Below, in pieces: positions 1-64,000 of a stretch of DNA of 64,000 nt. Position 1 is the first letter of the stretch. Each line of letters starts with the position of its first letter. A model generated the notes under the pieces. It was not told the origin of the DNA and searched no databases. It saw only the letters and a list, made by a program, of their open reading frames with translations. The position numbers were made by a program, and so were the translations under genes. This stretch comes from Oscillibacter hominis (lineage in GTDB: Bacteria > Bacillota > Clostridia > Oscillospirales > Oscillospiraceae), in contig NZ_CP060490.1 in the NCBI RefSeq assembly GCF_014334055.1, forward strand, positions 2,356,001 through 2,420,000, read 5' to 3'.

Positions 1-413
1 ACCATACCCACTGGAAAAGACTTTGGCTGTGCCAACAGCGTTCCGAGCAGGCTCCCCGCCGCCATGATATGATACTCGTTTGCTTTTTCCCTAAAATATT
101 TCAGCGTATTCAAAGCTTCGGGGCACTCTTGAACTTCATCAAAGATAACGAGTGTCTTCTCCGGAAGAATCTTTTCTCCGGCAATCAGGGAGAGTAATTC
201 AATGATCCTCTGGGGGTTCTTGTTTGTCTCAAAGATCGACTTCAACTCATCTTCTTCATCAAAGTTAAAATAAACAACACTGTCGTAGTAACTGCGGCCA
301 AACTCTTTCATCAACCAGGTTTTCCCGACCTGCCGGGCGCCCCGTAAAATCAAAGGCTTTCGGTCTGCATCCTGTTTCCATGCGCACAGCGATTGTACCG
401 CGTTTCGTTCCAT
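1..413 (-). CDS. AAA ATPase, DUF4143-type (N-terminal part, runs off the left edge)
   Basis: Reading leftward from an ATG at 411-413, the frame stays open to base 1, giving about 137 residues that begin MERNAVQSLC. A Walker A motif (GARQVGKT) lies near residue 30 and a Walker B (LVIFDEVQ) near residue 90, followed by a sensor-like GSLLG stretch. This is the usual start of the AAA_14/DUF4143 ATPases, proteins of about 400 residues that are common on bacterial mobile islands and have no settled function. The catalytic residues seen are intact; the DUF4143 half must lie left of the window. A second, decayed member of the same family lies at 3573-4421. Confidence 0.85.
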   Translation of the reverse strand, partial: MERNAVQSLCAWKQDADRKPLILRGARQVGKTWLMKEFGRSYYDSVVYFNFDEEDELKSIFETNKNPQRIIELLSLIAGEKILPEKTLVIFDEVQECPEALNTLKYFREKANEYHIMAAGSLLGTLLAQPKSFPVGM

Positions 414-568
414 TATCATCACCGTCCTATATGAGAATTGGAGACTGCAATAAGCATAACACATTTTTTGATATATTCAAATCAATTTTTTCACATTTTT
501 CCGACAATTATCTTCTTGAAGGCGCACATTTTTCTAAACCTGTTCTGACAACCATACCCCCTGTGCTT

Positions 569-605
569 AAACTTCGGAAATATGATGCTCTCCGAAGTTT
601 TTGGG
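569..605 (+). terminator. Possible terminator upstream of repA
   Basis: A perfect 10-bp inverted repeat (AAACTTCGGA at 569-578, TCCGAAGTTT at 591-600) with a 12-nt loop and a short T run. No plus-strand gene ends just before it in the window, so it may instead be a leader structure of repA. Confidence 0.35.
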
Positions 606-637
606 GCAACTAAATCATTTTGGAGGAGGTGGTCACT

Positions 638-1654
638 ATGAGGGCGGCCAAATTGAAAGAGCACCCCGGTTTCACGCTGATGAAGCAGACCGACATTCAG
701 AATCTCTATTATATGCAGATGCCTCTGTGGCTGTTCTACGATCCGCGCTACTGCGAGCTGAGTCTGGACGCGAAAGTAACCTATACCTTTCTCCTAAACC
801 GCTTCCAGCTCTCCCGCAAAAACGGCTGGGTGAATGACGATGGTGAGGTCTTCGTGATTTTCCCCCGCAAGGCTTTGGCTAATGAACTTCGCGTGTGCGA
901 GCAACGCGTCACGGCGGCCTTTAAGGCATTGGTGGAGCTAAAGTTGGTCTGGGAAAAACGGTGCGGTCGGGGTGAGGCCAATCAAATCTATTTGGCCGCA
1001 GTGGAGCCGGTAGCCGATCCGGGGTACGAGTGTGCGCCATTCTGCGCGCAGGACAGCCCGGATGACTGCGGTTCAAGAACTGCGGATTCTGCGGCTCTTG
1101 ATGGCAGCGGGTGCAGTATGCCGTATCAAGAAGCACAGAATCTGCGGCTCAAGAATCACGAAATCCGCGTGTCAAGAACCGCGGATTTTGCGTCTGTAGA
1201 ACCGCAGGATACGCGCCCAAAAAAGATAGAAGAAAGAAAAAAAGAACAAAGTCATTTAGAAGTCAGTCAGTCCGTATGGCCGGAGGCCACAGACAGACCG
1301 ACAGACGATGAGCAGGAACTCTTGGATATTTTGGAGTCCTGCGAACTCTACTGCTTCGAGCCAGAGATCGCCAGGGTGTTTGAAAACGCGGTAGAGCGGC
1401 TTTATTACTCGGAGAGCTTCCGCCTGGGCAACGCAATATTGCCTCAAAGCAGGATCCGGGCCAAGCTGCGCCTGCTGGACGGTGTCATTCTGCAAAGCGC
1501 CGAGAGCAAACTCCACGCGAACCTGGAGCGAGATGTCAAAAACTCCACCGCCTATACCATGGTCACAATTTTAAACTGCATCGCGGAGAGCGAGAGCGAT
1601 CTGATGGTAGATCCCTACCTCAACAGCCTGCGCGCGCCGCCGGGAAGGAGGTGA
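638..1654 (+). CDS. repA: Replication initiator protein A (RepA N-terminal family)
   Basis: A 338-residue protein starting at ATG 638, chosen because GGAGGAGG at 622-629 sits at the right distance; the frame is also open from a TTG at 620. The first ~120 residues match the RepA N-terminal pattern of Firmicutes plasmids and integrative elements (LYYMQMPLWLFYD, then a winged-helix region ending in an EANQIY strand). The middle is a low-complexity linker; the C-terminus is helical. These proteins initiate replication of extrachromosomal or excised elements. The stop codon overlaps the ribosome binding site of the next gene, 7 bp away, so the two are probably translated together. It marks this end as mobile-element derived. 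Confidence 0.85.
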   Translation: MRAAKLKEHPGFTLMKQTDIQNLYYMQMPLWLFYDPRYCELSLDAKVTYTFLLNRFQLSRKNGWVNDDGEVFVIFPRKALANELRVCEQRVTAAFKALVELKLVWEKRCGRGEANQIYLAAVEPVADPGYECAPFCAQDSPDDCGSRTADSAALDGSGCSMPYQEAQNLRLKNHEIRVSRTADFASVEPQDTRPKKIEERKKEQSHLEVSQSVWPEATDRPTDDEQELLDILESCELYCFEPEIARVFENAVERLYYSESFRLGNAILPQSRIRAKLRLLDGVILQSAESKLHANLERDVKNSTAYTMVTILNCIAESESDLMVDPYLNSLRAPPGRR

Positions 1655-1661
1655 CCGGAAT

Positions 1662-2204
1662 ATGCTCTTATCCGTTCAGCAGCGGTACATTCTCATCCTG
1701 TTGCGCCAGATAAAATGTTTGCGCCGCAGGCAGCTCTACCGTTTGACCAAAAGCCATTTCCCGCGCTCTGATGGCCGGGAATTGTCTGAAGGCGCTGTGG
1801 ACGCCATGCTGCGTCAGCTGCGGCACTGTACCGGAGATGTGATTTTGGACGGAGACCTCGTTCACCTCATGGGCGTAAAGCCCAATGAACGCATTCTGGA
1901 GGCCATCGACGTCATGCTGGAGCTGACAGGCGGCAACGCACAGGATATATCCATCAAACAGGAGACGCCGGCGCTGCTTCGCTTCGTACTGGAGGGAGAG
2001 CGCCCGCGGCTTTTTACCGTGGCAGATTTGGACGGTATGCTGCCCCAGGCGCTCTCATCCGTCCAGCGTCAGCGGTCGGAGCGGATCGTCTGGATCAGCG
2101 AGAGCAGCTGCGCGCCGGAACGGCTTGTTTTGCCGCCAAAGCAGTTTTTTGCAGCCCGTCAAAACGATGGCTCACACCGCTTTTACAGCGGTGATGATTC
2201 ATGA
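1662..2204 (+). CDS. Small mobile-element protein, DUF5697-like
   Basis: A 180-residue protein whose start is set by AAGGAGGTG overlapping the repA stop. The N-terminus (QQRYILILLRQIKCLRRRQLYRL) reads as a winged-helix segment of the kind seen in the DUF5697 proteins that often follow RepA in Clostridia integrative elements. This assignment is from memory of gene order and the N-terminal pattern, not from a search. The rest shows a strand-rich region and a polar C-terminus. The stop overlaps ATG 2201 of the next frame (ATGA), which suggests translational coupling. Function is unknown; a DNA-binding maintenance role would fit. Confidence 0.6.
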   Translation: MLLSVQQRYILILLRQIKCLRRRQLYRLTKSHFPRSDGRELSEGAVDAMLRQLRHCTGDVILDGDLVHLMGVKPNERILEAIDVMLELTGGNAQDISIKQETPALLRFVLEGERPRLFTVADLDGMLPQALSSVQRQRSERIVWISESSCAPERLVLPPKQFFAARQNDGSHRFYSGDDS

Positions 2205-2230
2205 ACACAAACACGAAGGAGGAACTCATT

Positions 2231-3648
2231 ATGGCAAGAAAGAAAGCAGCCCCCATCCCCAAAGAATTGGAGCAGGACATGAATTCCCTACAGCAGGAAG
2301 AAACCATTAAGCAGAAAGAACCAGCCCCTCTGTCCGCACCTGAATCCACCGAAGACGAGATCCCTGGAGCCATCGCAGCGGATTTCCCTCTTGAGGAGGA
2401 GAGTCCTTTTGACGAAGCGGGGGCGGCCACGGAGGCCAGCGCGGAACAACAAGCTCCTGCGGTACCGCCGCAGGCTGAGAAACCGCAGGAGGAAACCTCA
2501 GAGCAGACGGAACCGGATAAATCGGCAGGCGCCGACCAGATTGATAAGGCAATGGAAGCACTGCCGGATGATGCGCACACGCTCGAACGTGAAATCATGG
2601 ATATCGACTTTTCGGCCGGAGTGGAGACTCTGGCGCCAGCGCCGCCGGATGATGAGGAGCCGGTGGAAGAAGATCTCCCGGCAGTAGAAGCGGAGCCGGT
2701 TCTGTCGGAAGAAGATGCGGAACCTGTCCTGGCTGAAGAAGGCCCGGCGGAGCCGGCCAAGAGTGACCGTCAAATGTTCTTTGAATTGGACTTCCGGGAA
2801 CTGGATCGACGCCTGACCCCGGAGGAACGCCAGGAATGGAACTCCATCTACGCATCCTACCGCGGCCGCAGCGCCCTGAACGGTACCATCATCGGTGTAG
2901 ACCGGCTCTCTCTCATGGTTTACAATGCCGAAACCGACGAGATGGAACGTGAGGATATGTACTGCGCCATTGTGGTACCTTATCGCGTGCGCATTGTCAT
3001 TCCCGCCACGGAGATGTGGGATGATGGCCAGGCCCGCCCGGATTTCGTTCTGCAGAACATGGTTGGATCGCATATCAGCTTCATTGTCATCAAGGTGGAC
3101 CGCGAGGGCGGCTTTGCCATTGCCTCCCGCAAACGGGCTTCCCGGGTGCGCCGGCTCTACTTCTCCCGGCGACCCGCGCTGCAGGGCGTCGGCGCGCGCA
3201 TTCAGTGCAATGTGCTCTCCGTCGGCCCCCGGCGCTGCCTTGTGGAATGCTATGGCCATGACATTGGACTGACGCAGCGGGAAATGCGCTATACGGCAAT
3301 CTCCGACCTGCGGACAGAGTACCACCCCGGCCAGACGCTGGACTGTGTGGTAAAGGCATATGACAAGGAAAATGATAAGCTGGAGATCTCTATCAAGGAG
3401 ATTGAGTCCAACCCCTTCGACGGACGGAGCAGCGCCATCCGGTCGGCGCCCGGCGCCTGGCGGTCATTGCCGGCAAGTATGGCGGCGGCGTATTTTGCAA
3501 CTTGCCCGATGGTACGGTCTGTATGTGTAACTATTCCTATCAGCATGAGGACTCCGATTTCATGGCGGGGGATCAGGTCATGCTGGTGGTACAGCGGTTT
3601 GAGCCGTCCAAGCGGCAAATGTACGGAAAGATCCTCTCCAAGTGGTAA
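2231..3648 (+). pseudogene. S1 RNA-binding-domain protein of an integrative element, frameshifted near its end
   Basis: The start is taken as ATG 2231 (MARKKAAPIP), preceded by AAGGAGGA; an ATG at 2201 overlapping the previous stop is possible. Residues ~1-180 are acidic and low complexity. Residues ~190-400 carry two S1-like beta-barrel stretches (for example the segment from GTIIGVDRLSL and the one from GARIQCNVLSVGPRRCLVECYGHD). After NPFDG (near base 3423) the original frame turns into unlike, Arg/Ser-rich sequence ending at 3706. The adjacent frame continues sensibly (AVIAGKYGGGVFCNLPDGT ... YGKILSKW) to a stop at 3646-3648. One missing base restores a single protein. A sequencing error is possible. 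Confidence 0.75.
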
Positions 3649-4421
3649 TCGTCTACAACGCGAAGAATCCCACATCCTTTCGGGTGTGGGATTCTTTTTA
3701 GCATAATGGTTTTGATTCCCTCATAATTTCCTCCCGCGAACGCATCTGTCGTCAGGACATATTTGGGATAGTTGTCGTGAAGACCAAGCATTCGCTCATA
3801 CTCCCGCTTTTCAGCCTTTTCGGATTTGATTTCCTGCGTGACCTGAACATAGAGCTTTTCATTCTGCCTGGACGCCACAAAATCGATCTCACCGTCTGCC
3901 GTCTTTCCGATCTGCGTGGTATATCCTCTGCGGCACAGCTCGAGATATACTACATTTTCAAGTCTTGATGCTACGCTGTCGGAATTGTAGCCGAGAACAC
4001 TGTAGCGAAGCGCCGTATCCGCAAGATAAAACTTTTCCTGTGTTTTGAGGATTTCCTTTCCCTGCAAGTCGTTTCGGGAACACCGATGAAGCAGATACGC
4101 TTTTTCCAGATTCTCAAGATAATTGTAAACCGTCTCGTTGTCAATCGCACGTTTCTCTGCTTTCATATAATCAGAGATGGATTTTGCCGAGAAAGTATTG
4201 CCTACATTATTAAAGGTGTATTTCACTACACGCTCCAGCTGATCTATCTTTCTTACTTGATTGCGCTTTACAATACCTGAAAAGAGAGTTGAATTGTAGA
4301 TATCTCGGACAATCGTGTAGATTTCTTCTTGAGAAAATTGTTGAAGATGCGTCGCGGGAAATCCGCCAAGTCGTACATAGTCGGCAAGCTCTGCCTTGGG
4401 AGCTACGTCCTTTTGCTTTGC
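3573..4421 (-). pseudogene. Decayed DUF4143-type AAA ATPase (C-terminal part only)
   Basis: The minus-strand frame is open from just after a stop at 4422-4424 down to 3573. It contains the DUF4143 half of an AAA ATPase: DYVRLGGFPATHLQQ, then DIYNSTLFSGIVKRNQ, LHRCSRNDLQGKEILK, and the nuclease-like tail motif GEIDFVASR. The Walker A/B half that should precede it is absent. The 3' end runs past the family's usual end (around 3700) into a terminator hairpin and foreign sequence, so both ends are lost. A GTG at 4224-4226 could start a 217-residue product, but without the ATPase domain. It is related to, but separate from, the gene at 1-413. Confidence 0.75.
3665..3699 (+). terminator. Rho-independent terminator after the S1-domain gene
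   Basis: A 13-bp stem with one G-U pair (GAATCCCACATCC / GGGTGTGGGATTC), a TTTC loop and five T's, starting 17 bp after the restored stop at 3648. It ends the rep-DUF-S1 operon and now also overlaps the broken end of the opposite-strand ATPase fragment. Confidence 0.85.
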
Positions 4422-4514
4422 TTATCAAGAGAAACCGCTTGCATTGCACTTTAGACGCATACTACGGGTTCCTTATTGCATTATGTGACAAAAAATGATA
4501 GTATAAATTTATCT

Positions 4515-4528
4515 ATACATGGACAAGG
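4515..4528. promoter_or_regulatory. Motif atacatggacaagg, copy 1
   Basis: This 14-nt sequence lies 44 bp before the ATG of the hybrid kinase, just after an AT-rich promoter-like stretch (tataaa at 4502-4507). An identical copy lies at 11514-11527 beside the gntR gene. A 14-nt match somewhere in 64 kb is not rare by itself; the equivalent position in two signalling-gene leaders is what makes it notable. It could be an operator for the GntR protein. Confidence 0.35.
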
Positions 4529-4572
4529 TTAGCAAAATTGACTTAAGCCTGGTAAGGGGATGGAGAAGAAGT

Positions 4573-6714
4573 ATGAAAATTTCGACAAAGGCCAGGCGAA
4601 TGAAATTGCGTTCGATGTGTATTTTAGCCGGGATCATTTTCCTGATTCTGGCGTCTGTCGCTGTTTTTTTGTATTCTTACCAGCAGCTAAGCCGAAATAT
4701 TCAACAGGAGCGAAGAGCCTATGTCAGTGAAATCAGCGGGCAGCTTGATTCAAACATCTCCACGACACGCTCCGTCAATATGCGGCTCTCGACCTTACTC
4801 GCAGACGTCCTTTCCGCTTCTCAACCCGATACGTTTGAAGCCTGCTGTATGCTTTTGCAAAGCTATTCCCAAGACAGCAGCGGAGAAATATTTTTTGCAA
4901 CGTCCGATGGTCTTGTTTTGACCTTTGATGGGACAGCGGTTACAATCGAAAATCGGGATTATGTCAGCCGGATTCTGCGGCAGGACAATTACCCCGCTTT
5001 TGAGCGGATCGGCGTGGAGAATGAATACTGGCTTTTTTCCTCGCTGCTGGAGCGGCCCTGTATGATGGACGGTCAAGAGATTCAGGCGGTGATCCTGGCC
5101 TGGGATAAAGAATCCTATTCTAAAAATATGACCATCTCAATATTTGACGGGCTGGGTTATTCTTTCCTGATCAAACCGGATGGTGTGATCACGGTGTCTC
5201 CGGAAGCTGTGGATCAAGGTGAGATCGGTTTTAATATTTTGACATCCCTGCAGGAGCAAGGGATCGAAGCCTCCATTTACGATCAGCTTCAGTCAGACCT
5301 GGAAAACGGCACAGACAACGCCCTTGTCTGTGAGCTGTCCGGTATCCAGTGGCTGCTGCAATATCATCGTCTGGAGGAGGGCAGCTTTACATTTATCATG
5401 CTCCCGTTGGCGCTGACGGCAGCCGGGACCTATCAAGGCTTGACCGCCACCCTGCTTTCAGCTTTGGGCGTGTTCTTTTCCTTGTTCCTGCTGGTGTTTT
5501 ATGTGATTCTCATGAGCACAAGAAAAGAAAAACAGCGCCAGAAAGAACTGTACGAGTTCCGCCTCGCCCAAAAAGCGATGGAGGCGAAAAACGATTTCCT
5601 CGCCAAAATGTCTCATGACATCAGGACCCCGCTGAACGGCATTATCGGCATGAATTACCTCACGGTTCCCAAGATCGGCACAGACGACAAGGGCGCTCTG
5701 GAGAATCTGAAAAAAATGGAGAACACCTCCAAGTACCTGCTCAACCTCATCAACGATATTTTGGATATGAGCAAAATCGAAAGCGGGAAAATGGAGATTG
5801 CAAGCAAAGCCTTCTCCATGGAGGACTTGCTCCAAAATATTAAGAATATGCTTGAGATCACCGCCGCGGAGAAAAATCTGGAGTTCAAGACAGTTTTCCA
5901 TATCAGCAGCAAATATGGGTATCTGGGCGACGCGCTCCGGATCAACCAGGTTTTGATGAACCTGCTTTCCAACGCTTTCAAGTTTACGCGGCAAGGGGGC
6001 GTCAGCCTGGAGGTATCCACTGAGAGGGCAGACGACCGATATGACCGGATCACAGTTGTGATCGCAGATACAGGCGTGGGCATGTCGCCGGAATATCTGA
6101 AGAATATCTTTACGCCGTTCCTGCAGGAAAGCAACGAGACCGCGGAAACCTATGGCGGCAGCGGCCTGGGCCTTTCCATTGTAAAAAGCCTCCTGGATCT
6201 GATGGGGGGAACCATCTCAGTACATAGCGAAAAAGGAGTCGGAACAAAATTTGTGGTCTGTCTGCCTTTGGAGCGTACAGACATCCAGACACGGGAAATT
6301 GATGAGGATACGCCAGGCAAGGTGGACACCCTGGCGGGAAAACGGGTTTTGGTTGCCGAGGACAACGAACTCAACGCGGAGATCACCATCGAAGTCCTGC
6401 GGATGAAGGGGCTGGAGGTGGACTGGGCCAAGACGGGCAAGGAAGCGGTGGAGCGTTTCCTGTCGGCCGAACCGGGCTGGTATTCGCTCATTCTCATGGA
6501 TATCCACATGCCGGAAATGGACGGCCTGACCGCCGCGAAAACCATTCGGGCATCCGGCCACCCGGACGCGGCCACCATCCCGATCTGCGCGCTTTCCGCC
6601 AACGCTTTTGAAGACGACGCAGCAGCATCCCGGGAAGCCGGGATGAACGACCACTTAAAAAAGCCGCTGGAGCTGGATCAGCTGTACGCGGCCCTTGTAA
6701 AGTATATAAAATAA
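4573..6714 (+). CDS. Membrane hybrid sensor histidine kinase (TM-extracellular-TM-HisKA-HATPase-REC)
   Basis: ATG 4573 is preferred because GGAG at 4561-4564 precedes it; an in-frame ATG at 4519 would add 18 residues but has no ribosome site. The 713-residue product has a transmembrane helix at ~14-36, an extracellular sensor of ~250 residues, a second helix at ~290-315, a HisKA domain with the phospho-acceptor in SHDIRTPLNGI (~347), a HATPase domain (NLLSNAFKF, DTGVGM, GSGLGLSI) and a C-terminal receiver with its Asp in LILMDIHMPEMDG (~641). It autophosphorylates and passes phosphate to its own receiver, which needs an Hpt partner; one is encoded at 14454. The lipoprotein gene starts 17 bp downstream, so a solute-binding lipoprotein probably feeds this sensor. 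Confidence 0.93.
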   Translation: MKISTKARRMKLRSMCILAGIIFLILASVAVFLYSYQQLSRNIQQERRAYVSEISGQLDSNISTTRSVNMRLSTLLADVLSASQPDTFEACCMLLQSYSQDSSGEIFFATSDGLVLTFDGTAVTIENRDYVSRILRQDNYPAFERIGVENEYWLFSSLLERPCMMDGQEIQAVILAWDKESYSKNMTISIFDGLGYSFLIKPDGVITVSPEAVDQGEIGFNILTSLQEQGIEASIYDQLQSDLENGTDNALVCELSGIQWLLQYHRLEEGSFTFIMLPLALTAAGTYQGLTATLLSALGVFFSLFLLVFYVILMSTRKEKQRQKELYEFRLAQKAMEAKNDFLAKMSHDIRTPLNGIIGMNYLTVPKIGTDDKGALENLKKMENTSKYLLNLINDILDMSKIESGKMEIASKAFSMEDLLQNIKNMLEITAAEKNLEFKTVFHISSKYGYLGDALRINQVLMNLLSNAFKFTRQGGVSLEVSTERADDRYDRITVVIADTGVGMSPEYLKNIFTPFLQESNETAETYGGSGLGLSIVKSLLDLMGGTISVHSEKGVGTKFVVCLPLERTDIQTREIDEDTPGKVDTLAGKRVLVAEDNELNAEITIEVLRMKGLEVDWAKTGKEAVERFLSAEPGWYSLILMDIHMPEMDGLTAAKTIRASGHPDAATIPICALSANAFEDDAAASREAGMNDHLKKPLELDQLYAALVKYIK

Positions 6715-6730
6715 ACGGGGGAACTGTTGA

Positions 6731-8725
6731 ATGAAACACAAAAAATCAATTTCGCTGCTGCTGGCAGCCGCGTTGAGTGTGGGTGCATTGAGCGGCTGCG
6801 GGGCGCGGGACGCAAAGCAAGATCTGCCCGTGGGCGCGGCGGAAAACGAGATCATCGCTTATCAGCCTGTGGAGGACGGCAAAATGCTGATCACCATCCG
6901 CGCCGAGTACAATGGGATGCCGGAAAACTTGGAAGAGGTCATTGAAACCAAGTTTCCCGATGTGGATATAGTGATCCGCCTTCATGCCAGCCCTAACGGC
7001 GGCGATGAAATAGGCGCCTGTCTGGAGCATCAGGATTTTGAGGATATGGTTTTCTCCTGGGGGATCTCCACGGCAGACGGCGAGCGCCTGGCGGACAACT
7101 TTGCGGATTTGTCCTCAAAAGGCTTTGTCAGCAATTACTATACCTCAGTTCTCAACAGCTGCGCGTATAATGGCCGCTTATATTTCCTCCCCGGCCCAAG
7201 CAAGATCCAGGGGCTCGTATATGACCAAACACTGTTTGAGGAGCACGGCTGGCAAGTTCCGGCCAGCCTGGATGAATATCTGGCTCTCTGTAAAACGATC
7301 CAGGAGGAAACCGACCTGCTTCCGGCGGACTTTACCTTTAAGTGGGCCAGCGGGCTGTCCGTCGTTTTGAATACATGGGCCTATGGAGAGGTGCTGGCCG
7401 GCGACGCCAATTATCAGTGGCTGCAGAAGTACGCGGCGGGTGAGGAAAGCATGATCGGTCATATGGAGCCCATGTTTGAGCTGTTCCAAAAGCTGTTGGA
7501 CGCCGGCGCCATCACCGAGGGCACCTTTACCCGTGAGCCGGGGAACCGCAGCAAGGCCCTGTACTCCGAGCACACCACCGCCATGACCAGCGAGACCCAG
7601 ATGGCGCCCATTTACGCCCAGAAGCTGAACTCCGACCACCAGTACGCCATGATGCCTTTCTGGGGCGGCAACGACCCAGACTCGGATTATCTGGGCGTGG
7701 AGAGCACCTACAACATTGCGGTGAACAAGGCGCTGGAAGCCGAGGGCAGCGAGGAAAAGTATGATAAGGTCATGGAAATCATGGCGTGGCTCAGCACTCC
7801 GGAGGGCCAGCTGGCCATGATCGATGGGATGGGCATGACCATCAGCAGCGTAAAAGACGTCCCCATGGTCAGTACTGACTTTACCCGAAATATAGAGGCG
7901 ACCATTGCGAAAGGGCACCTGGTGCCCAAGACGTATTACACCCGCGCCTCCGATTCCAAAGCGTTTTACGAAACGTTCCAACAGGGCTTTTGGAATATCG
8001 CCAAGGGCACCCAGACGCCGGAAGAAGTGATGCGTGACTGCGACGCCAAGGTGCTGGAGCTGCTCCAAACCACACCGGAAGAGAAGCCGGCGGCGCTGTA
8101 CACCGCCGCCGCGGAGGACTTTTCCCGTCTGGAAACCGGGCTCTACATCGCGGATGCCCTGCGCCGCGCAACGGATACCGACCTGAGCATCATTCTGGTT
8201 GGGAAAGCCGATTGCGGCACGCTCGCGAGGATCTACCAGGGCGATGTGACCGAAATCGATTTGATCAACATCGGCTTGAACACCTTTGATGCCGAGGACC
8301 CGGACTACAATAAATTTGCGGTGACCACCATGACTGGGGCGCAGATCATGGAGATTTTGCGGTACTCCTTTGAGGACGATCCCGCGCAGCAGCGCTCCTT
8401 TACCTGTTTTGTTACCTCTGGGTTGAAGGTGGAATACGCCCCGTGGGCCGCCTCCGGGGAACATCTGGTCAAGGTGACAAACGATGACGGCAGCGAGTTT
8501 GATTTGAATAAAACCTATTCCGTCAGCTACTGCAACGGCTCCTTTACCACGCCGGGCAGCTCCGGCACCGAGATTACAGATCCGATCATCCCCGGCCTGG
8601 AACCGGAGAAGATCTACCAGGAGACCTTTGTGGAGCTGTTGGGCCCGGTGATGCGGGCGGACGGTGAGATCAAACCCTTTACCGATGGGCGTCTGGTGCT
8701 GAATTGGGATGTTGTCGAAGAATAA
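6731..8725 (+). CDS. Lipoprotein: extracellular solute-binding protein fused to a 5'-nucleotidase C-terminal-like domain
   Basis: A 664-residue protein with a signal peptide and lipobox (LSGCG, Cys ~22), so it is probably anchored outside the membrane. Residues ~45-450 look like an ABC-type family 1 solute-binding protein (the LPGPSKIQGLVYDQTLFEEHG pattern, late helices with WLSTPEGQLAM). Residues ~460-660 resemble the 5'-nucleotidase C-terminal substrate domain: GLYIADALRRATDTDLSII, then GDVTEIDLINIG and TMTGAQIMEILRYSF. The metallophosphatase half that carries catalysis in that family is missing, so binding rather than hydrolysis is expected. No permease or ATPase of an ABC importer is adjacent. 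With the kinase 17 bp upstream, a sensory role is more likely than transport. Confidence 0.82.
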   Translation: MKHKKSISLLLAAALSVGALSGCGARDAKQDLPVGAAENEIIAYQPVEDGKMLITIRAEYNGMPENLEEVIETKFPDVDIVIRLHASPNGGDEIGACLEHQDFEDMVFSWGISTADGERLADNFADLSSKGFVSNYYTSVLNSCAYNGRLYFLPGPSKIQGLVYDQTLFEEHGWQVPASLDEYLALCKTIQEETDLLPADFTFKWASGLSVVLNTWAYGEVLAGDANYQWLQKYAAGEESMIGHMEPMFELFQKLLDAGAITEGTFTREPGNRSKALYSEHTTAMTSETQMAPIYAQKLNSDHQYAMMPFWGGNDPDSDYLGVESTYNIAVNKALEAEGSEEKYDKVMEIMAWLSTPEGQLAMIDGMGMTISSVKDVPMVSTDFTRNIEATIAKGHLVPKTYYTRASDSKAFYETFQQGFWNIAKGTQTPEEVMRDCDAKVLELLQTTPEEKPAALYTAAAEDFSRLETGLYIADALRRATDTDLSIILVGKADCGTLARIYQGDVTEIDLINIGLNTFDAEDPDYNKFAVTTMTGAQIMEILRYSFEDDPAQQRSFTCFVTSGLKVEYAPWAASGEHLVKVTNDDGSEFDLNKTYSVSYCNGSFTTPGSSGTEITDPIIPGLEPEKIYQETFVELLGPVMRADGEIKPFTDGRLVLNWDVVEE

Positions 8726-8727
8726 AA

Positions 8728-8766
8728 CCGAAAAGCTCCAGGGACAATCCCTGGAGCTTTTTGGTT
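8728..8766 (+). terminator. Terminator of the kinase-lipoprotein operon
   Basis: A 13-bp perfect stem (AAAGCTCCAGGGA / TCCCTGGAGCTTT, 8732-8760) with a CAA loop and a following T-rich stretch, starting a few bases after the lipoprotein stop. Confidence 0.9.
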
Positions 8767-8900
8767 TTCTCTTGAACCATGTGTGCTGCGGTGATGCTAT
8801 TTTCCTTTTATCTGATAGTTATATACGAAAAGCGTCATATCTTCTTTTTCGCCTTTGCATCTATTTATTTGTTTTTTCTCACATCGTCTTGTCCTTCGCT

Positions 8901-9464
8901 TTAATTCCCGCCTGCTTGCTTAGACGCTGTTTCATATATTGTTTCCGCATCCTCTTTTGAAGTTGTCCGCTCCATTATAAACGCAAACGCCAAAAGGATG
9001 ATTGCAATTAAATTTAATCCAAAACGGCTGAGCGCAAATATGCTTCCCAACTGCGTAATCTCGAATAACATCATCGGGATTTTCGTCGTTGACCATGCGC
9101 CCACAAAAATGAAAACATTTCCCAGTGATATACCCTTTTTCAAAAATACCGCGGCAATCGGGAATGAAGCATATAAAGGGCCGGATGAAAAAGAGCCTAA
9201 AACAAAAGCAAAAACGCTGCCTTTTATTCCAGCGTCTTTGCCCATGTATTTCATAATAGTTTCTTTCGGCACCCACACATCCATCAGCCCCAAAAGTAAA
9301 AAGATCGGGGGGATTACAGATAACATTTCCATAAAACAATCCAGCGAAAGCTTGGCAACTTTTTGCCCGAGTCTTGGTTGGAGCATCAGCAGTAAAACAT
9401 TTATCAGCACTAAAAGCAAAAAGAACTTATACCGCTTAATAAAATTCTTTATTTGAGCGATCAC
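8901..9464 (-). CDS. Permease, second half (YraQ/DUF318-like)
   Basis: The start is taken as GTG 9462-9464, because it overlaps the stop of the upstream gene (GTGA) with AGGAG in front; a GTG at 9485 is also in frame. The ~187-residue product has about five hydrophobic helices and the SSGPLYASFPIAAVFLKKG and GAWSTTKIPMM motifs typical of the YraQ/DUF318 predicted permeases. The companion gene upstream encodes the other half. Together they would make one permease; the substrate is unknown. The base composition is more AT-rich than the signalling genes around it, hinting at a separate origin. Confidence 0.75.
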   Translation of the reverse strand: MIAQIKNFIKRYKFFLLLVLINVLLLMLQPRLGQKVAKLSLDCFMEMLSVIPPIFLLLGLMDVWVPKETIMKYMGKDAGIKGSVFAFVLGSFSSGPLYASFPIAAVFLKKGISLGNVFIFVGAWSTTKIPMMLFEITQLGSIFALSRFGLNLIAIILLAFAFIMERTTSKEDAETIYETASKQAGGN

Positions 9465-9937
9465 ATAATCACTCCTATCACACACGATGTAATACTTGCA
9501 AAGAGTAAGGATAAAACATTCCTTTTTATTGCGGCACGCTTTCCAAAATATCGAATCTCTAACGGTAATGTAGCGATTCCAACCATCATCAGTGTTGAAA
9601 TAAAAATGGCGATTTGTGCATATCCGGCTCCGGCGGCAAGAAGCGAAGCGGCAAGCGGTAAAGCCACAAAACCCGGAATTAGAGTGATACAGCCCACAAC
9701 AGCGGCGATGATCATTCCCATAATACCAGAGTCAGTTCCGAGAAGCGTAGAGATTGTCTGCACATCTAATAAAGTCAGGATAAATCCGATTAAAAGCAAA
9801 ACTGCCAGTACAGACGGAAGAATATTTTCAAAAGACCGCCACGCTTTTTTTAATGCAAGTTTCGTTTTCTCTTTATCCTTGATAAAGGAAATGAAGAACC
9901 ATAATAACGCGATTCCATATAAAATCTTTGTAAACAC
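9461..9937 (-). CDS. Permease, first half (YraQ/DUF318-like)
   Basis: A 158-residue membrane protein starting at GTG 9937. It has a leading helix, a charged loop (KDKEKTKLALKKAWRSF) and three further helices with the LIPGFVALPLAASLL motif found in YraQ-type permeases. The stop overlaps the start of the second half, so the two are almost certainly co-translated. The single-chain members of this family are about 300-350 residues; here the same content is split over two genes, an arrangement also known in Clostridia. No metal-binding tail or regulator is attached. It lies downstream of gntR on the same strand, 28 bp from its stop. Confidence 0.72.
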   Translation of the reverse strand: MFTKILYGIALLWFFISFIKDKEKTKLALKKAWRSFENILPSVLAVLLLIGFILTLLDVQTISTLLGTDSGIMGMIIAAVVGCITLIPGFVALPLAASLLAAGAGYAQIAIFISTLMMVGIATLPLEIRYFGKRAAIKRNVLSLLFASITSCVIGVIM

Positions 9938-9965
9938 CGGTGTCTCACATCCCTAAACATATTGC

Positions 9966-11363
9966 TCAACTCCGTTTTTGGAGAAAATTTGCGGTATGTT
10001 CAATCTTCGCGCCCACCTCGCGCAGCAATTCCATATACCCCTGGGCAAATAGATCTGAATCTTCCGCATCAATCGCTCGAGTCAGCTTCTCAATCGGTGC
10101 GGATGGCCCGGCGCCCATTGTACTCTGCTGCTCCGACAGGAACGGATAGGTGAAAAGCAAAAACTCCAGCAATTTGCCGTAGGTCTCAAAGAAAGCCGTA
10201 ACCGGATGAAGGACCAGGATATATTCCGTTACCAAAACAATGGCTTCCAGCCCGCAAAGGCCCTTGCTGTCTGCCAGGAGGTTTTTCAGATCGCGGGTTC
10301 GCGTCTCATCGAGTCTCAGCAGATCCCTGCTGATGATTTCCTCGGCAGTGAGCAAAAGGAGCTCAATGCTCTCCTTTGCCATCAGGACATTTTTTTGTAT
10401 GGACGGCCGCCGCAGTTTTTCCCAGTTTGGGGCGGAGAACTGTACTTGATTTCCCACGCCGTTTATAGAGTGGATCAAGCCCATATCCCGCAACAGTCCC
10501 ACCGTGCGCCGGGCGGTGTTTACAGAAACGGCGAACTCCAGAGCCATATTTTCATAGGACGGAAGCATCTCCCCCTCTGCGTATTTTCCTTTTATAAGAC
10601 CGTAAATGATTCTCGCGGCCAGGGTATGGCAGTGCTGCGGCCTGTCCCGATAGGTCTGCCAGTGAAAGGAGATTTGATCCGGCACTGCCGCGGTTTGGGA
10701 AGTGTCGTCAATAAACCCCTGTAAAACCTGTTGAGTTATCGACTGTAACCCCATGAACGCCCGGAATACGCCGCCGCGGTCAAGAGCTTCGCAGCTTGCT
10801 ATCAGATTCCTGTGGCATTCCTGATATTCTTCACTGGTCTCCTCATCAAAGGATGTAATATAGGGGAACTGAAAAAAGGAAACCATATCTGCAAAAAGAG
10901 ATCTTATCAGCTGATTTTGGACGGCGTTTAGCATCCTGTTGCAGCAGAACATAGAGATGGACACGATGCCCGCGTTTTTTTGCCTGCATACCCGCAAAAT
11001 CTCGTGCAGCTCATAGTCAGTGAGTTTTTGAGCCCCCGCGCGGAACACAGGCGTTAAAAGCAGATCGGTCACTTGATAAACGGTGCCGATGGCCTCTTTG
11101 CGGGCCAGATAATATTGCCGCGTGACCTGGAGCGTCTCTTCCGGAGTGGTCTCATGCACCACCAGGGTATGGCGGCCGGGAGAAACATCGATCAAATGGT
11201 CCTGCTGCAATTTTCTCAAAGCGTTCCGTACAGTTTGAGGCGCTACCTGGAATGTGCCGCCGATCTGTTCTATGGTGGGCAGAAATTCGCCCTTGCGCAG
11301 ATGTCCGAACAGAATGTGACATTTATAATACTCGTAAATCAAGTTGTACTTTCCACGTTCCAA
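9966..11363 (-). CDS. GntR-family regulator with two winged-helix domains in one chain
   Basis: The TTG at 11361-11363 is chosen because AGAGGAG lies 8 nt upstream and the product then begins MERGKYNLIY, a normal GntR start; the frame is open much further upstream without sensible sequence. The 465-residue protein has a GntR winged helix at ~5-75 (FGHLRKGEFLPTIEQIGG, VAPQTVRNALRKLQ), a helical domain, a second winged helix at ~245-315 (KGKYAEGEMLPSYENMALEF, VSVNTARRTVGLL) and another helical domain. The halves resemble each other, so it looks like an internal duplication that could bind DNA as a monomer. It is transcribed away from the c-di-GMP/phosphorelay genes and is the best candidate regulator of the island. 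Confidence 0.85.
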   Translation of the reverse strand: MERGKYNLIYEYYKCHILFGHLRKGEFLPTIEQIGGTFQVAPQTVRNALRKLQQDHLIDVSPGRHTLVVHETTPEETLQVTRQYYLARKEAIGTVYQVTDLLLTPVFRAGAQKLTDYELHEILRVCRQKNAGIVSISMFCCNRMLNAVQNQLIRSLFADMVSFFQFPYITSFDEETSEEYQECHRNLIASCEALDRGGVFRAFMGLQSITQQVLQGFIDDTSQTAAVPDQISFHWQTYRDRPQHCHTLAARIIYGLIKGKYAEGEMLPSYENMALEFAVSVNTARRTVGLLRDMGLIHSINGVGNQVQFSAPNWEKLRRPSIQKNVLMAKESIELLLLTAEEIISRDLLRLDETRTRDLKNLLADSKGLCGLEAIVLVTEYILVLHPVTAFFETYGKLLEFLLFTYPFLSEQQSTMGAGPSAPIEKLTRAIDAEDSDLFAQGYMELLREVGAKIEHTANFLQKRS

Positions 11364-11812
11364 AATCGTCTCTCCTCTGGTTTTTAGAAAATCGCACCGG
11401 GCACCTCGTGTTGGATTAATATTCATTATACACTTTTTTAGCCGGATTGCGAGAAGAAAGTAATATTCTGTTGATTTATGCAATTGAAGTTGGTACAATA
11501 AAATCATATATACATACATGGACAAGGACGGCACTGTAATTTTCACGCAGCATGGGCCTGGGCCGGAGAAAATGATAAGGAGTTCACGGATGTTCTCCCG
11601 CACTGTGAAAAAGTCATAAAACTGACGTCTGTGACACTTTAAACCTTATTAATTGTATTTTTGCAAATTCTACCATAAGATTATCGGCACAATCTGCGTC
11701 CAATATGAACAGAATAGTCAGCTTTTGTAATCAACAAACTTTACGAAAGAAAGGGCGGTTCATCTCCCTTCTTTCTATGCCGGAATCGTGAGAGAAAAGA
11801 GGAGATTTTCGT
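11364..11812 (+). promoter_or_regulatory. Divergent control region between gntR and the c-di-GMP gene
   Basis: This 449-bp stretch has no convincing gene. On the plus strand a strong promoter reads TTGATT (11471-11476), 17 bp, TACAAT (11494-11499). Copy 2 of the atacatggacaagg motif follows at 11514-11527. A 33-codon frame starts inside it (ATG 11518 to TAA 11619) but lacks a ribosome site, so translation is doubtful. Near 11744-11779 an imperfect GAAAG...CTTTC hairpin precedes the ribosome site of the next gene. I looked for a c-di-GMP riboswitch pattern here and saw none. Confidence 0.6.
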
Positions 11813-14401
11813 ATGCTCGAGCGAAAATGTATATTGGTTGTGGAGGATAACGAAATCAACCGGGCGACCCTTTGCGGGCTGTTAGCCTCTCAATATCAAA
11901 TCCTGGAAGCAGAAAACGGACAGGTAGCGTTGGATATCCTAAAAGAAAAGAAGGATGATATCTCTCTAGTTCTGCTGGATATCACCATGCCCGTCATGGA
12001 TGGATACACCTTTCTTTCCATCGTCAAAAAGGATTCGGATCTATCTGCAATTCCTGTCATTGTAACCACCCAAAACGACAGCGACGCCGATGAGGTGGCC
12101 GCGCTGACTCACGGCGCCGAGGATTTTGTCACAAAGCCCTACAAAGCTGAAATCCTTTTGAACCGCATTTCCAGCACCATTCGCTTTCGGGAAACCGCAG
12201 CCATGATCAATCAGTTTCAGCATGACCACTTGACAGGCCTTTACAGCAAGACGTTCTTCTGCCAGCGCACCAAAGAACTGCTGATGCGGCATCCGGAACG
12301 GGACTTTGATATCATCTGTTCCGATGTTGAAAATTTCAAGCTCATCAACGATGTGCTGGGCAACAGGGCTGGGGACGATCTACTGCGGGAAATTGCCGAT
12401 TGCTGCCGCGCGTATACCGGAACGGACGGCATATGCGGGCGGCTGAATTCAGACCGTTTTGTCTGCTTGGTAGAGCGCGAAAGAACTTACAGCGATGAGG
12501 TCTTCCTCGAACTCAGCAAAAAGATTAGTATCCTGTCCAACAACAAAAGCGTCGATATCAAATGGGGTATCTATGCCATTGAGGAACGGGACCTGCCCGT
12601 GGAGCAGATGTGCGACCGGGCGATGCTGGCGGTGCAGAGCATCAAAGGGAAATACGGCTGTTATTTTGCGTTCTATAACAACAGCCTCCGGGATAAATTG
12701 CTGCGTCAACAGGCCATCATTGACAGTATGGAATCCGCGCTCAGGGACGGACAGTTCCAAGTTTATTTTCAGCCCAAGTACCGAATCCGGGACGATCATC
12801 TGGCCGGCGCAGAGGCGTTGGTGCGCTGGACGCACCCCCAGTGGGGAATGCTGTCCCCCGCGGAGTTTATCCTTCTGTTTGAGAAGAATGGCTTTATTAC
12901 CAAGCTGGATCAGTTCGTTTGGGAAGAGGTATGCAGGAAACTGAAGGCTTGGGAAAAAAGAGGATACGCCCACTTCCCTGTGTCCGTCAATGTGTCCCGG
13001 GCGGATATCTACAGCGTGGATATTGCGGACCTTTTGATCGGCATTATGGAAAAATATGAGCTGGCGCCGGAACGGCTCCATCTGGAGATCACGGAAAGCG
13101 CGTACACAGAAAATTCGAAACAGCTGATCGAGGTGGTCAGCCAGCTGCGGGAGCTTGGATTTATCATCGAGATGGACGATTTCGGAAGCGGGTATTCCTC
13201 CCTCAATATGATCAACCAGATGCCAATCGACGTTTTGAAGCTGGATATGAAGTTTATACAAAGTGAAACGGCGAAGCCGCTTGAGCATGGGATATTGCAG
13301 TTTGTAATAGACCTGGCCCGCCGGATGCATCTCAGCGTGGTGGCCGAGGGCGTTGAAACACGGGAGCAGCTGAACCGGTTGATGGAAGTGGACTGCGACT
13401 ATGTGCAGGGGTATTATTTTGCCCGGCCCATGCCGCCGGAGGACTTTGAGCAGTTTCTGGAGAAGGAAAAGCTGCGCGGCATGCTGGGAACCCCCCCACC
13501 TTCCAATGATGAGGGTCAATCCGAATCTCACAAGCAGATACTCTTCATCGCGGATGAGGACGGGCAGTACATAGAGCAGGTGCGGGCAAATTTTTCGGCT
13601 CTGTTTCACGTCATCGCCGCAACAAATGTCAATGCGGCGATGAATCTTGTCGCAGAGCAAGGCGACCGGATCGCCCTTGTGCTGCTCAGCTATAGCCTTT
13701 CCAAAGACGGCGCCTTTGCGGTGCTGGAGCTGATCCGGCAGAACAGAGATCTGTGGAAGATTCCTGTCATTATTACGGGACCGGCAGACAGGGATCTTGA
13801 GAGAAAAGCACTGGAGGCGGGCGCCTTGGATTACGCAGCCAAGCCCCACTGGCCGGAAAGCCTCACAAAGCGGGTTGCCCATGCCATCCGGCTGAACACC
13901 TCCCGGATGCGGGAAGAAACATTGCGGGAAGAAGCGTTCCGGGATCCTATGACCGGCGCGCTGAACCGGCGCGGCTGGCAGGCTGCGGCGGGCGCGCTTC
14001 ACAAAGGGGACGCCCCCATGGCCGTGTGCTTTTTTGACCTGGATAACCTCAAAAAAATAAATGATATTCATGGGCATGGCGAGGGTGACCGGCTGATCGT
14101 TGCGTTCAGCAAGGTGATTCAGGAAAATATTCGCGACACGGACATCGTGGCCCGCTTGGGCGGCGACGAGTTCATGGTGGTGATGAAACGAATGCAGTCC
14201 CCGGAAATCGCGCTGAAGAAATGCCAGGAGATTTGCAATGTGTTCCGGGAAGCGCCTATCATTGAGAGAATGCCGGCCACCGCCTCCGCCGGAATCGTGA
14301 TGTGGAACGCGGAGTGTTCCCTGGAGGATATCGTCGAACAGGTGGACACAGCCCTCTACCATGCTAAGACAACCCATGATGGCCAGTGCGTCATATTGTA
14401 A
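11813..14401 (+). CDS. REC-GGDEF-EAL-REC-GGDEF cyclic-di-GMP protein
   Basis: An 862-residue cytoplasmic protein with a good ribosome site (AGAGGAG). In order: a receiver (~5-120) with its Asp in LVLLDITMPVMDG; a degenerate GGDEF domain (~135-290; NSDRF where GGDEF is expected); an EAL phosphodiesterase domain (~300-555) with intact motifs EALVRW, EITES, DDFGSGYSSL, AEGVET and QGYYFARP; a second receiver (~575-695) whose acceptor position is Ser (LVLLSYS); and a canonical GGDEF domain (~705-860; RLGGDEF) with an RxxD inhibitory-site motif (RDTD) five residues before it. So one cyclase and one phosphodiesterase both look active. The Hpt gene 52 bp downstream could phosphorylate the first receiver. 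Confidence 0.93.
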   Translation: MLERKCILVVEDNEINRATLCGLLASQYQILEAENGQVALDILKEKKDDISLVLLDITMPVMDGYTFLSIVKKDSDLSAIPVIVTTQNDSDADEVAALTHGAEDFVTKPYKAEILLNRISSTIRFRETAAMINQFQHDHLTGLYSKTFFCQRTKELLMRHPERDFDIICSDVENFKLINDVLGNRAGDDLLREIADCCRAYTGTDGICGRLNSDRFVCLVERERTYSDEVFLELSKKISILSNNKSVDIKWGIYAIEERDLPVEQMCDRAMLAVQSIKGKYGCYFAFYNNSLRDKLLRQQAIIDSMESALRDGQFQVYFQPKYRIRDDHLAGAEALVRWTHPQWGMLSPAEFILLFEKNGFITKLDQFVWEEVCRKLKAWEKRGYAHFPVSVNVSRADIYSVDIADLLIGIMEKYELAPERLHLEITESAYTENSKQLIEVVSQLRELGFIIEMDDFGSGYSSLNMINQMPIDVLKLDMKFIQSETAKPLEHGILQFVIDLARRMHLSVVAEGVETREQLNRLMEVDCDYVQGYYFARPMPPEDFEQFLEKEKLRGMLGTPPPSNDEGQSESHKQILFIADEDGQYIEQVRANFSALFHVIAATNVNAAMNLVAEQGDRIALVLLSYSLSKDGAFAVLELIRQNRDLWKIPVIITGPADRDLERKALEAGALDYAAKPHWPESLTKRVAHAIRLNTSRMREETLREEAFRDPMTGALNRRGWQAAAGALHKGDAPMAVCFFDLDNLKKINDIHGHGEGDRLIVAFSKVIQENIRDTDIVARLGGDEFMVVMKRMQSPEIALKKCQEICNVFREAPIIERMPATASAGIVMWNAECSLEDIVEQVDTALYHAKTTHDGQCVIL

Positions 14402-14453
14402 AACCGGCGAACCTGCGGGGCCGCAGAAACCGCTAACAGAAAGGGAACGGATT

Positions 14454-14825
14454 ATGGATCATTTTAAGAAAATCTTTGCGGCGTATGGCGTGGATTATGA
14501 CGCCACGCTGAGGCGTTTCGCCGGGAACATGGCTTTATATCTGCGCGTGCTGGGGATGCTGCCAAAGGATAAAAGCCTGGAAAAACTCGGCGCCGCCATC
14601 GACAGCGGGGATCTGGACAGCGCTTTTGAGGCCGCGCACACGCTGAAAGGCGTCGCGGGAAACCTGGGCCTGACCCCATTATTTGAAGCGGTCCACGCCA
14701 TTGTGGAGCCGCTGCGCGCGAGGGAAGAGCGCGGCGACTATGCGCAGCTCTACACGGCGGTTCAAGCGGAATATCAAAAGGCGGAGGACTTTGCGGAAGC
14801 GTTAAAACGCGTTCATACGCTCTAA
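14454..14825 (+). CDS. Histidine phosphotransfer (Hpt) protein
   Basis: A 123-residue helical protein with the Hpt signature AAHTLKGVAGNLG; the His (~62) is the phosphate carrier. Hpt proteins shuttle phosphate between the receiver of a hybrid kinase and a second receiver. It lies between the c-di-GMP protein and three hybrid kinases on the same strand, none of which has its own Hpt domain, and a fourth hybrid kinase lies at 4573. It is the only free Hpt in the window and therefore the likely hub. The ATG at 14454 has a GA-rich ribosome site. Confidence 0.9.
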   Translation: MDHFKKIFAAYGVDYDATLRRFAGNMALYLRVLGMLPKDKSLEKLGAAIDSGDLDSAFEAAHTLKGVAGNLGLTPLFEAVHAIVEPLRAREERGDYAQLYTAVQAEYQKAEDFAEALKRVHTL

Positions 14826-14898
14826 AAGTACTGCCGCACACATGAAGCATCAACTCACAAGCGCCTTTTAGACGTTTCCGCATAGAAAGGAAATCGAT

Positions 14899-17800
14899 AT
14901 GATGCAGACGAATCACCTCTCCGCCGAACTGCAGGCCGCACTCAATCAGCTTCCCAGTGGGCTGGCAATTTATCAGCTTAATAACGGACAACTCTGCTCT
15001 ATATTCCGCAACCCGGCTTTTTACCGGGTGATGGGATATGGAGAGGAACATATTGCCCAGAGCGAAGCCGGGCAGCTCTTTATCAATATCATTGAGGAGG
15101 ACCGGTCCGCCCTTTTGGAAAGGACCATGGAAGCGCTGGAAAGCGATGAAGAGATGGTCTATACCCTGCGGGTCTTCAACGACCGGCTCCAAAGCCGCCG
15201 CTGGATCCATTTGGAGGGTTCCCGCCAAATCCAGGCGGACGGCTCAACACTTCTGTATATCACCTACACGGACGTCACGGAAGAAAGACATGTAGAGTCG
15301 GAATTGGCGGCCGCCAATGAGAAAATGCAGGATATTGTCAACGCGATCCCCGGCGGCGTGGCCATCTATAAAATGACGAATATCTTTGAAACCGTCTATT
15401 TTTCCGACGGCATCCCCAAGCTGACCGGCTACACGGCGGAGGAATACCGCGAGCTGTGTAAGCGCGACGCGGCGGAAATGACCTATCCGGAGGATACTCC
15501 CGCCGTCATAGAGAAATTGCAGGAGGCCGTCCGGAACCATACGACTGCAAAATTTGAATTCCGCAAGCGGCATCGTGACGGCCATATCGTGTGGGTGCGC
15601 ATTCAGGCCAGACAAATCGGCGAAGCGGACGGGGCGCCGCTGATCCACTGCGTTTTCCATGATATCTCCGAGCTGAAAGAGACCCAGCAAGAGATGAGCC
15701 ATCTGCTGGACTCCATCCCCGGCGGCGTCGCCAGCTACCGGGTTGAGGACGGCAAATTTATCCCCGTCTTTTATTCGGAAGGGGTTTCCGCCCTCTCGGG
15801 CCACACCCCGGCAGAATTTGACGCAATGATCGCCGGGGATGCCTACAACGCCATCTACCCGGGCGATCTCGACCGGGTGATCCGGGCGGCGGAGGAAGCC
15901 CTGCGCATTGGGAACATCCTGGATATCTCCTACCGGACGCGGCATAAAAACGGAAGCCTGGTATGGGTCCATTTCAACGGCCGCAGAATCGGGCCTCTCA
16001 CGGCGTCCACGCGGTTTTACGCCTCTATTACCGGCCTGTCCTCGGAGTCCCGCATGTACCAGGAACTGGCCGAAGAATTGGCGGATTCCATCTATGTTAT
16101 CAGCCAGGAAAACTATGAGCTGCTCTATTCCTACGAGACAAAGAAGCTGCTCCCAGACGCAGAGAACTGCATTGGGAAGAAGTGTTACGAGGCCTTGCAG
16201 GGCCGCACGACCCCTTGCTCTTTCTGCAATTTTCTAAAAGGCAATCCCGGTGAGAATATCCAGGCCGTCTCGCACCGGAACAACCGAACTTACAGCATGC
16301 ATTACCGGAAGACCGTTTGGAACGGGATTCCCGCCTATATCCAATATCTGCGGGACGCTACGGAAGAGATTGAAATTCAGCGGGAAAAAGAGCGTCTGGA
16401 GCAGTACTTTCAGACGCTGGTGGAAACGCTGCCCGGCGGGGTCGTTGTGGTGCGGGGCAAAACGGGTGAAGCTCTCGCGGCAGAGTTTATATCGGCGGGC
16501 TTTGCCGCCATGGTCGGCGTCACGGTGGAAAGGGCATGGGAAATTTACGGAGAGGACACTATGGCTTCAGTCCATCCGAAAGACCGGCCAATCCTGATCG
16601 GACAGCTTGATGCGTTGTTCTCCCAGCAGAGTACCCGCGGAGAGCTGTCCTATCGGCTGAAGAATGGAAAAGGAAGCTATCTCTGGATCAAAAACACGCT
16701 CTCCATTATAACCGGCAAGGATGGAAACCGGCGGCTGTATATGTTTTTGCAGGATATCACGGAAGAACATGAGAAACAAAGGCGGATACGCGAGCAATAT
16801 AAAGAAATGCTGCTGCAGCATTACCGGACGCCCGGCCCAAACGCGCTGATCGTGGGCCATTGCAACGTCACCCGGGATTTGATCCTGGAGATCAACGACT
16901 ATACCGTCTCTCAGGCCACAAGGTCATTCGGCCCAAACCGGGAGGGGTTCTTTACTGCGCTGGCCGGCCTGATCGTCGATCCCCAAGAGCGGCAGAAGTT
17001 TCTGGACACCTATCTCAACGAGCCGCTTCTGGCGGCCTACCGCCGCGAGAACACCGAGCAGGTCCGCTCCTGTTTTATCCGGATCCCCGGCGAAGAAACG
17101 GGGCGGTATGCCCGGTGTCAGGTCAATCTGGTGAAGGAGCCCGACACCGGCGATATCACCGGCATTTTGACTGTAACGGACATCACGGAACAGGCCGTCT
17201 CCGAACGGGTCCTTCACCGGCTCTCCAACACTGGGTACGACCATATTGTGACCGTTGACCTGATCCGCGACCGGTACAAGATCTTCACCAGCGACGCCAG
17301 CGCCTGCTGTGTGCCGCTCCCCGACGGCGGCTCCCACTCCGGTTGGATGGAGTATATGCTGGAGAACTGGGTCGTTCCAAAAGACCAGGAAAATTACAAG
17401 AAATATCTGGACGCCGCTTATATGGCCGAACGGCTGGCCAAAAGTGGGACCTACACCTTCGACTATTCCGTGGCGGATGAGGATGGGAGCATCCGGGTAA
17501 AGCGGATGACCGTTTTTTCCATCGACCCGCGGCTGGGGCTGGCGTGTCTGGCCCGAACGGATGTGACGGAGTCGGTACGGGAGCAGCAGGGTCTGCTGAA
17601 CATGCTGGCCTATACGTTTGAGCTGGCCAGCTTTGTCAATGTGGCAACAGGCCGGATGGTGATGTATACCCGCCAGACGGTACTGGAGGATCTGTCGCCG
17701 TATATTATGGAGGACTATGGCGCGCAAATCGCGGAAGCGATAAATCATTATGGAAACACGCAGCAGGAGCGGGAGAAGCTCCACGGTCAGTTCAAATTGA

Positions 17801-19206
17801 GCACCATACTGGACCAACTGGAAAAGAAGCCCCTGGGCTATGATTTTGTGTGCCCCTATCATGAAGAGGGAGGGCTTCGATACAAAAAAATCAATATCCT
17901 GTGGGGCGACCGGAACCATCAGACTGTTTGCGTTGTACGCGCGGATGTGACCGAAATGCTGACGGCCGAACGGAAAACCAAGGAGGAGCTGGAACACGCC
18001 CTTGAGCTGGCGGAACAGGCCAATCAGGCCAAGACCGCATTCCTCTCCTCCATGAGCCACGATATCCGCACCCCCATGAACGCCATCATGGGGATGACGA
18101 CACTCGCAAACGCCCATATGGACGACCGGTCCTATGTGGAAGACTGCCTGGGGAAGATCTCAGTCTCCTCCCGGCACCTGCTGAACCTCATCAACGATAT
18201 TCTGGAGATGAGCAAGATCGAGCGGGCGGATGTGGAGCTGAAGCGGGAACGGGTTTCCCTGCGGGAGCTGGCGGAGCAGGTCTCCACGATGATCCGCCCC
18301 CAGGTGGAAGAAAAAAAACTGCAGTTCCGGACCAGGGCCGATTCCATTGCCCATGCGTATTTTTATGGCGACCCCCTGCGGCTCAATCAGATCCTCATCA
18401 ACATACTGGGCAACGCGGTCAAATTCACCCCCGAGGGCGGCATCGTGGACTTTTTGGCAGAGGAATGCCCGGCGGCGGCAGCGGATTGCGTTCGTTACCG
18501 TTTCTCTATTCAGGACACAGGGGTTGGCATGTCCGAGCAAGTGTTATCCCATGTTTTTGAACCTTTCACCCGTGGCGAGAATGTGGGGCGTATTGAGGGA
18601 ACCGGTCTTGGTCTGAGCATTACCAAGGGGCTGGTGGACCGGATGGGAGGAAGCATTTCCGCAGAAAGCCGGGAGGGCGCGGGTTCCCTGTTCCGGGTCG
18701 AACTGGAATTTGAGCTCTGCCATGAGCCGGAAGAGATGTCCATGTCAAAGGCGCGGGAACTTCCCGGCCCCGGCGATGACAGCGCCTTGGCCGGGCGGCG
18801 GTTTTTGATCGCGGAGGATAACGAGATCAACGCGGAGATTCTCACCAGCCTGCTGGAGATGTTTGGCTGCACCGCGCTGGTGAAGACCGACGGCGCCCAG
18901 GCGGTACAGGAGTTCACCATGTCCCCGGCGGGAACCTATGACGCGATTTTGATGGACATTCAGATGCCGGTGATGACCGGCTATGAGGCGGCAAAAGCCA
19001 TCCGGGCGCTGCCCCGGGAGGATGCCGGCACGATCCCCATCATCGCCATGACGGCCAACGCCTTTGCCGAGGATGTGCAGGCCGCGTTAAAAGCAGGGAT
19101 GACCGCCCATGTGGCCAAGCCCATCGATCTGAATGTGCTGAAAACGACTTTAAAAAACGCGATATTACAAAATCTGAGGCTCAAGGAACGCCAACACAAG
19201 AGGTGA
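14899..19206 (+). CDS. Cytoplasmic multi-PAS hybrid histidine kinase
   Basis: 1,435 residues with no signal peptide or membrane helix. Several PAS repeats fill residues ~10-1000: the recurring IPGGV...Y and FRKRHRDGHIVWVRIQA-type segments mark at least four. One PAS-like segment (~405-435) carries GKKCYEALQGRTTPCSFC, a Cys cluster seen in other Firmicutes PAS proteins. HisKA has its His in SHDIRTPMNAIMGM (~1053), then HATPase (NILGNAVKF, DTGVGM, GTGLGLSI) and a receiver with Asp in ILMDIQMPVMTG (~1352). It senses intracellular cues of unknown identity. AAGGAAA precedes the start; the next gene follows after 4 bp. Confidence 0.93.
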   Translation: MMQTNHLSAELQAALNQLPSGLAIYQLNNGQLCSIFRNPAFYRVMGYGEEHIAQSEAGQLFINIIEEDRSALLERTMEALESDEEMVYTLRVFNDRLQSRRWIHLEGSRQIQADGSTLLYITYTDVTEERHVESELAAANEKMQDIVNAIPGGVAIYKMTNIFETVYFSDGIPKLTGYTAEEYRELCKRDAAEMTYPEDTPAVIEKLQEAVRNHTTAKFEFRKRHRDGHIVWVRIQARQIGEADGAPLIHCVFHDISELKETQQEMSHLLDSIPGGVASYRVEDGKFIPVFYSEGVSALSGHTPAEFDAMIAGDAYNAIYPGDLDRVIRAAEEALRIGNILDISYRTRHKNGSLVWVHFNGRRIGPLTASTRFYASITGLSSESRMYQELAEELADSIYVISQENYELLYSYETKKLLPDAENCIGKKCYEALQGRTTPCSFCNFLKGNPGENIQAVSHRNNRTYSMHYRKTVWNGIPAYIQYLRDATEEIEIQREKERLEQYFQTLVETLPGGVVVVRGKTGEALAAEFISAGFAAMVGVTVERAWEIYGEDTMASVHPKDRPILIGQLDALFSQQSTRGELSYRLKNGKGSYLWIKNTLSIITGKDGNRRLYMFLQDITEEHEKQRRIREQYKEMLLQHYRTPGPNALIVGHCNVTRDLILEINDYTVSQATRSFGPNREGFFTALAGLIVDPQERQKFLDTYLNEPLLAAYRRENTEQVRSCFIRIPGEETGRYARCQVNLVKEPDTGDITGILTVTDITEQAVSERVLHRLSNTGYDHIVTVDLIRDRYKIFTSDASACCVPLPDGGSHSGWMEYMLENWVVPKDQENYKKYLDAAYMAERLAKSGTYTFDYSVADEDGSIRVKRMTVFSIDPRLGLACLARTDVTESVREQQGLLNMLAYTFELASFVNVATGRMVMYTRQTVLEDLSPYIMEDYGAQIAEAINHYGNTQQEREKLHGQFKLSTILDQLEKKPLGYDFVCPYHEEGGLRYKKINILWGDRNHQTVCVVRADVTEMLTAERKTKEELEHALELAEQANQAKTAFLSSMSHDIRTPMNAIMGMTTLANAHMDDRSYVEDCLGKISVSSRHLLNLINDILEMSKIERADVELKRERVSLRELAEQVSTMIRPQVEEKKLQFRTRADSIAHAYFYGDPLRLNQILINILGNAVKFTPEGGIVDFLAEECPAAAADCVRYRFSIQDTGVGMSEQVLSHVFEPFTRGENVGRIEGTGLGLSITKGLVDRMGGSISAESREGAGSLFRVELEFELCHEPEEMSMSKARELPGPGDDSALAGRRFLIAEDNEINAEILTSLLEMFGCTALVKTDGAQAVQEFTMSPAGTYDAILMDIQMPVMTGYEAAKAIRALPREDAGTIPIIAMTANAFAEDVQAALKAGMTAHVAKPIDLNVLKTTLKNAILQNLRLKERQHKR

Positions 19207-19210
19207 CTAT

Positions 19211-22000
19211 ATGAAACAGCAAATACATAGAGGGATCCACCGCCTTGCCGCGGCATTTCTGTCGACACTTCTGGCAGTATCTCTTTTCTTTCCCTGCGCG
19301 GCCGCGGCGGCGCCAGAGGAAGTTGTTCTGCGGGTAGCATTCCCCAATGCGGAGGGGTACACCTCTCTTTCAGAGGATGGTTCACCCGTCGGTGTGGTGG
19401 TGGATTATCTCAACGAGATTTCCAAATACACCGGCTGGAAATACGAATATGTCCCTACGAGCAACGCGGTGGGAGACTTCCAGGATGGAAAATTTGATTT
19501 AATGGGCGGGACCTTTTACAACGAAGGCCTGGAAGACATGTTTGGCTACCCGGACTATAACTGCGGTTACACAGAAGCAAAGCTGATGGCCAGGAAGGAT
19601 GACGCCTCCATCCGCAGCTATGACACGGGGACGCTGAACGGCAAAACCATCGGCGTGTATGACCGGTCCACCGAAAACATCCAACGTCTCAAAGATTGGC
19701 TGACCATTCAGGCTCTGGACTGCGAGCTCCGCTATTACAGCCGTGAGGACCTTGAAAATGGGAATCTATATAACCGGTTAGAGAGCGGAGAGGTGGACCT
19801 GCTGCTGGGCTATGGTACGGACATGCCGGACACCCTATACGCGGCGAAGTCCTTCGGCGGCCAGGCCCATTACATTGTCACCCAGCCGGGTGACAATGTA
19901 ATATTGGACCAGCTCAATATGGCGCTGGAGCAGATCTATGCCGCGGACCCGGAATTTTCGGAAAAAGAGCAAGAGAAGAATTTCGCGGACAACATGACCG
20001 GGTATGCGGTTTTGACAGAGGGGGAACTATCGTACATCGCGGAGAAAGGCACGGTTACCGTTGCGGTCCCGGATAATTGGCACCCCCTGTATTGCGTGGA
20101 CATCGACGATTATCATGAGGGCTTTGTGCCGGACGTATTGAAAAAAGTGACCGAGTATTCCGGCCTGCAATTCACTTATCTTCTCTGCGACTCCTATATG
20201 GACTCGATCATTATGGTACAAGAGGGAAAAGCCGATATGCTGGGCTTTTTCCTGGGTCCTGAAGCGCGCGCGTCCGATCATGAGTTGGCCAGAACGACAG
20301 CCTATGCCGGTCTTTCTCCGATTTTGGTCCGAAATAAAAATGTCACCTATCCCTCGGAGGGCCGGGTATGCGGCGTGATGAACGGCCGAATCAAATCAGA
20401 GTCTATTGTCGCGGACGAGATAATATATTACGACAGCGTCGAAGAGGGATTAAGCGACGTCAACCGGGGAAAGATTGATTTCTTCTATGGGTTAGGCGCC
20501 CACATAGAAAACATCATCCGCACGGAGAATTTCACCAACGTGGTTCAGGTGAGCCTGCCCAATAACAACACCGAGATCAGTTTTGCGGTCTCCAAGCCGG
20601 TGGACTCGCCGCTGTTCTCTATCTTGAATAAGGCCGTCAACAATCTGTCGGAATCCGAAAAAGAAGCCATCAGCAGCTTGAATATGGTCTCCATTGGGGA
20701 CACGCATATCACGCTGTCCAGCATCATTGCCTCCAATCCCCAACTGGCGATCACGGTGGTGATCCTGTTTTTGGCGCTGACCATACTATTGGTGAGCCTT
20801 TATTTTTACTTCCGGCTGCGGTCCGCTAAAATGCGGTTGGGATTGGAAAAAGCGGAGGCGGACAGCAGGGCAAAAAGTGAATTCCTGTCCCGCATGAGCC
20901 ATGAGATCCGCACGCCCATGAACGCGATCGTAGGCCTGGCGGATCTGACCGAGCGGGATCCGGAGCTGTCGGAGAAATCCCGGAACAATCTGAATAAAAT
21001 AAAATCCTCATCCCACTATCTGCTGAGCCTGATCAACGACATTTTGGATATGAGCCGCATTGAGAGCGGGAAAATGGAATTGGAGCATACCGCGTTTTCC
21101 ATGGATACGCTGTTGTGCGACATAGAGAGTATGCTGACCACCGACGCGGAGCGCCGGCAGATCCATTTCCAAGTGGATAGTGATCTGCGCGGTGAGGTCT
21201 ACCTGGGAGACAATATCCGGCTGCGGCAGGTGATCTTAAACCTTCTGTCCAACGCGTTCAAGTTCACCCCAGAAGGCGGCACGGTGCGCCTCTGCGTTGA
21301 GGGGGATTCCGACACAGATACAGAGCGGACATTGACCGTCAAGGTGATCGACACCGGCGTGGGAGTATCCGCTGAGAATCAGCAGCGCATCTTCCGCAGC
21401 TTTGAACAGGTCGGGACCAGTACCTCCAAGAGCCAGGGAACCGGGCTGGGACTTGCCATCAGCCGGAGTATTGTGCGCTTGATGGGCGGCGACCTGCTCC
21501 TGGAAAGCGAGCCGGGCAAAGGCAGCGTCTTTTATTTTACAATCACGCTCGAGAAAGGGACTCTGGAAGAGCCGACGATTGAAATGTCGGCCGGAGAACG
21601 GACGTTTGCGGGCGCCAATATCCTGCTGGCGGAAGATAACGATCTGAACGCCGAAATTGCGGTAGAGTTGCTGCGGTGCCAGGGAGCCATGGTGCAGCGG
21701 GTGGAAAACGGCAGGCTCGCGGTGGAGCTGTTTCAAGACAAGGGGCCGGGCGCTTTCCAGGCGATCTTAATGGATATCCAGATGCCGGAGATGAATGGAT
21801 TGGAGGCCACTGCGGCCATCCGGGCGCTGGACCGGCCGGACGCCAAAACCATTCCCATCATCGCCATGACCGCAAACACCTTTAAGGAAGATGTGGAGGC
21901 GGCAATGGCGGCCGGGATGACAAGCTTCATTTCAAAACCGGTGGATGTTGAAACGCTTTATAACGAACTTCACGCCGCTGTTCATAAAAACATTAACTAA
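19211..22000 (+). CDS. BvgS-like hybrid kinase with two periplasmic-binding domains
   Basis: 929 residues: a signal peptide/N-terminal helix (~1-34), two solute-binding protein family 3 domains in tandem (~36-260 and ~275-500, the second starting after ELSYIAEKGTVTVAVPDNWHP), a transmembrane helix (~515-540), HisKA with SHEIRTPMNAIVGL (His ~562), HATPase (NLLSNAFKF, DTGVGV, GTGLGLAI) and a receiver with Asp in ILMDIQMPEMNG (~853). Family 3 domains in kinases bind amino acids or similar small solutes outside the cell. No PAS or Hpt domain is present, unlike BvgS itself. It starts 4 bp after the multi-PAS kinase, with AGAGGTGA as ribosome site, so both are surely one operon. Confidence 0.93.
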   Translation: MKQQIHRGIHRLAAAFLSTLLAVSLFFPCAAAAAPEEVVLRVAFPNAEGYTSLSEDGSPVGVVVDYLNEISKYTGWKYEYVPTSNAVGDFQDGKFDLMGGTFYNEGLEDMFGYPDYNCGYTEAKLMARKDDASIRSYDTGTLNGKTIGVYDRSTENIQRLKDWLTIQALDCELRYYSREDLENGNLYNRLESGEVDLLLGYGTDMPDTLYAAKSFGGQAHYIVTQPGDNVILDQLNMALEQIYAADPEFSEKEQEKNFADNMTGYAVLTEGELSYIAEKGTVTVAVPDNWHPLYCVDIDDYHEGFVPDVLKKVTEYSGLQFTYLLCDSYMDSIIMVQEGKADMLGFFLGPEARASDHELARTTAYAGLSPILVRNKNVTYPSEGRVCGVMNGRIKSESIVADEIIYYDSVEEGLSDVNRGKIDFFYGLGAHIENIIRTENFTNVVQVSLPNNNTEISFAVSKPVDSPLFSILNKAVNNLSESEKEAISSLNMVSIGDTHITLSSIIASNPQLAITVVILFLALTILLVSLYFYFRLRSAKMRLGLEKAEADSRAKSEFLSRMSHEIRTPMNAIVGLADLTERDPELSEKSRNNLNKIKSSSHYLLSLINDILDMSRIESGKMELEHTAFSMDTLLCDIESMLTTDAERRQIHFQVDSDLRGEVYLGDNIRLRQVILNLLSNAFKFTPEGGTVRLCVEGDSDTDTERTLTVKVIDTGVGVSAENQQRIFRSFEQVGTSTSKSQGTGLGLAISRSIVRLMGGDLLLESEPGKGSVFYFTITLEKGTLEEPTIEMSAGERTFAGANILLAEDNDLNAEIAVELLRCQGAMVQRVENGRLAVELFQDKGPGAFQAILMDIQMPEMNGLEATAAIRALDRPDAKTIPIIAMTANTFKEDVEAAMAAGMTSFISKPVDVETLYNELHAAVHKNIN

Positions 22001-22073
22001 AACATGAGAGGCTGGCTGCACAGGCCCGGATTCTTCCGCACTGAGTCTGCGTCCCATTTAGGAGGAAGCAAAA

Positions 22074-25000
22074 GTGAATTCTAAAGAGCAAATATGTCAT
22101 GAGGCGGAAGCCCTGGCCCGCAGGATACTGACCAGCTATTTCTGCAATTCCGACGTTGAATGCTTGATCTCTACCCTGGCGCCCGATGTTTTATGGCTGG
22201 GCGGCGGGAAAGAAATGCGGGCGCGCGGGCGCGAGGCCGTGACCGCCGCTTTCCGAAATGGCGGCGAGATGATCGCCTACGACCTGACGGAAGAACACTA
22301 CGATACCTTGGATATGGGCGGCGGCACTTATCTGTGCCAGGGGATCGGCTGGATCACCAGCAAACCGGGGCAGCAGATGTATGTGCGTTATCACCAGCGC
22401 TGTACCTTCGTCTTCCGCGAAACGCCCCACGGGCTGGAAACGGCGTATATCCACAACTCCATGTCCATGCGGGAAGACTTTGGGGAGGGAGAGCTGTTCC
22501 CCATCCAGGAAGCCCGCGACGGTTATGAGCGGCTGAAGGGCATCCTCTCCCAGCGGGAGCAGCAAATTGAGCTGATGCTCTCTCAGCTGCCCGGCGGGAT
22601 GCTTACCTGCCGGGCGGACGACGATTTTACCATTGAGTGGGTCAGTGATGGCTTATGTGAGCTGCTGGATTACGCCGATACCAACGAACTGTATCGGGCT
22701 TCCGGCGGTACCGTCCGTGGTTTCGTGGTTCCGGAAGATTACGGCGCGATGCTGGCGCAGACAAAGGCCGCGCTGTTGAAGAAAGACGCCTACAGCACGG
22801 AATACCGGGTGCGGAAAAAAGATGGCGGGACGCTGTGGGTGGCGGATTTCGGAAAACGGGTCGTCTCCGCGCAGGGAACGGCGCTGATCTACTGCTTTAT
22901 CTCTGACATCTCGGAAAAAAAGGCTCGGGAACAACAGATCATGGAGTCCAACCAGGAGGCGGCGCAGCAGGCACACTTTCTGACCCAGCTGTACAATACG
23001 GTCCCCTGCGGGATCCTGCAGTTTGAACCAGAGCCCCCTTATGCCATCGTGAGCGTGAACCGAATGGTCTGGGAATTTTACGGATATGAGAGCGAGGCGG
23101 CTTACCGCGCGGCGGTGCTCGATCCGTTCCAGCTTGTCCTGGAGCAAGAGCGCGCGCATATCCGCAGTGTGGCGGACGGCCTTGCCCTAAACGGCAGCCC
23201 GGCTACCTATACCCGGGAAAGCGTCCGGCAGGACGGAACCCAAGTGTGGATTAACGTGGTGATGGAGCGGCTCTTAAACGCCAACGGGCAGGACGTTATC
23301 CAGGCGGTATTCACCGATGTGACCAACCTCCACCTGCTTCAGCAGGAACGGGAGCAGGCACAGCTTCTGGAGAACCGCTTGCTCCAGACGGCCATCCAGA
23401 CCACCTATCCGTTGATCGTCAGCGTGAATCTGACCCAGGATACCTATCAATGCATTGTAGAAAACGGCAGAGAAAGCACACTGCCGGCGGGCGGAATTTA
23501 TTCCAAACTGGTCCGGGAAACAAATGAGAATCTTGCTCCCTCTTTCCAGCAGAATTATACCGCGACATTTGACCGGCAAACCGTGCTGAATCGCTTTGCC
23601 GGTGGTGAGAAGGAGCTCTATATCGAAATACAGGCAAAAGACGCAAATGGCTTAGAGCATTGGATATCCCTCTGTTTGATCTCCGTGGAAAATCCGTTTG
23701 GCAGCGATGAGCTGTGCATCATGCTGGTCAAGGTGCTGGATGATCAGCACGCGGAACAGGCCCGGCAGGAACAGCTGCTTCGGGATGCGCTGGCGGCGGC
23801 CAACGCGGCAAGCCATGCAAAAAGCGATTTTCTGTCCCGTATGAGCCACGATATCCGAACTCCCATGAACGCCATCATCGGGATGAGCACCATCGGCCAA
23901 CTCAAAGCTGACGACCATCAGCGGACCCAGGACTGCTTCCAAAAGATCGACGCTTCCTCCCGTTACCTTTTGAGCCTTATCAACGATGTACTGGATATGA
24001 GCAAAATTGAGACAGGAAAAATGACGATTGAGAGAAAGCCCTTTGATTTTTCTGAGCTGATACAGGAGCTCACCACAATTTTGTATCCCCAGTTTGCCGA
24101 GCATGGAATTTTCTTTGAAATCACCCATGAGGAACCGCTGGACCGGATCTATGTGGGGGATGCCCTGCGGCTCAATCAGATTCTGATGAATCTGCTGTCC
24201 AATGCGCTCAAGTTTACCCGCCGAAGCGGCAGGGTCTCCCTTCATATGAAGGAAAGCAGCCGGACCAACGGCTATTCCTACCTGACCTTCACTGTTTCGG
24301 ACACCGGAATTGGAATGTCCAGGGAATTTTTAGAGCGGATTTTCCAGCCCTTTGAGCAGGAAGATTCCAGCTTTGCCCGCAACAAGGTGGGCAGCGGTCT
24401 CGGCCTTTCTATTGTGCATAACCTGGTCCAGCTCATGGGCGGCACCGTGGAGATCAGCAGCGTCAAGGGCAGAGGTTCCACATTTACCATTTCCATTCCG
24501 CTGGGCCGTGTGGAGGACGACCAGGAAGTGGAACGGCGGCGGAAGAACGCCTCTTTGATGCAGGGCATCGAAGTTCTGGTGGTAGATGACGATAAACTGG
24601 TGGGAGAACAAAGCGCCGCGATTTTGGATCAGATTGGCGCCCATACCGTATGGGTGGATTCCGGCCGGAAGGCAGTGGAGGAGGTCCGTGCCGTGGCCGC
24701 CCGGGGCCGGCACTATGACATCGCCATGATCGACTGGAAAATGCCGGATATGGACGGCATTGAGACCACACGCCAGATCAGGACGATTGTGGGGCCGGAA
24801 ACCACAATTATCGTCATCTCCGCTTACGATTGGAGAAGCATTGAGGATGAGGCAAGGGCGGCCGGGGCCGACAGTTTTATTTCCAAACCCCTGTTTTTCT
24901 CCACGATCTGCGATACCTTCTCCGCGCTGCGCTTTGGCAGTCAATCCCTTGAACAGACCGCGCAGGCGAATCCGTTGGTCGGACACAGAATTTTGCTGGT

Positions 25001-25364
25001 CGAGGATAATGCGCTGAATATGGAGATCGCCAAGTCAATTTTGGAAATCTACGGCATGGAAGTCGTTACCGCCGAGGATGGTCAGCAGGCGGTGGACCTT
25101 TTCGCCGCGGCGCCGGTGAATCATTTTCTGGCGGTGCTGATGGATATCCGCATGCCGGTCATGGACGGACTGGCTGCCACACAGGCCATCCGGGAACTTC
25201 CCCGGCCGGACGCTAACAGCGTTCCTATCCTTGCCATGAGCGCCAACGCCTTTGAGGAGGATAAGAAACTGGCCTGCGCGGCAGGGATGAACGGCTATAT
25301 TGTAAAGCCGCTGGATATTCAAACCCTTCTTCTGGAGCTGGATAAGCTGACTGATGCAACCTGA
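22074..25364 (+). CDS. Hybrid kinase with NTF2-like N-terminus, PAS domains and two receivers
   Basis: 1,096 residues starting at GTG 22074 with GGAGGAAG upstream. Residues ~1-140 look like an NTF2/SnoaL-like fold (calycin-like layout with VLWLGGGKEMRARGREAV and YHQRCTFVFRET), here probably a ligand-binding sensor. Two PAS domains follow (~165-290, ~300-425), then a less clear region, HisKA (SHDIRTPMNAIIGM, His ~591), HATPase (NLLSNALKF, DTGIGM, GSGLGLSI), and two receivers with Asp in AMIDWKMPDMDG and VLMDIRMPVMDG. Both receivers keep their Lys (SKPL, VKPL). No membrane segment, so it is cytoplasmic. It ends the co-directional run. Confidence 0.92.
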   Translation: MNSKEQICHEAEALARRILTSYFCNSDVECLISTLAPDVLWLGGGKEMRARGREAVTAAFRNGGEMIAYDLTEEHYDTLDMGGGTYLCQGIGWITSKPGQQMYVRYHQRCTFVFRETPHGLETAYIHNSMSMREDFGEGELFPIQEARDGYERLKGILSQREQQIELMLSQLPGGMLTCRADDDFTIEWVSDGLCELLDYADTNELYRASGGTVRGFVVPEDYGAMLAQTKAALLKKDAYSTEYRVRKKDGGTLWVADFGKRVVSAQGTALIYCFISDISEKKAREQQIMESNQEAAQQAHFLTQLYNTVPCGILQFEPEPPYAIVSVNRMVWEFYGYESEAAYRAAVLDPFQLVLEQERAHIRSVADGLALNGSPATYTRESVRQDGTQVWINVVMERLLNANGQDVIQAVFTDVTNLHLLQQEREQAQLLENRLLQTAIQTTYPLIVSVNLTQDTYQCIVENGRESTLPAGGIYSKLVRETNENLAPSFQQNYTATFDRQTVLNRFAGGEKELYIEIQAKDANGLEHWISLCLISVENPFGSDELCIMLVKVLDDQHAEQARQEQLLRDALAAANAASHAKSDFLSRMSHDIRTPMNAIIGMSTIGQLKADDHQRTQDCFQKIDASSRYLLSLINDVLDMSKIETGKMTIERKPFDFSELIQELTTILYPQFAEHGIFFEITHEEPLDRIYVGDALRLNQILMNLLSNALKFTRRSGRVSLHMKESSRTNGYSYLTFTVSDTGIGMSREFLERIFQPFEQEDSSFARNKVGSGLGLSIVHNLVQLMGGTVEISSVKGRGSTFTISIPLGRVEDDQEVERRRKNASLMQGIEVLVVDDDKLVGEQSAAILDQIGAHTVWVDSGRKAVEEVRAVAARGRHYDIAMIDWKMPDMDGIETTRQIRTIVGPETTIIVISAYDWRSIEDEARAAGADSFISKPLFFSTICDTFSALRFGSQSLEQTAQANPLVGHRILLVEDNALNMEIAKSILEIYGMEVVTAEDGQQAVDLFAAAPVNHFLAVLMDIRMPVMDGLAATQAIRELPRPDANSVPILAMSANAFEEDKKLACAAGMNGYIVKPLDIQTLLLELDKLTDAT

Positions 25365-25386
25365 GTCCGCAACATATAGGAACATT

Positions 25387-25725
25387 TCAAGAAATAAGGC
25401 GCTTGAATGCAGATTCAATGCCGGCCTTGGAGTTTTTCAGTTTCTCTGCCTTCTCGGTGGCATACAGCAGCTGGCTCCAGCCGTCTGCGGGGTTTTCACG
25501 CCGCACCAAATAACCCTTGGCCTCCAGATGGGCGGCCCGCCGGGCAGCGGCGCCCTTATCGATCTTCAGAGCTTCCCGCAGTTCTGCCTGGGTGATGCCG
25601 GGATAATGACGAACCAGATGGATGAAGTCAAACTCTGCTGTTCCCCCCTCCGCGCGCATAGTCTGCAGCGTTAGCTTCGCGGCTTCTCTGGTTATTTTAG
25701 TAGTCTGTCGTTCTGTCTTATCCAT
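25387..25725 (-). CDS. Small MarR-like winged-helix regulator
   Basis: 112 residues. The core (HYPGITQAELREALKIDKG, then AAHLEAKGYLVRRENPADGW) is the helix-turn-helix and beta-wing of the MarR family. The protein is ~30 residues shorter than usual: the N-terminal dimerisation helix is brief and the C-terminal one nearly absent. GGAGG lies upstream of the ATG. A perfect 11-bp inverted repeat at 25739-25783 overlaps its leader and may be its own operator. It converges on the end of the kinase operon, 22 bp from its stop. The ligand is unknown. Confidence 0.75.
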   Translation of the reverse strand: MDKTERQTTKITREAAKLTLQTMRAEGGTAEFDFIHLVRHYPGITQAELREALKIDKGAAARRAAHLEAKGYLVRRENPADGWSQLLYATEKAEKLKNSKAGIESAFKRLIS

Positions 25726-25738
25726 TCGACTGCCTCCA

Positions 25739-25783
25739 AGAAAGATGTAGTTACAACCAAACTATATGACAGTACATCTTTCT
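25739..25783. promoter_or_regulatory. Inverted repeat in the MarR leader
   Basis: Perfect 11-bp arms AGAAAGATGTA (25739-25749) and TACATCTTTCT (25773-25783), 23 bp apart. On the minus strand a TATAGT -10-like box lies between the arms. This placement fits an autoregulatory operator; an RNA hairpin is the alternative. Confidence 0.55.
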
Positions 25784-25921
25784 CCGTTTTGCAATATTTA
25801 CTTTTCAATAAATCTGTTCCGGTGTCCCTGGCTGAAACAGCAGAAGCAAAATGAAGCCACAGAAGTGGGCATCGGTTTTTCTTTAAATGAGGTTATAGAT
25901 CACATTTTACCGCTATAAACA

Positions 25922-25951
25922 CAGGGCAGGATGGAACTCCATCCTGCCCTG
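25922..25951 (-). terminator. Hairpin after the SLH surface-protein gene
   Basis: Perfect 14-bp arms (CAGGGCAGGATGGA / TCCATCCTGCCCTG) with a 2-base centre, 18 bp past the stop of the big surface protein. The T run after it is poor (TGTTTAT), so it may act as a weak terminator or as 3'-end protection. Confidence 0.65.
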
Positions 25952-25968
25952 ACTGTTTGAATATAAGT

Positions 25969-28900
25969 TTACTTCTTGTTTTCGCAGAACCGCATGAGGA
26001 TCATGGCGGCCTGCGCGCGGGTGGCGTTGCCCTGGGGATCCAGGATATTGTCGCCCACACCGTTAATCAGCTTCTGGCCTATAGCCCAATTCATCGCCTG
26101 GACCGCATAGCCGGAGATCTTCTCGTGGTCGGAAAAGCCGATGAGGTTTTCCTCCAGCGACACAGCCGTCATGCCCTTGTACTGCGCATAGCGGTACAGT
26201 ATGGCCGCAAGCTGCTCTCTGGTAATATCATCGTTCGGTCCGAACATTCCATTGCCGTAGCCACCCACAATGCCGTTTTCAGCAGCCCACGCCACGGCGT
26301 CAGCATAGTACTGATTAGAGGGAACGTCAAGGAAAGCAGAGTGTTCCTTGCTTGGGGGGTACCCCTCAAGCCGATGAAGGATTGTCACGACCATACCGCG
26401 CGAGAGCGTGTCATTGGGGCCAAACTTGCTGTTGCCATAGCCAGACATCAAACCGCAGGTAATCACGTAGTCTAGGGCTTCATGATACCAGGCGGAGGTA
26501 TTCACATCGGTAAATACCGCGCTGGGGCAGTCTGCACCGCCGTCACAGGCGGCAGGCCGGAAGGTCACTGTAATATTCACCTTGCTGTCGGGCTGGGTGA
26601 AGCTGTAGGTACCGCCGCCGTTATCTGTGACCTCGACGGGCTTGCCGTCCTCATCAATGACGGTGATCTTGTCAACGATCCTGCCGTTCTCAGGCTTGAG
26701 GGTCACAGTGACCTTGTCGCCCCGCGCCGGGCGTTTGGGGAAAACGCTCACATCGCCGCCGACGGGTTCGATGATAACGGGCGGATAGGTGGGTTGAGTG
26801 GACGAGCCGCCAGTGGTGGGAGTGCTGTTCTTCGTCCACTGAGCGTAAATGGTCTGATCGCCTGCAAATACAGTTTCAGTTGTTATCTGTGTCCCGCCGC
26901 TTGTCGTCGTGTACCAGCCGTTAAAGGCATAGCCGCTGCGGGTAGGTGTAGGCAAATTGGCCAGTTTCTTGTCTGTGCCGGTGACAAGGGTAGTATCGCT
27001 GACTGTACCGCCGTTGACATCAAGGGTCACGGTGTAGGTTGCGGGAGCGGGGGCGTAGATCTTCACCAGCTTGGCGGCGTTTGTATATTCCTCACTGTCA
27101 AAGCTGTCACCAGTATAAGGAATCTGCATTCCTTGAATGTCAGCGAATTTTACATCTTCCAGTTCGGTGGCGGAAATGTTGGTGCTGCCCACGCAGGTCA
27201 TTCCGTCAACGTCCAATTCGTTGACGGAGATTGCAAAGGTAGGCGCGGAAGCGATCAATGTGCCGCCCGTGACAGCCAGTTTGCCCGTGGTTTGTTCGCC
27301 AGCACAAAAAACTCCATAATACAACGCACCCTTTGCGTTCACCGTACCGCTCTTCAGCGTCAGAGTCCCATTCGGGCAGAAAATACCGGTGGTATACCCT
27401 TCCGCCGTCAGGCTGCCGGTGCCTTTCACGGTCGCGGAACAATCGGAGATATGGATGCCCATTGAGCCGTCAAAGCTCTCGCTGTCAATCGTAGGCGTGA
27501 TGACCTCGTTCTCGCCTGCCAGCTCAATTTCACAGTCTTTACCTACCCACAAGCCGGTGACCATGTCGTGGCATTCAGAGGGTTCTTTGGCGGTCAAATG
27601 GAAATCGGTCAGGGTCAGGGTATTAGTATTCTTGTCATAGGTGATGGTGCCGCTCTCGCTGTCCAGATACTGCGTATCCTTCGCAAGAGTTCCATTGGGG
27701 GTTAGAACATAGGCGGCAACAGGGAGCAGGATCAAGTTGCCGTTCTCGGCCACCAGGGTGCGGGGCGTGCCGTTGTAATCCGTCACCATAAATTTGTCGG
27801 GGTCGCTGGCGTTGCAGACAATGGTTTCCCATGTGGTCTCCGCAGCTCCATCCAGTACAAGCGTGATGGGGGCACTACCCACCCAGTCTTTCGCGTCGAT
27901 GCTATTGGAACGCCCCACATAGATGCTGTTCAGAGTGGTGTTTCCCTTGAGGAAAATTGTCTTCTCAAGGTCTCCCGTAGTGATGGAGATATCCTGAGTT
28001 TGCCCCTCCACCTTGCCTCCATACAGATAGGCTTTGCCATAGCCTTGCATCGAGATTGCAAAAGCCCGCATTGCTTTCAGCGTGCCGCCATACAGGTTGA
28101 GTGTCGCGTTCACGCTCTCCGTGTCGGAGCCGACCCAGATAACATTTCCGATACTGGTCGCGGTGATGGCACCCTTTTCCCCTTCGGAACAGTCGTAAAC
28201 ATTCAGCGTTCCGCCAGGGCGAATCTCGATGGTAGAAACAGCATCTTCGACATTCGGCCCGGCCAGGGTGTGGCCGTTGAGGCAGAGGCTGACCGTCACA
28301 TTGGCGGGAATCACCAGAGTGTCGGTCAGGGTCACGTCGCCGGTCAGATAGTAGCTGCCCGATGCCAGTTCCCCGCCGGTGGCGGCAAACGGCTGGGCAC
28401 CGGTGACGCCGTGGTCCTGGCCCGCGCAGGTATGGGCTTCACTGGGGGCATCAGTGATCGTGTCCATCCCACCGATGACCACGCCATTTTCTCCGATGAT
28501 GATGGTCTTGGTCACGGCTTCGGTCAGGGCGCCGGCGGTGTTGCTGACCCAGAAGGTAAAGGTATAGGTCCCGGGTTCATATCCGCTGCTGGTGTTGATG
28601 GTCTGGGCCAACTCCTTCATGGTGTCGTCCGCGACCACACTGACCAGGTTCACATCTTCCTTGTCGGTCAGATAGATCCCTTCGCTGTCCTGGACGCTGT
28701 AATGGAGGGTGTTGGTCTGGCCGGCGGCATCCTTCACCAGGGCCTTTACCTGGAAGGAAGTCGCATTTTCGCCTACGCTCAGGGCCACCACGGGAACGGG
28801 CTCACCGCCCTCCACGGGGTAGGTACCCCACTGGGGCGGGTCGGACTTCTCACCCACGCCGATGACCACGGAGAAGGTCTTGGACTCGTTGGCGGCAAGG

Positions 28901-31140
28901 TCGATGCCCTGCCAGGAGAAGGCGATGCCGCTGTCCTTATTTGAGAAAGAATGGATCCCTGTCGCGGCATAGTCGGTATTATAGTAGCTCGCATAGCTGC
29001 TGTTGATGGTTTCCGCACCGATTTGTGTAAAGTAATTATAAGTACCTGAAACAGAATTTTTATCGTCACGGTTGCTATAGTATCCAAACCAATAGGTATC
29101 GGCTGGGGTCACGCCGCCAGTGCCGCCGAAGTAGAGGTTGAACTGGGCATCTTGCGAGGCACAGCCATTGGTGTGGGTGTCCACCATCCGCAGACCGATG
29201 GCCTTTCCGGCGCGGTCTTTGATCACTTCTACCGTAGCAGCATCGTTGTCACCGATCTGCACATCGGCGTGAACAGCCAGCTTGCCGCCGGAAACGGCGC
29301 TGTTTCCAGCTGTTACGGTATAATTAAGCTGAATATATTTACCGTCGTTCAGGAAAGCAGGTTTCACCGTCACCGCCATAGATTCGCTGTCTGTCTGCGT
29401 TTCTGTTCTGTATCCATTATTAGAATAAGTTGTTTGTATCCATTTCCCCTTATAACAGCCTACGATATCAAGGCTCCCATCACCTTGGCCAATGGCCATG
29501 ACACCATTGTCGTCCGTGGTATAGCCCATAGGGCTTACATGACAGGCACTGGTATTGTTACCTGTCAGTATCACCGAGGAATCAACCGTACCGACCAGCG
29601 CCTGATAGCCGTAGTCGCTCCCCTGAACGGTGCCGGATACGGTGCAGTTTGCGATGTCGGCATAACTGGCGTACCCCGCCAACATACCCACATTGGATGA
29701 ACCGCTCACGGAACCGCTTACAGTCACATTTTGAATTTTGGTATGGATGGAGTAGTCACCATACACGTAACCAAACAGGCCGCAATAACTATTTGTACCG
29801 GTGATCTTCAGATTGGAAACGGTGTGCTCGCCGCCGTCAAAGTTGGCCTGGAACGCACAGCTGGAATTCTTGCCAATGGGCGTCCACTCCTCGTTGTTCA
29901 GGTCAATGCTCCCCGTCAGCTTGTACCAAACATCCCTATTGTTATAGGTGGTATTGCCGCTGTTGGCGATGGTGGCCAGCGTTTTCAAATCTTCCGTGCT
30001 GTCGATCTCATAGGGTTCGGCTATTGTTCCGCTACCGGGCATGGCGGCCACCGCATCGGCCTGGAAGGTCATCGCGCCGGTGATCCGCTGGGAGGAGCTG
30101 GCATAGTTGCTGTTAAATTCGCCGTTGTCCACCTTGTACTTCCATCCAAGGAAAACCTGATTGTCCGCAGAATAAGTGGGCGGAGAGATGCTCTCTCCAT
30201 ACTCCTCAATCGTGGGATAGCTGTCGCCGGTCAGCGTTGTTGTGCCGTCCCGGTCGAGCCAGGTCAGATTGCAGGCCACGCCCTTGTAGACCAGCGCAGT
30301 CGGATCGCCCTCATCAGGATTCAAGGTATAATTGATATTAAAGGAAGTGAAGCTCGACTTGTTGTTTTCGTTCACTCCGCATACCGCCGCTTCGCCGTTG
30401 GGGTAGGAAGACCTACGCTGAACCGTAATCGCTTCGCCCGTATAATAGGCGGGAGCGTCCGTGCTTCCGTCGTTGGCGTAAACCGTGCCACTGTAAATAT
30501 CCGCATAGTTCTCACCAGAGGTCAGGGTAGGCGTATTGCTCAAATACACTTTTTCACTGCTGTAATCATTATAGATCGCCGCCGAGCCGCCCGTGATGGA
30601 GCCGCCGGAGATTTTGGCCTCAGTAGAGCCAGAATTGAAAAGGCCACATCCGCTCATCGATGATACCTCGCCGCCGGTCAGGTAGAACGTTCCAGCGTTA
30701 TAGACCGCTTGGCTTCCGGAATATGAGTATGTGTTTTCCACCTTGCCGCTTTCCAGCGTCAGGATACCGTAATTCTGCACGGTACCTGACCAGTTACTTC
30801 CCGTCACATAGCCGCCGGTACTGCAGTCGCAGATGGTCAGACTTGCTCCGCTGGACACCTCAATATAGTAGTTGCCGCAGTCCAGCGTCTGCCCATTCAG
30901 GCAGAGGGTGACCGCACCGCTGATGGTCAAATTGCCGGTCAGGGTCAATGAGGTTTCGGGGGCTGCGGATTCTGCGGGTACCGCAAGGTAGTAGCTCCCC
31001 TCCTCCAGTGTTCCGCTCGTGGTAGTCAACGCTTTCCAGTCGCCGGTGTTGTGGTCATGCTCCGCCGCCATCGCGCTGACCGGCAGCAAGCTCAGACACA
31101 TACACATCGCTAGGAATGCACTGAATATCCGTTTCTTCAT
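25969..31140 (-). CDS. Large SLH-domain surface protein
   Basis: 1,723 residues with a signal peptide (first ~26 residues, ending AMA). Two similar modules (~30-200 and ~890-1110) contain the paired motifs LCLNGQTL/LCLNGHTL and TICDCS/NVYDCS. Residues ~360-520 resemble GLUG-type repeats (GSSNVGMLAGYA). An InlB-type B repeat near ~1430-1500 has SGYAFNGWYTTTSGGTQI and ends IYAQW. Three SLH domains (from FTDVNTSAWYHEALDY to the end) should attach it to the cell wall polymer. It is likely an adhesin or envelope protein; no enzyme motif is seen. The start overlaps the stop of the small upstream gene by 4 bp, and an AgrC/LytTR pair lies upstream on the same strand. Confidence 0.92.
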   Translation of the reverse strand: MKKRIFSAFLAMCMCLSLLPVSAMAAEHDHNTGDWKALTTTSGTLEEGSYYLAVPAESAAPETSLTLTGNLTISGAVTLCLNGQTLDCGNYYIEVSSGASLTICDCSTGGYVTGSNWSGTVQNYGILTLESGKVENTYSYSGSQAVYNAGTFYLTGGEVSSMSGCGLFNSGSTEAKISGGSITGGSAAIYNDYSSEKVYLSNTPTLTSGENYADIYSGTVYANDGSTDAPAYYTGEAITVQRRSSYPNGEAAVCGVNENNKSSFTSFNINYTLNPDEGDPTALVYKGVACNLTWLDRDGTTTLTGDSYPTIEEYGESISPPTYSADNQVFLGWKYKVDNGEFNSNYASSSQRITGAMTFQADAVAAMPGSGTIAEPYEIDSTEDLKTLATIANSGNTTYNNRDVWYKLTGSIDLNNEEWTPIGKNSSCAFQANFDGGEHTVSNLKITGTNSYCGLFGYVYGDYSIHTKIQNVTVSGSVSGSSNVGMLAGYASYADIANCTVSGTVQGSDYGYQALVGTVDSSVILTGNNTSACHVSPMGYTTDDNGVMAIGQGDGSLDIVGCYKGKWIQTTYSNNGYRTETQTDSESMAVTVKPAFLNDGKYIQLNYTVTAGNSAVSGGKLAVHADVQIGDNDAATVEVIKDRAGKAIGLRMVDTHTNGCASQDAQFNLYFGGTGGVTPADTYWFGYYSNRDDKNSVSGTYNYFTQIGAETINSSYASYYNTDYAATGIHSFSNKDSGIAFSWQGIDLAANESKTFSVVIGVGEKSDPPQWGTYPVEGGEPVPVVALSVGENATSFQVKALVKDAAGQTNTLHYSVQDSEGIYLTDKEDVNLVSVVADDTMKELAQTINTSSGYEPGTYTFTFWVSNTAGALTEAVTKTIIIGENGVVIGGMDTITDAPSEAHTCAGQDHGVTGAQPFAATGGELASGSYYLTGDVTLTDTLVIPANVTVSLCLNGHTLAGPNVEDAVSTIEIRPGGTLNVYDCSEGEKGAITATSIGNVIWVGSDTESVNATLNLYGGTLKAMRAFAISMQGYGKAYLYGGKVEGQTQDISITTGDLEKTIFLKGNTTLNSIYVGRSNSIDAKDWVGSAPITLVLDGAAETTWETIVCNASDPDKFMVTDYNGTPRTLVAENGNLILLPVAAYVLTPNGTLAKDTQYLDSESGTITYDKNTNTLTLTDFHLTAKEPSECHDMVTGLWVGKDCEIELAGENEVITPTIDSESFDGSMGIHISDCSATVKGTGSLTAEGYTTGIFCPNGTLTLKSGTVNAKGALYYGVFCAGEQTTGKLAVTGGTLIASAPTFAISVNELDVDGMTCVGSTNISATELEDVKFADIQGMQIPYTGDSFDSEEYTNAAKLVKIYAPAPATYTVTLDVNGGTVSDTTLVTGTDKKLANLPTPTRSGYAFNGWYTTTSGGTQITTETVFAGDQTIYAQWTKNSTPTTGGSSTQPTYPPVIIEPVGGDVSVFPKRPARGDKVTVTLKPENGRIVDKITVIDEDGKPVEVTDNGGGTYSFTQPDSKVNITVTFRPAACDGGADCPSAVFTDVNTSAWYHEALDYVITCGLMSGYGNSKFGPNDTLSRGMVVTILHRLEGYPPSKEHSAFLDVPSNQYYADAVAWAAENGIVGGYGNGMFGPNDDITREQLAAILYRYAQYKGMTAVSLEENLIGFSDHEKISGYAVQAMNWAIGQKLINGVGDNILDPQGNATRAQAAMILMRFCENKK

Positions 31141-31400
31141 CTCTCGGTTCCTCCCTTTTCTCCAAGGTGTTCGTTTTCACTGCCCGGGATGATGTCCACG
31201 CGGTTATCCGGGCAGTGGCAGATGCTTTGCGTCAACATCACATCCGTGCGTTTGCGAAAATCCGCGTACCTGCAATACCAGCAGGTAGGAAAGTCCAGCG
31301 TTGGATTTTTGCCGGGGATGAAATACGCACAGCTGTGGTCTGGCAGCACAATGGGCTCCCCGCTATCCGTTAGGCCGATAATCCGGTCTGCGTTTAACAT
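31137..31400 (-). CDS. Small cysteine-containing protein coupled to the SLH gene
   Basis: 87 residues, not recognised. GAGGGAGGG precedes the ATG. Two Cys pairs (CWYC and CHC) in the middle suggest metal binding or a disulfide. There is no signal peptide. Its stop overlaps the start of the 1,723-residue surface protein (ATGA), which indicates translational coupling, so it may help make or regulate that protein, or just serve as a translated leader. Confidence 0.65.
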   Translation of the reverse strand: MLNADRIIGLTDSGEPIVLPDHSCAYFIPGKNPTLDFPTCWYCRYADFRKRTDVMLTQSICHCPDNRVDIIPGSENEHLGEKGGTER

Positions 31401-31464
31401 TCGGACATCCCTCCCTCAAGATGAGATGACATGGGGACTTGACAATTTCTCCTGTTTATCATAG

Positions 31465-31491
31465 CAAAAAAGCGCCCCCTTGTGGGGCGCT
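31465..31491 (-). terminator. Terminator after the AgrC-like kinase
   Basis: On the minus strand, arms AGCGCCCC / GGGGCGCT (31471-31491) with a 5-nt loop are followed by six T's. It separates the two-component operon from the small protein and SLH gene, so expression of the latter needs read-through or its own promoter, which I could not place. Confidence 0.85.
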
Positions 31492-31563
31492 TGCGAAAAC
31501 TGCCGGTATAATTACGAAAACGGCACTCATTTGCATCCAAAAAGCAAAAATGTAACCATTGGT

Positions 31564-32880
31564 TCAATCCCTCAGCACTGCCTGGAGGGTAAATATGCCG
31601 CTCTCCGCCTGGACGCCGCACCAGCCGCCGTAGCGCTCCGCCGTCTGGCGAATGCTGGCCAGGCCCAAGCCGTGACCGGGTTCCTGTTTATTGGTCTCGG
31701 GCAGACCGTCCGGCCTCAGCTGGAGTTCTCCGGAGAAAGGATTTTCCACAGAAAGGACCAGTTTATCCCCGGTCTTGGCGCCCCGGACACGAAGATACCG
31801 CTCTGCCGACTGTGGCAGGTGACCGATGGCCTCCAGAGCGTTTTGCAGGGCGTTGCCGAAAATGAGGCACAGGTGCAGAGGGTCTACCTTCTCCAGGGGC
31901 GGCAGCCGCAGGTCGCAGGAAAATTCGATGCCAGCCTCCCGGCACAGGGCGTCGTAATAGGCCAGGAGGGCATTCACCGGACTGCTGGCGCAGTACTGCC
32001 GCACCTCCGCCGGTGGCGTCATGGTCTCCATGCTGGCCACATAGACTCGGATGCCCTCCAGGTCACCCTCCCGGCACAGGCCGCCCAGGGTGTTGATGTG
32101 GTGGCGCAGGTCGTGGACCTGCATCCGGTTTTGTTGGAGTTGGGTGGTGAGATCGGTGTAGTATCGCTCGGAGAGGGCCAACTGGCCCTCCAGCACCCCA
32201 GCCCGCTCGGAAGCGGCCCGGCTCTCGTCCGCCGCCAGCTTCACCCGATTCAGGGAGATGACCAGCATGGACAGCACCACTCCGCTGCCCACGCAGACAC
32301 CCAGCAGGTTGAACCGCTCCTCCGGACGCAGGAAGATCAGGGCCGGAGAGGTGCTCATGACCATGATCATCACCTCCATCATGCCCACGGCCAGGGCCAG
32401 GGAACCCCAGGGTACGCCCTTGGTGTCCATCAGATTCTTGAATTTAGGTATCAGGAAGAAGACGGCGTACACCGTTCCCAGGACTACGCCCCCGGTGCGG
32501 AAAATCAGCATCCCCAGGTTCGCCTGGTTATAGGAGAAGAACAGGGAGCCCAGGGTATAAGCCCCCGTGGAACACAGGACGGAGGACACGTCGCAGGCGA
32601 AGAAAATGCACCAGAAACGCCCCTTCCGGTACCTGGAGATGAACAGTCCGGCGGCGATCTGGGGGAATACGTACAGCTCGCCGAAGATGGCGATGGCGGT
32701 CTCCGCGTCCAACAGGACGGAAAGCAGGGCACACAACCCCAGCAGCACCGCACCCACCAGATTCATAAACAGGAAAGTCTTCTTCCGGGAGAAGCGGGAG
32801 GGCAAGGCGGCCGCCATGGTGTTGAGCTGGCAGAAAATGAGTACGGTGCTGTAGATCAGATTGTTCCCTGTCATGGTCAT
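31564..32880 (-). CDS. AgrC-like sensor histidine kinase (GHKL ATPase)
   Basis: 438 residues: about six membrane helices in the first ~210 residues, a coiled coil, then the HPK10-type kinase core with the phospho-acceptor in VHDLRHHIN (~257), the N box GNALQNALEA and the G box GHGLGLASI. This class usually senses small peptides and phosphorylates a LytTR regulator, which is encoded 13 bp upstream. No agrB protease or agrD peptide gene is visible nearby, so the signal may come from elsewhere or not be a peptide. Confidence 0.9.
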   Translation of the reverse strand: MTMTGNNLIYSTVLIFCQLNTMAAALPSRFSRKKTFLFMNLVGAVLLGLCALLSVLLDAETAIAIFGELYVFPQIAAGLFISRYRKGRFWCIFFACDVSSVLCSTGAYTLGSLFFSYNQANLGMLIFRTGGVVLGTVYAVFFLIPKFKNLMDTKGVPWGSLALAVGMMEVMIMVMSTSPALIFLRPEERFNLLGVCVGSGVVLSMLVISLNRVKLAADESRAASERAGVLEGQLALSERYYTDLTTQLQQNRMQVHDLRHHINTLGGLCREGDLEGIRVYVASMETMTPPAEVRQYCASSPVNALLAYYDALCREAGIEFSCDLRLPPLEKVDPLHLCLIFGNALQNALEAIGHLPQSAERYLRVRGAKTGDKLVLSVENPFSGELQLRPDGLPETNKQEPGHGLGLASIRQTAERYGGWCGVQAESGIFTLQAVLRD

Positions 32881-32893
32881 GGCAATTCTCTCC

Positions 32894-33613
32894 TTACAGC
32901 GCGCTCAGGGTATGGGTAACAAAGAAGCGGTAATAGGCGTCGGCGATCTCCCGGCGCTCCCTGGTGCGGATGGGGACCCGGCGGCCGTCTTTCAGGATGA
33001 AGTCCTCCACCACGTCGGCCACATGGGCCATGTTAACCAGATAGCTCTGATGGCAGCGGAGGAAGCGGCCGTCCAGCCGGGCGGCCAGGTCGCTGAGCTT
33101 TTCCGAGCAGGGCAGGATCTCTCCGCCGGACAGATGGATGGCCAGGCTGTGGTTGTCGCTCTCCGCGAACAGGATATCATCCAGAAAGACATACCGGCGG
33201 CGCCGACCGGACTGGATACAGACCCGAGGGCGCTCTACGGAAGTAAGGAGATGGCTAATCAGGGCCGACAGCTTCTCCAGTTGAATCGGCTTGAGCAGAT
33301 AGCCGGCAGCGTTCACCTCGTAACTCTCCACGGCGAAGTCCGGCGAGGTGGTGAGGAAGATCACCGGAGCGGAAGCGCCTAACTGCCGCAGCTCTTTTGC
33401 GGTGTCCATTCCGGTTATGCCGCCCATGTAAATGTCCAGAAAAATGAGGTCGAAAACGGCACCGTTATCTTCGGTCTCCATTAAAAGGGCCTCACCGCTG
33501 ACATACTCCCGAACCTCTGTCGCTGTTCCAGCGAAGAGCGCGGGGATGCTGTTCAGAGCTGCCCGGAGTGAGGCTCGATCAGCTTCCAGGTCGTCACAGA
33601 TAGCAATACGCAT
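32894..33613 (-). CDS. LytTR-type response regulator (AgrA/VirR-like)
   Basis: 239 residues: a receiver (~1-125) with acidic pocket ICDD and phospho-acceptor Asp in LIFLDIYMGG, conserved Thr (FLTTS) and Lys (LLKPI), then a LytTR DNA-binding domain (~140-235; DILFAESDNHSLAIHL, FLRCHQSYLVNM). It is the first gene of the two-gene operon and would bind paired direct repeats upstream of its targets; I did not find an obvious pair. The SLH protein downstream on the same strand is a plausible target. Confidence 0.92.
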   Translation of the reverse strand: MRIAICDDLEADRASLRAALNSIPALFAGTATEVREYVSGEALLMETEDNGAVFDLIFLDIYMGGITGMDTAKELRQLGASAPVIFLTTSPDFAVESYEVNAAGYLLKPIQLEKLSALISHLLTSVERPRVCIQSGRRRRYVFLDDILFAESDNHSLAIHLSGGEILPCSEKLSDLAARLDGRFLRCHQSYLVNMAHVADVVEDFILKDGRRVPIRTRERREIADAYYRFFVTHTLSAL

Positions 33614-33696
33614 GGTGCTTCGCCTCCCTATCCGCTTAAGATCTTGTCTGGTATCAGATGTGAACGAAAGGGGGTATCCCCTTGCTATACAGCCTC

Positions 33697-33725
33697 ATCA
33701 TATCATGTTTTTTCGGGGCACGCAA
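33697..33725 (-). promoter_or_regulatory. Promoter of the LytTR/AgrC operon
   Basis: On the minus strand TTGCGT (33720-33725), a 17-bp spacer and TATGAT (33697-33702) lie 84 bp before the LytTR start. A short GGGGATACCCC palindrome sits in the leader. Confidence 0.6.
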
Positions 33726-33822
33726 TATAGCATGCATTGCCGCATCCCGTCTTTTATCAAGCTCAACACGTATAAAATGTAATCTCCTCATGCGTTAAAA
33801 GAATATCTTTTTAAGTAAAATT

Positions 33823-33853
33823 GCCGTCTGCCCATTTCGCGTGGGCAGACGGC
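33823..33853 (-). terminator. Hairpin inside the tail of the mscS remnant
   Basis: Perfect 11-bp arms GCCGTCTGCCC / GGGCAGACGGC with a 9-nt loop, followed on the minus strand by AATTTTA. It was probably the terminator of the former mscS gene. Confidence 0.6.
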
Positions 33854-33907
33854 GATTTTCACTTTGCGGATCAATTCAAGTTTCTTTACAGATTCCACGC
33901 AGGCACG

Positions 33908-34110
33908 TACAACAGGGGTCTGTACGCCGTTCGCCGCTATCGCTTCGGTAATTCTCTGCGTAAGTTCAAAATAGACATCCCAGTAATCTTCGCTCTTGCA
34001 CCATGCGCGAACGGTAAACTCCATCGTCACTTTGGGAGCGGGACTCCCTTTACCACGCCATCGACGCCAGCGGCGGAAACGAGGTCGCCCATCCGGAAAG
34101 GTGCAGCGTA
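33908..34110 (-). pseudogene. Remnant of a small-conductance mechanosensitive channel (mscS)
   Basis: The minus-strand frame from 34030 reads MEFTVRAWCKSEDYWDVYF followed by LTQRITEAIAANGVQTP, which is the C-terminal domain of MscS channels almost word for word. Just upstream, in another frame (to ~34110), FRMGDLVSAAGVDGVV resembles the beta-domain start of the same family. The membrane helices and the middle of the cytoplasmic domain are missing, and the tail after 33908 does not match. An internal deletion plus decay explains this. The first piece is the weaker match. Confidence 0.65.
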
Positions 34111-34185
34111 GGCGTTCGCTGATCTATGTGAAAGATCTTCACCTGTACAGTGTATAAGGCGCATGGTAGAATGAGGGTGTATTTC

Positions 34186-34220
34186 AGGGCGGAGTAAGTA
34201 GGGCGGAGTATGCAGGGTGG
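34186..34220. repeat. Short tandem repeat of 14 bp
   Basis: About 2.5 copies of a 14-bp unit beginning AGGGCGGAGTA in the otherwise empty stretch 34111-34300. I see no gene in that stretch. Confidence 0.5.
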
Positions 34221-34300
34221 ATCGGCGAAAACAAGGGGGCAGTCTGCCCCTTCGTTCCACAGAAAAGCATCTGAAAGAATATAATAATGGATCTGAAAAA

Positions 34301-34337
34301 CCGTAATTGCCCGCAAAGGCAGTTGCGGTCTTTTTTT
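34301..34337 (+). terminator. Terminator-like hairpin before the unknown gene
   Basis: An 11-bp stem with two G-U pairs (CCGTAATTGCC / GGCAGTTGCGG), loop CGCAAA, then TC and seven T's. It lies 30 bp before an AAGGAG site and an ATG, so it could be the end of a lost gene or an attenuator. Confidence 0.65.
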
Positions 34338-34366
34338 GTCCAAAAACGAAAGGAGAATCGGTATGA

Positions 34367-35056
34367 ATGCCAGAAACTAAGCTGATGGAGCTGGGCTACT
34401 ATGACCCACAGGCAGAGGTGCGTCTGAATGTCTATGCGGACACCCTGATGTTTGACACGGTGAGGAAGGAGAAAACTCTCAGCGCAGTCCGGTTCGGCGG
34501 TTACCCGGAGTCGGTACAGGCAATAGCCGACGTCATTTTTTCCGGAGGAACCATTGAGACAAGGCTGGACGGCAAAACGCAGCTACTCAAATGTATGCCG
34601 CGCGGCTACCGCAGGCAGCTTGCACACGATGGCGTGTACGCCACAGCGACGCTGATGGCAAACGACGATACACAGACGGCCGCCACAGACGAGGAGGACG
34701 AAGAAAATCTTCAAGAGGAGCTGCAGCCGCGCACCTGCTATCTGTTCTGCCCTGCGGGAGACAAGGACAGGCTTTATGAGGAGCTTGACCGAAAGACAGC
34801 CGCGCCGCTGATCCCCGCATTCCGCGACTATGTCCTGGATGCGCTGATTGCCCGCGGCGATCTGCGGCAGATGACGGTGCTTTCCCTGCGGGAGCGTATG
34901 GACGCATGGGTGCTCCAGCTGCTGCCGGAGGACCGGAATGTAATCGAGGTGCTGGAGAGAGGAGTGCGCGGCTGTTATCAGCGCCATGGTGGACATGATC
35001 GCTCGAGAACTCCAGCAGGACGAGCAGATCCGCCTGATCGGCTTCGGCACTTTTGA
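34367..35056 (+). CDS. Unknown protein whose 3' end is fused into an HU gene
   Basis: 229 residues, not recognised. AAGGAG precedes overlapping ATGs at 34363 (a five-codon frame) and 34367 (this gene). Residues ~1-195 look like a real protein: mixed alpha/beta, an acidic linker (ATDEEDEENLQEE) and a helical C-terminal part (VLDALIARGDLRQMTVLSLRERMDAW). After about residue 197 (base ~34955) the frame reads through HU coding sequence in the wrong phase and becomes Arg/Gly-rich. So its natural end has been lost by a deletion that joined it to an HU gene lacking its own start. It may still make a protein with an aberrant tail. Confidence 0.5.
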   Translation: MPETKLMELGYYDPQAEVRLNVYADTLMFDTVRKEKTLSAVRFGGYPESVQAIADVIFSGGTIETRLDGKTQLLKCMPRGYRRQLAHDGVYATATLMANDDTQTAATDEEDEENLQEELQPRTCYLFCPAGDKDRLYEELDRKTAAPLIPAFRDYVLDALIARGDLRQMTVLSLRERMDAWVLQLLPEDRNVIEVLERGVRGCYQRHGGHDRSRTPAGRADPPDRLRHF

Positions 35057-35183
35057 AGTCCGGCACCGGAATGCACGGATTGGGCGCAATCCCCAAACAA
35101 AAAAGAACGTGGAGATTCCTCCTGCGAATGTGCCGGTATTTCGGCCCGGGAAAGCTCTTAAAGACAGCGTGAACGCTGACTGA
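34986..35183 (+). pseudogene. Truncated HU-family DNA-binding protein
   Basis: From ATG 34986 (VDMIARELQQDEQIRLIGFG...) the frame encodes the C-terminal two thirds of an HU protein: the FGTFEVRHRNARIGRNPQT beta-arm and a VPVFRPGKALKDSV end. In-frame HU-like sequence extends a little upstream (EECAAVISAM) but meets a TAA near 34942, and the first ~20 residues of a normal 90-residue HU are missing. No ribosome site precedes the ATG. The gene has been fused out of frame to the unknown gene at 34367. An intact HU gene is present at 56526. Confidence 0.75.
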
Positions 35184-35256
35184 CTTCGCTGATCGTCAAT
35201 TCCGTACAAGGGGATATGCAGTGAAAATGCGCTGCGGTAAAAGCACCATCCAATCA

Positions 35257-35304
35257 AAACGGAGGGGCGCCGGGTTAATGCCCAGCTCCCCTCCGTTTGT
35301 TTTT
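35257..35304 (+). terminator. Terminator after the HU remnant
   Basis: Arms AAACGGAGGGG (35257-35267) and CCCCTCCGTTT (35288-35298), with an inner stem in the loop, then GTTTTT. The rest of 35184-35437 holds no gene that I can see. Confidence 0.85.
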
Positions 35305-35437
35305 CAACACTTCTTTTTTCTGTACGGCGGAGCTCCACCCAACACGTTCTCTGGGTCTTTGCGGATACCACAACAAGATAGTAGGTATTTTGTAAAGGGA
35401 ATGAATGATCCAGACGGCAGGGAACTGAAAAAGGCAA

Positions 35438-35478
35438 AAGAAAAAGCGAAACCGAATCATATCATCAGGTTCCGCTTT
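35438..35478 (-). terminator. Terminator of the XRE regulator gene
   Basis: On the minus strand AAAGCGGAACC and GGTTTCGCTTT (35443-35478) form an 11-bp stem with one mismatch, overlapping the XRE stop codon and followed by TTTTTC. Confidence 0.75.
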
Positions 35479-35821
35479 AACCCTCTGTGTCCTTTTTACT
35501 CATCTGTTCTATCTGCCTGCATAAGCTGATATATTTGGCAGACTCTTCTGGCGTTCTGCTGGCAAAGAAATTGAGTACTTCCGCGCTGACGGCATTCGGC
35601 TTGTCTGTGCTGGCAAATAGAATCGCATCCAGACTGATATCCAATTCATCCGCAATCAGGAATACCGTTTCCGCTTTTGGATTGCTGCGCCCCACTTCAA
35701 AATCCATGATTGTATGTGGGTTCATATTCAATTTGTGCGCCAAATCCATCTGGGATAAGCCTCTGGCTTCCCTTGTCTTGCGGATTGTTTGCGCCAAAAT
35801 ATCGAGCGGCGTTTTTGTCAT
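35477..35821 (-). CDS. XRE-family helix-turn-helix repressor of the integrative element
   Basis: 114 residues. The N-terminal HTH_3 domain (LAQTIRKTREARGLSQMDLA, NMNPHTIMDFEVGRSNP) is followed by a helical C-terminal part (AEVLNFFASRTPEESAKYI). ATG 35821 is chosen over an adjacent GTG. It is transcribed away from the sigma/xis/int module, the usual place of the element repressor in Tn916-like and related elements. Its promoter spacer contains a GTGTA-N6-TACAC palindrome, a good candidate operator for autoregulation. Confidence 0.85.
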   Translation of the reverse strand: MTKTPLDILAQTIRKTREARGLSQMDLAHKLNMNPHTIMDFEVGRSNPKAETVFLIADELDISLDAILFASTDKPNAVSAEVLNFFASRTPEESAKYISLCRQIEQMSKKDTEG

Positions 35822-35839
35822 CACATCACTTTAAATATC

Positions 35840-35868
35840 ATTCTATCGTGTATTCTGCTACACTTAAA
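35840..35868 (-). promoter_or_regulatory. XRE promoter with embedded palindromic operator
   Basis: On the minus strand TTTAAG (35863-35868), a 17-bp spacer and TAGAAT (35840-35845). The palindrome GTGTA-N6-TACAC occupies 35848-35863, inside the spacer. GTGTA-type half-sites recur at 35892-35896 and, inverted, at 36060-36064, so the repressor may also act on the divergent transcript. Confidence 0.6.
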
Positions 35869-35922
35869 TCAGCATATAAGGCACCGACATGGTGTAGTAC
35901 AACTGACATCCGGGAGGAGCAT

Positions 35923-35958
35923 ATGAAAATCAAGAGAAAAGAAAGGATGTTACACTAA
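35923..35958 (+). CDS. Possible 11-residue leader peptide
   Basis: A short frame MKIKRKERMLH with a strong ribosome site (GGGAGGAGC) 4-5 nt before the ATG. It is followed by an inverted repeat partner (TGGTGTAGT 35890-35898 with ACTACACCA 36058-36066) and by a terminator hairpin at 36101. Position and lysine/arginine-rich content suggest a translated leader controlling read-through into the sigma-like gene. Rest of 35822-36238: no other gene seen. Confidence 0.5.
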   Translation: MKIKRKERMLH

Positions 35959-36100
35959 AGTCTGCCTTCAGAGCATTTGACAGAGCGGCGATACACCGAT
36001 TCTGTCAAAATGAGTGTTTACCTCCAGCCCGCTATTATCGCTCTGTAAGTGGAGCTGACTACACCACAAAGGTACGTTCTGGTATTTATGTTGTTCCTTT

Positions 36101-36134
36101 CCCGATGGGCTTATGCCTGTCGGGAAATTTTTTT
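36101..36134 (+). terminator. Attenuator-like terminator before the sigma-like gene
   Basis: CCCGA-tg-GGC, TTAT loop, GCC-tg-TCGGG, then AAA and seven T's. It lies between the leader peptide and the gene it precedes, so it would cut off transcription of the module unless bypassed. Confidence 0.7.
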
Positions 36135-36238
36135 GTTCCTTTTTATCGAAAACGCAAAAAATCGGCTCTCCAAATGGGGATAGAGAGCGAAGGGGGAAGT
36201 AAGCCGACCTCTCGGCGCATGAGAGGAGGTGAAATCTC

Positions 36239-36679
36239 TTGACGCTCACACGATCTGAAATGGAGACGATACGGCGCCAATTTGACAGCAGATGCCGGAA
36301 GATTCTGCGAGAGGAAAGCTACAGCATTCGAAAGCGGCTTGCCCGGAGAGCAGAAAAGGAAGTCAGCCTTTCGTGGCTATCTGAAAAAGAGCTGAATCGT
36401 TTTTATGTGATTGACGAATACCCGTCAGACCTCTTTTTTTTTGATGCAGCGGAATATCGCATACCGGTTAGAGATGAAAAGCTTGCAAGCGCCCTCGCCG
36501 CTCTCCCGGACAAAAAGCGCGATGTGATCCTTCTGGCCTTTTTCCTGGATATGAAAGATACGGAGATCGCAGCAAAACTCAAGGTGGTCGGCTCCACCAT
36601 CCATCGCAGGAGAACCAGCAGCCTTGAGGAATTAAGGAGTAGACTGGAGGTGTTTGAAAATGAGCGGAATAAGAAATAA
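36239..36679 (+). CDS. Sigma-70-like factor of the integrative element
   Basis: 146 residues from a TTG start at 36239, supported by GAGAGGAGGTG 8 nt upstream. The C-terminal part (LPDKKRDVILLAFFLDMKDTE, then IAAKLKVVGSTIHRRRTSSL) is a sigma region 4-type helix-turn-helix. The family (Tn916 ORF7-like) regulates conjugation or excision genes of integrative elements. It overlaps the next gene by 20 bp. Confidence 0.8.
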   Translation: MTLTRSEMETIRRQFDSRCRKILREESYSIRKRLARRAEKEVSLSWLSEKELNRFYVIDEYPSDLFFFDAAEYRIPVRDEKLASALAALPDKKRDVILLAFFLDMKDTEIAAKLKVVGSTIHRRRTSSLEELRSRLEVFENERNKK

Positions 36680-36911
36680 CAGACACGCGCTGCTGCCGTT
36701 CTCTGTGATTGAGGCGGCATCAAGCGGAGACATCATCGCCATCAATGCCGTGCTGAAGCACTACGAGGGGTATATTGCCGCACTCTCCATGCGGAAATTA
36801 TACGATGAAAACGGCGTGTCCTACATGGCGGCAGATGATGAGATGCGCAAAATGCTTGAGATCAAGCTGATTGCAAAGATTCTTGACTTTAAGCTCATCA
36901 GAAAAGCATAG
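36660..36911 (+). CDS. Tn916 ORF8-like helix-turn-helix protein
   Basis: 83 residues starting at ATG 36660, with GGAGG upstream inside the end of the sigma-like gene. It matches the HTH_16 family of integrative elements (LLPFSVIEAASSGDIIAINA, VLKHYEGYIAALSMR, then ADDEMRKMLEIKLIAKIL). These small proteins sit with the sigma-like factor in Tn916-type regulatory modules. The next 187 bp have no gene. Confidence 0.8.
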   Translation: MSGIRNNRHALLPFSVIEAASSGDIIAINAVLKHYEGYIAALSMRKLYDENGVSYMAADDEMRKMLEIKLIAKILDFKLIRKA

Positions 36912-37098
36912 CCCCCTTGCCCATATCCGGCGGCGTGTACCCATTTCCACGCCGCTGCAGTTTCTCCCCTTGGTCAAGATAGAAAAGTCCGTCTGCGGGC
37001 TCTTACGGCCCTACAGGGCTATTGTGTACGCTCAGCCTGCCTTTTGGCCGTACATAGCGTCCAAAAGATGCCGGGATGAACTGACAGAGGTATTTTAC

Positions 37099-37584
37099 AT
37101 GACATATACAAGAGAAGAAATTGAACAGAAGCTAAAGGATTATCCGGGGATAAAAAAGAAAATCTCTTTGTTAGAGTACGAACAGGCGTACCCTGTCCAT
37201 GTGTCCGAGCGCGAAATACTGGACGCCATGAATTATGCCAAAGGAGATGGGAGCGGAAGCGCATCCGGCCATATTTCCAATAAAACCATGTACATCGCCC
37301 TGAATTACCAGCAGGTCATAGAACGCATGAATCAGGAAACCAGGGACGACATTGCGTGCCACCTGGAGCTGCTGAAACGGGAAGCCGCACGCATCGAGTT
37401 CTATGTTTCGCTCCTGGATCAGCGCCAGGAAGAAGTGATCCGGTATTCTTATTTTGAGCAGCTGACAAATGAGGAAGCCGGAACAAAAATGCATCTCGCG
37501 GCCAGAACGATAAAGGACATCAAAAAACGCGCGATTGACGCTCTGACAGAGATGTATAACTATATCTCTGAGCTTCAGAAATAG
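37099..37584 (+). CDS. Sigma-70 region 4-like / RinA-type regulator
   Basis: 161 residues. ATG 37099 is chosen because the product starts MTYTREEIEQKLKDYP; the open frame extends upstream without sensible sequence, and the ribosome site (AGAGG) is moderate. The C-terminal half (QRQEEVIRYSYFEQLTNEEA, then MHLAARTIKDIKKRAIDAL) is a region 4-type helix-turn-helix as in RinA/ArpU and DUF1492-like phage and element regulators. It probably controls late element genes. Confidence 0.7.
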   Translation: MTYTREEIEQKLKDYPGIKKKISLLEYEQAYPVHVSEREILDAMNYAKGDGSGSASGHISNKTMYIALNYQQVIERMNQETRDDIACHLELLKREAARIEFYVSLLDQRQEEVIRYSYFEQLTNEEAGTKMHLAARTIKDIKKRAIDALTEMYNYISELQK

Positions 37585-37697
37585 GATTGCACGCTTTATG
37601 CCCTGCATCTGCACAACATATGTCCGAAATCCGCCCGGGTTGGGTGCTTGTGCCTGCCCTTGAGATTGTGCTATGATTAGGCTGTCAAATCAGAGGA

Positions 37698-37732
37698 ATG
37701 CTCCCCGGCGCTTTGCGCCGAGGAGCATTTTT
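37698..37732 (+). terminator. Terminator between the regulator and excisionase genes
   Basis: A 14-bp stem with one mismatch (ATGCTCCCCGGCGC / GCGCCGAGGAGCAT), TTT loop and five T's. The remaining 37585-37895 stretch holds no gene that I can see; it probably contains the promoter and the excisionase/integrase arm sites. Confidence 0.88.
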
Positions 37733-37895
37733 CTGCCACTTTGAAATAGTGGCAAAAGTATTTAAAAATAAAGTGGCCGGGAGAATGGTACATCTATTGA
37801 AACGCCCGAAGAGTTATAATAAAATAGCTTTACGAGTTAGCGGATGTACCTTGACAAATACACTCTCGGCACGCAGCTTGCGAAGGAGGCCAGCT

Positions 37896-38114
37896 ATGAG
37901 TGAACAGTTAAAATGCACCCAGATGGAAAATGGGCAATTGCCCGAAACGCTGACCGTTCAGGAAGTGCAAAAAATCCTGAAGCTCGGCAGGAATGCAGTT
38001 TACAACCTGATCCACAGTCATTCGTTCCCGGTGATCAGGGTCGGAAATCTTCTTCGGATTCCCAGGGAACCGTTCTACGCATGGTTGGCAACATCGCATG
38101 TTGTGCGTTATTAG
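37896..38114 (+). CDS. xis: Excisionase (MerR-like HTH)
   Basis: 72 residues with a strong AAGGAGG site. The TVQEVQKILKLGRNAVYNLI helix-turn-helix and the wing PVIRVGNLLRIPREPFYAWL are those of Tn916-type excisionases. It lies 45 bp before the integrase, the usual xis-int order. It would direct excision by bending DNA at the element ends. Confidence 0.88.
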   Translation: MSEQLKCTQMENGQLPETLTVQEVQKILKLGRNAVYNLIHSHSFPVIRVGNLLRIPREPFYAWLATSHVVRY

Positions 38115-38159
38115 GCAGGATCTCCAATCATCTATTCTGATTATTGGAGGTATGTTATT

Positions 38160-39554
38160 ATGGCCGCAAAAAGAAGATCCAACGGAGAAGGTTCCTTCTG
38201 GCAGTTGGAGGACAAAACATGGGTTTATCAGGTTACTGTGGGCCGCAAAGAGGATGGCTCTCTCAAAAGGAAATCCTTTAAGGGGCGCACAAAGGCAATC
38301 TGTAAGCAACGCAAAGAGGAATGGGAAGCGGAGCAGCAGGCGTTAAAGCAAAGTGAAGAAGCAAAGATACAGCAGCAAGATGATGTGGAAGAACAGCGTC
38401 GAATGCTGGGACACTCCATAGAATCTGAGGCGCTGTTTGCTGAGACCTTTATGGCCTGGCTCAAGCTGTATAAATCCCCGCCTACGCGAAAGCCCTCCAC
38501 ATACGCCAGTTATATCGACACCTACAATACCCACTTTGCGGAATTCTTTGGTCCGATGCCACTGTACGCCATTACACAGGATGTCGTACAGGACTACTAT
38601 CAAAAGAAGCAGCTCAACGGCGCCCGCAAGGACGGAAAAAAAGGCGGACTGTCACCAAAGACAATCCGCAATCATCATATGATCTTAAAAGACTTTTTCA
38701 GCTATGCCCAGAAAAAGTACAAGCTGGATGAAAACCCGACACTTGAAACAACACGGCCCGAGGTCGTTACGCCGGAGATGCGCGTACTGAGCCCTTCTGA
38801 AATGGAGATTTTCATGGAAGAAGTTCTGCGGGAAACACAGCGGATCGCAATCCTAACCGATTTGTTTGTAGGCTTTCGCGTCGGGGAATTATTGGCGCTG
38901 AATATCTCAGACTTCAATCTGGAGCGGCAGACATTAACGGTCAATAAAAATCTTATCCGGGTTGATACGATTGCACTGTCGCTGGACAACCCGAACATCA
39001 GGATTTTAAACTACAACCCCGACAAGAAAACCCATCTGATTGTCCAAAGTACACCGAAAACGAAAAGCTCAAACCGGGAAATTTCCATATCTGACGGTTT
39101 GTGCGAGCTGTTGATCCGGCATATTTTTACGCTGGCAAATTCGGTCTGGCCCAATCCGGAAAACCTGTTGTTCCCGTCCACAAAGGGTACCTACATTGAT
39201 CCCAAAAGCTTTGAGATTCGTCTGACTGCTGTTTCCAAACGCTGCGAGATCCGCAAAGTCAATCCTCACGCATTGCGCCACACCATGGCAACAAGGCTGG
39301 CGGAAGAACGGGTACCTCTTAACATTGTGCAGGGAATCCTGGGTCACGCCTCGCTGGAAACAACCAAAAAGTATCTTCATAAAAATGAAGATGTGGAGCG
39401 CGAAGCCATTGAAACAATGTCCGATTATCTCGACATGAACAAATTGGCAGCGGCACCAAAACTCAGCGGCACGAAAAAAAGAGGAAAATTTTCTGGCATC
39501 GTTCTCCCAGATTTCTCAAAAGAGCAAAAGAACATCCCGCCAGAATCCGCCTAA
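38160..39554 (+). CDS. int: Tyrosine recombinase / integrase (Tn916-like)
   Basis: 464 residues. The N-terminus (RRSNGEGSFWQLEDKTWVYQ) is an AP2-like arm-binding domain; residues ~95-190 form the core-binding SAM-like domain; the catalytic domain follows with Arg in GFRVGELLAL, HALRH as the H-x-x-R box, GHAS, and the nucleophile Tyr in TKKYLH. All catalytic residues are present, so it may be active. It ends about 200 bp from an initiator tRNA gene, the likely attachment site. Candidate ribosome site GGAGGTATG. Confidence 0.92.
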   Translation: MAAKRRSNGEGSFWQLEDKTWVYQVTVGRKEDGSLKRKSFKGRTKAICKQRKEEWEAEQQALKQSEEAKIQQQDDVEEQRRMLGHSIESEALFAETFMAWLKLYKSPPTRKPSTYASYIDTYNTHFAEFFGPMPLYAITQDVVQDYYQKKQLNGARKDGKKGGLSPKTIRNHHMILKDFFSYAQKKYKLDENPTLETTRPEVVTPEMRVLSPSEMEIFMEEVLRETQRIAILTDLFVGFRVGELLALNISDFNLERQTLTVNKNLIRVDTIALSLDNPNIRILNYNPDKKTHLIVQSTPKTKSSNREISISDGLCELLIRHIFTLANSVWPNPENLLFPSTKGTYIDPKSFEIRLTAVSKRCEIRKVNPHALRHTMATRLAEERVPLNIVQGILGHASLETTKKYLHKNEDVEREAIETMSDYLDMNKLAAAPKLSGTKKRGKFSGIVLPDFSKEQKNIPPESA

Positions 39555-39602
39555 GTTTAAGGGGTTTCCGTTGATATTGCCTACTTTATTGCAAATAAAA
39601 AA

Positions 39603-39627
39603 AGAAAACGGCAAAAGAACCGTTTTC
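39603..39627 (+). terminator. Terminator after the integrase gene
   Basis: A short stem GAAAACGG / CCGTTTTC (39604-39627) with an 8-nt loop; the T's are part of the arm. It lies 50 bp after the integrase stop. Confidence 0.6.
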
Positions 39628-39729
39628 TCAAAATTATTCGGAGGAAGTTATTATGAGGGAATAAAATATGAAAAAAAGCTGAGCAGGCTCCTTGGGCAAA
39701 TCAATTGCAAATTGCAACAGGGCAAAGGA

Positions 39730-39762
39730 AAAGTCCTGAAACCATTGAGATTTCAGGACTTT
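39730..39762 (-). terminator. Terminator of the tRNA-fMet transcript
   Basis: On the minus strand perfect 12-bp arms (AAAGTCCTGAAA / TTTCAGGACTTT) with a 9-nt loop, directly after the CCA end of tRNA-fMet, then TTCCTTT. Confidence 0.8.
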
Positions 39763-39763
39763 G

Positions 39764-39839
<76 letters not shown>

Positions 39840-39891
39840 TTATTCAGTTTTCGCGGCTCCCGGTACTGCCCCGGGAACGCCGGTCGCTACT

Positions 39892-39933
39892 CGGGTTATG
39901 AGCCCGACGAGCTACCAACTGCTCTACTCCGCG
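39892..39933 (-). repeat. Truncated second tRNA-fMet (5' half)
   Basis: 42 nt repeat the 5' half of the neighbouring tRNA-fMet, from the acceptor strand through the anticodon loop and stem, with one difference (C to T at 39928). The T-arm and 3' acceptor are replaced by GC-rich sequence (39840-39891) that lacks a TTCAAAT loop. It cannot make a normal tRNA. It looks like an att-site remnant from integration or a rearranged tandem tRNA copy. Confidence 0.75.
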
Positions 39934-39964
39934 ATATTCAATTGCAACCTCCGCCAGGTCCGAA

Positions 39965-40051
39965 TGGTGCCGGTGACCGGGCTCGAACCGGTACGGTATT
40001 GCTACCAAGGGATTTTAAGTCCCTCGTGTCTACCAATTCCACCACACCGGC
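39965..40051 (-). tRNA. tRNA-Leu (TAA)
   Basis: 87 nt with CCA. Acceptor GCCGGTG / CACCGGC, anticodon loop CTTAAAA (anticodon TAA), long variable arm typical of Leu, and T-loop TTCGAGC. Confidence 0.93.
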
Positions 40052-40201
40052 AGATATCGGCAACAATTAGATTACCACGATGTGCTCCTATCTGTCAAGG
40101 TTTTTTCCAAAAAACTTTTCGACATGATTCGCTTGCACAATTCCATGCAACTTTCCCGTCCATCGCACATATACTGCTTAGATACAGAAAGGAGGTACAC
40201 T

Positions 40202-40273
40202 ATGAACAAGCAGTATTGCGGCGATTTGGACGATATGATCTTTCAGGACGAATGGATTCCCAGCGACCGTTAG
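40202..40273 (+). CDS. Possible 23-residue small protein
   Basis: A short frame starting MNKQYCGDLDDMIFQ with a strong GAAAGGAGG site 7 nt before the ATG. It is acidic, with one Cys and no membrane helix. Its stop overlaps the end of the convergent mnmA gene by four bases. The upstream stretch (40052-40201) is a plausible promoter region. Translation is inferred only from the ribosome site. Confidence 0.45.
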   Translation: MNKQYCGDLDDMIFQDEWIPSDR

Positions 40274-41328
40274 ACGATCGTTCCTCCGCCCACAACTTTT
40301 TCGCCGTCGTAGAGCACCACGGCCTGGCCAGCGGTAATCGCCCGTTGGGGCCTTTCAAACCGCACACGGATTCTGCCGTCGGCAAGCTCTTCCACGGTGG
40401 CGGCCGCCTCGCTCTGGCTGTAGCGGGTTTTGGCCGTCACCTCCATGGGCGCGTCCAGACCGGGCACCGAGATCCAGTTCACCCGCTCCGCAACCAATGT
40501 GTCGGTAAAAAGCTCCTCGTCCCGGCCCAGCAGCACCGTCCCGGCCTTCAGGTCCTTGCCCAACACGTAAAGCGGCTCCGCGGCGCTGACTCCCAGGCCC
40601 TTTCGCTGGCCGGTGGTATAGCGCTCCAGGCCCTTGTGACGGCCCAGCACCCGGCCCTGCCGGTCTACAAAGTCGCCCGGCTCCGGCACCAAGCCGCCGA
40701 AGCGCTCCAAAAACTTCATGTAGTCGCCATTGGGCACAAAGCAGATGTCCTGGCTGTCGGGCTTATGGGCATTGGCCAGCCCGCAGCCCTCCGCCATGGC
40801 CCGGATGGCCGGCTTTTCATATTCCCCCACCGGCAGCAGCAGGTGGGCCAGCTGGCGCTGTGTCAGCTGATAGAGCACATAACTCTGATCCTTTTTCCGG
40901 TCCAGGCCCCGTAGCAGCAGCCACCGGCCGGCGGACTCATCGTAGCCCACCCGGGCGTAGTGGCCTGTGGCCAGATAATCAGCCCCCTCCGCCATGGCCG
41001 CGTCAAAGAGCGCGCCGAACTTGATCTCCCGGTTGCAGTCAATGCAGGGATTGGGCGTATGCCCGGCGCGGTACTCCTCCACAAAGCGCTCCATCACCTG
41101 CCCGCGAAACTGCTCCGTCAGGTCCATCACCCGGTGGGGGAAACCCAGCGCCGCCGCCACCGCGGCGGCGTCTTCTATGTCGTCGGCCGAGCCGCAGATG
41201 CCGGGCCGGTCCTTATATCCATGGAGGCGCAGCGTCACGCCGGTGACGTCATAGCCCGCCCGCTGGAGCAGCATGGCGGCGGCAGCGCTGTCCACGCCGC
41301 CGCTCATGGCTACATATACCCTCTTCAT
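40270..41328 (-). CDS. mnmA: tRNA 2-thiouridylase MnmA
   Basis: 352 residues. It makes the 2-thio group of U34 in tRNA-Lys, -Glu and -Gln. Visible: the PP-loop SGGVDS at the N-terminus; the catalytic Cys in PCIDCNREIKFG; the second Cys in SQDICFVPNGDYM; and the C-terminal beta-barrel. Length is normal (~360). It is downstream of a kinase-like gene (28 bp), so they are probably one operon. Confidence 0.95.
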   Translation of the reverse strand: MKRVYVAMSGGVDSAAAAMLLQRAGYDVTGVTLRLHGYKDRPGICGSADDIEDAAAVAAALGFPHRVMDLTEQFRGQVMERFVEEYRAGHTPNPCIDCNREIKFGALFDAAMAEGADYLATGHYARVGYDESAGRWLLLRGLDRKKDQSYVLYQLTQRQLAHLLLPVGEYEKPAIRAMAEGCGLANAHKPDSQDICFVPNGDYMKFLERFGGLVPEPGDFVDRQGRVLGRHKGLERYTTGQRKGLGVSAAEPLYVLGKDLKAGTVLLGRDEELFTDTLVAERVNWISVPGLDAPMEVTAKTRYSQSEAAATVEELADGRIRVRFERPQRAITAGQAVVLYDGEKVVGGGTIV

Positions 41329-41356
41329 CCTGTTTCCTTTCTGTTTGTCCTTCGCT

Positions 41357-42160
41357 TCAATCCATATTGCGGAAGCAAAACGCCGACGCAGGCAGCGCGT
41401 CCGCCAGTTCCAAAAGCGTCGGGTTCAGCCCGCCGGTATAATCCGCCCTTGTATCAGATACCTCAGTGCTCACCCGCCTGTCCGGGAAGGAGCAGGTGAC
41501 CTTTGTGCCCAAGCCCTCTTTGGACTCCACCAACAGGCTGCCGCCCAGGCTCCTGGCAATCCGGCGGCAGATGGGAAGCCCCAGGCCCATCCCATGGGGG
41601 TGGGGCTCCATGCGTTCGATATCCGTATAGCGCCAAAAGAGAGTCTCCATGCGCTCTTCACTGATGCCTACGCCATTGTCCGCGATAGAGAGAATCCCCA
41701 TCTTCCGGACAAATTTCAGATCCATCACCACTGTCCCGCCCCTGGGGGTAAATTTAAAGGCGTTGGACAGCAGATTCAAGACCATCCGGTTCAATTCCCG
41801 CTGGTTCGTGGCGACCACATGAGGTGCTTCCTGGCAGGTGAACTGGACATCCAGCCCAAGGAGTTCCGCCTGAGGCTTTGCACGCCAATAGAGCTCCTGC
41901 AGCATCCCTACAATTTCGTAATTTTTTAGCGGCGGCTGATCCGCTACCTCCACGGAGTCCGCGAGGGACAAGTTGTTCACCAACCGCGCAAGACGATAGT
42001 ACGCCTGATACAATTTGGCGGCATCCGCGTCAAGTGCGGGATTTTGCGCACGCAGCTCAGGTGGGGCAATGCTTGCCAGCGCGCTCCCCATGCTCACCAT
42101 AGCGTTGCGGAGCTGCACCACCACCTCCGGCAGCAATTCGGTCAGCAGCTTCTCTTCCAT
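41357..42160 (-). CDS. Soluble histidine-kinase-like ATPase lacking the phospho-acceptor His
   Basis: 267 residues, no membrane helix. The C-terminal HATPase domain is intact: N box NRMVLNLLSNAFKF, G1 DNGVGI, G2 GMGLGLPI. In the dimerisation helix the expected H-x-L-R-N motif reads VQLRNAM, with Val in place of His. So it probably binds ATP but cannot autophosphorylate on the usual residue; it might regulate another kinase or serve as an anti-sigma-like partner. It lies 28 bp upstream of mnmA on the same strand. The tail (~215-267) is not recognised. Confidence 0.75.
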   Translation of the reverse strand: MEEKLLTELLPEVVVQLRNAMVSMGSALASIAPPELRAQNPALDADAAKLYQAYYRLARLVNNLSLADSVEVADQPPLKNYEIVGMLQELYWRAKPQAELLGLDVQFTCQEAPHVVATNQRELNRMVLNLLSNAFKFTPRGGTVVMDLKFVRKMGILSIADNGVGISEERMETLFWRYTDIERMEPHPHGMGLGLPICRRIARSLGGSLLVESKEGLGTKVTCSFPDRRVSTEVSDTRADYTGGLNPTLLELADALPASAFCFRNMD

Positions 42161-42404
42161 ATACTGAATCCTCTTTTCGGCTCATCATTCCAATAGGTTT
42201 TGCAACAATGCCTCACTCAATCATGGAAAACATCCCCTGCCCGTGCAGTCCACTGATTCCATCAGCCTTTTCTTTCCCTAAGGATAGCAAAATCAGGAAG
42301 AAAACTCAAGAGACTTTTCGATTTCTGTCGAACAGATTTTCGCACATGACAGTTCCGCATTCCTTTTCATACGGTTTTTCACTGTGCAATCATCACAATA
42401 AACC

Positions 42405-42468
42405 TTACGCAATTTTCTACGTAATTTTGCGTAAAAGCTAAAGACAAATCAAAGAGTTCTGTTATAAT
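42405..42468 (+). promoter_or_regulatory. gap promoter with palindromic operator
   Basis: An extended -10 (TGTTATAAT; core 42463-42468) with a weak -35 AAGACA (42441-42446, spacer 16). Just upstream, TTACGCAA-N14-TTGCGTAA (42405-42434) with a central TACGTA forms a symmetric site. This fits regulation by a dimeric regulator; it does not match the Rex consensus I know. The rest of 42161-42545 holds no gene that I can see. Confidence 0.6.
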
Positions 42469-42545
42469 GGACGTAAGCATAATTTGCTTTTGCCTAAAAC
42501 ACATGGGCGGCTGACAAAAAACAGGATGGAAGGGATTTGATTACA

Positions 42546-43568
42546 ATGGGAATCCAAGTGGGCATCAATGGGTTCGGGCGCATTGGCAGAAACGTTCTGC
42601 GTATTTTGATGGAGCGCGGGGACCAGTTTGACTTAAGAGGCATCAACCTGCGCAACGCGGACCTGGATTACATGGTCTATATGATCAAATACGACTCTGT
42701 GTTCCGGGCCTTTGCGGGCACCGTGGAGCACAAGGGCGGCTACCTCTACGTCAACGGGAACAAAATCAAGGTGTTTTCCGAAAGTGACGCGGCCATGATC
42801 CCCTGGCACGAGTGCGGCGCCGAGTACATCATCGAGTCCACCGGCGCATACAACTCCACGGAAAAAGCCTCCCGCCATTTTATGGGCGGCGCGAAAAAGG
42901 TGCTCATCACCGCCCCGGACAAGGACGGCGTCACCCCCACCTTTGTCATGGGCGTCAACCACTCGGAATACCGCAAGGAGATGAACGTGGTCTCCAACGC
43001 CTCCTGCACCACCAACTGCCTGGCCCCGCTGACCAAGGTGGTCAACGACGCCTTCGGCATTGAGCAGGCCCTCATGTCCACCATCCACTCCGCCACCGCC
43101 AAGCAGAAGGCTGTGGACTCCCGGGCCGGCCGCGACTGGCGGACCGGACGCTCCATTTTAGGCAACATCATCCCCTCCACCACCGGCGCTGCCAAGGCCG
43201 TGGGCCGCGTCATCCCCTCCCTCAACGGCAAGATGACCGGCATGAGCTTCCGGGTCCCCACCAACGATGTGTCCGTGGTGGACCTCACCGCCCGGCTGAA
43301 AACCAGCGCCACCTATGCCGACGTGTGCCACGCCATCAAGCGGGCCTCCGAGGGGCCCATGAAGGGCATCGTGGACTATGTATCCGAGCAGGTGGTCTCC
43401 TGCGACCTGATCGGCAACCCCAACACCTGTATCTTTGACGAGACGGCCGGCATCATGCTGGAGGACAACTTTGTCAAGCTCATCGCCTGGTACGACAACG
43501 AGTGGGGTTATTCCAGCAAGGTACTGGACCTGCTGGCCCACATGTATGAGGTGGACAACGCCGAATAA
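42546..43568 (+). CDS. gap: Glyceraldehyde-3-phosphate dehydrogenase, type I
   Basis: 340 residues from ATG 42546 (an in-frame TTG at 42537 is possible). The NAD-binding start VGINGFGRIGRNVLR, the catalytic Cys in SNASCTTNC, the His in TIHSATAKQK and the C-terminal WYDNEWGYSSKV are all present. It performs the phosphorylating oxidation step of glycolysis. It is a single-gene unit with its own promoter and terminator. Confidence 0.97.
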   Translation: MGIQVGINGFGRIGRNVLRILMERGDQFDLRGINLRNADLDYMVYMIKYDSVFRAFAGTVEHKGGYLYVNGNKIKVFSESDAAMIPWHECGAEYIIESTGAYNSTEKASRHFMGGAKKVLITAPDKDGVTPTFVMGVNHSEYRKEMNVVSNASCTTNCLAPLTKVVNDAFGIEQALMSTIHSATAKQKAVDSRAGRDWRTGRSILGNIIPSTTGAAKAVGRVIPSLNGKMTGMSFRVPTNDVSVVDLTARLKTSATYADVCHAIKRASEGPMKGIVDYVSEQVVSCDLIGNPNTCIFDETAGIMLEDNFVKLIAWYDNEWGYSSKVLDLLAHMYEVDNAE

Positions 43569-43577
43569 GTATAAAAA

Positions 43578-43618
43578 GAGGGCCGGGAAAGCAAGTGCTT
43601 CCCCGGCCCTCTTTTCTT
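43578..43618. terminator. Bidirectional terminator between gap and the SLH/GH18-like gene
   Basis: A 15-bp stem with one mismatch (43578-43592 / 43597-43611) with A's on one side and T's on the other, so it can end both convergent genes. Confidence 0.9.
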
Positions 43619-43622
43619 TTTT

Positions 43623-45140
43623 TCAGCTCCAGAGCTGCCCGGCCACATCATAGCCGGAGTAATCTGCCACGGAGTTCACATCGCTGAGCATCACGGAGGT
43701 GACGCCGAAGAAGCGGGCCAGCTGAAGCCGGGCCGATACGGCGTCTTCATCGTTGTACCAGACGGTGGTCTGGCCGGCGCCAGTGCCGGAGACGGCATAG
43801 GCACTGGCGTAGCGGCCGGCATGGTATCCGTTGCCATATTTAAGCAGTTCCTCGATCTGGGCCGCAGTCCGGCTGCCGTCCGGGCGGATTTGGTCGCCCT
43901 CGCCCTTCCAGGCGGAGCCGGTGGTGGTCAGCAGCACGGTGGTCTTCCATGCGGGCACCTTGCCCTGAAGCCCGGCAAGGGCGTAGTACAGTTCCTCCAG
44001 CGGCTCCAGAGGCGCGATGGGGAAGCCGCTCTCCGTCTGCTCATAGGAGGCCACCCGGAGGATCATCCGGTCCGCCGTCTTTCCCAACGCCTCATAGTCA
44101 TAGCCTCCCGGCGCTTCGTCGTTCCAGGCGGGCGCGTCCACCATTACATAGAGGAGCTTTCCCTTTGTCATGCGGCCCTTGATCTCCTCCGCCAGTTTGA
44201 CCAGCTTTTCCTTTCCAGCGGAGGTCAATCCCGGCACATCCAGCAAGATCCCGTCATACCCAAAGAGCTCCATATTGTCCGCCAGCGTCCAGGCCACCGC
44301 CTGCATGCCGCTCATGGTGTCTTCCTCCACCACCTCTTTGCCGCACGCGGCGTACATCAGCGCCTTGGCCCCGGTGCCGCGGACCAGGTCCCGGACGGCG
44401 GGGTCCCCTTCAAACGTGGCGTCGATGCCCTCCAGCCTGGCCATCTCCACCGCCACGGCATTCATCCTGACGGGCAGGGCCTTGGTTTCCTGGCTGGCCA
44501 GGCCGCCCACAAAGGTGGTGTTCAGATGATACTTGTCATATACGCGCATCAGCAGCACCGCCGCCTGTTCCCGGGTGGCCTTCTGGCTGGGGGAAAAGGT
44601 AGTGGGCGAGGTTCCGTTGACCAGCCCCAAGTTGTAGGCCACGGCAATATACCCGCTGTTGGTGGTCAGGTCGGTGAAGGGGGAGGGGAGCTGCTGCACC
44701 AGCCCGGCCAGCGCTTCATAGTCCAGCGCCCGGACGATCATCACCGCCATCTCCTCCCGGGTAATGGGATCGCCGGGGCGGAAGCGCTCGCTTTGCAGCG
44801 TAATGGCCCCATGGGCATAGGCGGCCTCCACAGAGCCGTAATACCAGGCCGCCGTGTCCTTCACATCGGAAAAGGTGGGCGCGGCGGGGCGCACCTCCGT
44901 CCAGCCGAACAGCCGGACCAGCGCGGTTGCAAAGGCGGCCCGGGACATCCGGTGGCCGTAGCCGAAGCGGGCGCTGTCATAGCCGGAGAGGATTCCGGCC
45001 TCCACCGCCCGGGCAATACTCTCCTCCGCCCAGCTGCCGTCGGGCACGTCGCCGAAGCGCACCGCGCCCGCAGCGCTCACGCTCAGGGCCGATACGGTCA
45101 GGGCAAGCGTCAGGGCAAGGGATAAAATCCGTTTCTTCAT
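43623..45140 (-). CDS. SLH-domain surface protein with a GH18-like domain lacking the catalytic Glu
   Basis: 505 residues with a signal peptide (~24). Three SLH domains follow (~27-195; each starting FGDVPDGSW, FSDVKDTAAWYY, FTDLTTNSGYIAV). Residues ~210-505 resemble the glycoside hydrolase 18 / YaaH-type barrel: a strand ending YDGILLDVPG, where active family members have D-x-x-D-x-D-x-E; the acid/base Glu is replaced by Pro-Gly. So a wall-attached carbohydrate-binding rather than hydrolytic role is likely. It diverges from recJ. Confidence 0.82.
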   Translation of the reverse strand: MKKRILSLALTLALTVSALSVSAAGAVRFGDVPDGSWAEESIARAVEAGILSGYDSARFGYGHRMSRAAFATALVRLFGWTEVRPAAPTFSDVKDTAAWYYGSVEAAYAHGAITLQSERFRPGDPITREEMAVMIVRALDYEALAGLVQQLPSPFTDLTTNSGYIAVAYNLGLVNGTSPTTFSPSQKATREQAAVLLMRVYDKYHLNTTFVGGLASQETKALPVRMNAVAVEMARLEGIDATFEGDPAVRDLVRGTGAKALMYAACGKEVVEEDTMSGMQAVAWTLADNMELFGYDGILLDVPGLTSAGKEKLVKLAEEIKGRMTKGKLLYVMVDAPAWNDEAPGGYDYEALGKTADRMILRVASYEQTESGFPIAPLEPLEELYYALAGLQGKVPAWKTTVLLTTTGSAWKGEGDQIRPDGSRTAAQIEELLKYGNGYHAGRYASAYAVSGTGAGQTTVWYNDEDAVSARLQLARFFGVTSVMLSDVNSVADYSGYDVAGQLWS

Positions 45141-45246
45141 GGTTTATTCTCCTTTCGCAAAGTGGCTTTTGGAGATAGTCTGTCCCACATTTTAGCAAAT
45201 TATGGCCTGTTCGTCAAATTTTGGTGCAAAGATGAGCAGTTTTCCC

Positions 45247-45275
45247 TTTACGTGTGATACAAAATTTGCTATACT
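45247..45275 (+). promoter_or_regulatory. recJ promoter
   Basis: TTTACG (45247-45252), 17 bp, TATACT (45270-45275) with an extended TGC. It is 52 bp before the recJ ATG and probably drives recJ-relA and possibly more of the downstream run. Confidence 0.65.
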
Positions 45276-45327
45276 TATTTAGTTATTGTGGAGTAATAGA
45301 CTGCTTTGAGAGGGGAGGCGGCGGACA

Positions 45328-47415
45328 ATGAAGTACGAGCGCTGGAATGTGGCCGGGGCCTGCGACGGCCTGGCCGCGGAGCGCCTGGTGGAAAACGGAT
45401 ACCCGTATCTGCTGTCGCTGGTGCTGGCCTCCCGGGGCGTGGACACGGTGGAGCAGGCCGCCGCCCATTTGGAGCGGGAGCGCCACCTGAGCCACTCCCC
45501 CATGCTGATGCGGGACATGGGCAAAGCCGTGGAGCGGATTCAGCGGGCCATTTCCGCGGGCGAACTCATCGCGGTCTACGGAGACTACGACGTGGACGGC
45601 ATCACCTCCACCTGCCTGGTCATCGACTATTTGAAAAACGCGGGCGGGCGGTGTCTGCGCTATATCCCCCGGCGCATAGAGGACGGCTACGGCCTCAGCT
45701 GCGACGCCATCGCCTCCCTGCACAGCCAGGGGGCCACGCTGCTCATCACCGTGGACTGCGGCATCACCGGCGTGGAGGAGGCGGCCTTTGCCAGGAAGTT
45801 AGGCATGGATGTGGTCATCACCGACCACCACGAGTGTAAGGATGTGCTGCCAGACGCCGTGGCCGTGGTGGATCCCCACCGCAGCGACTGCCCCTACCCG
45901 TTCAAATCCCTGGCCGGCGTGGGCGTGGCGCTGAAGCTGGTGCTGGCCCTGGGCGGGGAAAACCGGGAGGACGCCCTCTTTGCCCGCTACTCCACCCTGG
46001 CCGCCATCGGCACTGTGGCCGATGTGATGCGCATGGAGGGGGAGAACCGCACCATCGTCTACCGGGGGCTGGAGGCGCTGCCCCACACGGATTTTGTGGG
46101 CATTCACGCCCTTTTGAAGGAGGCGGGCCTGGCGGGAAAGGCCGTCACCTCCATCCAGATCGGGTTTGTCCTGTCCCCGCGGATCAACGCCGCAGGGCGC
46201 ATGGGGGCCGCCGACCTGGCTGCCGAGCTGCTGATGACCGACGACCCCGCCCGGGCCGAGGAGCTGGCCCGCCAGCTGTGTGAGCTGAACCGGGAACGCC
46301 AGGCGGTCGAGCAGAGCATCTGTACCGAAGCCATCGAGAAAATCCAGGCCCTGCCCGAGAGCGAGCGCAGCGCCCTGGTCCTGGCCAGCGAGGACTGGCA
46401 TCAGGGTGTGGTGGGCATCGTGGCCTCCCGCCTCAGTGAGAAGTACTCCTGCCCCAGCTTTATGATCCATCTGCAGGACGGGTGCGGGAAAGGCTCCTGC
46501 CGCAGCTACGGCGGGTTCAACCTCTTCGCCGCCCTGGAGTTCTGCTCCGACCTGCTGGAGGGCTTCGGAGGCCACGAGCTGGCCGCCGGCTTCACCATCC
46601 GGGAGGAGAACATCCCCGCCTTCCGCCAGCGGATGAACGACTATGTGCGTCACTCCTGGGGCGGGAAGCTGCCGGTCTCCTCTTTGGAGGTGGACGCGGT
46701 GATCGCCCATCCGGGCCGGCTCAGCACCGCGGAGGTGGAAGCCCTCTCCCAGCTGGAGCCCTACGGCTCCGGCAACGCCCGGCCGGTGTTCGCCCTCTTC
46801 GGCGCGGTGGTGGACTCCATGCAGAGCGTGGGCCAGGGCAAACATCTCAAGCTGCGCCTGAGCAAGGGCTGCCAGAAGTTTGAAGCCATCTTTTTCTCCG
46901 CCACGGCGGAGCAGTGCGGCATATGCGCCGGGCAGAGGGTGGACGCCGCTTTCCACCTTCAGCTCAACACCTTCCGGGGCGTCACCAACCTCCAGCTTCA
47001 GATGATCGACATCCGGCCTTCCCGCTACCCCAGCCGCAGCGAATCGGAATCCGCCGCCCTGGTGCGCCGCCTGGTGGAGGATGGGCCCATTTCCGCCCAG
47101 GAAGCCTCACGGATGTTAGGCAGCCGGGAGCAGTTTGTTCGGCTGTGGCGCTCCCTTGCCCAGCGTGTGGGCGATGGGGACCTGGAGGCCCCGGCCCTGC
47201 CGCTGCTGCGGGCGCTGGCCTCCGACCTCTCCGGCTGCGAATCCTTCCTGCGGGCCTCCCTGGGCCTGGCGGTCTTCTCCGAGCGGGGCCTTTTGTCCGT
47301 CCGGCAGAAAGAGGAATACCTGCTGCTGCGGCTAACCGACCGCGGCGTCAAAGTCGACTTGTATGCCTGTCCCTATCTGGACCGGCTTTCTTCCATACTC
47401 ACTCCCCGAAACTGA
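45328..47415 (+). CDS. recJ: Single-stranded-DNA exonuclease RecJ
   Basis: 695 residues. Motifs of the DHH phosphoesterase core are clear: DYDVDGITST, VDCGITG, TDHHECK, VDPHRSDCPYP; the DHHA1 domain has GGFNLFAALE and GGHELAAGF. It degrades single-stranded DNA 5' to 3' in recombination and repair. A C-terminal extension (~560-695) holds a helical region. relA follows after 14 bp. Confidence 0.93.
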   Translation: MKYERWNVAGACDGLAAERLVENGYPYLLSLVLASRGVDTVEQAAAHLERERHLSHSPMLMRDMGKAVERIQRAISAGELIAVYGDYDVDGITSTCLVIDYLKNAGGRCLRYIPRRIEDGYGLSCDAIASLHSQGATLLITVDCGITGVEEAAFARKLGMDVVITDHHECKDVLPDAVAVVDPHRSDCPYPFKSLAGVGVALKLVLALGGENREDALFARYSTLAAIGTVADVMRMEGENRTIVYRGLEALPHTDFVGIHALLKEAGLAGKAVTSIQIGFVLSPRINAAGRMGAADLAAELLMTDDPARAEELARQLCELNRERQAVEQSICTEAIEKIQALPESERSALVLASEDWHQGVVGIVASRLSEKYSCPSFMIHLQDGCGKGSCRSYGGFNLFAALEFCSDLLEGFGGHELAAGFTIREENIPAFRQRMNDYVRHSWGGKLPVSSLEVDAVIAHPGRLSTAEVEALSQLEPYGSGNARPVFALFGAVVDSMQSVGQGKHLKLRLSKGCQKFEAIFFSATAEQCGICAGQRVDAAFHLQLNTFRGVTNLQLQMIDIRPSRYPSRSESESAALVRRLVEDGPISAQEASRMLGSREQFVRLWRSLAQRVGDGDLEAPALPLLRALASDLSGCESFLRASLGLAVFSERGLLSVRQKEEYLLLRLTDRGVKVDLYACPYLDRLSSILTPRN

Positions 47416-47429
47416 GGTGAATCAACCCG

Positions 47430-49637
47430 ATGACCGTGTATGAACAATATGAACGGCTGGAAAAAACCGTGGCCGCCTATAACCCCGGCGCTGACTTCCA
47501 GCAGATACGCGCCGCCTTTGAGTTCGCGGAAAAGGCCCACACCGGGCAGAAGCGCAAAAGCGGCGAGCCCTATATCATCCATCCGCTGGCCGTGGCCCAG
47601 ATCGTGGCGGAGGAGCTGCACCTGGACTCGGAGTCCATCATTGCCGCGCTGCTCCACGACGTCATTGAGGACACGGCCGCCAACCATGAACAGGTCTCCA
47701 AGCTCTTTTCCCCCACTGTGGCCGACCTGGTGGAGGGCGTCAGCAAGCTGACCCGCATCCAGTACGCCACCAAAGAGGATGAGCAGATGGAGAACCTGCG
47801 CAAGATGCTCATCGCCATGTCCAAGGACATCCGGGTCATCCTCATCAAGATCGCCGACCGGCTGCACAACATGCGGACCATGGAGTACCAGACCGCGCCC
47901 AAGCAGAAGCAAAAGTCCCTTGAGACCATGGAGATCTATGCCCCCATCGCCCACCGGCTGGGCATGCAGCGGGTGAAGTGGGAGCTGGAGGATCTGTCCT
48001 TAAAATACCTGGACCCGGTGGCCTACACAGAGATCGTCACCACCATTGGCGCCAAGGAGACCGAGTACAACGCCTTCATGCAGCGCACCCAGGACCAGAT
48101 CCACCAGCGCCTGGAGGAGCTGAACATCCCCCACAAGGTCTACGGCCGCATCAAACATCCCTACAGCATCTACCGCAAGATGTTCAACCAGAACAAGCAG
48201 CTTGACGAGATTTTCGACCTCTTTGCCTTCCGGGTGATTGTGGATTCGGTGGGGGACTGCTACAACGTCCTGGGCGTGGTCCACGACATCTATAAGCCCA
48301 TTTTGGGCCGGTTCAAGGACTATATCGGCACCCCGAAGCCCAACGGCTACCAGTCCCTCCACACCACCGTGGTGGGGGAGTCCGGCATCCCCTTTGAGGT
48401 GCAGATCCGCACCCAGGAGATGCACGAGATCGCCGAGTACGGTGTGGCCGCCCACTGGAAGTACAAGCAGAACGGCCAGGGCGGCGGCACCGAAGGCCGT
48501 TATGAGTGGGTGCGGCGGCTGCTGGAGAACCAGGAGGGCGCCGACGCCGAGGACTATATCCACTCTTTGAAAATCGACATGTTTTCCGACGAGGTCTTTG
48601 TGTTCACGCCCAACGGGGACGTGCAGAACCTGCCCGCCGGGGCGACGCCCATCGACTTCGCCTACGCCATCCACTCCGCCGTGGGCAACCACATGGTGGG
48701 GGCCAAGGTCAACGGCCGCATCGTCACCTTTGACTATCCGCTGAAAAACGGCGACATTGTGGAGGTCATCACCTCCAAGAGCGCCAAGGGCCCCAGCCGG
48801 GACTGGATGAAGATTGCCAAAAGCTCCGAGGCCCGCAGCAAAATCCGCCAGTGGTTCAAAAAGGAGAAGCGGGACGAGAACATTGTCAACGGCCGCGCCG
48901 CTTTTGAGGCGGAGCTGAAGCACTGCAACATCCCGCTGAAGGACGTGCTGGATCCGGAGAATCTGCCCGGGCTTTTGAAACGGGTCTCCTTCGGCTCCCT
49001 GGACGAGCTGTACGCCGCCATCGGCTACGGCGGCTTCACCGCCCAAAAGGCGGTGAACCGGATGCAGGGCGAGCTGCAGCGCATCTCCAAGCAGCACCAG
49101 CTGGACAAGGCCTCCACCGTCCCGGTGGACGGCAAGCCCGAGGTGGTGCGCCCGGTGGTGCCCCGCCGCGCCAAGAGCGAGCAGGGCATTGTGGTGGAAG
49201 GCCTCTCCAACTGCCTCGTGAAGTTCTCCAAGTGCTGCACCCCTGTCCCCGGCGATGAGATCATCGGCTTCATCACCAGGGGCTACGGCGTGTCCGTGCA
49301 CCGCTGCGACTGCCCCAACGCCTCGCTGGAGCGGCGCAGCGCTCCGGATCAGCAGGGCCGCTGGATCAAGGTTTCCTGGGGCTCGGACACCCGGGAGAGT
49401 TATCCCACCTCTTTGGAAATTTTCTCCAAGGACCGCAACAACCTGGTGTTAGACATCTCCGCGGCCCTGTCCACGACCCAGACCCGGGTCTCCTCCATGA
49501 ACTGCCGCACCACAGAGGACAATTTTGCCGTCATCAGCCTGGAGATCGACGTCCGGGACGGCGAGCAGCTTCAGACCGTGATGCGCAAGCTGAACCAGAT
49601 TTCCGGCGTCATGCAGGTGACGCGGCCCGCCGGATAA
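47430..49637 (+). CDS. relA: Bifunctional (p)ppGpp synthetase/hydrolase RelA/SpoT
   Basis: 735 residues, usual length. In order: an HD hydrolase domain (HPLAVAQIVAEELHL, LLHDVIEDT, IADRLHNMRTM); a synthetase domain (DLFAFRVIVDSVGDCYNVLG, then DYIGTPKPNGYQSLHTTVVG); a TGS domain (FVFTPNGDVQNLPAGATPID); a zinc-finger-like segment with CCTPVPGDEI and HRCDCPN; and a C-terminal ACT domain. Both catalytic cores look intact, so it makes and degrades the stringent-response alarmone on ribosomes. Confidence 0.96.
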   Translation: MTVYEQYERLEKTVAAYNPGADFQQIRAAFEFAEKAHTGQKRKSGEPYIIHPLAVAQIVAEELHLDSESIIAALLHDVIEDTAANHEQVSKLFSPTVADLVEGVSKLTRIQYATKEDEQMENLRKMLIAMSKDIRVILIKIADRLHNMRTMEYQTAPKQKQKSLETMEIYAPIAHRLGMQRVKWELEDLSLKYLDPVAYTEIVTTIGAKETEYNAFMQRTQDQIHQRLEELNIPHKVYGRIKHPYSIYRKMFNQNKQLDEIFDLFAFRVIVDSVGDCYNVLGVVHDIYKPILGRFKDYIGTPKPNGYQSLHTTVVGESGIPFEVQIRTQEMHEIAEYGVAAHWKYKQNGQGGGTEGRYEWVRRLLENQEGADAEDYIHSLKIDMFSDEVFVFTPNGDVQNLPAGATPIDFAYAIHSAVGNHMVGAKVNGRIVTFDYPLKNGDIVEVITSKSAKGPSRDWMKIAKSSEARSKIRQWFKKEKRDENIVNGRAAFEAELKHCNIPLKDVLDPENLPGLLKRVSFGSLDELYAAIGYGGFTAQKAVNRMQGELQRISKQHQLDKASTVPVDGKPEVVRPVVPRRAKSEQGIVVEGLSNCLVKFSKCCTPVPGDEIIGFITRGYGVSVHRCDCPNASLERRSAPDQQGRWIKVSWGSDTRESYPTSLEIFSKDRNNLVLDISAALSTTQTRVSSMNCRTTEDNFAVISLEIDVRDGEQLQTVMRKLNQISGVMQVTRPAG

Positions 49638-49643
49638 CGGCGT

Positions 49644-49791
49644 CGCAAGCTTCACATCCCTCACCTCCGCCTGCCGGCGGAAGCTCACTCGTTCCGCTGC
49701 TCCGCCTATTCGGGACAAAGGCCCTGCCTTTGCCCCGAGAAACGGGGGTGAGTGCGCAAGCTTCACATCCCTCACCTCCGCCTGCCGGCGG
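49644..49791. repeat. Pair of exact 37-bp direct repeats with a hairpin between them
   Basis: An identical 37-bp sequence (starting CGCAAGCTTCACATCCC) occurs at 49644-49680 and 49755-49791, period 111 bp. Between them TCGGGACAAAGG and CCTTTGCCCCGA form a 12-bp stem with one mismatch. No gene lies in this relA-dtd spacer. It may be a mobile intergenic repeat. Confidence 0.8.
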
Positions 49792-49855
49792 GTTCTGCGG
49801 ACGTTTTCCACAAGTTCAACAAACTTTTTCACATCATACAAGAGAGGTTTTTTCT

Positions 49856-50305
49856 ATGCGCGCAGTGGTTACCAAAGTACAGCACGCCTCTGTGGTCATC
49901 GACGGAGAGGTGCGGGGCAAAATCGGCCAGGGATTCCTGATCCTCTTGGGCGTCACTCATGAGGACACGGAGGTCCAGGCCAAAAAGCTCTGCGACAAAG
50001 TCTGCTCTTTGCGGATTTTTGACGATGAAAACGGAAAGATCAACAAGGGGCTGGAAGATGTGGACGGGGAACTGCTGATCATCTCCCAGTTTACCCTTTA
50101 CGGCAACTGCCGGCACGGCCGCCGGCCCGACTTCCTGGCCGCTGCCCGGCCGGAGACGGCCATCCCCCTGTACGAAACCTTCATCCGGCTGTGCCGGGAC
50201 AAGGGCTATCACGTGGAGACCGGCGAGTTCGGCGCCCACATGGAGGTCACCTCCCTCAACGACGGGCCCTTTACCCTTGTCATCGACACCGATCAGCTGG
50301 CATAA
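49856..50305 (+). CDS. dtd: D-aminoacyl-tRNA deacylase
   Basis: 149 residues, standard length. It removes D-amino acids (and glycine from tRNA-Ala) from tRNAs. Visible: N-terminus MRAVVTKVQHASVVIDGE, the SQFTLYGN catalytic Thr motif and the NDGPFT Gly-cis-Pro motif that positions the D-amino acid. The relA-dtd order is conserved in Firmicutes. GAGAGG precedes the ATG at some distance. Confidence 0.95.
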   Translation: MRAVVTKVQHASVVIDGEVRGKIGQGFLILLGVTHEDTEVQAKKLCDKVCSLRIFDDENGKINKGLEDVDGELLIISQFTLYGNCRHGRRPDFLAAARPETAIPLYETFIRLCRDKGYHVETGEFGAHMEVTSLNDGPFTLVIDTDQLA

Positions 50306-50322
50306 GAAAGGGAGGGACGGAT

Positions 50323-50946
50323 ATGAAACTTGAGACGCTTCAGGTGATGCCCCTGGGCACCAACTGCTATCTCCTTTGCGACGAGGAATCGGGCAAGTGC
50401 GCCGTGGTGGATCCCGGCGCCGAGCCGGAGCGCATCCTCCGCAAGGTGGCCGAGAGCGGCTGCGCCCTCCAGTGCATCTTTTTGACCCACGGCCACTACG
50501 ACCACACCGGCGGCGTGGCCGGCATTCAAGAGGCCTACCCAGGCATCCCGGTATACCTCAGCAGCAAGGACCGCTACGAGGATACAGCCGATCCCCGGAT
50601 CAAAATGCTCTATCCCGCCCTCTCCGGCAATCTGGTGGACTGGAAGGAGGGCGACCAGGTGATGCTGGGCTCCCTCACCGTCACGGTGCTGGAGACGCCG
50701 GGCCACTCCAAGGGATCGGTGACGCTCCAGTGCGGCGACATCCTGCTGTGCGGCGACACGCTGTTCGCCGGCTCCTGCGGCCGCTCCGACCTGGCCGGCG
50801 GCGACACCTGTGAGCTTTTATCCTCGCTGCGCCGGCTGGGCCGGCTGGAGGGCAACTATGCTGTGCTCCCCGGCCACATGGACCCTTCGGACTTAGACCG
50901 CGAGCGCGAGACCAACCCCTATCTCCGCCAGGCCCTTCGGGACTGA
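50323..50946 (+). CDS. MBL-fold metallo-hydrolase (glyoxalase II-like)
   Basis: 207 residues from ATG 50323, with GGGAGGGA upstream. The metal motif THGHYDHTGG, a later His in ETPGHSKGS, the Asp in LLCGDTLF and the final His in PGHMDP make a complete binuclear site. It is the YqgX/glyoxalase-II-type hydrolase often found between dtd and hemZ in Clostridia. The exact substrate is not known. Confidence 0.9.
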   Translation: MKLETLQVMPLGTNCYLLCDEESGKCAVVDPGAEPERILRKVAESGCALQCIFLTHGHYDHTGGVAGIQEAYPGIPVYLSSKDRYEDTADPRIKMLYPALSGNLVDWKEGDQVMLGSLTVTVLETPGHSKGSVTLQCGDILLCGDTLFAGSCGRSDLAGGDTCELLSSLRRLGRLEGNYAVLPGHMDPSDLDRERETNPYLRQALRD

Positions 50947-50985
50947 CCTCATCTCCCTCCGCCCCAGCGGAAGAAAGAACCGGCT

Positions 50986-52479
50986 ATGAAGCTACAATTT
51001 CAAGGACACGATTACCAATACGCAGTGGAGCAGAGCCTGCTGGCCCTGTTCCCACAAGAGCGCCCCCTCTATGACCCCATTGCGCCGGAGGACCGCAGCT
51101 GGGCCCAGGTCAGCCTCATTCAGGAGGGCCCTGTGTGGACGGCCCGCACCCTTCTGCGCCACGGCGAAAAGGAGGCGGAGGGCGTCTCCGGCGAGACCAT
51201 TCCGGAGGACTGCGGCGTCTATGAGGCGGAGCGGGAGAAGCAGAAGATCGTCAAGCTCAGCTTCTTCCAGGCCGCCCGGGCCGTCACCGGCGTCACGCCG
51301 CCCTGGGGCGCCCTGACCGGCATCCGCCCCGGAAAGCTGGCCGCCCGCTTTTTGGAGGAGGGAAGGTCGGAACAGGAAACCGACCGGATTCTGAGGGACA
51401 CCTATTTCGTCTCCCCCCAGAGGCGGCGGATGTGCATTGAGACCGCCCGGCAGGGGCTCAGCGCCGCGGCCGCCCTCTCTCCCCGGGACATCGCCCTCTA
51501 TATCGGCATCCCATTTTGCCCCACCCGCTGCGCCTACTGCAGCTTTGTCAGCAACAGCGTGGAAAAATCCTTTGCCCTGGTGGAGCCGTACCTCCAGTCC
51601 CTGCTGTCGGAGGTCCGTTCGGCCGGGGAGATGGCGGCGCGGTTAGGGCTGCGGGTCCGGGCCTTTTATATGGGCGGCGGTACGCCGACCACCCTGACGG
51701 CGGAGCAGATGGACCGCCTGCTCACGGAGGTGGAGCGCTCCTTCGATCTCTCCGGCTGTCTGGAGATCACCATTGAGGCTGGACGGCCCGACACCATTTC
51801 CCCGGAAAAGCTTGGCGTGCTTAAGGCCCACGGCACCACCCGGGTCTCCGTCAATCCCCAGACCATGGAGGACCGGGTGCTGCAGGCCATCGGCCGCCGG
51901 CACAGCGCGGAGGACATCCTCCGGGCCATGGAGGACGTCCGGGCGGCCCGGTTTGACCACGTGAACATGGATCTGATCGCAGGGCTTCCCGAGGACAGCG
52001 CGGAGGGCTTTTGCCGCACGCTGAACACTGTGCTCACCCTGGGCGCCGACAACATCACCGTCCACACCCTGAGCCTCAAAAAGGGCAGCCGCATCACCCT
52101 GGAGAACCGGGCCATCCCCTCGCCGGAGGAGGTGGGGAGGATGCTGGACTACTCCATCGACCGGCTGCGCAACGCGGGGCTGGCCCCCTACTACCTCTAC
52201 CGCCAGAAATACATGTCCGGCAGTTTTGAGAACACCGGCTGGTGCGTTCCCGGAGCAGAGGGGCTGTACAACATCTATATTATGGAGGAGCTCTGCTCCA
52301 TCCTTTCCCTTGGGGCCGGCGGTTCCACCAAGATGGTGGACGCCCGCCGGGGCCGCATTGAGCGGGTCTTTAATCTGAAGTACCCCAAGGAGTATATCGA
52401 GCGCCCGGAGAAAATCCAGGCCAATCAGGCGGCGTTTGCCGCGTTTTACGGTGGGGCGGGGGAGTGCTCCGCCCGCTGA
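50986..52479 (+). CDS. hemZ: Radical SAM coproporphyrinogen III oxidase-like protein (HemZ)
   Basis: 497 residues. An N-terminal domain (~1-160) precedes a radical SAM domain with the cluster motif FCPTRCAYCSF and a GGGTPT motif. HemZ-type proteins oxidise coproporphyrinogen without oxygen in heme synthesis, although related HemN-like enzymes have other roles, and no other heme genes lie here. It starts 39 bp after the MBL gene, in the same operon. Confidence 0.88.
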   Translation: MKLQFQGHDYQYAVEQSLLALFPQERPLYDPIAPEDRSWAQVSLIQEGPVWTARTLLRHGEKEAEGVSGETIPEDCGVYEAEREKQKIVKLSFFQAARAVTGVTPPWGALTGIRPGKLAARFLEEGRSEQETDRILRDTYFVSPQRRRMCIETARQGLSAAAALSPRDIALYIGIPFCPTRCAYCSFVSNSVEKSFALVEPYLQSLLSEVRSAGEMAARLGLRVRAFYMGGGTPTTLTAEQMDRLLTEVERSFDLSGCLEITIEAGRPDTISPEKLGVLKAHGTTRVSVNPQTMEDRVLQAIGRRHSAEDILRAMEDVRAARFDHVNMDLIAGLPEDSAEGFCRTLNTVLTLGADNITVHTLSLKKGSRITLENRAIPSPEEVGRMLDYSIDRLRNAGLAPYYLYRQKYMSGSFENTGWCVPGAEGLYNIYIMEELCSILSLGAGGSTKMVDARRGRIERVFNLKYPKEYIERPEKIQANQAAFAAFYGGAGECSAR

Positions 52480-52493
52480 AAGGAGCTGTTTTT

Positions 52494-53426
52494 ATGGCCT
52501 ATTCCCTGAAAGAAATCAACGAGGCAATCCGCAGCGACCCGGCGGCCTTTGTGGCTGAATGCGACGCCGCCTATCAGAAGAAAATTGAAAGCGCCGCTAA
52601 AAAAATCGCTGATCACCGGACCGAGTCCCACATCATCCTGCTCTCCGGCCCCTCCGGCTCCGGCAAGACCACCACAGCCATGAAGATCGAGGAGGTGCTG
52701 GACAACTCCGGCGTGGAGACCCACACCATCTCCATGGACGACTACTTTTTGTCCGTGGACCCGGAGACCGCGCCCCGGAACCGGGAGGGCGGCATCGACT
52801 ACGAGTCGCCCTTCTGCCTGGACATCGACCTTTTGAACCGCCATTTTGCCATGCTGGACCGGGGCGAAACCATCCATGTGCCCAAGTATGAGTTTGCCCG
52901 CCAGATCCGCAGCGCCACCATGACCCACCCGCTTCAGTTAGGCCAGGATGAGCTGGCCATCTTTGAGGGCATCCACGCCCTCAACGACGTGATAACGGGT
53001 AAGAACCCCAAAGCCTTCAAGCTCTATATCGCCGCCCGGTCCAACGTGGTGGACGAGGAGGGCGGCGTGGTCTTCCAGCACGCCTGGCTCAGGTTGGTGC
53101 GCCGCATCGTCCGGGACGCCAAGTTCCGCGGCAGCGACGCAGCCTTCACCATCAAGCTCTGGCCCAACGTCCGCCGGGGTGAGAAGCTCTATATCTCCCC
53201 CTACAAGGAAAATGCCAACCTGATGTTCGATTCCTCGCTTCCCTATGAGCTCTCGGTGCTCAAGCCGTTCGTGGTGCCCATGCTGGAGGAGCTGCCCCGG
53301 GGCAAGTACGACGTGGCGGACGACATGCTCCGCGCCTTTGACCGCATCGAGCCTCTGGACGAATCCTATGTTGCCCCCCGCTCCCTGGTCCGGGAGTTCA
53401 TCGGCGGCAGCGACTACGCATATTAA
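52494..53426 (+). CDS. Uridine kinase-like nucleoside kinase
   Basis: 310 residues from ATG 52494 (AAAGGAG upstream). The Walker A motif GPSGSGKTT lies near residue 52, followed by SMDDYF and a GGIDYESPFCLDIDLL segment as in the phosphoribulokinase/uridine kinase family. The C-terminus is longer than in uridine kinase. A role in nucleoside salvage is likely; the exact substrate is inferred. Confidence 0.85.
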   Translation: MAYSLKEINEAIRSDPAAFVAECDAAYQKKIESAAKKIADHRTESHIILLSGPSGSGKTTTAMKIEEVLDNSGVETHTISMDDYFLSVDPETAPRNREGGIDYESPFCLDIDLLNRHFAMLDRGETIHVPKYEFARQIRSATMTHPLQLGQDELAIFEGIHALNDVITGKNPKAFKLYIAARSNVVDEEGGVVFQHAWLRLVRRIVRDAKFRGSDAAFTIKLWPNVRRGEKLYISPYKENANLMFDSSLPYELSVLKPFVVPMLEELPRGKYDVADDMLRAFDRIEPLDESYVAPRSLVREFIGGSDYAY

Positions 53427-53463
53427 GCCCGGGTTTCCGGCGCTTTTGGAAAGGAGCTATCTT

Positions 53464-53874
53464 ATGGACGAAAAGTTACAGGAACTGCTGTATAAGGTAC
53501 AGATGGCCGCCGTGGACATCGGCAACACCGCCGCCGCGCTGGCCACCTCCGCCGTCCGCGGCGCGGAGGAGCTGGTGGAGACCGGCCGGCAGAAGGCCCG
53601 CCTCATCGACCTGAAGGCGGAGGTGAACCTCCGGCTCCGGGAGATCGGGGAGTTGGTCTACGGCACCCACACCGGCGAGCCCGCCGATTCGGAGGTCCTC
53701 TTCGCCAAGCTGCGGGAGATCGACGAGCTGAAATCGGAGATCGCCCAGATCTCCGGCACCGCCGCCCAGGGGGAAGAGGGGGAAGGCGTACAGGCCGAGA
53801 TCTGCTGCCCCAACTGCGGCGCCGCCGCACAGGCGGGCGATATCTACTGCCGCGGCTGCGGCGCCCGGCTGTAG
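53464..53874 (+). CDS. Small zinc-ribbon protein
   Basis: 136 residues: a helical N-terminal region (~1-105, probably coiled coil, LIDLKAEVNLRLREIGELVY) and a C-terminal zinc ribbon with CPNCG and CRGCG. Function is unknown; such proteins often act as scaffolds. AAAGGAGC precedes the ATG; the flippase gene follows 99 bp on. Confidence 0.8.
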   Translation: MDEKLQELLYKVQMAAVDIGNTAAALATSAVRGAEELVETGRQKARLIDLKAEVNLRLREIGELVYGTHTGEPADSEVLFAKLREIDELKSEIAQISGTAAQGEEGEGVQAEICCPNCGAAAQAGDIYCRGCGARL

Positions 53875-53973
53875 GGCGCATAATCCGCCGCAGGAAAAAT
53901 AGGATAGGAGCAGGAAGCGGGAGGCCGTGCGGTTTGGCCTCTTTGCGGCAAATATGAATAAGAGGTTCCTCAC

Positions 53974-55590
53974 ATGGCAAAAAAAGAAACAAAGCAGAAT
54001 TTCTTAGGCGGCGCGGCCATACTGGCGGCGGCGGTGGCGGTGGTGAAGCTCATCGGCGCCATCTTCAAAATCCCGCTGACCAACATCATCGGCGCGGAGG
54101 GCATGACCCACTTCAACACCTCCTACAAAATCTACAACCTGCTGCTGACCATCTCCACCGCGGGGCTGCCGCTGGCCCTCAGCCGCCTGGTGTCCGAGGC
54201 CAACGCCCTGGGCCGGGAAAATGAGAAGCGGCGGATCTTCCATGTGGCGCTGGGGCTTTTCTTCCTGCTGGGCCTGTCCGGCTCGCTGATCATGTTTTTC
54301 GGCACGGAGCCCCTGGCGGAACTGATGAACAATTCGCTGGCCTTTTACGCCATCCGGGCGCTGAGCCCGGCGGTGTTCTGCGTGTGCCTCATGTCCGCCA
54401 TGCGGGGCTATACCCAGGGGCAGGGCAACATGAAGCCTACCGCCGTCTCCCAGATCCTGGAGGCCCTGTGCAAGCTGGTGGTGGGATTGACGCTGGCCGT
54501 GGTGCTGCTGCGCCAGGGCTGCGGCGTGGAGGTGGGCGCCGCCGGAGGCATCTTCGGCGTCACCGTCGGCACCGCCGCGTCGCTGATCTTTCTTTCCCTC
54601 TACCTGCTGCGCCGCCGCAGCCATACGCCGGGCGCGGACATTGCCCCTTCCTCCGGCCGTCTTTTGAAGCGGCTGCTGGTCATCGGCATCCCCATCACCC
54701 TGGGCTCCTCCGGCATGAGCCTCATCTCCCTCATTGACCAGAGCGTGGCCATGGGGCGGCTTCAGGATGCCCTGGGCATGAGCGAAAAGGCCGCCGCGGC
54801 CCTCTATGGGCAGTATACCTTCAGCGAAAACCTCTTTAACCTGCCCTCTTCCTTTGTCTATCCCGTCACCATGAGCCTGATCCCCGCTGTGGCCGCCGCG
54901 CTGGCCCAACAGGACCACAGCCGGGTCAGCAAGCTGGTAAGTTCCTCCTTCCGCCTGATCGCCACCCTGGTGATCCCCGCAGGCGTGGGCCTCTCCGTGC
55001 TGGCCGGGCCCATATTGCTGATGCTCTACCCCTCCCAGCACGCGGACGCCGTGGCCGCCACCTATCATCTTCAGCTTTTAGGCGTGGCCTGCATCTTTGT
55101 GTGCCTGATGGTGCTGACCAACGCCATTTTGCAGTCCCACGGCCGGGAGAGGATTCCCATCTTCACCATCATCGCCGGCGGGCTGGTGAAAATCTCCATG
55201 AACTATGTTCTCATCGGCAACCCAGACATCAACATCAAAGGTGCTCCCATCTCCACGCTGTGCTGCTATGTGGTCATCGCCGGGCTGAACCTCTTTTTCG
55301 TCTACCGGACGCTGGAGGAAAAGCCAAGCTACTGGGGCCTTTTCTTCAAGCCCGCCCTGGCCTCGGTCATCATGGGCCTGGGCGCACGGATCAGCTACCT
55401 ATTCTGCAACGGCGCCCTGAGCAGCCGGATGGGCGAATATGCCGGCAACGCCCTGGCCACCCTGGCTGGTGTGGGCGTGGGCGTGGCGGTCTACGTGATC
55501 CTGATCCCGCTGCTGGGAATTCTCACCGCCGACGACCTGAAGAATCTCCGGGGCGGTGACAAGATTTCCAGGATTTTGCATTTAAAATGA
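53974..55590 (+). CDS. SpoVB/MurJ-type polysaccharide flippase
   Basis: 538 residues with about 14 membrane helices. The start (FLGGAAILAAAVAVVKLIGA) and the FKIPLTNIIG segment are typical of the MVF/oligosaccharide flippase family (SpoVB, YabM, MurJ). It moves a lipid-linked wall or spore-cortex precursor across the membrane. Its position next to mazG matches the YabM/SpoVB locus of Bacillus. Confidence 0.9.
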   Translation: MAKKETKQNFLGGAAILAAAVAVVKLIGAIFKIPLTNIIGAEGMTHFNTSYKIYNLLLTISTAGLPLALSRLVSEANALGRENEKRRIFHVALGLFFLLGLSGSLIMFFGTEPLAELMNNSLAFYAIRALSPAVFCVCLMSAMRGYTQGQGNMKPTAVSQILEALCKLVVGLTLAVVLLRQGCGVEVGAAGGIFGVTVGTAASLIFLSLYLLRRRSHTPGADIAPSSGRLLKRLLVIGIPITLGSSGMSLISLIDQSVAMGRLQDALGMSEKAAAALYGQYTFSENLFNLPSSFVYPVTMSLIPAVAAALAQQDHSRVSKLVSSSFRLIATLVIPAGVGLSVLAGPILLMLYPSQHADAVAATYHLQLLGVACIFVCLMVLTNAILQSHGRERIPIFTIIAGGLVKISMNYVLIGNPDINIKGAPISTLCCYVVIAGLNLFFVYRTLEEKPSYWGLFFKPALASVIMGLGARISYLFCNGALSSRMGEYAGNALATLAGVGVGVAVYVILIPLLGILTADDLKNLRGGDKISRILHLK

Positions 55591-55646
55591 TTTTTGACAC
55601 GTTTGGATAGGAATTTGCGGAAATTGCTTGCAATAGGGAGGCCTTT

Positions 55647-56450
55647 ATGATAGATTTTGAATATCGGAAAACTTACGGTTACAAGGATTTGCTCGATATT
55701 CTGCGGATTCTCCGCGCCCCGGGGGGCTGCCCCTGGGACCGGGAGCAGACCCACGAGTCCCTGAAACGGAACTTTCTGGAGGAAACATACGAGGCTGTGG
55801 ACGCCATCGACAGCGGCGACCCCCACGCGCTCTGCGAGGAGTTGGGGGATGTGCTGATGCAGGTGGTGCTCCACGCCCAGATTGAGCAGGAGCAGGGCGG
55901 CTTCACCATGGACGACGTGGTGGACGGCGTGTGCAAAAAGCTGGTCTACCGGCACCCCCACGTATTCGGTGAGGGTGTACAGGCGGAGGACAGCGAAGCC
56001 GTGCTGGTCAACTGGGAGGCCCTGAAGCGGGCTGAGAAGGGACAAGCCTCCACCGCCGATGCCATGGACTCCGTGGCCCACGCGCTACCCGCCCTGTGGC
56101 GGGCGGAAAAGATTCAGTCCAAGGCCGCAAAAGCCGGTTTTGAATGGCCCACTGACGCCGGTGCGGCGGACAAGCTGTGGGAGGAGGCGCAGGAGCTGCG
56201 CCGCGCCCAGGAGGAGTCTCTGGCCCCCGACGGGCCTCACGGCGCAAGGGAAGAAGCCGGCGATCTGCTGTTTGCCGCGGTCAACCTGGTGCGCAGGGCC
56301 GGAGTGGACCCGGAGGAGGCGCTGCACGGCGCCTGCGAAAAGTTTTCCCGGCGGTTCCGGGCGATGGAGTCCCAGGCGGGCCGCCCTCTGGACCAGATGA
56401 GCAACGAAGACCTGTCCGCGCTGTGGCAGCGGGCCAAAGAACAGTCTTAA
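55647..56450 (+). CDS. mazG: Nucleoside triphosphate pyrophosphohydrolase MazG
   Basis: 267 residues: tandem MazG helical domains. Motifs: CPWDREQTHESLKRNFLEE, EELGDVLMQVVLHAQ (ExxE-x12-ExxD type metal site) and, in the second half, REEAGDLLFAAVNLVR. It hydrolyses non-canonical or damaged NTPs to NMP and PPi. The Bacillus YabN has an additional methylase-like N-terminal domain that is absent here. Confidence 0.94.
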   Translation: MIDFEYRKTYGYKDLLDILRILRAPGGCPWDREQTHESLKRNFLEETYEAVDAIDSGDPHALCEELGDVLMQVVLHAQIEQEQGGFTMDDVVDGVCKKLVYRHPHVFGEGVQAEDSEAVLVNWEALKRAEKGQASTADAMDSVAHALPALWRAEKIQSKAAKAGFEWPTDAGAADKLWEEAQELRRAQEESLAPDGPHGAREEAGDLLFAAVNLVRRAGVDPEEALHGACEKFSRRFRAMESQAGRPLDQMSNEDLSALWQRAKEQS

Positions 56451-56525
56451 CACGGGATACCCGTTTTAGGAAATTTAGAGAGAGATCACGTTATGTGCAA
56501 ATAAACTTTTACAGGAGGAATCCCA

Positions 56526-56801
56526 ATGAACAAAGCAGAACTCATCAGTGCTGTCGCTGAAAAGGCTGAACTGTCCAAAAAGGACACCGAGGCCGTCATC
56601 TCCGCTATGCTGGACACCATTGCCGCTTCTTTAAAGGACGGTGACAAGGTACAGCTGGTTGGCTTTGGTTCTTTTGAGGTGAAGAAGAGAGCCGAGCGCA
56701 TCGGCCGCAACCCCAAGACCAAGGAATCCATCAAGATTCCCGCCTCCCAGGTTCCTGTTTTCAAGGCCGGCAAGGCCCTGAAGGACACGGTGGCCAAGTA
56801 A
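56526..56801 (+). CDS. hup: HU-type nucleoid protein
   Basis: 91 residues, complete [22 protein letters not shown], the [20 protein letters not shown] arm and the [14 protein letters not shown] end. It bends and compacts DNA as a dimer. AGGAGG lies upstream and a terminator follows. It is the intact counterpart of the remnant at 34986. Confidence 0.96.
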
Positions 56802-56813
56802 GGAAGCGCTCTG

Positions 56814-56846
56814 AACTGCCGGTGTGGAATTGCACCGGCAGTTTTT
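56814..56846 (+). terminator. Terminator after hup
   Basis: Perfect 11-bp arms AACTGCCGGTG / CACCGGCAGTT with an 8-nt loop and TTTTT. The rest of 56847-57016 holds no gene that I can see. Confidence 0.9.
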
Positions 56847-57016
56847 CTGTCCCGGCTTCGCCGGGAGGGATAGAAGGGCGGAGCCTCTTCTGTCCGGCAT
56901 TCTGCCCGTGGCCCCGGGCGCGCCCTATGCGGCGCAGCGGGCTGTGCATCGCCGGAGCGGCGGGCCGGTACCCGTCAGGATGGCCGGGTGAATTTTTCGA
57001 TTTGTGAGGGATTATC

Positions 57017-57256
57017 ATGCGACTGGATAAATACCTGAAGGTTTCCCGCCTGATCAAGCGGCGCACCGTGGCCAACGAGGCCTGCGACAATGGGCTTGTG
57101 AGCGTCAACGGCAAGCCCCAGCGGGCCTCTTACGATGTAAAGGTGGGGGATCAGATCTCCCTGCGCTTCGGCGTGCGCACCGTCAGCGTGGAGGTGGTCA
57201 GCGTGGCCGACAGCGTCAAAAGCGCCGACGCAGCCGCCATGTACCGAGAACTCTGA
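57017..57256 (+). CDS. rqcP: S4-domain RNA-binding protein RqcP (YabO)
   Basis: 79 residues forming one S4 domain (MRLDKYLKVSRLIKRRTVAN, VSVNGKPQRASYDVKVGD). The B. subtilis homologue works with RqcH in adding alanine tails to stalled nascent chains. It heads the yabO-yabP-yabQ-divIC-S1 cluster. Confidence 0.9.
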   Translation: MRLDKYLKVSRLIKRRTVANEACDNGLVSVNGKPQRASYDVKVGDQISLRFGVRTVSVEVVSVADSVKSADAAAMYREL

Positions 57257-57318
57257 TTGCGCATATTTGTCCGCCTCCTCCCATATGATGGAACAGGAAA
57301 AAAAGGAGGCGGTTTTTT

Positions 57319-57591
57319 ATGCCATACGACTCTGCCATGCCCCATCACCTGGAGCTGCGGGGCCGGGAAAGCCTGGTGGTCTCCGGTGTGGAGGATGTGG
57401 AGCGGTTTGACGAGACCGGCATCGTTATGGAGACCTCGGCCGGGACGCTGGTTATTACCGGCGACGGCCTCCACATCGGGCAGCTGTCGCTGGACGGCGG
57501 GGAGCTTCACGTGGACGGCCGGATCGATTCCCTTTCCTATGAGGAGGAGGGCCGCGGCGGGGGCGGCTTTTTCCGCCGGCTGTTCGGATAA
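57319..57591 (+). CDS. yabP: Sporulation protein YabP
   Basis: 90 residues, a beta-rich protein (HHLELRGRESLVVSGVEDVE, DETGIVMETSAG) matching the YabP family, which is required for spore envelope formation in Bacilli and Clostridia. AAAAGGAGG precedes it; yabQ starts immediately after its stop. Confidence 0.92.
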   Translation: MPYDSAMPHHLELRGRESLVVSGVEDVERFDETGIVMETSAGTLVITGDGLHIGQLSLDGGELHVDGRIDSLSYEEEGRGGGGFFRRLFG

Positions 57592-58305
57592 ATGGAAATC
57601 ACCATCACCGGCCAGCTGCAGCTGTTCCTTGTGTCCATCGGGCTGGGGCTGTCCATCGGGCTGCTGTATGACCTGTTCCGGGCGGTCCGGCTCCGTTTTC
57701 CCCGGACCACCCGCCCCCTGGACGCCCTGATGTGCCTCCTGGCGGCGGTGGCCGTATTCCTCTTCTGCCTCTCCTCCGGCGGGGAGCTGCGGCTATACCT
57801 GCTCTTGGGCATTTCCGGCGGGGCGGTGCTTTACTTCTGCCTTCTGTCCGAACTTCTGCGGCCCATCTGGTCGTTTTGGGTGGACAATATGGTGGATTTG
57901 GTCAAATTGACCGCCATTCCTTTGCATATTGCCAAAACTTTCTTCAAAAAAATGCTCCGTCATGGAAAAAATCTCTTTCATTTTGTGTTAAAATGGGATA
58001 CAATATGGAATTACAAATGGACGTTGCTCTGGGTGCGACGAAAGGGAGGCGGGCGCGTTGGCCGCAAGGGGAAAGAAACAGAAAAAGGCAGGCGCGGGAA
58101 TTCTCACCAAGCTGGTGATCCTGGTGCTGCTGCTGGCCGTGGGCTTCCAGCTCTACCGCCTCCAGGGGCAGATTACGGAAGCGGAGACAAACCGGGCACA
58201 GCTGGCCGCTCAGGTGGCGGCAAAGCAGCAGGAGAACGCCGCTCTGGCAAAAGACATCGAGAACGGAAACGACCCCGAGACGCTGGAAGAGATCGCCCGC
58301 AATGA
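57592..58305 (+). CDS. yabQ: Spore cortex protein YabQ (unusually long frame overlapping divIC)
   Basis: 237 residues. The first ~150 form four membrane helices with the SIGLGLSIGLLYDLFRAVR motif of YabQ, needed for the spore cortex. The frame starts at once after yabP. After ~150 (LLWVRRKGGG) it runs for 248 bases through the divIC gene in another phase and is Arg/Gly-rich, which is not typical of YabQ. The natural end may have been lost by a base change, or the tail may be tolerated. Confidence 0.82.
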   Translation: MEITITGQLQLFLVSIGLGLSIGLLYDLFRAVRLRFPRTTRPLDALMCLLAAVAVFLFCLSSGGELRLYLLLGISGGAVLYFCLLSELLRPIWSFWVDNMVDLVKLTAIPLHIAKTFFKKMLRHGKNLFHFVLKWDTIWNYKWTLLWVRRKGGGRVGRKGKETEKGRRGNSHQAGDPGAAAGRGLPALPPPGADYGSGDKPGTAGRSGGGKAAGERRSGKRHRERKRPRDAGRDRPQ

Positions 58306-58357
58306 GCTGGGAATGGTCAACCCAGGGGAGAAGGTCTTTTACGACGTGAGCAACTGA
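58058..58357 (+). CDS. divIC: Septum formation initiator DivIC
   Basis: 99 residues from a TTG start (AAAGGGAGG upstream). A short cytoplasmic part, one membrane helix (TKLVILVLLLAVGFQLYRL), a coiled coil (ETNRAQLAAQVAAKQQENAA) and the NELGMVNPGEKVFY end are typical. It joins DivIB and FtsL at the septum. It overlaps the yabQ frame. Confidence 0.9.
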   Translation: MAARGKKQKKAGAGILTKLVILVLLLAVGFQLYRLQGQITEAETNRAQLAAQVAAKQQENAALAKDIENGNDPETLEEIARNELGMVNPGEKVFYDVSN

Positions 58358-58421
58358 CCGGCCTTTTGTGTGTGGGCCGGCGCGTACCGAAGAGATTTGG
58401 AAGGGAGAAAATACGTAGTAT

Positions 58422-58889
58422 ATGGAGCCTGAGGTTGGGAGCATTCTGGAAGGCAAAGTCACCACCATCACAAAGTTTGGCGCATTCGTGGCACTGGAGG
58501 GCGGCAAGTCCGGCCTGATACATATTTCGGAAATTGCAAACTCCTTTGTCAACGACGTTCACGACTTCCTGCAGGAGGGGCAGAGCGTCAAGGTCAAGGT
58601 GCTGTCCACGGAGAATGGGAAAATCAATCTCTCCATCAAGCGGCTGCAGCCTCCCGCACCCCGTCCCGCCGCCGGGATCCGTCCGGCTGCGACACGGAGC
58701 GCGGCGCCCCGGCCGGTACACAGCGGCCCCAGGCCGGAGGGCCGGCCGTTTCAGCAGCCTCTGGCCCCTACCGCAGACTCCTCCTTTGAGGACAAGCTGA
58801 AACAGTTTATGTCCGCCTCGGAGGGCAAACTCTCCGACCTCAACCGCAACATGGACGGCAAGCGGGGCGGCGGACGGCGCAAGCGGTAA
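58422..58889 (+). CDS. S1-domain RNA-binding protein (YabR-like)
   Basis: 155 residues: an N-terminal S1 domain (VGSILEGKVTTITKFGAFVA, GLIHISEIAN, KVLSTENGKINLSIKRL) followed by a Pro/Ala/Arg-rich linker and a short acidic-basic tail. It ends the yab cluster. Related proteins (YabR) bind RNA and ribosomal parts. Confidence 0.92.
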   Translation: MEPEVGSILEGKVTTITKFGAFVALEGGKSGLIHISEIANSFVNDVHDFLQEGQSVKVKVLSTENGKINLSIKRLQPPAPRPAAGIRPAATRSAAPRPVHSGPRPEGRPFQQPLAPTADSSFEDKLKQFMSASEGKLSDLNRNMDGKRGGGRRKR

Positions 58890-58894
58890 AATAA

Positions 58895-58923
58895 AACGGC
58901 GGACCAATTGGTCCGCCGTTTTT
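58895..58923 (+). terminator. Terminator after the S1-domain gene
   Basis: Perfect 11-bp arms AACGGCGGACC / GGTCCGCCGTT with an AATT loop and five T's including the arm. Confidence 0.9.
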
Positions 58924-58986
58924 CTTGCATTTTGCCGGTTCATGTGATAGGCTCTTTTTCACATCCAAGTGAGAGGAGGCAGGGGC

Positions 58987-59835
58987 ATGTTTCCAACCCT
59001 TCCCCTGTCCCGGCCGGTGGGCAGGGACTGTTTCTTTGACGGAGCATGCTTTCGTTTCCTCTGCATCGATGAGGAGCCCGGCGGCCCCGTGTTGTGGTTT
59101 GCCGCCCATTATCCCATCCCGCCCCAGTGGACGAGGCCCTGCGCCACCTACCGGCAGCAGGTGGTTTTGGAGCAGGAGATCGCCAGGCAGCTGAACCTGG
59201 AGGCCCTGCCCCGCCTTTTGGTGGCGGGGGACACCCGGTTCTCCCTGCGCACGATGTGCAGCAGCTACACCGATCCCCGGGCGGGTGATCCCGCGGCCGC
59301 CGCCTTTGGGGAACAGCTGGCCGCCGGCCTTTTGCCGCAGCAATGGCGCTGTGACGAACTGCTGCTGCTCCGCCTGGGGCTGCGGGGGAACGGTCCGCTG
59401 CCGGAGGGACCGATCACCTTCTTTTTCCGGCCCATACGGCGCACCGCCCTAATTGAGCGGCCTTTCTCCCTGGAACTGAATCCTCCCTCCGCCATCGTGC
59501 TCTTCCCCCTAAGGGGCCGTTCCTGCGCCCTGGAGGTGGTCCAGGCGGAGTTGGCGGAGCTTCCGTGGGAAGGGGAAGCCTCTTCCCGGCGGAGGCTGCT
59601 GCTGAGCTGCCGCATCCATGCCGACTGTGAGCTGCGGCCCCAAGTCTATTTGAAGCAGGATCTGGATGGGCCCCAGGCCCCTGAATCCTCCGGCGCGGGC
59701 TTCATTTACCCCGTGAAACGGAAGTCCATCTCTGTAGAGGCAGGCGACATTACCCTGCCCATCGATGGCCCGCTGGAGCTGGAGCTGTTCTCCGTCAGCT
59801 GGGAAGAGCCGCCCCAGCCGCCTTTGATTCTCTAA
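58987..59835 (+). CDS. Conserved-looking protein of unknown function
   Basis: 282 residues from ATG 58987, with GAGAGGAGG upstream. I do not recognise it. It has no signal peptide or membrane helix, is rich in Pro and Leu, and contains scattered Cys residues with no metal-motif spacing. It follows the yab cluster but has a terminator before it, so it is a separate unit. It converges with the ferredoxin-type gene, 21 bp away. Confidence 0.65.
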   Translation: MFPTLPLSRPVGRDCFFDGACFRFLCIDEEPGGPVLWFAAHYPIPPQWTRPCATYRQQVVLEQEIARQLNLEALPRLLVAGDTRFSLRTMCSSYTDPRAGDPAAAAFGEQLAAGLLPQQWRCDELLLLRLGLRGNGPLPEGPITFFFRPIRRTALIERPFSLELNPPSAIVLFPLRGRSCALEVVQAELAELPWEGEASSRRRLLLSCRIHADCELRPQVYLKQDLDGPQAPESSGAGFIYPVKRKSISVEAGDITLPIDGPLELELFSVSWEEPPQPPLIL

Positions 59836-59856
59836 ACCCCATTTGAGCATGGACAT

Positions 59857-60621
59857 CTACAGATAAAGTGCACAGCCCTTTCTGACGGAGCACTCCTTCC
59901 TGAGCTTCAGGGCTGCCGCCGAGGCAAGCAACTTGTTCACGCTGCGGCTGTCGTTGGGGCAGATGGACACACAGCGCATACAGGAGATGCACCGCTTTTC
60001 ATCGGTTGACGCCGGGCTCTCCTCGGGGATTGCGCCCACGGGGCACTTTTCGGCGCACAGCCCGCAGCCTGTACAGCCCTTGCCCGCCTTCGGCTTGATG
60101 GGAACCCCGCCAAACTCCCGGTAAGGCCTGTTCCCTGGAAGGCTCAGCTCCCTGGACCGGTCTCCGGCCTCCAGTTTGCAATGGACCTCCTCTGCAAACC
60201 CAGTCAGCACTTTCCGGTCTTCTTCATCCGGGCGGCCAGCGGCAAACTCGCGTAGGATGGAATGCTCCGCAATGGCGGCAATCCCCGCCGCACACCAAAA
60301 CCCGGCTTCTGTCAGGGTGTCCTGCAGCTCTATCAAGGTGTCCTCAAAGGCGCGGTTGCCATAGACGGCAATCAGCACCGCCGCCGCGCCGCCGCCCGTC
60401 ATCTGCTTCAGCCGGCTGAGCGCGCTCTCCGGTGCCCTTCCGCCGTAGGAGGGAACCGCCACGATGCACACGTCCTCCTGTGTAAAGCGAAACGAGCCGA
60501 AGTCCAATTGCCTGTCCGTCAAATCCACCAGGGTGGCTTCTTGGGCAAGTGGCCCCGTAACCAGGTCGGAAACCCGGCCCACGCCCCCCGTGGGGCTGAA
60601 TGTAAGCTGATATGTACCCAC
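59857..60621 (-). CDS. Flavodoxin-like / 2[4Fe-4S] ferredoxin protein (EFR1-type)
   Basis: 254 residues: an N-terminal flavodoxin-like domain (~1-165; SPTGGVGRVSD, VPSYGGRAPESALSRL) and a C-terminal pair of 4Fe-4S motifs (CTGCGLCAEKCP and CISCMRCVSICP). It probably moves electrons in the cytoplasm. The phosphate-loop motif SPTGG is somewhat unlike a standard flavodoxin. It lies downstream of hpf but behind a strong terminator. Confidence 0.88.
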   Translation of the reverse strand: MGTYQLTFSPTGGVGRVSDLVTGPLAQEATLVDLTDRQLDFGSFRFTQEDVCIVAVPSYGGRAPESALSRLKQMTGGGAAAVLIAVYGNRAFEDTLIELQDTLTEAGFWCAAGIAAIAEHSILREFAAGRPDEEDRKVLTGFAEEVHCKLEAGDRSRELSLPGNRPYREFGGVPIKPKAGKGCTGCGLCAEKCPVGAIPEESPASTDEKRCISCMRCVSICPNDSRSVNKLLASAAALKLRKECSVRKGCALYL

Positions 60622-60679
60622 TTTGACTCCTCCTTCTTTTTGTGCAGGTTTTGATCCCAGCGGCTGCGGGAGTATACGG

Positions 60680-60714
60680 AAAAAGAGACGGCGCCCGTGG
60701 CGCCGTCTCTTTTT
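60680..60714 (-). terminator. Terminator after hpf
   Basis: Perfect 16-bp arms (60680-60695 / 60699-60714) with a CGT loop and flanking A/T runs on both sides, so it may work in both directions. Confidence 0.92.
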
Positions 60715-60757
60715 GATCCATCTAAATAGGGCGGAGCGCTATCTCTTCAGGACGGGT

Positions 60758-61303
60758 TCAGTCCGCGTCGTTGGTCTCGATCAGGCCATAGCCGCCGCTC
60801 TTGCGCTGATATACAATGGAGATCGCGCCGTCCTCCGCATTGCGGAATACAAAGAAGTCGTGATCCAGCAGGTTCATCTGCAAAATGGCTTCCTCGGCGC
60901 TCATGGGCTTGACGGAGAAGCGCTTGGTCCGGACGATATCGAACTCCTTCTCCTCCGCCACATCAAAGGCGTCCGCAACGGCCGCCTCCGGGAACGCGCC
61001 CTCCCGCAGGCGTTTTTCCAGGCGGGTCTTGTTCTTGCGGATCTGGCGGTTGATATAGCTCTGGGCCTCGTCAATGGCGGCACGCATGTCGCCGTCGGGG
61101 GCCTCCGTCTGGGCACGGAACAGTGTATTGCCTCCGCGGATGGTGATCTCTACCACGCAGCGGTGGTCCTTCTCAACAGAGAAGGTGATGTGGGCATCCG
61201 CCTCCTCCTTAAAATAGCGGTCCAGCTTGGAGAATTTCTTGGTAGCGTACTCCTTGATCGAGTCGTTCAGCGTGACTTTCTTGCATGCAAATGTGAACTT
61301 CAT
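60758..61303 (-). CDS. hpf: Long-form ribosome hibernation promoting factor
   Basis: 181 residues, the long form. The N-terminal domain (MKFTFACKKVTLNDSIKEYA, KFSKLDRYFKEE) binds the 30S decoding region; the C-terminal domain (VRTKRFSVKPMSAEEAILQM, NLLDHDFFVF) dimerises 70S into 100S ribosomes. AAAGGAGC precedes the ATG. Confidence 0.95.
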   Translation of the reverse strand: MKFTFACKKVTLNDSIKEYATKKFSKLDRYFKEEADAHITFSVEKDHRCVVEITIRGGNTLFRAQTEAPDGDMRAAIDEAQSYINRQIRKNKTRLEKRLREGAFPEAAVADAFDVAEEKEFDIVRTKRFSVKPMSAEEAILQMNLLDHDFFVFRNAEDGAISIVYQRKSGGYGLIETNDAD

Positions 61304-61633
61304 AGTACCGCTCCTTTCGTTCCTTAGGAGAACTCTCCTGGTCTAAGCAGTATAACACGTTTGTCCGCTTTTGAAAAGGGACTAAGGCGTTTTGTAACAG
61401 TTTGTTTTCCTTTTCCTTCCAAATAAGGCCATATCGGCCGCCCCCGTGGAAAGCCGCCCTATGCACTCGACAGGTTTCGGCAAAAGCAGTGCTTTTTCCA
61501 CAAAGGTTCCTATGGACAAACCGGGTGGGACGGGTTTAAGATAATCAAGGAAGCTTTCCAATATCCCACCCGCTTGGGCCGCGCAGCCGCGTGCTGTGCG
61601 GCTCCTTTTTATGCCTGTCCCCGGTCGCTGGGT
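61304..61633. other. Intergenic stretch: hpf promoter and a possible plus-strand small RNA
   Basis: A TATACT box on the minus strand (61349-61354) with a weak TTTTCA-like -35 probably drives hpf. On the plus strand a structured stretch contains GGGTGGGA / TCCCACCC and ends in a GC-rich hairpin (GCCGCGCAGC / GCTGTGCGGC, about 61579-61604) with TTTTT, although no plus-strand gene precedes it. A 94-codon minus-strand frame (61382-61666) crosses this region but lacks a ribosome site and familiar motifs. Confidence 0.4.
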
Positions 61634-61664
61634 AAAAAGAGCGGGGAGGAACACTCCTCCCCGC
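61634..61664 (-). terminator. Terminator after the P-loop gene
   Basis: On the minus strand perfect 10-bp arms GCGGGGAGGA / TCCTCCCCGC with a 4-nt loop, then TCTTTTT, 13 bp past the stop. Confidence 0.88.
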
Positions 61665-61676
61665 ATAAATCCGTCT

Positions 61677-62087
61677 TTACAGATACTTCAGCATCCCGTC
61701 GGTGGCGGTGCTGGCGTCGGCGCTGATGGTACAGGTGAACTTCATGTTGTTCTTCTCGCCGAACTGGTCCAGCCAGGCCAGGAACTGCTCCGTCTCATGG
61801 CCGCAGTCGTCGCCCACGATCTTGCACAAATTGTCGATAAAGACATGGGAGATATCGTAATTTCCGGCATACAAGCCGCTGATAAACCCACGGAACACCT
61901 CATAGGAGTCGATCTTATACTCCACCGCGTCGATCAGCCGGATGTGATAATGGATGTCATAGGTCATGATGGTGCCCGCTTCGATGCAGACCACGTTGCC
62001 CGGCTCGTCCTTTGCCGCCGCATTGACCAGCTCGATCAGCTGCTTCGTTTTGCCTGAGCCCTTCACGCCCATAATAAGTCTGACCAT
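61677..62087 (-). CDS. Small P-loop ATP/GTP-binding protein
   Basis: 136 residues. The N-terminus has a Walker A motif (MGVKGSGKT) and a later strand with Asp (ISHVFIDNLCK) as a possible Walker B. The rest is alpha/beta. It lies between pgi and hpf on the same strand. Function unknown; it is too short for most kinases and may be a regulatory ATPase. Confidence 0.78.
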   Translation of the reverse strand: MVRLIMGVKGSGKTKQLIELVNAAAKDEPGNVVCIEAGTIMTYDIHYHIRLIDAVEYKIDSYEVFRGFISGLYAGNYDISHVFIDNLCKIVGDDCGHETEQFLAWLDQFGEKNNMKFTCTISADASTATDGMLKYL

Positions 62088-62252
62088 AGTAAATCACTCC
62101 TGTTCATCAATTGCTGGGTATTTATTGTGGACTAAGCATAGCATAAACCCGCGTAAAAAACAACGCAGAAATCGGATTTAATTATTTGTTCATATTGTGC
62201 ATTGACGGCAAATCCTTCCATATTCTGTTGTGCCAAGCCTTCACTGGTGTTG

Positions 62253-63590
62253 TTACTGGTTTTCCAGCCTGGCCTTCAGCTGGCCGGCCAGCTCCTCATA
62301 CCCAGGTTTGCCCAAAAGTGCAAACATATTCTTCTTATAGGATTCCACCCCCGGCTGGTCAAAGGGATTGACCCCCAAAAGATACCCGGACAGGCCGCAG
62401 GCATATTCAAAGAAGTAGATCAGCTGTCCCAGGCTGCGGGGAGATTTGTCCTCCGTCTCCACAATGAGGTTGGGCACGCCGCCCTCGCTGTGGGCCAGCA
62501 GCGTCCCTTCCATGGCCCGGTCCCGGATAAAGTCCATGTCCCGGCCGGCCAGGAAGTTGAGCCCGTCGCCGTCGGATTCGTCACGGGGGACGGCCATCGG
62601 ATGCCCGGAGGGCCCCATGCGGACCACCGTCTCAAAGAGGATGCGCTCCCCCTGCTGGATGTACTGGCCCATGGAGTGCAGGTCCGCGGTAAACTCCACG
62701 CTGGCGGGGAAGATGCCCTTGCCCTCCTTGCCCTCGCTCTCGCCGTAGAGCTGCTTCCACCACTCGGCCATAAAGCGGAAGGAAGGATCAAAGGAGCCCA
62801 GGATCTCCACCTTTTTTCCGGTGTGGTAGAGCTGGAACCGGGCGGCGGCATAGCGCCAGGCTGGGCAGTCGCTGCCGCCCCGGCGGCACACCTCCATCAT
62901 CTCCGCAGCGCCGGCCATCAGCCCGGAAATGTCCACGCCGCACACAGCGATGGGCAGCAGGCCCACCGCGGTCAGCACGCTGTAGCGGCCGCCCACCTCG
63001 TCCGGCACCACAAAGGTCTCCCACCCCTGCCGGTCGGCCAGGGACTTCAGGGCACCCCGGGCTTTGTCCGTGGTGGCGTAAATCCTCCGGTCCGCACCGG
63101 CGGCGCCGTACTTTTCCACCAGACGCTCCCGGAAAAAGCGGAAGGCCACCGCGGGCTCCGTGGTGGTGCCGGACTTGGAGATCACGTTGACGGAGAAGTC
63201 CTGGCCGCCGATGAGCTCCATCACCTCGTAAAGTGCATCGCCGGAAAGGCCGTTGCCCACGAAATACACGTTGGGCGTGTCCTTCTTTTTCAGATTGTAG
63301 TTGGGGGAGCACAAACACTCGATCACGCCCCGGGCTCCCAGGTAGGACCCGCCGATGCCGATGACCACCAGCGCCTTTGAATCGGACTGTATTTTCTTTG
63401 CCGCAGCGCGGATGCGGTCAAATTCCTCCCGGTCATAGTCCCGGGGCAGGTTCACCCAGCCGGTGAATTCGCCGCCTTTGCCGCTTCCGCTCTGGAGCCA
63501 CTGGTCGGCAATTTTCAGCCGGGGCGCCAAAGCCTCCTCGTATGGCATGGGGATGAAGGACTTCATTTGAAATAGACGCACGTTCAGCAT
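62253..63590 (-). CDS. pgi: Glucose-6-phosphate isomerase
   Basis: 445 residues from ATG 63590, the length of the Firmicutes Pgi. Visible: VVIGIGGSYLGARGV, VNVISKSGTTTEPAVAFRFF and the QGERILFETVVRM region. It interconverts glucose-6-phosphate and fructose-6-phosphate. The terminator and promoter between it and the carboxypeptidase gene make it an independent unit. Confidence 0.96.
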   Translation of the reverse strand: MLNVRLFQMKSFIPMPYEEALAPRLKIADQWLQSGSGKGGEFTGWVNLPRDYDREEFDRIRAAAKKIQSDSKALVVIGIGGSYLGARGVIECLCSPNYNLKKKDTPNVYFVGNGLSGDALYEVMELIGGQDFSVNVISKSGTTTEPAVAFRFFRERLVEKYGAAGADRRIYATTDKARGALKSLADRQGWETFVVPDEVGGRYSVLTAVGLLPIAVCGVDISGLMAGAAEMMEVCRRGGSDCPAWRYAAARFQLYHTGKKVEILGSFDPSFRFMAEWWKQLYGESEGKEGKGIFPASVEFTADLHSMGQYIQQGERILFETVVRMGPSGHPMAVPRDESDGDGLNFLAGRDMDFIRDRAMEGTLLAHSEGGVPNLIVETEDKSPRSLGQLIYFFEYACGLSGYLLGVNPFDQPGVESYKKNMFALLGKPGYEELAGQLKARLENQ

Positions 63591-63621
63591 GGCAGCTACC
63601 CCTTTCAGTTTTGTTGAGGAA

Positions 63622-63650
63622 AGTATAGCATCTTTCCAAAGCATCAACAA
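63622..63650 (-). promoter_or_regulatory. pgi promoter
   Basis: On the minus strand TTGTTG (63645-63650), 17 bp, TATACT (63622-63627) with an extended TGC, 31 bp before the pgi start. Confidence 0.7.
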
Positions 63651-63679
63651 GAGAAAAAGCAGGGGAATCCCCTGCTTTT
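63650..63679 (-). terminator. Terminator after the carboxypeptidase gene
   Basis: Arms AAAAGCAGGGG / CCCCTGCTTTT (63655-63679) with a 3-nt loop and following T's on the minus strand. Confidence 0.85.
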
Positions 63680-63692
63680 CCCGCGAATCTTG

Positions 63693-64000
63693 TCACCGGC
63701 TCACAAAAGGCAGGCGCAGCAGCTCCAGCAGCATGCCGCCCCAGCTCATCCGCTCCACCGCTTCGCCGGCCACCAAAGGCACCGTTGCCACTGTCTCCCC
63801 CTCGGAGGTGACGGTCAGTTCACCCAGGCTCTGGCCCTGCTCCACCGGGGCCTCCACCTGATCCAGAAGCTGCACGGTCTTTTCCAGCCCGGCCGCCTGC
63901 TCCTTGGGCAGCAGCAGCGCGCTGGACCCGGAGAGCACCGGCTGCACCGCGCTCTGGCGGCCCAGCGTGACCGGCACTGTGGGCAGCACTTCATCCAGCG
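63693..64000 (-). CDS. D-alanyl-D-alanine carboxypeptidase, C-terminal end (runs off the right edge)
   Basis: About 102 residues, open to base 64000. The sequence (LDQVEAPVEQGQSLGELTV, followed by a TVATVPLVAGEAVE strand and a hydrophobic C-terminal helix) is the PBP5_C domain and membrane anchor of DacA/DacF-type penicillin-binding proteins. The transpeptidase-like catalytic domain lies outside the window. Whether it is the vegetative or the sporulation paralogue cannot be told. Confidence 0.8.
   Translation of the reverse strand, partial: LDEVLPTVPVTLGRQSAVQPVLSGSSALLLPKEQAAGLEKTVQLLDQVEAPVEQGQSLGELTVTSEGETVATVPLVAGEAVERMSWGGMLLELLRLPFVSR

What the first reader, a model, noticed from the sequence alone, without database searches (positions are those of the whole stretch)
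4515..25364. Four hybrid kinases, one Hpt and one c-di-GMP enzyme: a candidate many-input phosphorelay
Seen: three hybrid kinases (14899, 19211, 22074) plus a fourth at 4573, each ending in one or two receivers and none with its own Hpt; a single free Hpt (14454); and a REC-GGDEF-EAL-REC-GGDEF protein directly upstream in the same run of genes. No DNA-binding response regulator lies in the run. Known: hybrid kinases need an Hpt to reach an output receiver. Inferred: extracellular amino-acid-like, nucleotide/sugar-like and cytoplasmic cues converge through the Hpt on the first receiver of the c-di-GMP protein. I do not know of this exact arrangement as a described system.
Basis: partly seen in the sequence, partly recalled or inferred. 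Interest (0 to 1): 0.8.

Follow-up and report, generated by a model that had tools for sequence, protein, structure and literature searches.

The report
Mobile many-sensor relay controlling c-di-GMP
[quoted passage not shown] the same parts recur in relatives.

Summary
Observation confirmed: a + strand run at 11813-25364 encodes REC-GGDEF-EAL-REC-GGDEF, a free Hpt and three Hpt-less hybrid kinases. A fourth hybrid kinase, paired with a binding lipoprotein, lies outside the run.

(1) The parts recur as an operon in several families. (2) In a Pfam-based Clostridia sample, 14 of 20 free Hpts directly adjoin a receiver-bearing c-di-GMP enzyme; 0 of 20 control pieces have one within 5 kb. (3) Three such genomes have at least 9-11 hybrid kinases but two Hpts each. 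(4) An alpha-1 motif (D-x-x-x-N) marks kinase terminal receivers (94/94 distinct) and c-di-GMP-enzyme input receivers (74/81; 22/22 in HD-GYP proteins), not kinase inner receivers (0/51).

New: GGDEF-1 is degenerate and REC-2 is usually a pseudo-receiver (Ser for Asp, 34/39), so REC-1 is the phosphate input. The 15-kb block is 87-90% identical to Diplocloster (Lachnospiraceae) while the host RecJ is Oscillibacter-like: horizontal transfer. A divergent double-GntR gene travels with it.

Components are known kinds; my searches found no description of this arrangement or of the Clostridia association, which is weaker in Bacilli (10/32).

The parts
4573..6714 (+). fourth hybrid kinase (membrane, extracellular domain, HisKA-HATPase-REC); ORF from 4519
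   Evidence: Pfam; homologue lengths; AlphaFold model (sensor fold not identified)
6731..8725 (+). lipoprotein-like solute-binding protein with 5'-nucleotidase C-terminal domain, probable co-receptor of the fourth kinase
   Evidence: Pfam; model pLDDT 87 and family-1 SBP fold; 12 of 64 homologues share a contig length with a kinase homologue, shifted control mean 0.4
9966..11603 (-). double-GntR DNA-binding protein, divergent from the run (true start probably near 11390)
   Evidence: Pfam; conserved with the block; recurs at related loci
11813..14401 (+). REC(active, D56)-GGDEF(degenerate)-EAL(active residues)-REC(pseudo, S626)-GGDEF(intact, RxxD I-site): c-di-GMP enzyme and proposed output
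   Evidence: Pfam; column counts
14454..14825 (+). free Hpt, proposed shared phosphate carrier (His62 from the 14454 start)
   Evidence: Pfam; alignment; tree
14899..19206 (+). PAS-rich hybrid kinase with one receiver, no transmembrane sensor domain in Pfam
   Evidence: Pfam
19211..22000 (+). hybrid kinase with extracellular SBP3 sensor and one receiver
   Evidence: Pfam
22074..25364 (+). PAS hybrid kinase with two receivers
   Evidence: Pfam
37698..38114 (+). excisionase-like protein of the element end
   Evidence: NCBIfam TIGR01764
38160..39554 (+). tyrosine integrase
   Evidence: Pfam; relatives
39764..39839 (-). tRNA-Met, probable attachment site
   Evidence: ARAGORN
39892..39943 (-). partial second copy of that tRNA (52 nt, 94%)
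620..1654 (+). RepA_N replication initiator, mobile-element gene left of the run
   Evidence: Pfam

Best explanation
A many-input, one-carrier phosphorelay with c-di-GMP as output. Inferred path: each hybrid kinase autophosphorylates in response to its cue (SBP3 ligand, PAS cues, and by association the lipoprotein ligand of the fourth kinase), passes phosphate to its own terminal receiver, that receiver phosphorylates the free Hpt, and the Hpt phosphorylates REC-1 of the c-di-GMP enzyme, shifting the balance between its active EAL and its active C-terminal GGDEF. REC-2 cannot take phosphate in the usual way and probably serves as a PleD-like dimer adaptor for the GGDEF. Because phosphotransfer is reversible, an unstimulated kinase can also drain the Hpt. 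The set was acquired horizontally. Shown: gene content, catalytic residues, recurrence, association statistics, near-identity with a distant genome. Inferred: all phosphate transfers, their direction, the sign of the effect on c-di-GMP, and the ligands.
For: Parts and residues. Recurrence: of 80 related loci, 21 have an Hpt and 35 a hybrid kinase in the same-strand run, 12 have both, 9 have an Hpt and at least two hybrids (81 rows less the window); five loci fuse REC-GGDEF-EAL to a HisKA-HATPase-REC, three of them checked in Pfam. Hpt side: 14 of 20 free Hpts of a Pfam-found class sample directly adjoin a REC-bearing c-di-GMP enzyme and 10 of 20 have a hybrid kinase within 5 kb; control 0 of 20 and 1 of 20 (Fisher 3e-6 and 0.003). 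Profile-found second sample 31 of 46, and 0 of 46 directly adjoin another kind of response regulator. Few Hpts: two in each of three genomes with at least 9, 11 and 9 hybrid kinases. All 17 module genomes have a free Hpt against at least 59 of 389 class genomes. Motif D-x-x-x-N: kinase terminal REC 94/94, enzyme REC-1 74/81, HD-GYP-protein REC 22/22, kinase inner REC 0/51, enzyme REC-2 18/64, other single-REC proteins 5/22.
Against: No biochemistry and no complex model. Only 12 of 80 related loci have Hpt and hybrid kinase in one run, 15 of the 51 loci with 5 kb on both sides have neither Hpt, hybrid kinase nor fusion nearby. 6 of 20 free Hpts in the first sample, and 15 of 46 in the second, have no directly adjacent c-di-GMP enzyme. 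In the Bacilli-type sample only 10 of 32 do, 3 of 32 adjoin another receiver protein, and 18 of 32 have neither. The alpha-1 motif may reflect receiver ancestry rather than Hpt docking.
Confidence: 0.72

Rival explanations
1. Direct two-component wiring: each kinase phosphorylates REC-1 directly; the terminal kinase receivers are intramolecular regulators or phosphate sinks and the Hpt serves something else.
For: Many related loci have DGC and hybrid kinase in a run without Hpt: 23 of 35 (less the window). Fusions of REC-GGDEF-EAL to HK-REC carry no Hpt.
Against: Every one of the 17 genomes examined has a free Hpt that could act in trans; free Hpts adjoin c-di-GMP receivers far above control; the input receivers share the D-x-x-x-N motif with kinase terminal receivers, not with inner ones.
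Confidence: 0.12
2. Only some kinases feed this Hpt: the run is a partial relay and, for example, the fourth kinase or the two-receiver kinase has its own target.
For: The fourth kinase is outside the run and outside the 87-90% block; the two-receiver kinase has an extra intact receiver without the motif.
Against: Its terminal receiver carries the same motif as the others (sequence), and no other Hpt or output regulator lies in the run.
Confidence: 0.12
3. Chance assembly: signalling genes accumulated on a mobile element and are not a functional unit.
For: The right flank is an integrase/tRNA end and the GC differs from the chromosome-like flank.
Against: The same parts recur in the same order in unrelated families with 65-70% DNA identity, and the Hpt tree groups by partner type, 8 changes against 21 in shuffles.
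Confidence: 0.04

Closest known systems
Vibrio LuxU phosphorelay (CqsS, LuxPQ, CqsR, VpsS to LuxU to LuxO)
   Same: Several kinases act in parallel on one regulator, LuxO (abstract of PMC4398556; a section heading there reads 'LuxO activation depends on LuxU only'); a periplasmic binding protein pairs with one kinase (LuxP-LuxQ, recalled).
   Different: LuxO is a DNA-binding sigma-54 activator (recalled); here the proposed output is a c-di-GMP enzyme in the same operon. The Vibrio kinases are, as far as I recall, not all encoded in one run.
Pseudomonas HptB pathway
   Same: An Hpt protein whose pathway controls biofilm and motility through a diguanylate cyclase, HsbD (abstract of PMC5085249).
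Borrelia Hk1-Rrp1
   Same: Hybrid kinase with SBP3-like sensor domains beside a response regulator that is a diguanylate cyclase (passages of PMC4013479).
   Different: One kinase with its own Hpt domain (same passages); no free Hpt hub and no multi-kinase operon.
PAPI-1 PvrSR/RcsCB of Pseudomonas aeruginosa
   Same: Two-component genes on a pathogenicity island, two sensors on one regulator, linked to a phosphodiesterase (abstract of PMC3842833).
   Different: Output is transcriptional (RcsB), the phosphodiesterase gene is under RcsB control; no free Hpt named in the abstract.
PleD (REC-REC-GGDEF)
   Same: Residues 616-854 (REC-2 and GGDEF-2) match PleD by sequence; pseudo-receiver before an active GGDEF (PleD detail recalled).
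   Different: Here a degenerate GGDEF and an active EAL lie between the two receivers, so the enzyme is bifunctional.

Membership tests
LuxU-type many-kinase Hpt relay | free Hpt with conserved His | tested here: met
LuxU-type many-kinase Hpt relay | several hybrid kinases without own Hpt | tested here: met
   four kinases, none with a PF01627 hit
LuxU-type many-kinase Hpt relay | LuxO-type DNA-binding response regulator as target | tested here: not met
   no such regulator in the run; the only receiver outside kinases in the run is in the c-di-GMP enzyme. Works like it, is not a member
LuxU-type many-kinase Hpt relay | phosphotransfer between kinases, Hpt and output | not testable with these tools
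   needs purified proteins
HptB pathway | anti-anti-sigma and HsbR partners beside the Hpt | tested here: not met
   none among the Pfam hits of the run genes; HsbR recalled
Response-regulator c-di-GMP enzyme (REC-GGDEF-EAL class) | intact receiver, EAL and GGDEF catalytic residues | tested here: met
   REC-1 D56, EAL metal and catalytic residues, GGDEF-2 and I-site intact; GGDEF-1 and REC-2 not
Hk1-Rrp1 type | SBP3-sensing hybrid kinase beside a REC-bearing cyclase | tested here: met
Hk1-Rrp1 type | kinase with its own Hpt domain | tested here: not met
Integrative element cargo | both attachment sites around the run | tested here: inconclusive
   right end with partial tRNA copy; no left copy in the window, which begins inside element-type genes

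The most novel reading that the evidence does not exclude
In Clostridia the free Hpt is not a general phosphorelay part but a near-dedicated adaptor to c-di-GMP: most of a genome's hybrid kinases, also those encoded elsewhere, drain through one or a few Hpts into receiver-bearing GGDEF, EAL or HD-GYP enzymes, and this bus spreads between families as a mobile module with its own double-GntR regulator.
Probability: 0.45. Interest if true: 0.78.

Novelty: new variant of a known kind. Interest (0 to 1): 0.6.

Why it matters
c-di-GMP control in gut Clostridia is little described in the papers that my searches could reach. If right, one small protein would be the point where many environmental signals are merged into c-di-GMP, and removing it would test the inputs of many orphan hybrid kinases at once. 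The D-x-x-x-N signature gives a sequence rule for telling Hpt-coupled receivers from others, and the transfer between families shows that a whole sensory relay can move as a unit.

Tried and rejected
Own-genome search for the Hpt: no genome is held for the window. Similar plasmids: one 48-base match only. c-di-GMP riboswitch in the window: no Rfam hit except two tRNAs at gathering thresholds. Left attachment site in the window: none at up to 3 mismatches. Sensor fold of the fourth kinase: Foldseek hits on the full model were dominated by the kinase part, so the sensor stays unassigned. My first receiver count used wrong alignment columns for the motif and Thr/Ser and was redone; several related loci had been fetched twice, so counts were redone on distinct sequences. 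One script stopped part-way and its remaining lines were run. Considered and rejected: that the Hpt serves a DNA-binding regulator (in the two Clostridia samples I saw none directly adjoining: 0 of 46 by script, 0 of 20 by eye from the listing; exceptions elsewhere are L097, an HTH-REC gene on the other strand overlapping an Hpt, and three receiver proteins in the Bacilli-type sample).

Limits of the samples. One search listed 24 free Hpts (open frame up to 215 aa) before its list was cut; 20 were fetched, two belong to a genome chosen for the module, and two (in G088 and G079) were not fetched. One search used a profile built from Hpts most of which have c-di-GMP neighbours, so its sample is biased towards them; 46 of its 69 listed free Hpts were new and all 46 were fetched; one (L153) is the same locus as L030. 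The control pieces come from the same genomes, mostly contig starts, and four of 20 are shorter than 9 kb. Neighbour domains were called with profiles that I built from window and locus sequences; key cases were checked in Pfam. In one search adjacency was measured within 450 bases of the Hpt domain on either strand, in the other samples within 250 bases on the same strand.
Full report
What is there. Gaps are short and hold no + strand terminator-like site. A fourth hybrid kinase (4573-6714) with a binding lipoprotein (6731-8725) lies upstream, separated by opposite-strand genes: a permease piece (8901-9485) and a double-GntR protein (9966-11603). All four kinases have intact H, N and G2 boxes.

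The enzyme. Among 39 distinct full-length relatives, REC-1 has the phospho-acceptor Asp in 37 (2 gaps); GGDEF-1 is never GGDEF (one LGDEF); the EAL residues examined are the same in all 39 apart from ESL for EAL in 4; REC-2 has Ser in place of Asp in 34 (Asp 3, Asn 1, gap 1); GGDEF-2 is intact in 35 and the RxxD site is present in 34. So the family has one phosphate input, one active phosphodiesterase, one usually active cyclase, and mostly a pseudo-receiver. REC-2 plus GGDEF-2 match PleD by sequence, which suggests an adaptor role (inference).

Recurrence. Of 195 relatives found in a collection of one genome per species, the best 80 were kept. The commonest full arrangement is enzyme, HK-REC-REC, Hpt, HK-REC, in seven loci (L005, L009, L010, L019, L029, L030, L033, the last three with a shorter enzyme), with SBP3-HK-REC in or beside it in others such as L002 and L003. 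In same-strand runs, 21 of 80 have an Hpt, 35 of 80 a hybrid kinase, 12 of 80 both, 9 of 80 an Hpt with at least two hybrids (81 rows less the window; gaps up to 400 bases). Five loci fuse REC-GGDEF-EAL to HK-REC, three checked in Pfam. Against: of 51 loci with 5 kb on both sides, 15 have neither Hpt nor hybrid kinase nor fusion. The window has the same parts in a different order, shared with Diplocloster modestus.

Starting from the Hpt instead. In 148 genomes drawn evenly from the class, 20 of 24 listed free Hpts were examined: 14 of 20 directly adjoin, on the same strand, a c-di-GMP enzyme with a receiver; 10 of 20 have a hybrid kinase within 5 kb. Control pieces of the same genomes: 0 of 20 and 1 of 20. 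Ten neighbours that my profiles showed only as receivers are all REC-HD-GYP in Pfam (six of the ten are from this or the control-free part of the sample, four from module genomes). A second, profile-based and therefore biased sample gave 31 of 46 directly adjacent, 35 of 46 within 5 kb, 18 of 46 with a hybrid kinase, and 0 of 46 with another kind of response regulator directly adjacent. Other free Hpts fetched from the 17 module genomes: 13 of 26 directly adjacent, 16 of 26 within 5 kb (three of the 26 are module Hpts fetched again). In a class sample around an Erysipelotrichaceae genome the association is weaker: 10 of 32 adjacent to such an enzyme, 3 of 32 to another receiver protein, 18 of 32 with neither a receiver-bearing c-di-GMP enzyme nor a hybrid kinase within about 5 kb. 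The rule is thus a tendency of Clostridia, not of all Firmicutes.

Stoichiometry of genes. PF01627 gives two matches each in three module genomes, all free Hpts, against at least 9, 11 and 9 hybrid kinases covering the kinase-receiver query (the list was cut, so lower bounds). In those genomes all six Hpts lie in a run with, or next to, a receiver-bearing c-di-GMP enzyme. All 17 module genomes have a free Hpt, as have two Erysipelotrichaceae-type genomes with the enzyme, against at least 61 of 391 class genomes, 59 of 389 without two module genomes. Genome size confounds this.

A receiver signature. The residue pattern D-x-x-x-N at the start of alpha-1 is in 94 of 94 distinct kinase terminal receivers, 74 of 81 enzyme REC-1, 22 of 22 receivers of HD-GYP proteins and 12 of 13 of REC-GGDEF proteins, but in 0 of 51 kinase inner receivers, 18 of 64 enzyme REC-2 and 5 of 22 other single-receiver proteins. 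Alpha-1 is part of the Hpt docking face in known complexes (recalled). The donors and the proposed acceptors share it; this is what a common Hpt would require, but common ancestry is an alternative.

Hpt tree. The window Hpt falls in a supported set of 14 rows, 13 of them beside a REC-EAL enzyme; the organisms named on those rows carry six different family labels. Partner type is clustered on the tree (EAL label 8 changes, shuffled mean 21.3, 0 of 500 as low), though many forks are unresolved and some rows are long branches.

Transfer. Window 9944-25319 is 87.3% (4.9 kb) and 89.7% (10.4 kb) identical to Diplocloster modestus, a Lachnospiraceae, with nothing comparable outside that block apart from short matches. 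The host RecJ is 71% identical to that of Oscillibacter valericigenes and 36% to that of Diplocloster. No such identity appeared in 150 genomes of the Oscillibacter family, nor in the rest of 200 genomes of the Diplocloster family (few candidate stretches per genome were scored, lists cut). GC is 55% in the run, 51-53% in its flanks up to the tRNA and 61% beyond. The right side ends in excisionase, integrase and tRNA-Met with a 52-nt partial copy; relatives of the integrase were found in 3 of 150 genomes, in two of them next to a called tRNA-Met. RepA_N is at the left. The left end was not found, so that the run is inside this element is likely, not shown.

Inputs. The SBP3 kinase suggests amino-acid-like ligands (family knowledge). 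The lipoprotein beside the fourth kinase models well (mean pLDDT 87) and is most like family-1 sugar-binding proteins (3quf, TM 0.80 by target); its C-terminal part is a 5'-nucleotidase C-terminal domain. Similar binding proteins sit beside hybrid kinases at five other loci; the 5'-nucleotidase domain is above Pfam's cut-off in two, just below in two and absent in one. 12 of 64 homologues share their contig length with a listed homologue of the kinase, shifted control mean 0.4, largest 3, which indicates linkage. No ABC permease was seen among the genes examined next to it.

A further part. A protein of about 490 aa with two GntR domains (Pfam) is in the transferred block and recurs (E below 1e-60) at 8 of 80 enzyme loci, 6 of 29 other loci from module genomes, 0 of 20 and 1 of 46 class-sample Hpt loci, and 0 of 20 control pieces. 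Diplocloster has a second one between Hpt and kinase. It may regulate the run; function is unknown, and its role is conjecture.

Known systems. Vibrio LuxU, Pseudomonas HptB, Borrelia Hk1-Rrp1 and PAPI-1 PvrSR/RcsCB each share some features (abstracts; passages), none all. Searches for this arrangement in the held papers listed no paper that, from title and abstract start, describes it; most subscription papers are not held.

Verdict. The relay reading stands as the most likely (0.72). It is a new variant of a known kind, with a Clostridia-wide association that would be of more general interest if confirmed.

Noticed in passing
9966-11603 (-): Double-GntR protein, divergent from the run, conserved in the transferred block and recurrent at related signalling loci.
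   Followed up: partly
8901-9956 (-): Permease piece with an ArsP_1 match (positions 8-143 of 294) and a further ORF, inserted between the SBP and GntR genes relative to Diplocloster (L001).
   Followed up: partly
37698-39943: Excisionase, integrase and tRNA-Met with a partial second tRNA copy, the right end of an integrative element; two sigma-like ORFs before it.
   Followed up: partly
25969-31140 (-): 1723-aa S-layer-homology protein, convergent with the run, possible surface target; no c-di-GMP riboswitch was found in the window.
   Followed up: no
31564-33613 (-): GHKL histidine kinase and LytTR response regulator pair, an ordinary quorum-type two-component system near the element's right part.
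   Followed up: no
L034, L035, L036, L042, L045: REC-GGDEF-EAL fused to HK-REC in a single open frame.
   Followed up: partly
2201-3706 (+): 501-aa protein without Pfam hit, weak S1-like match, next to RepA_N and DUF5697.
   Followed up: no
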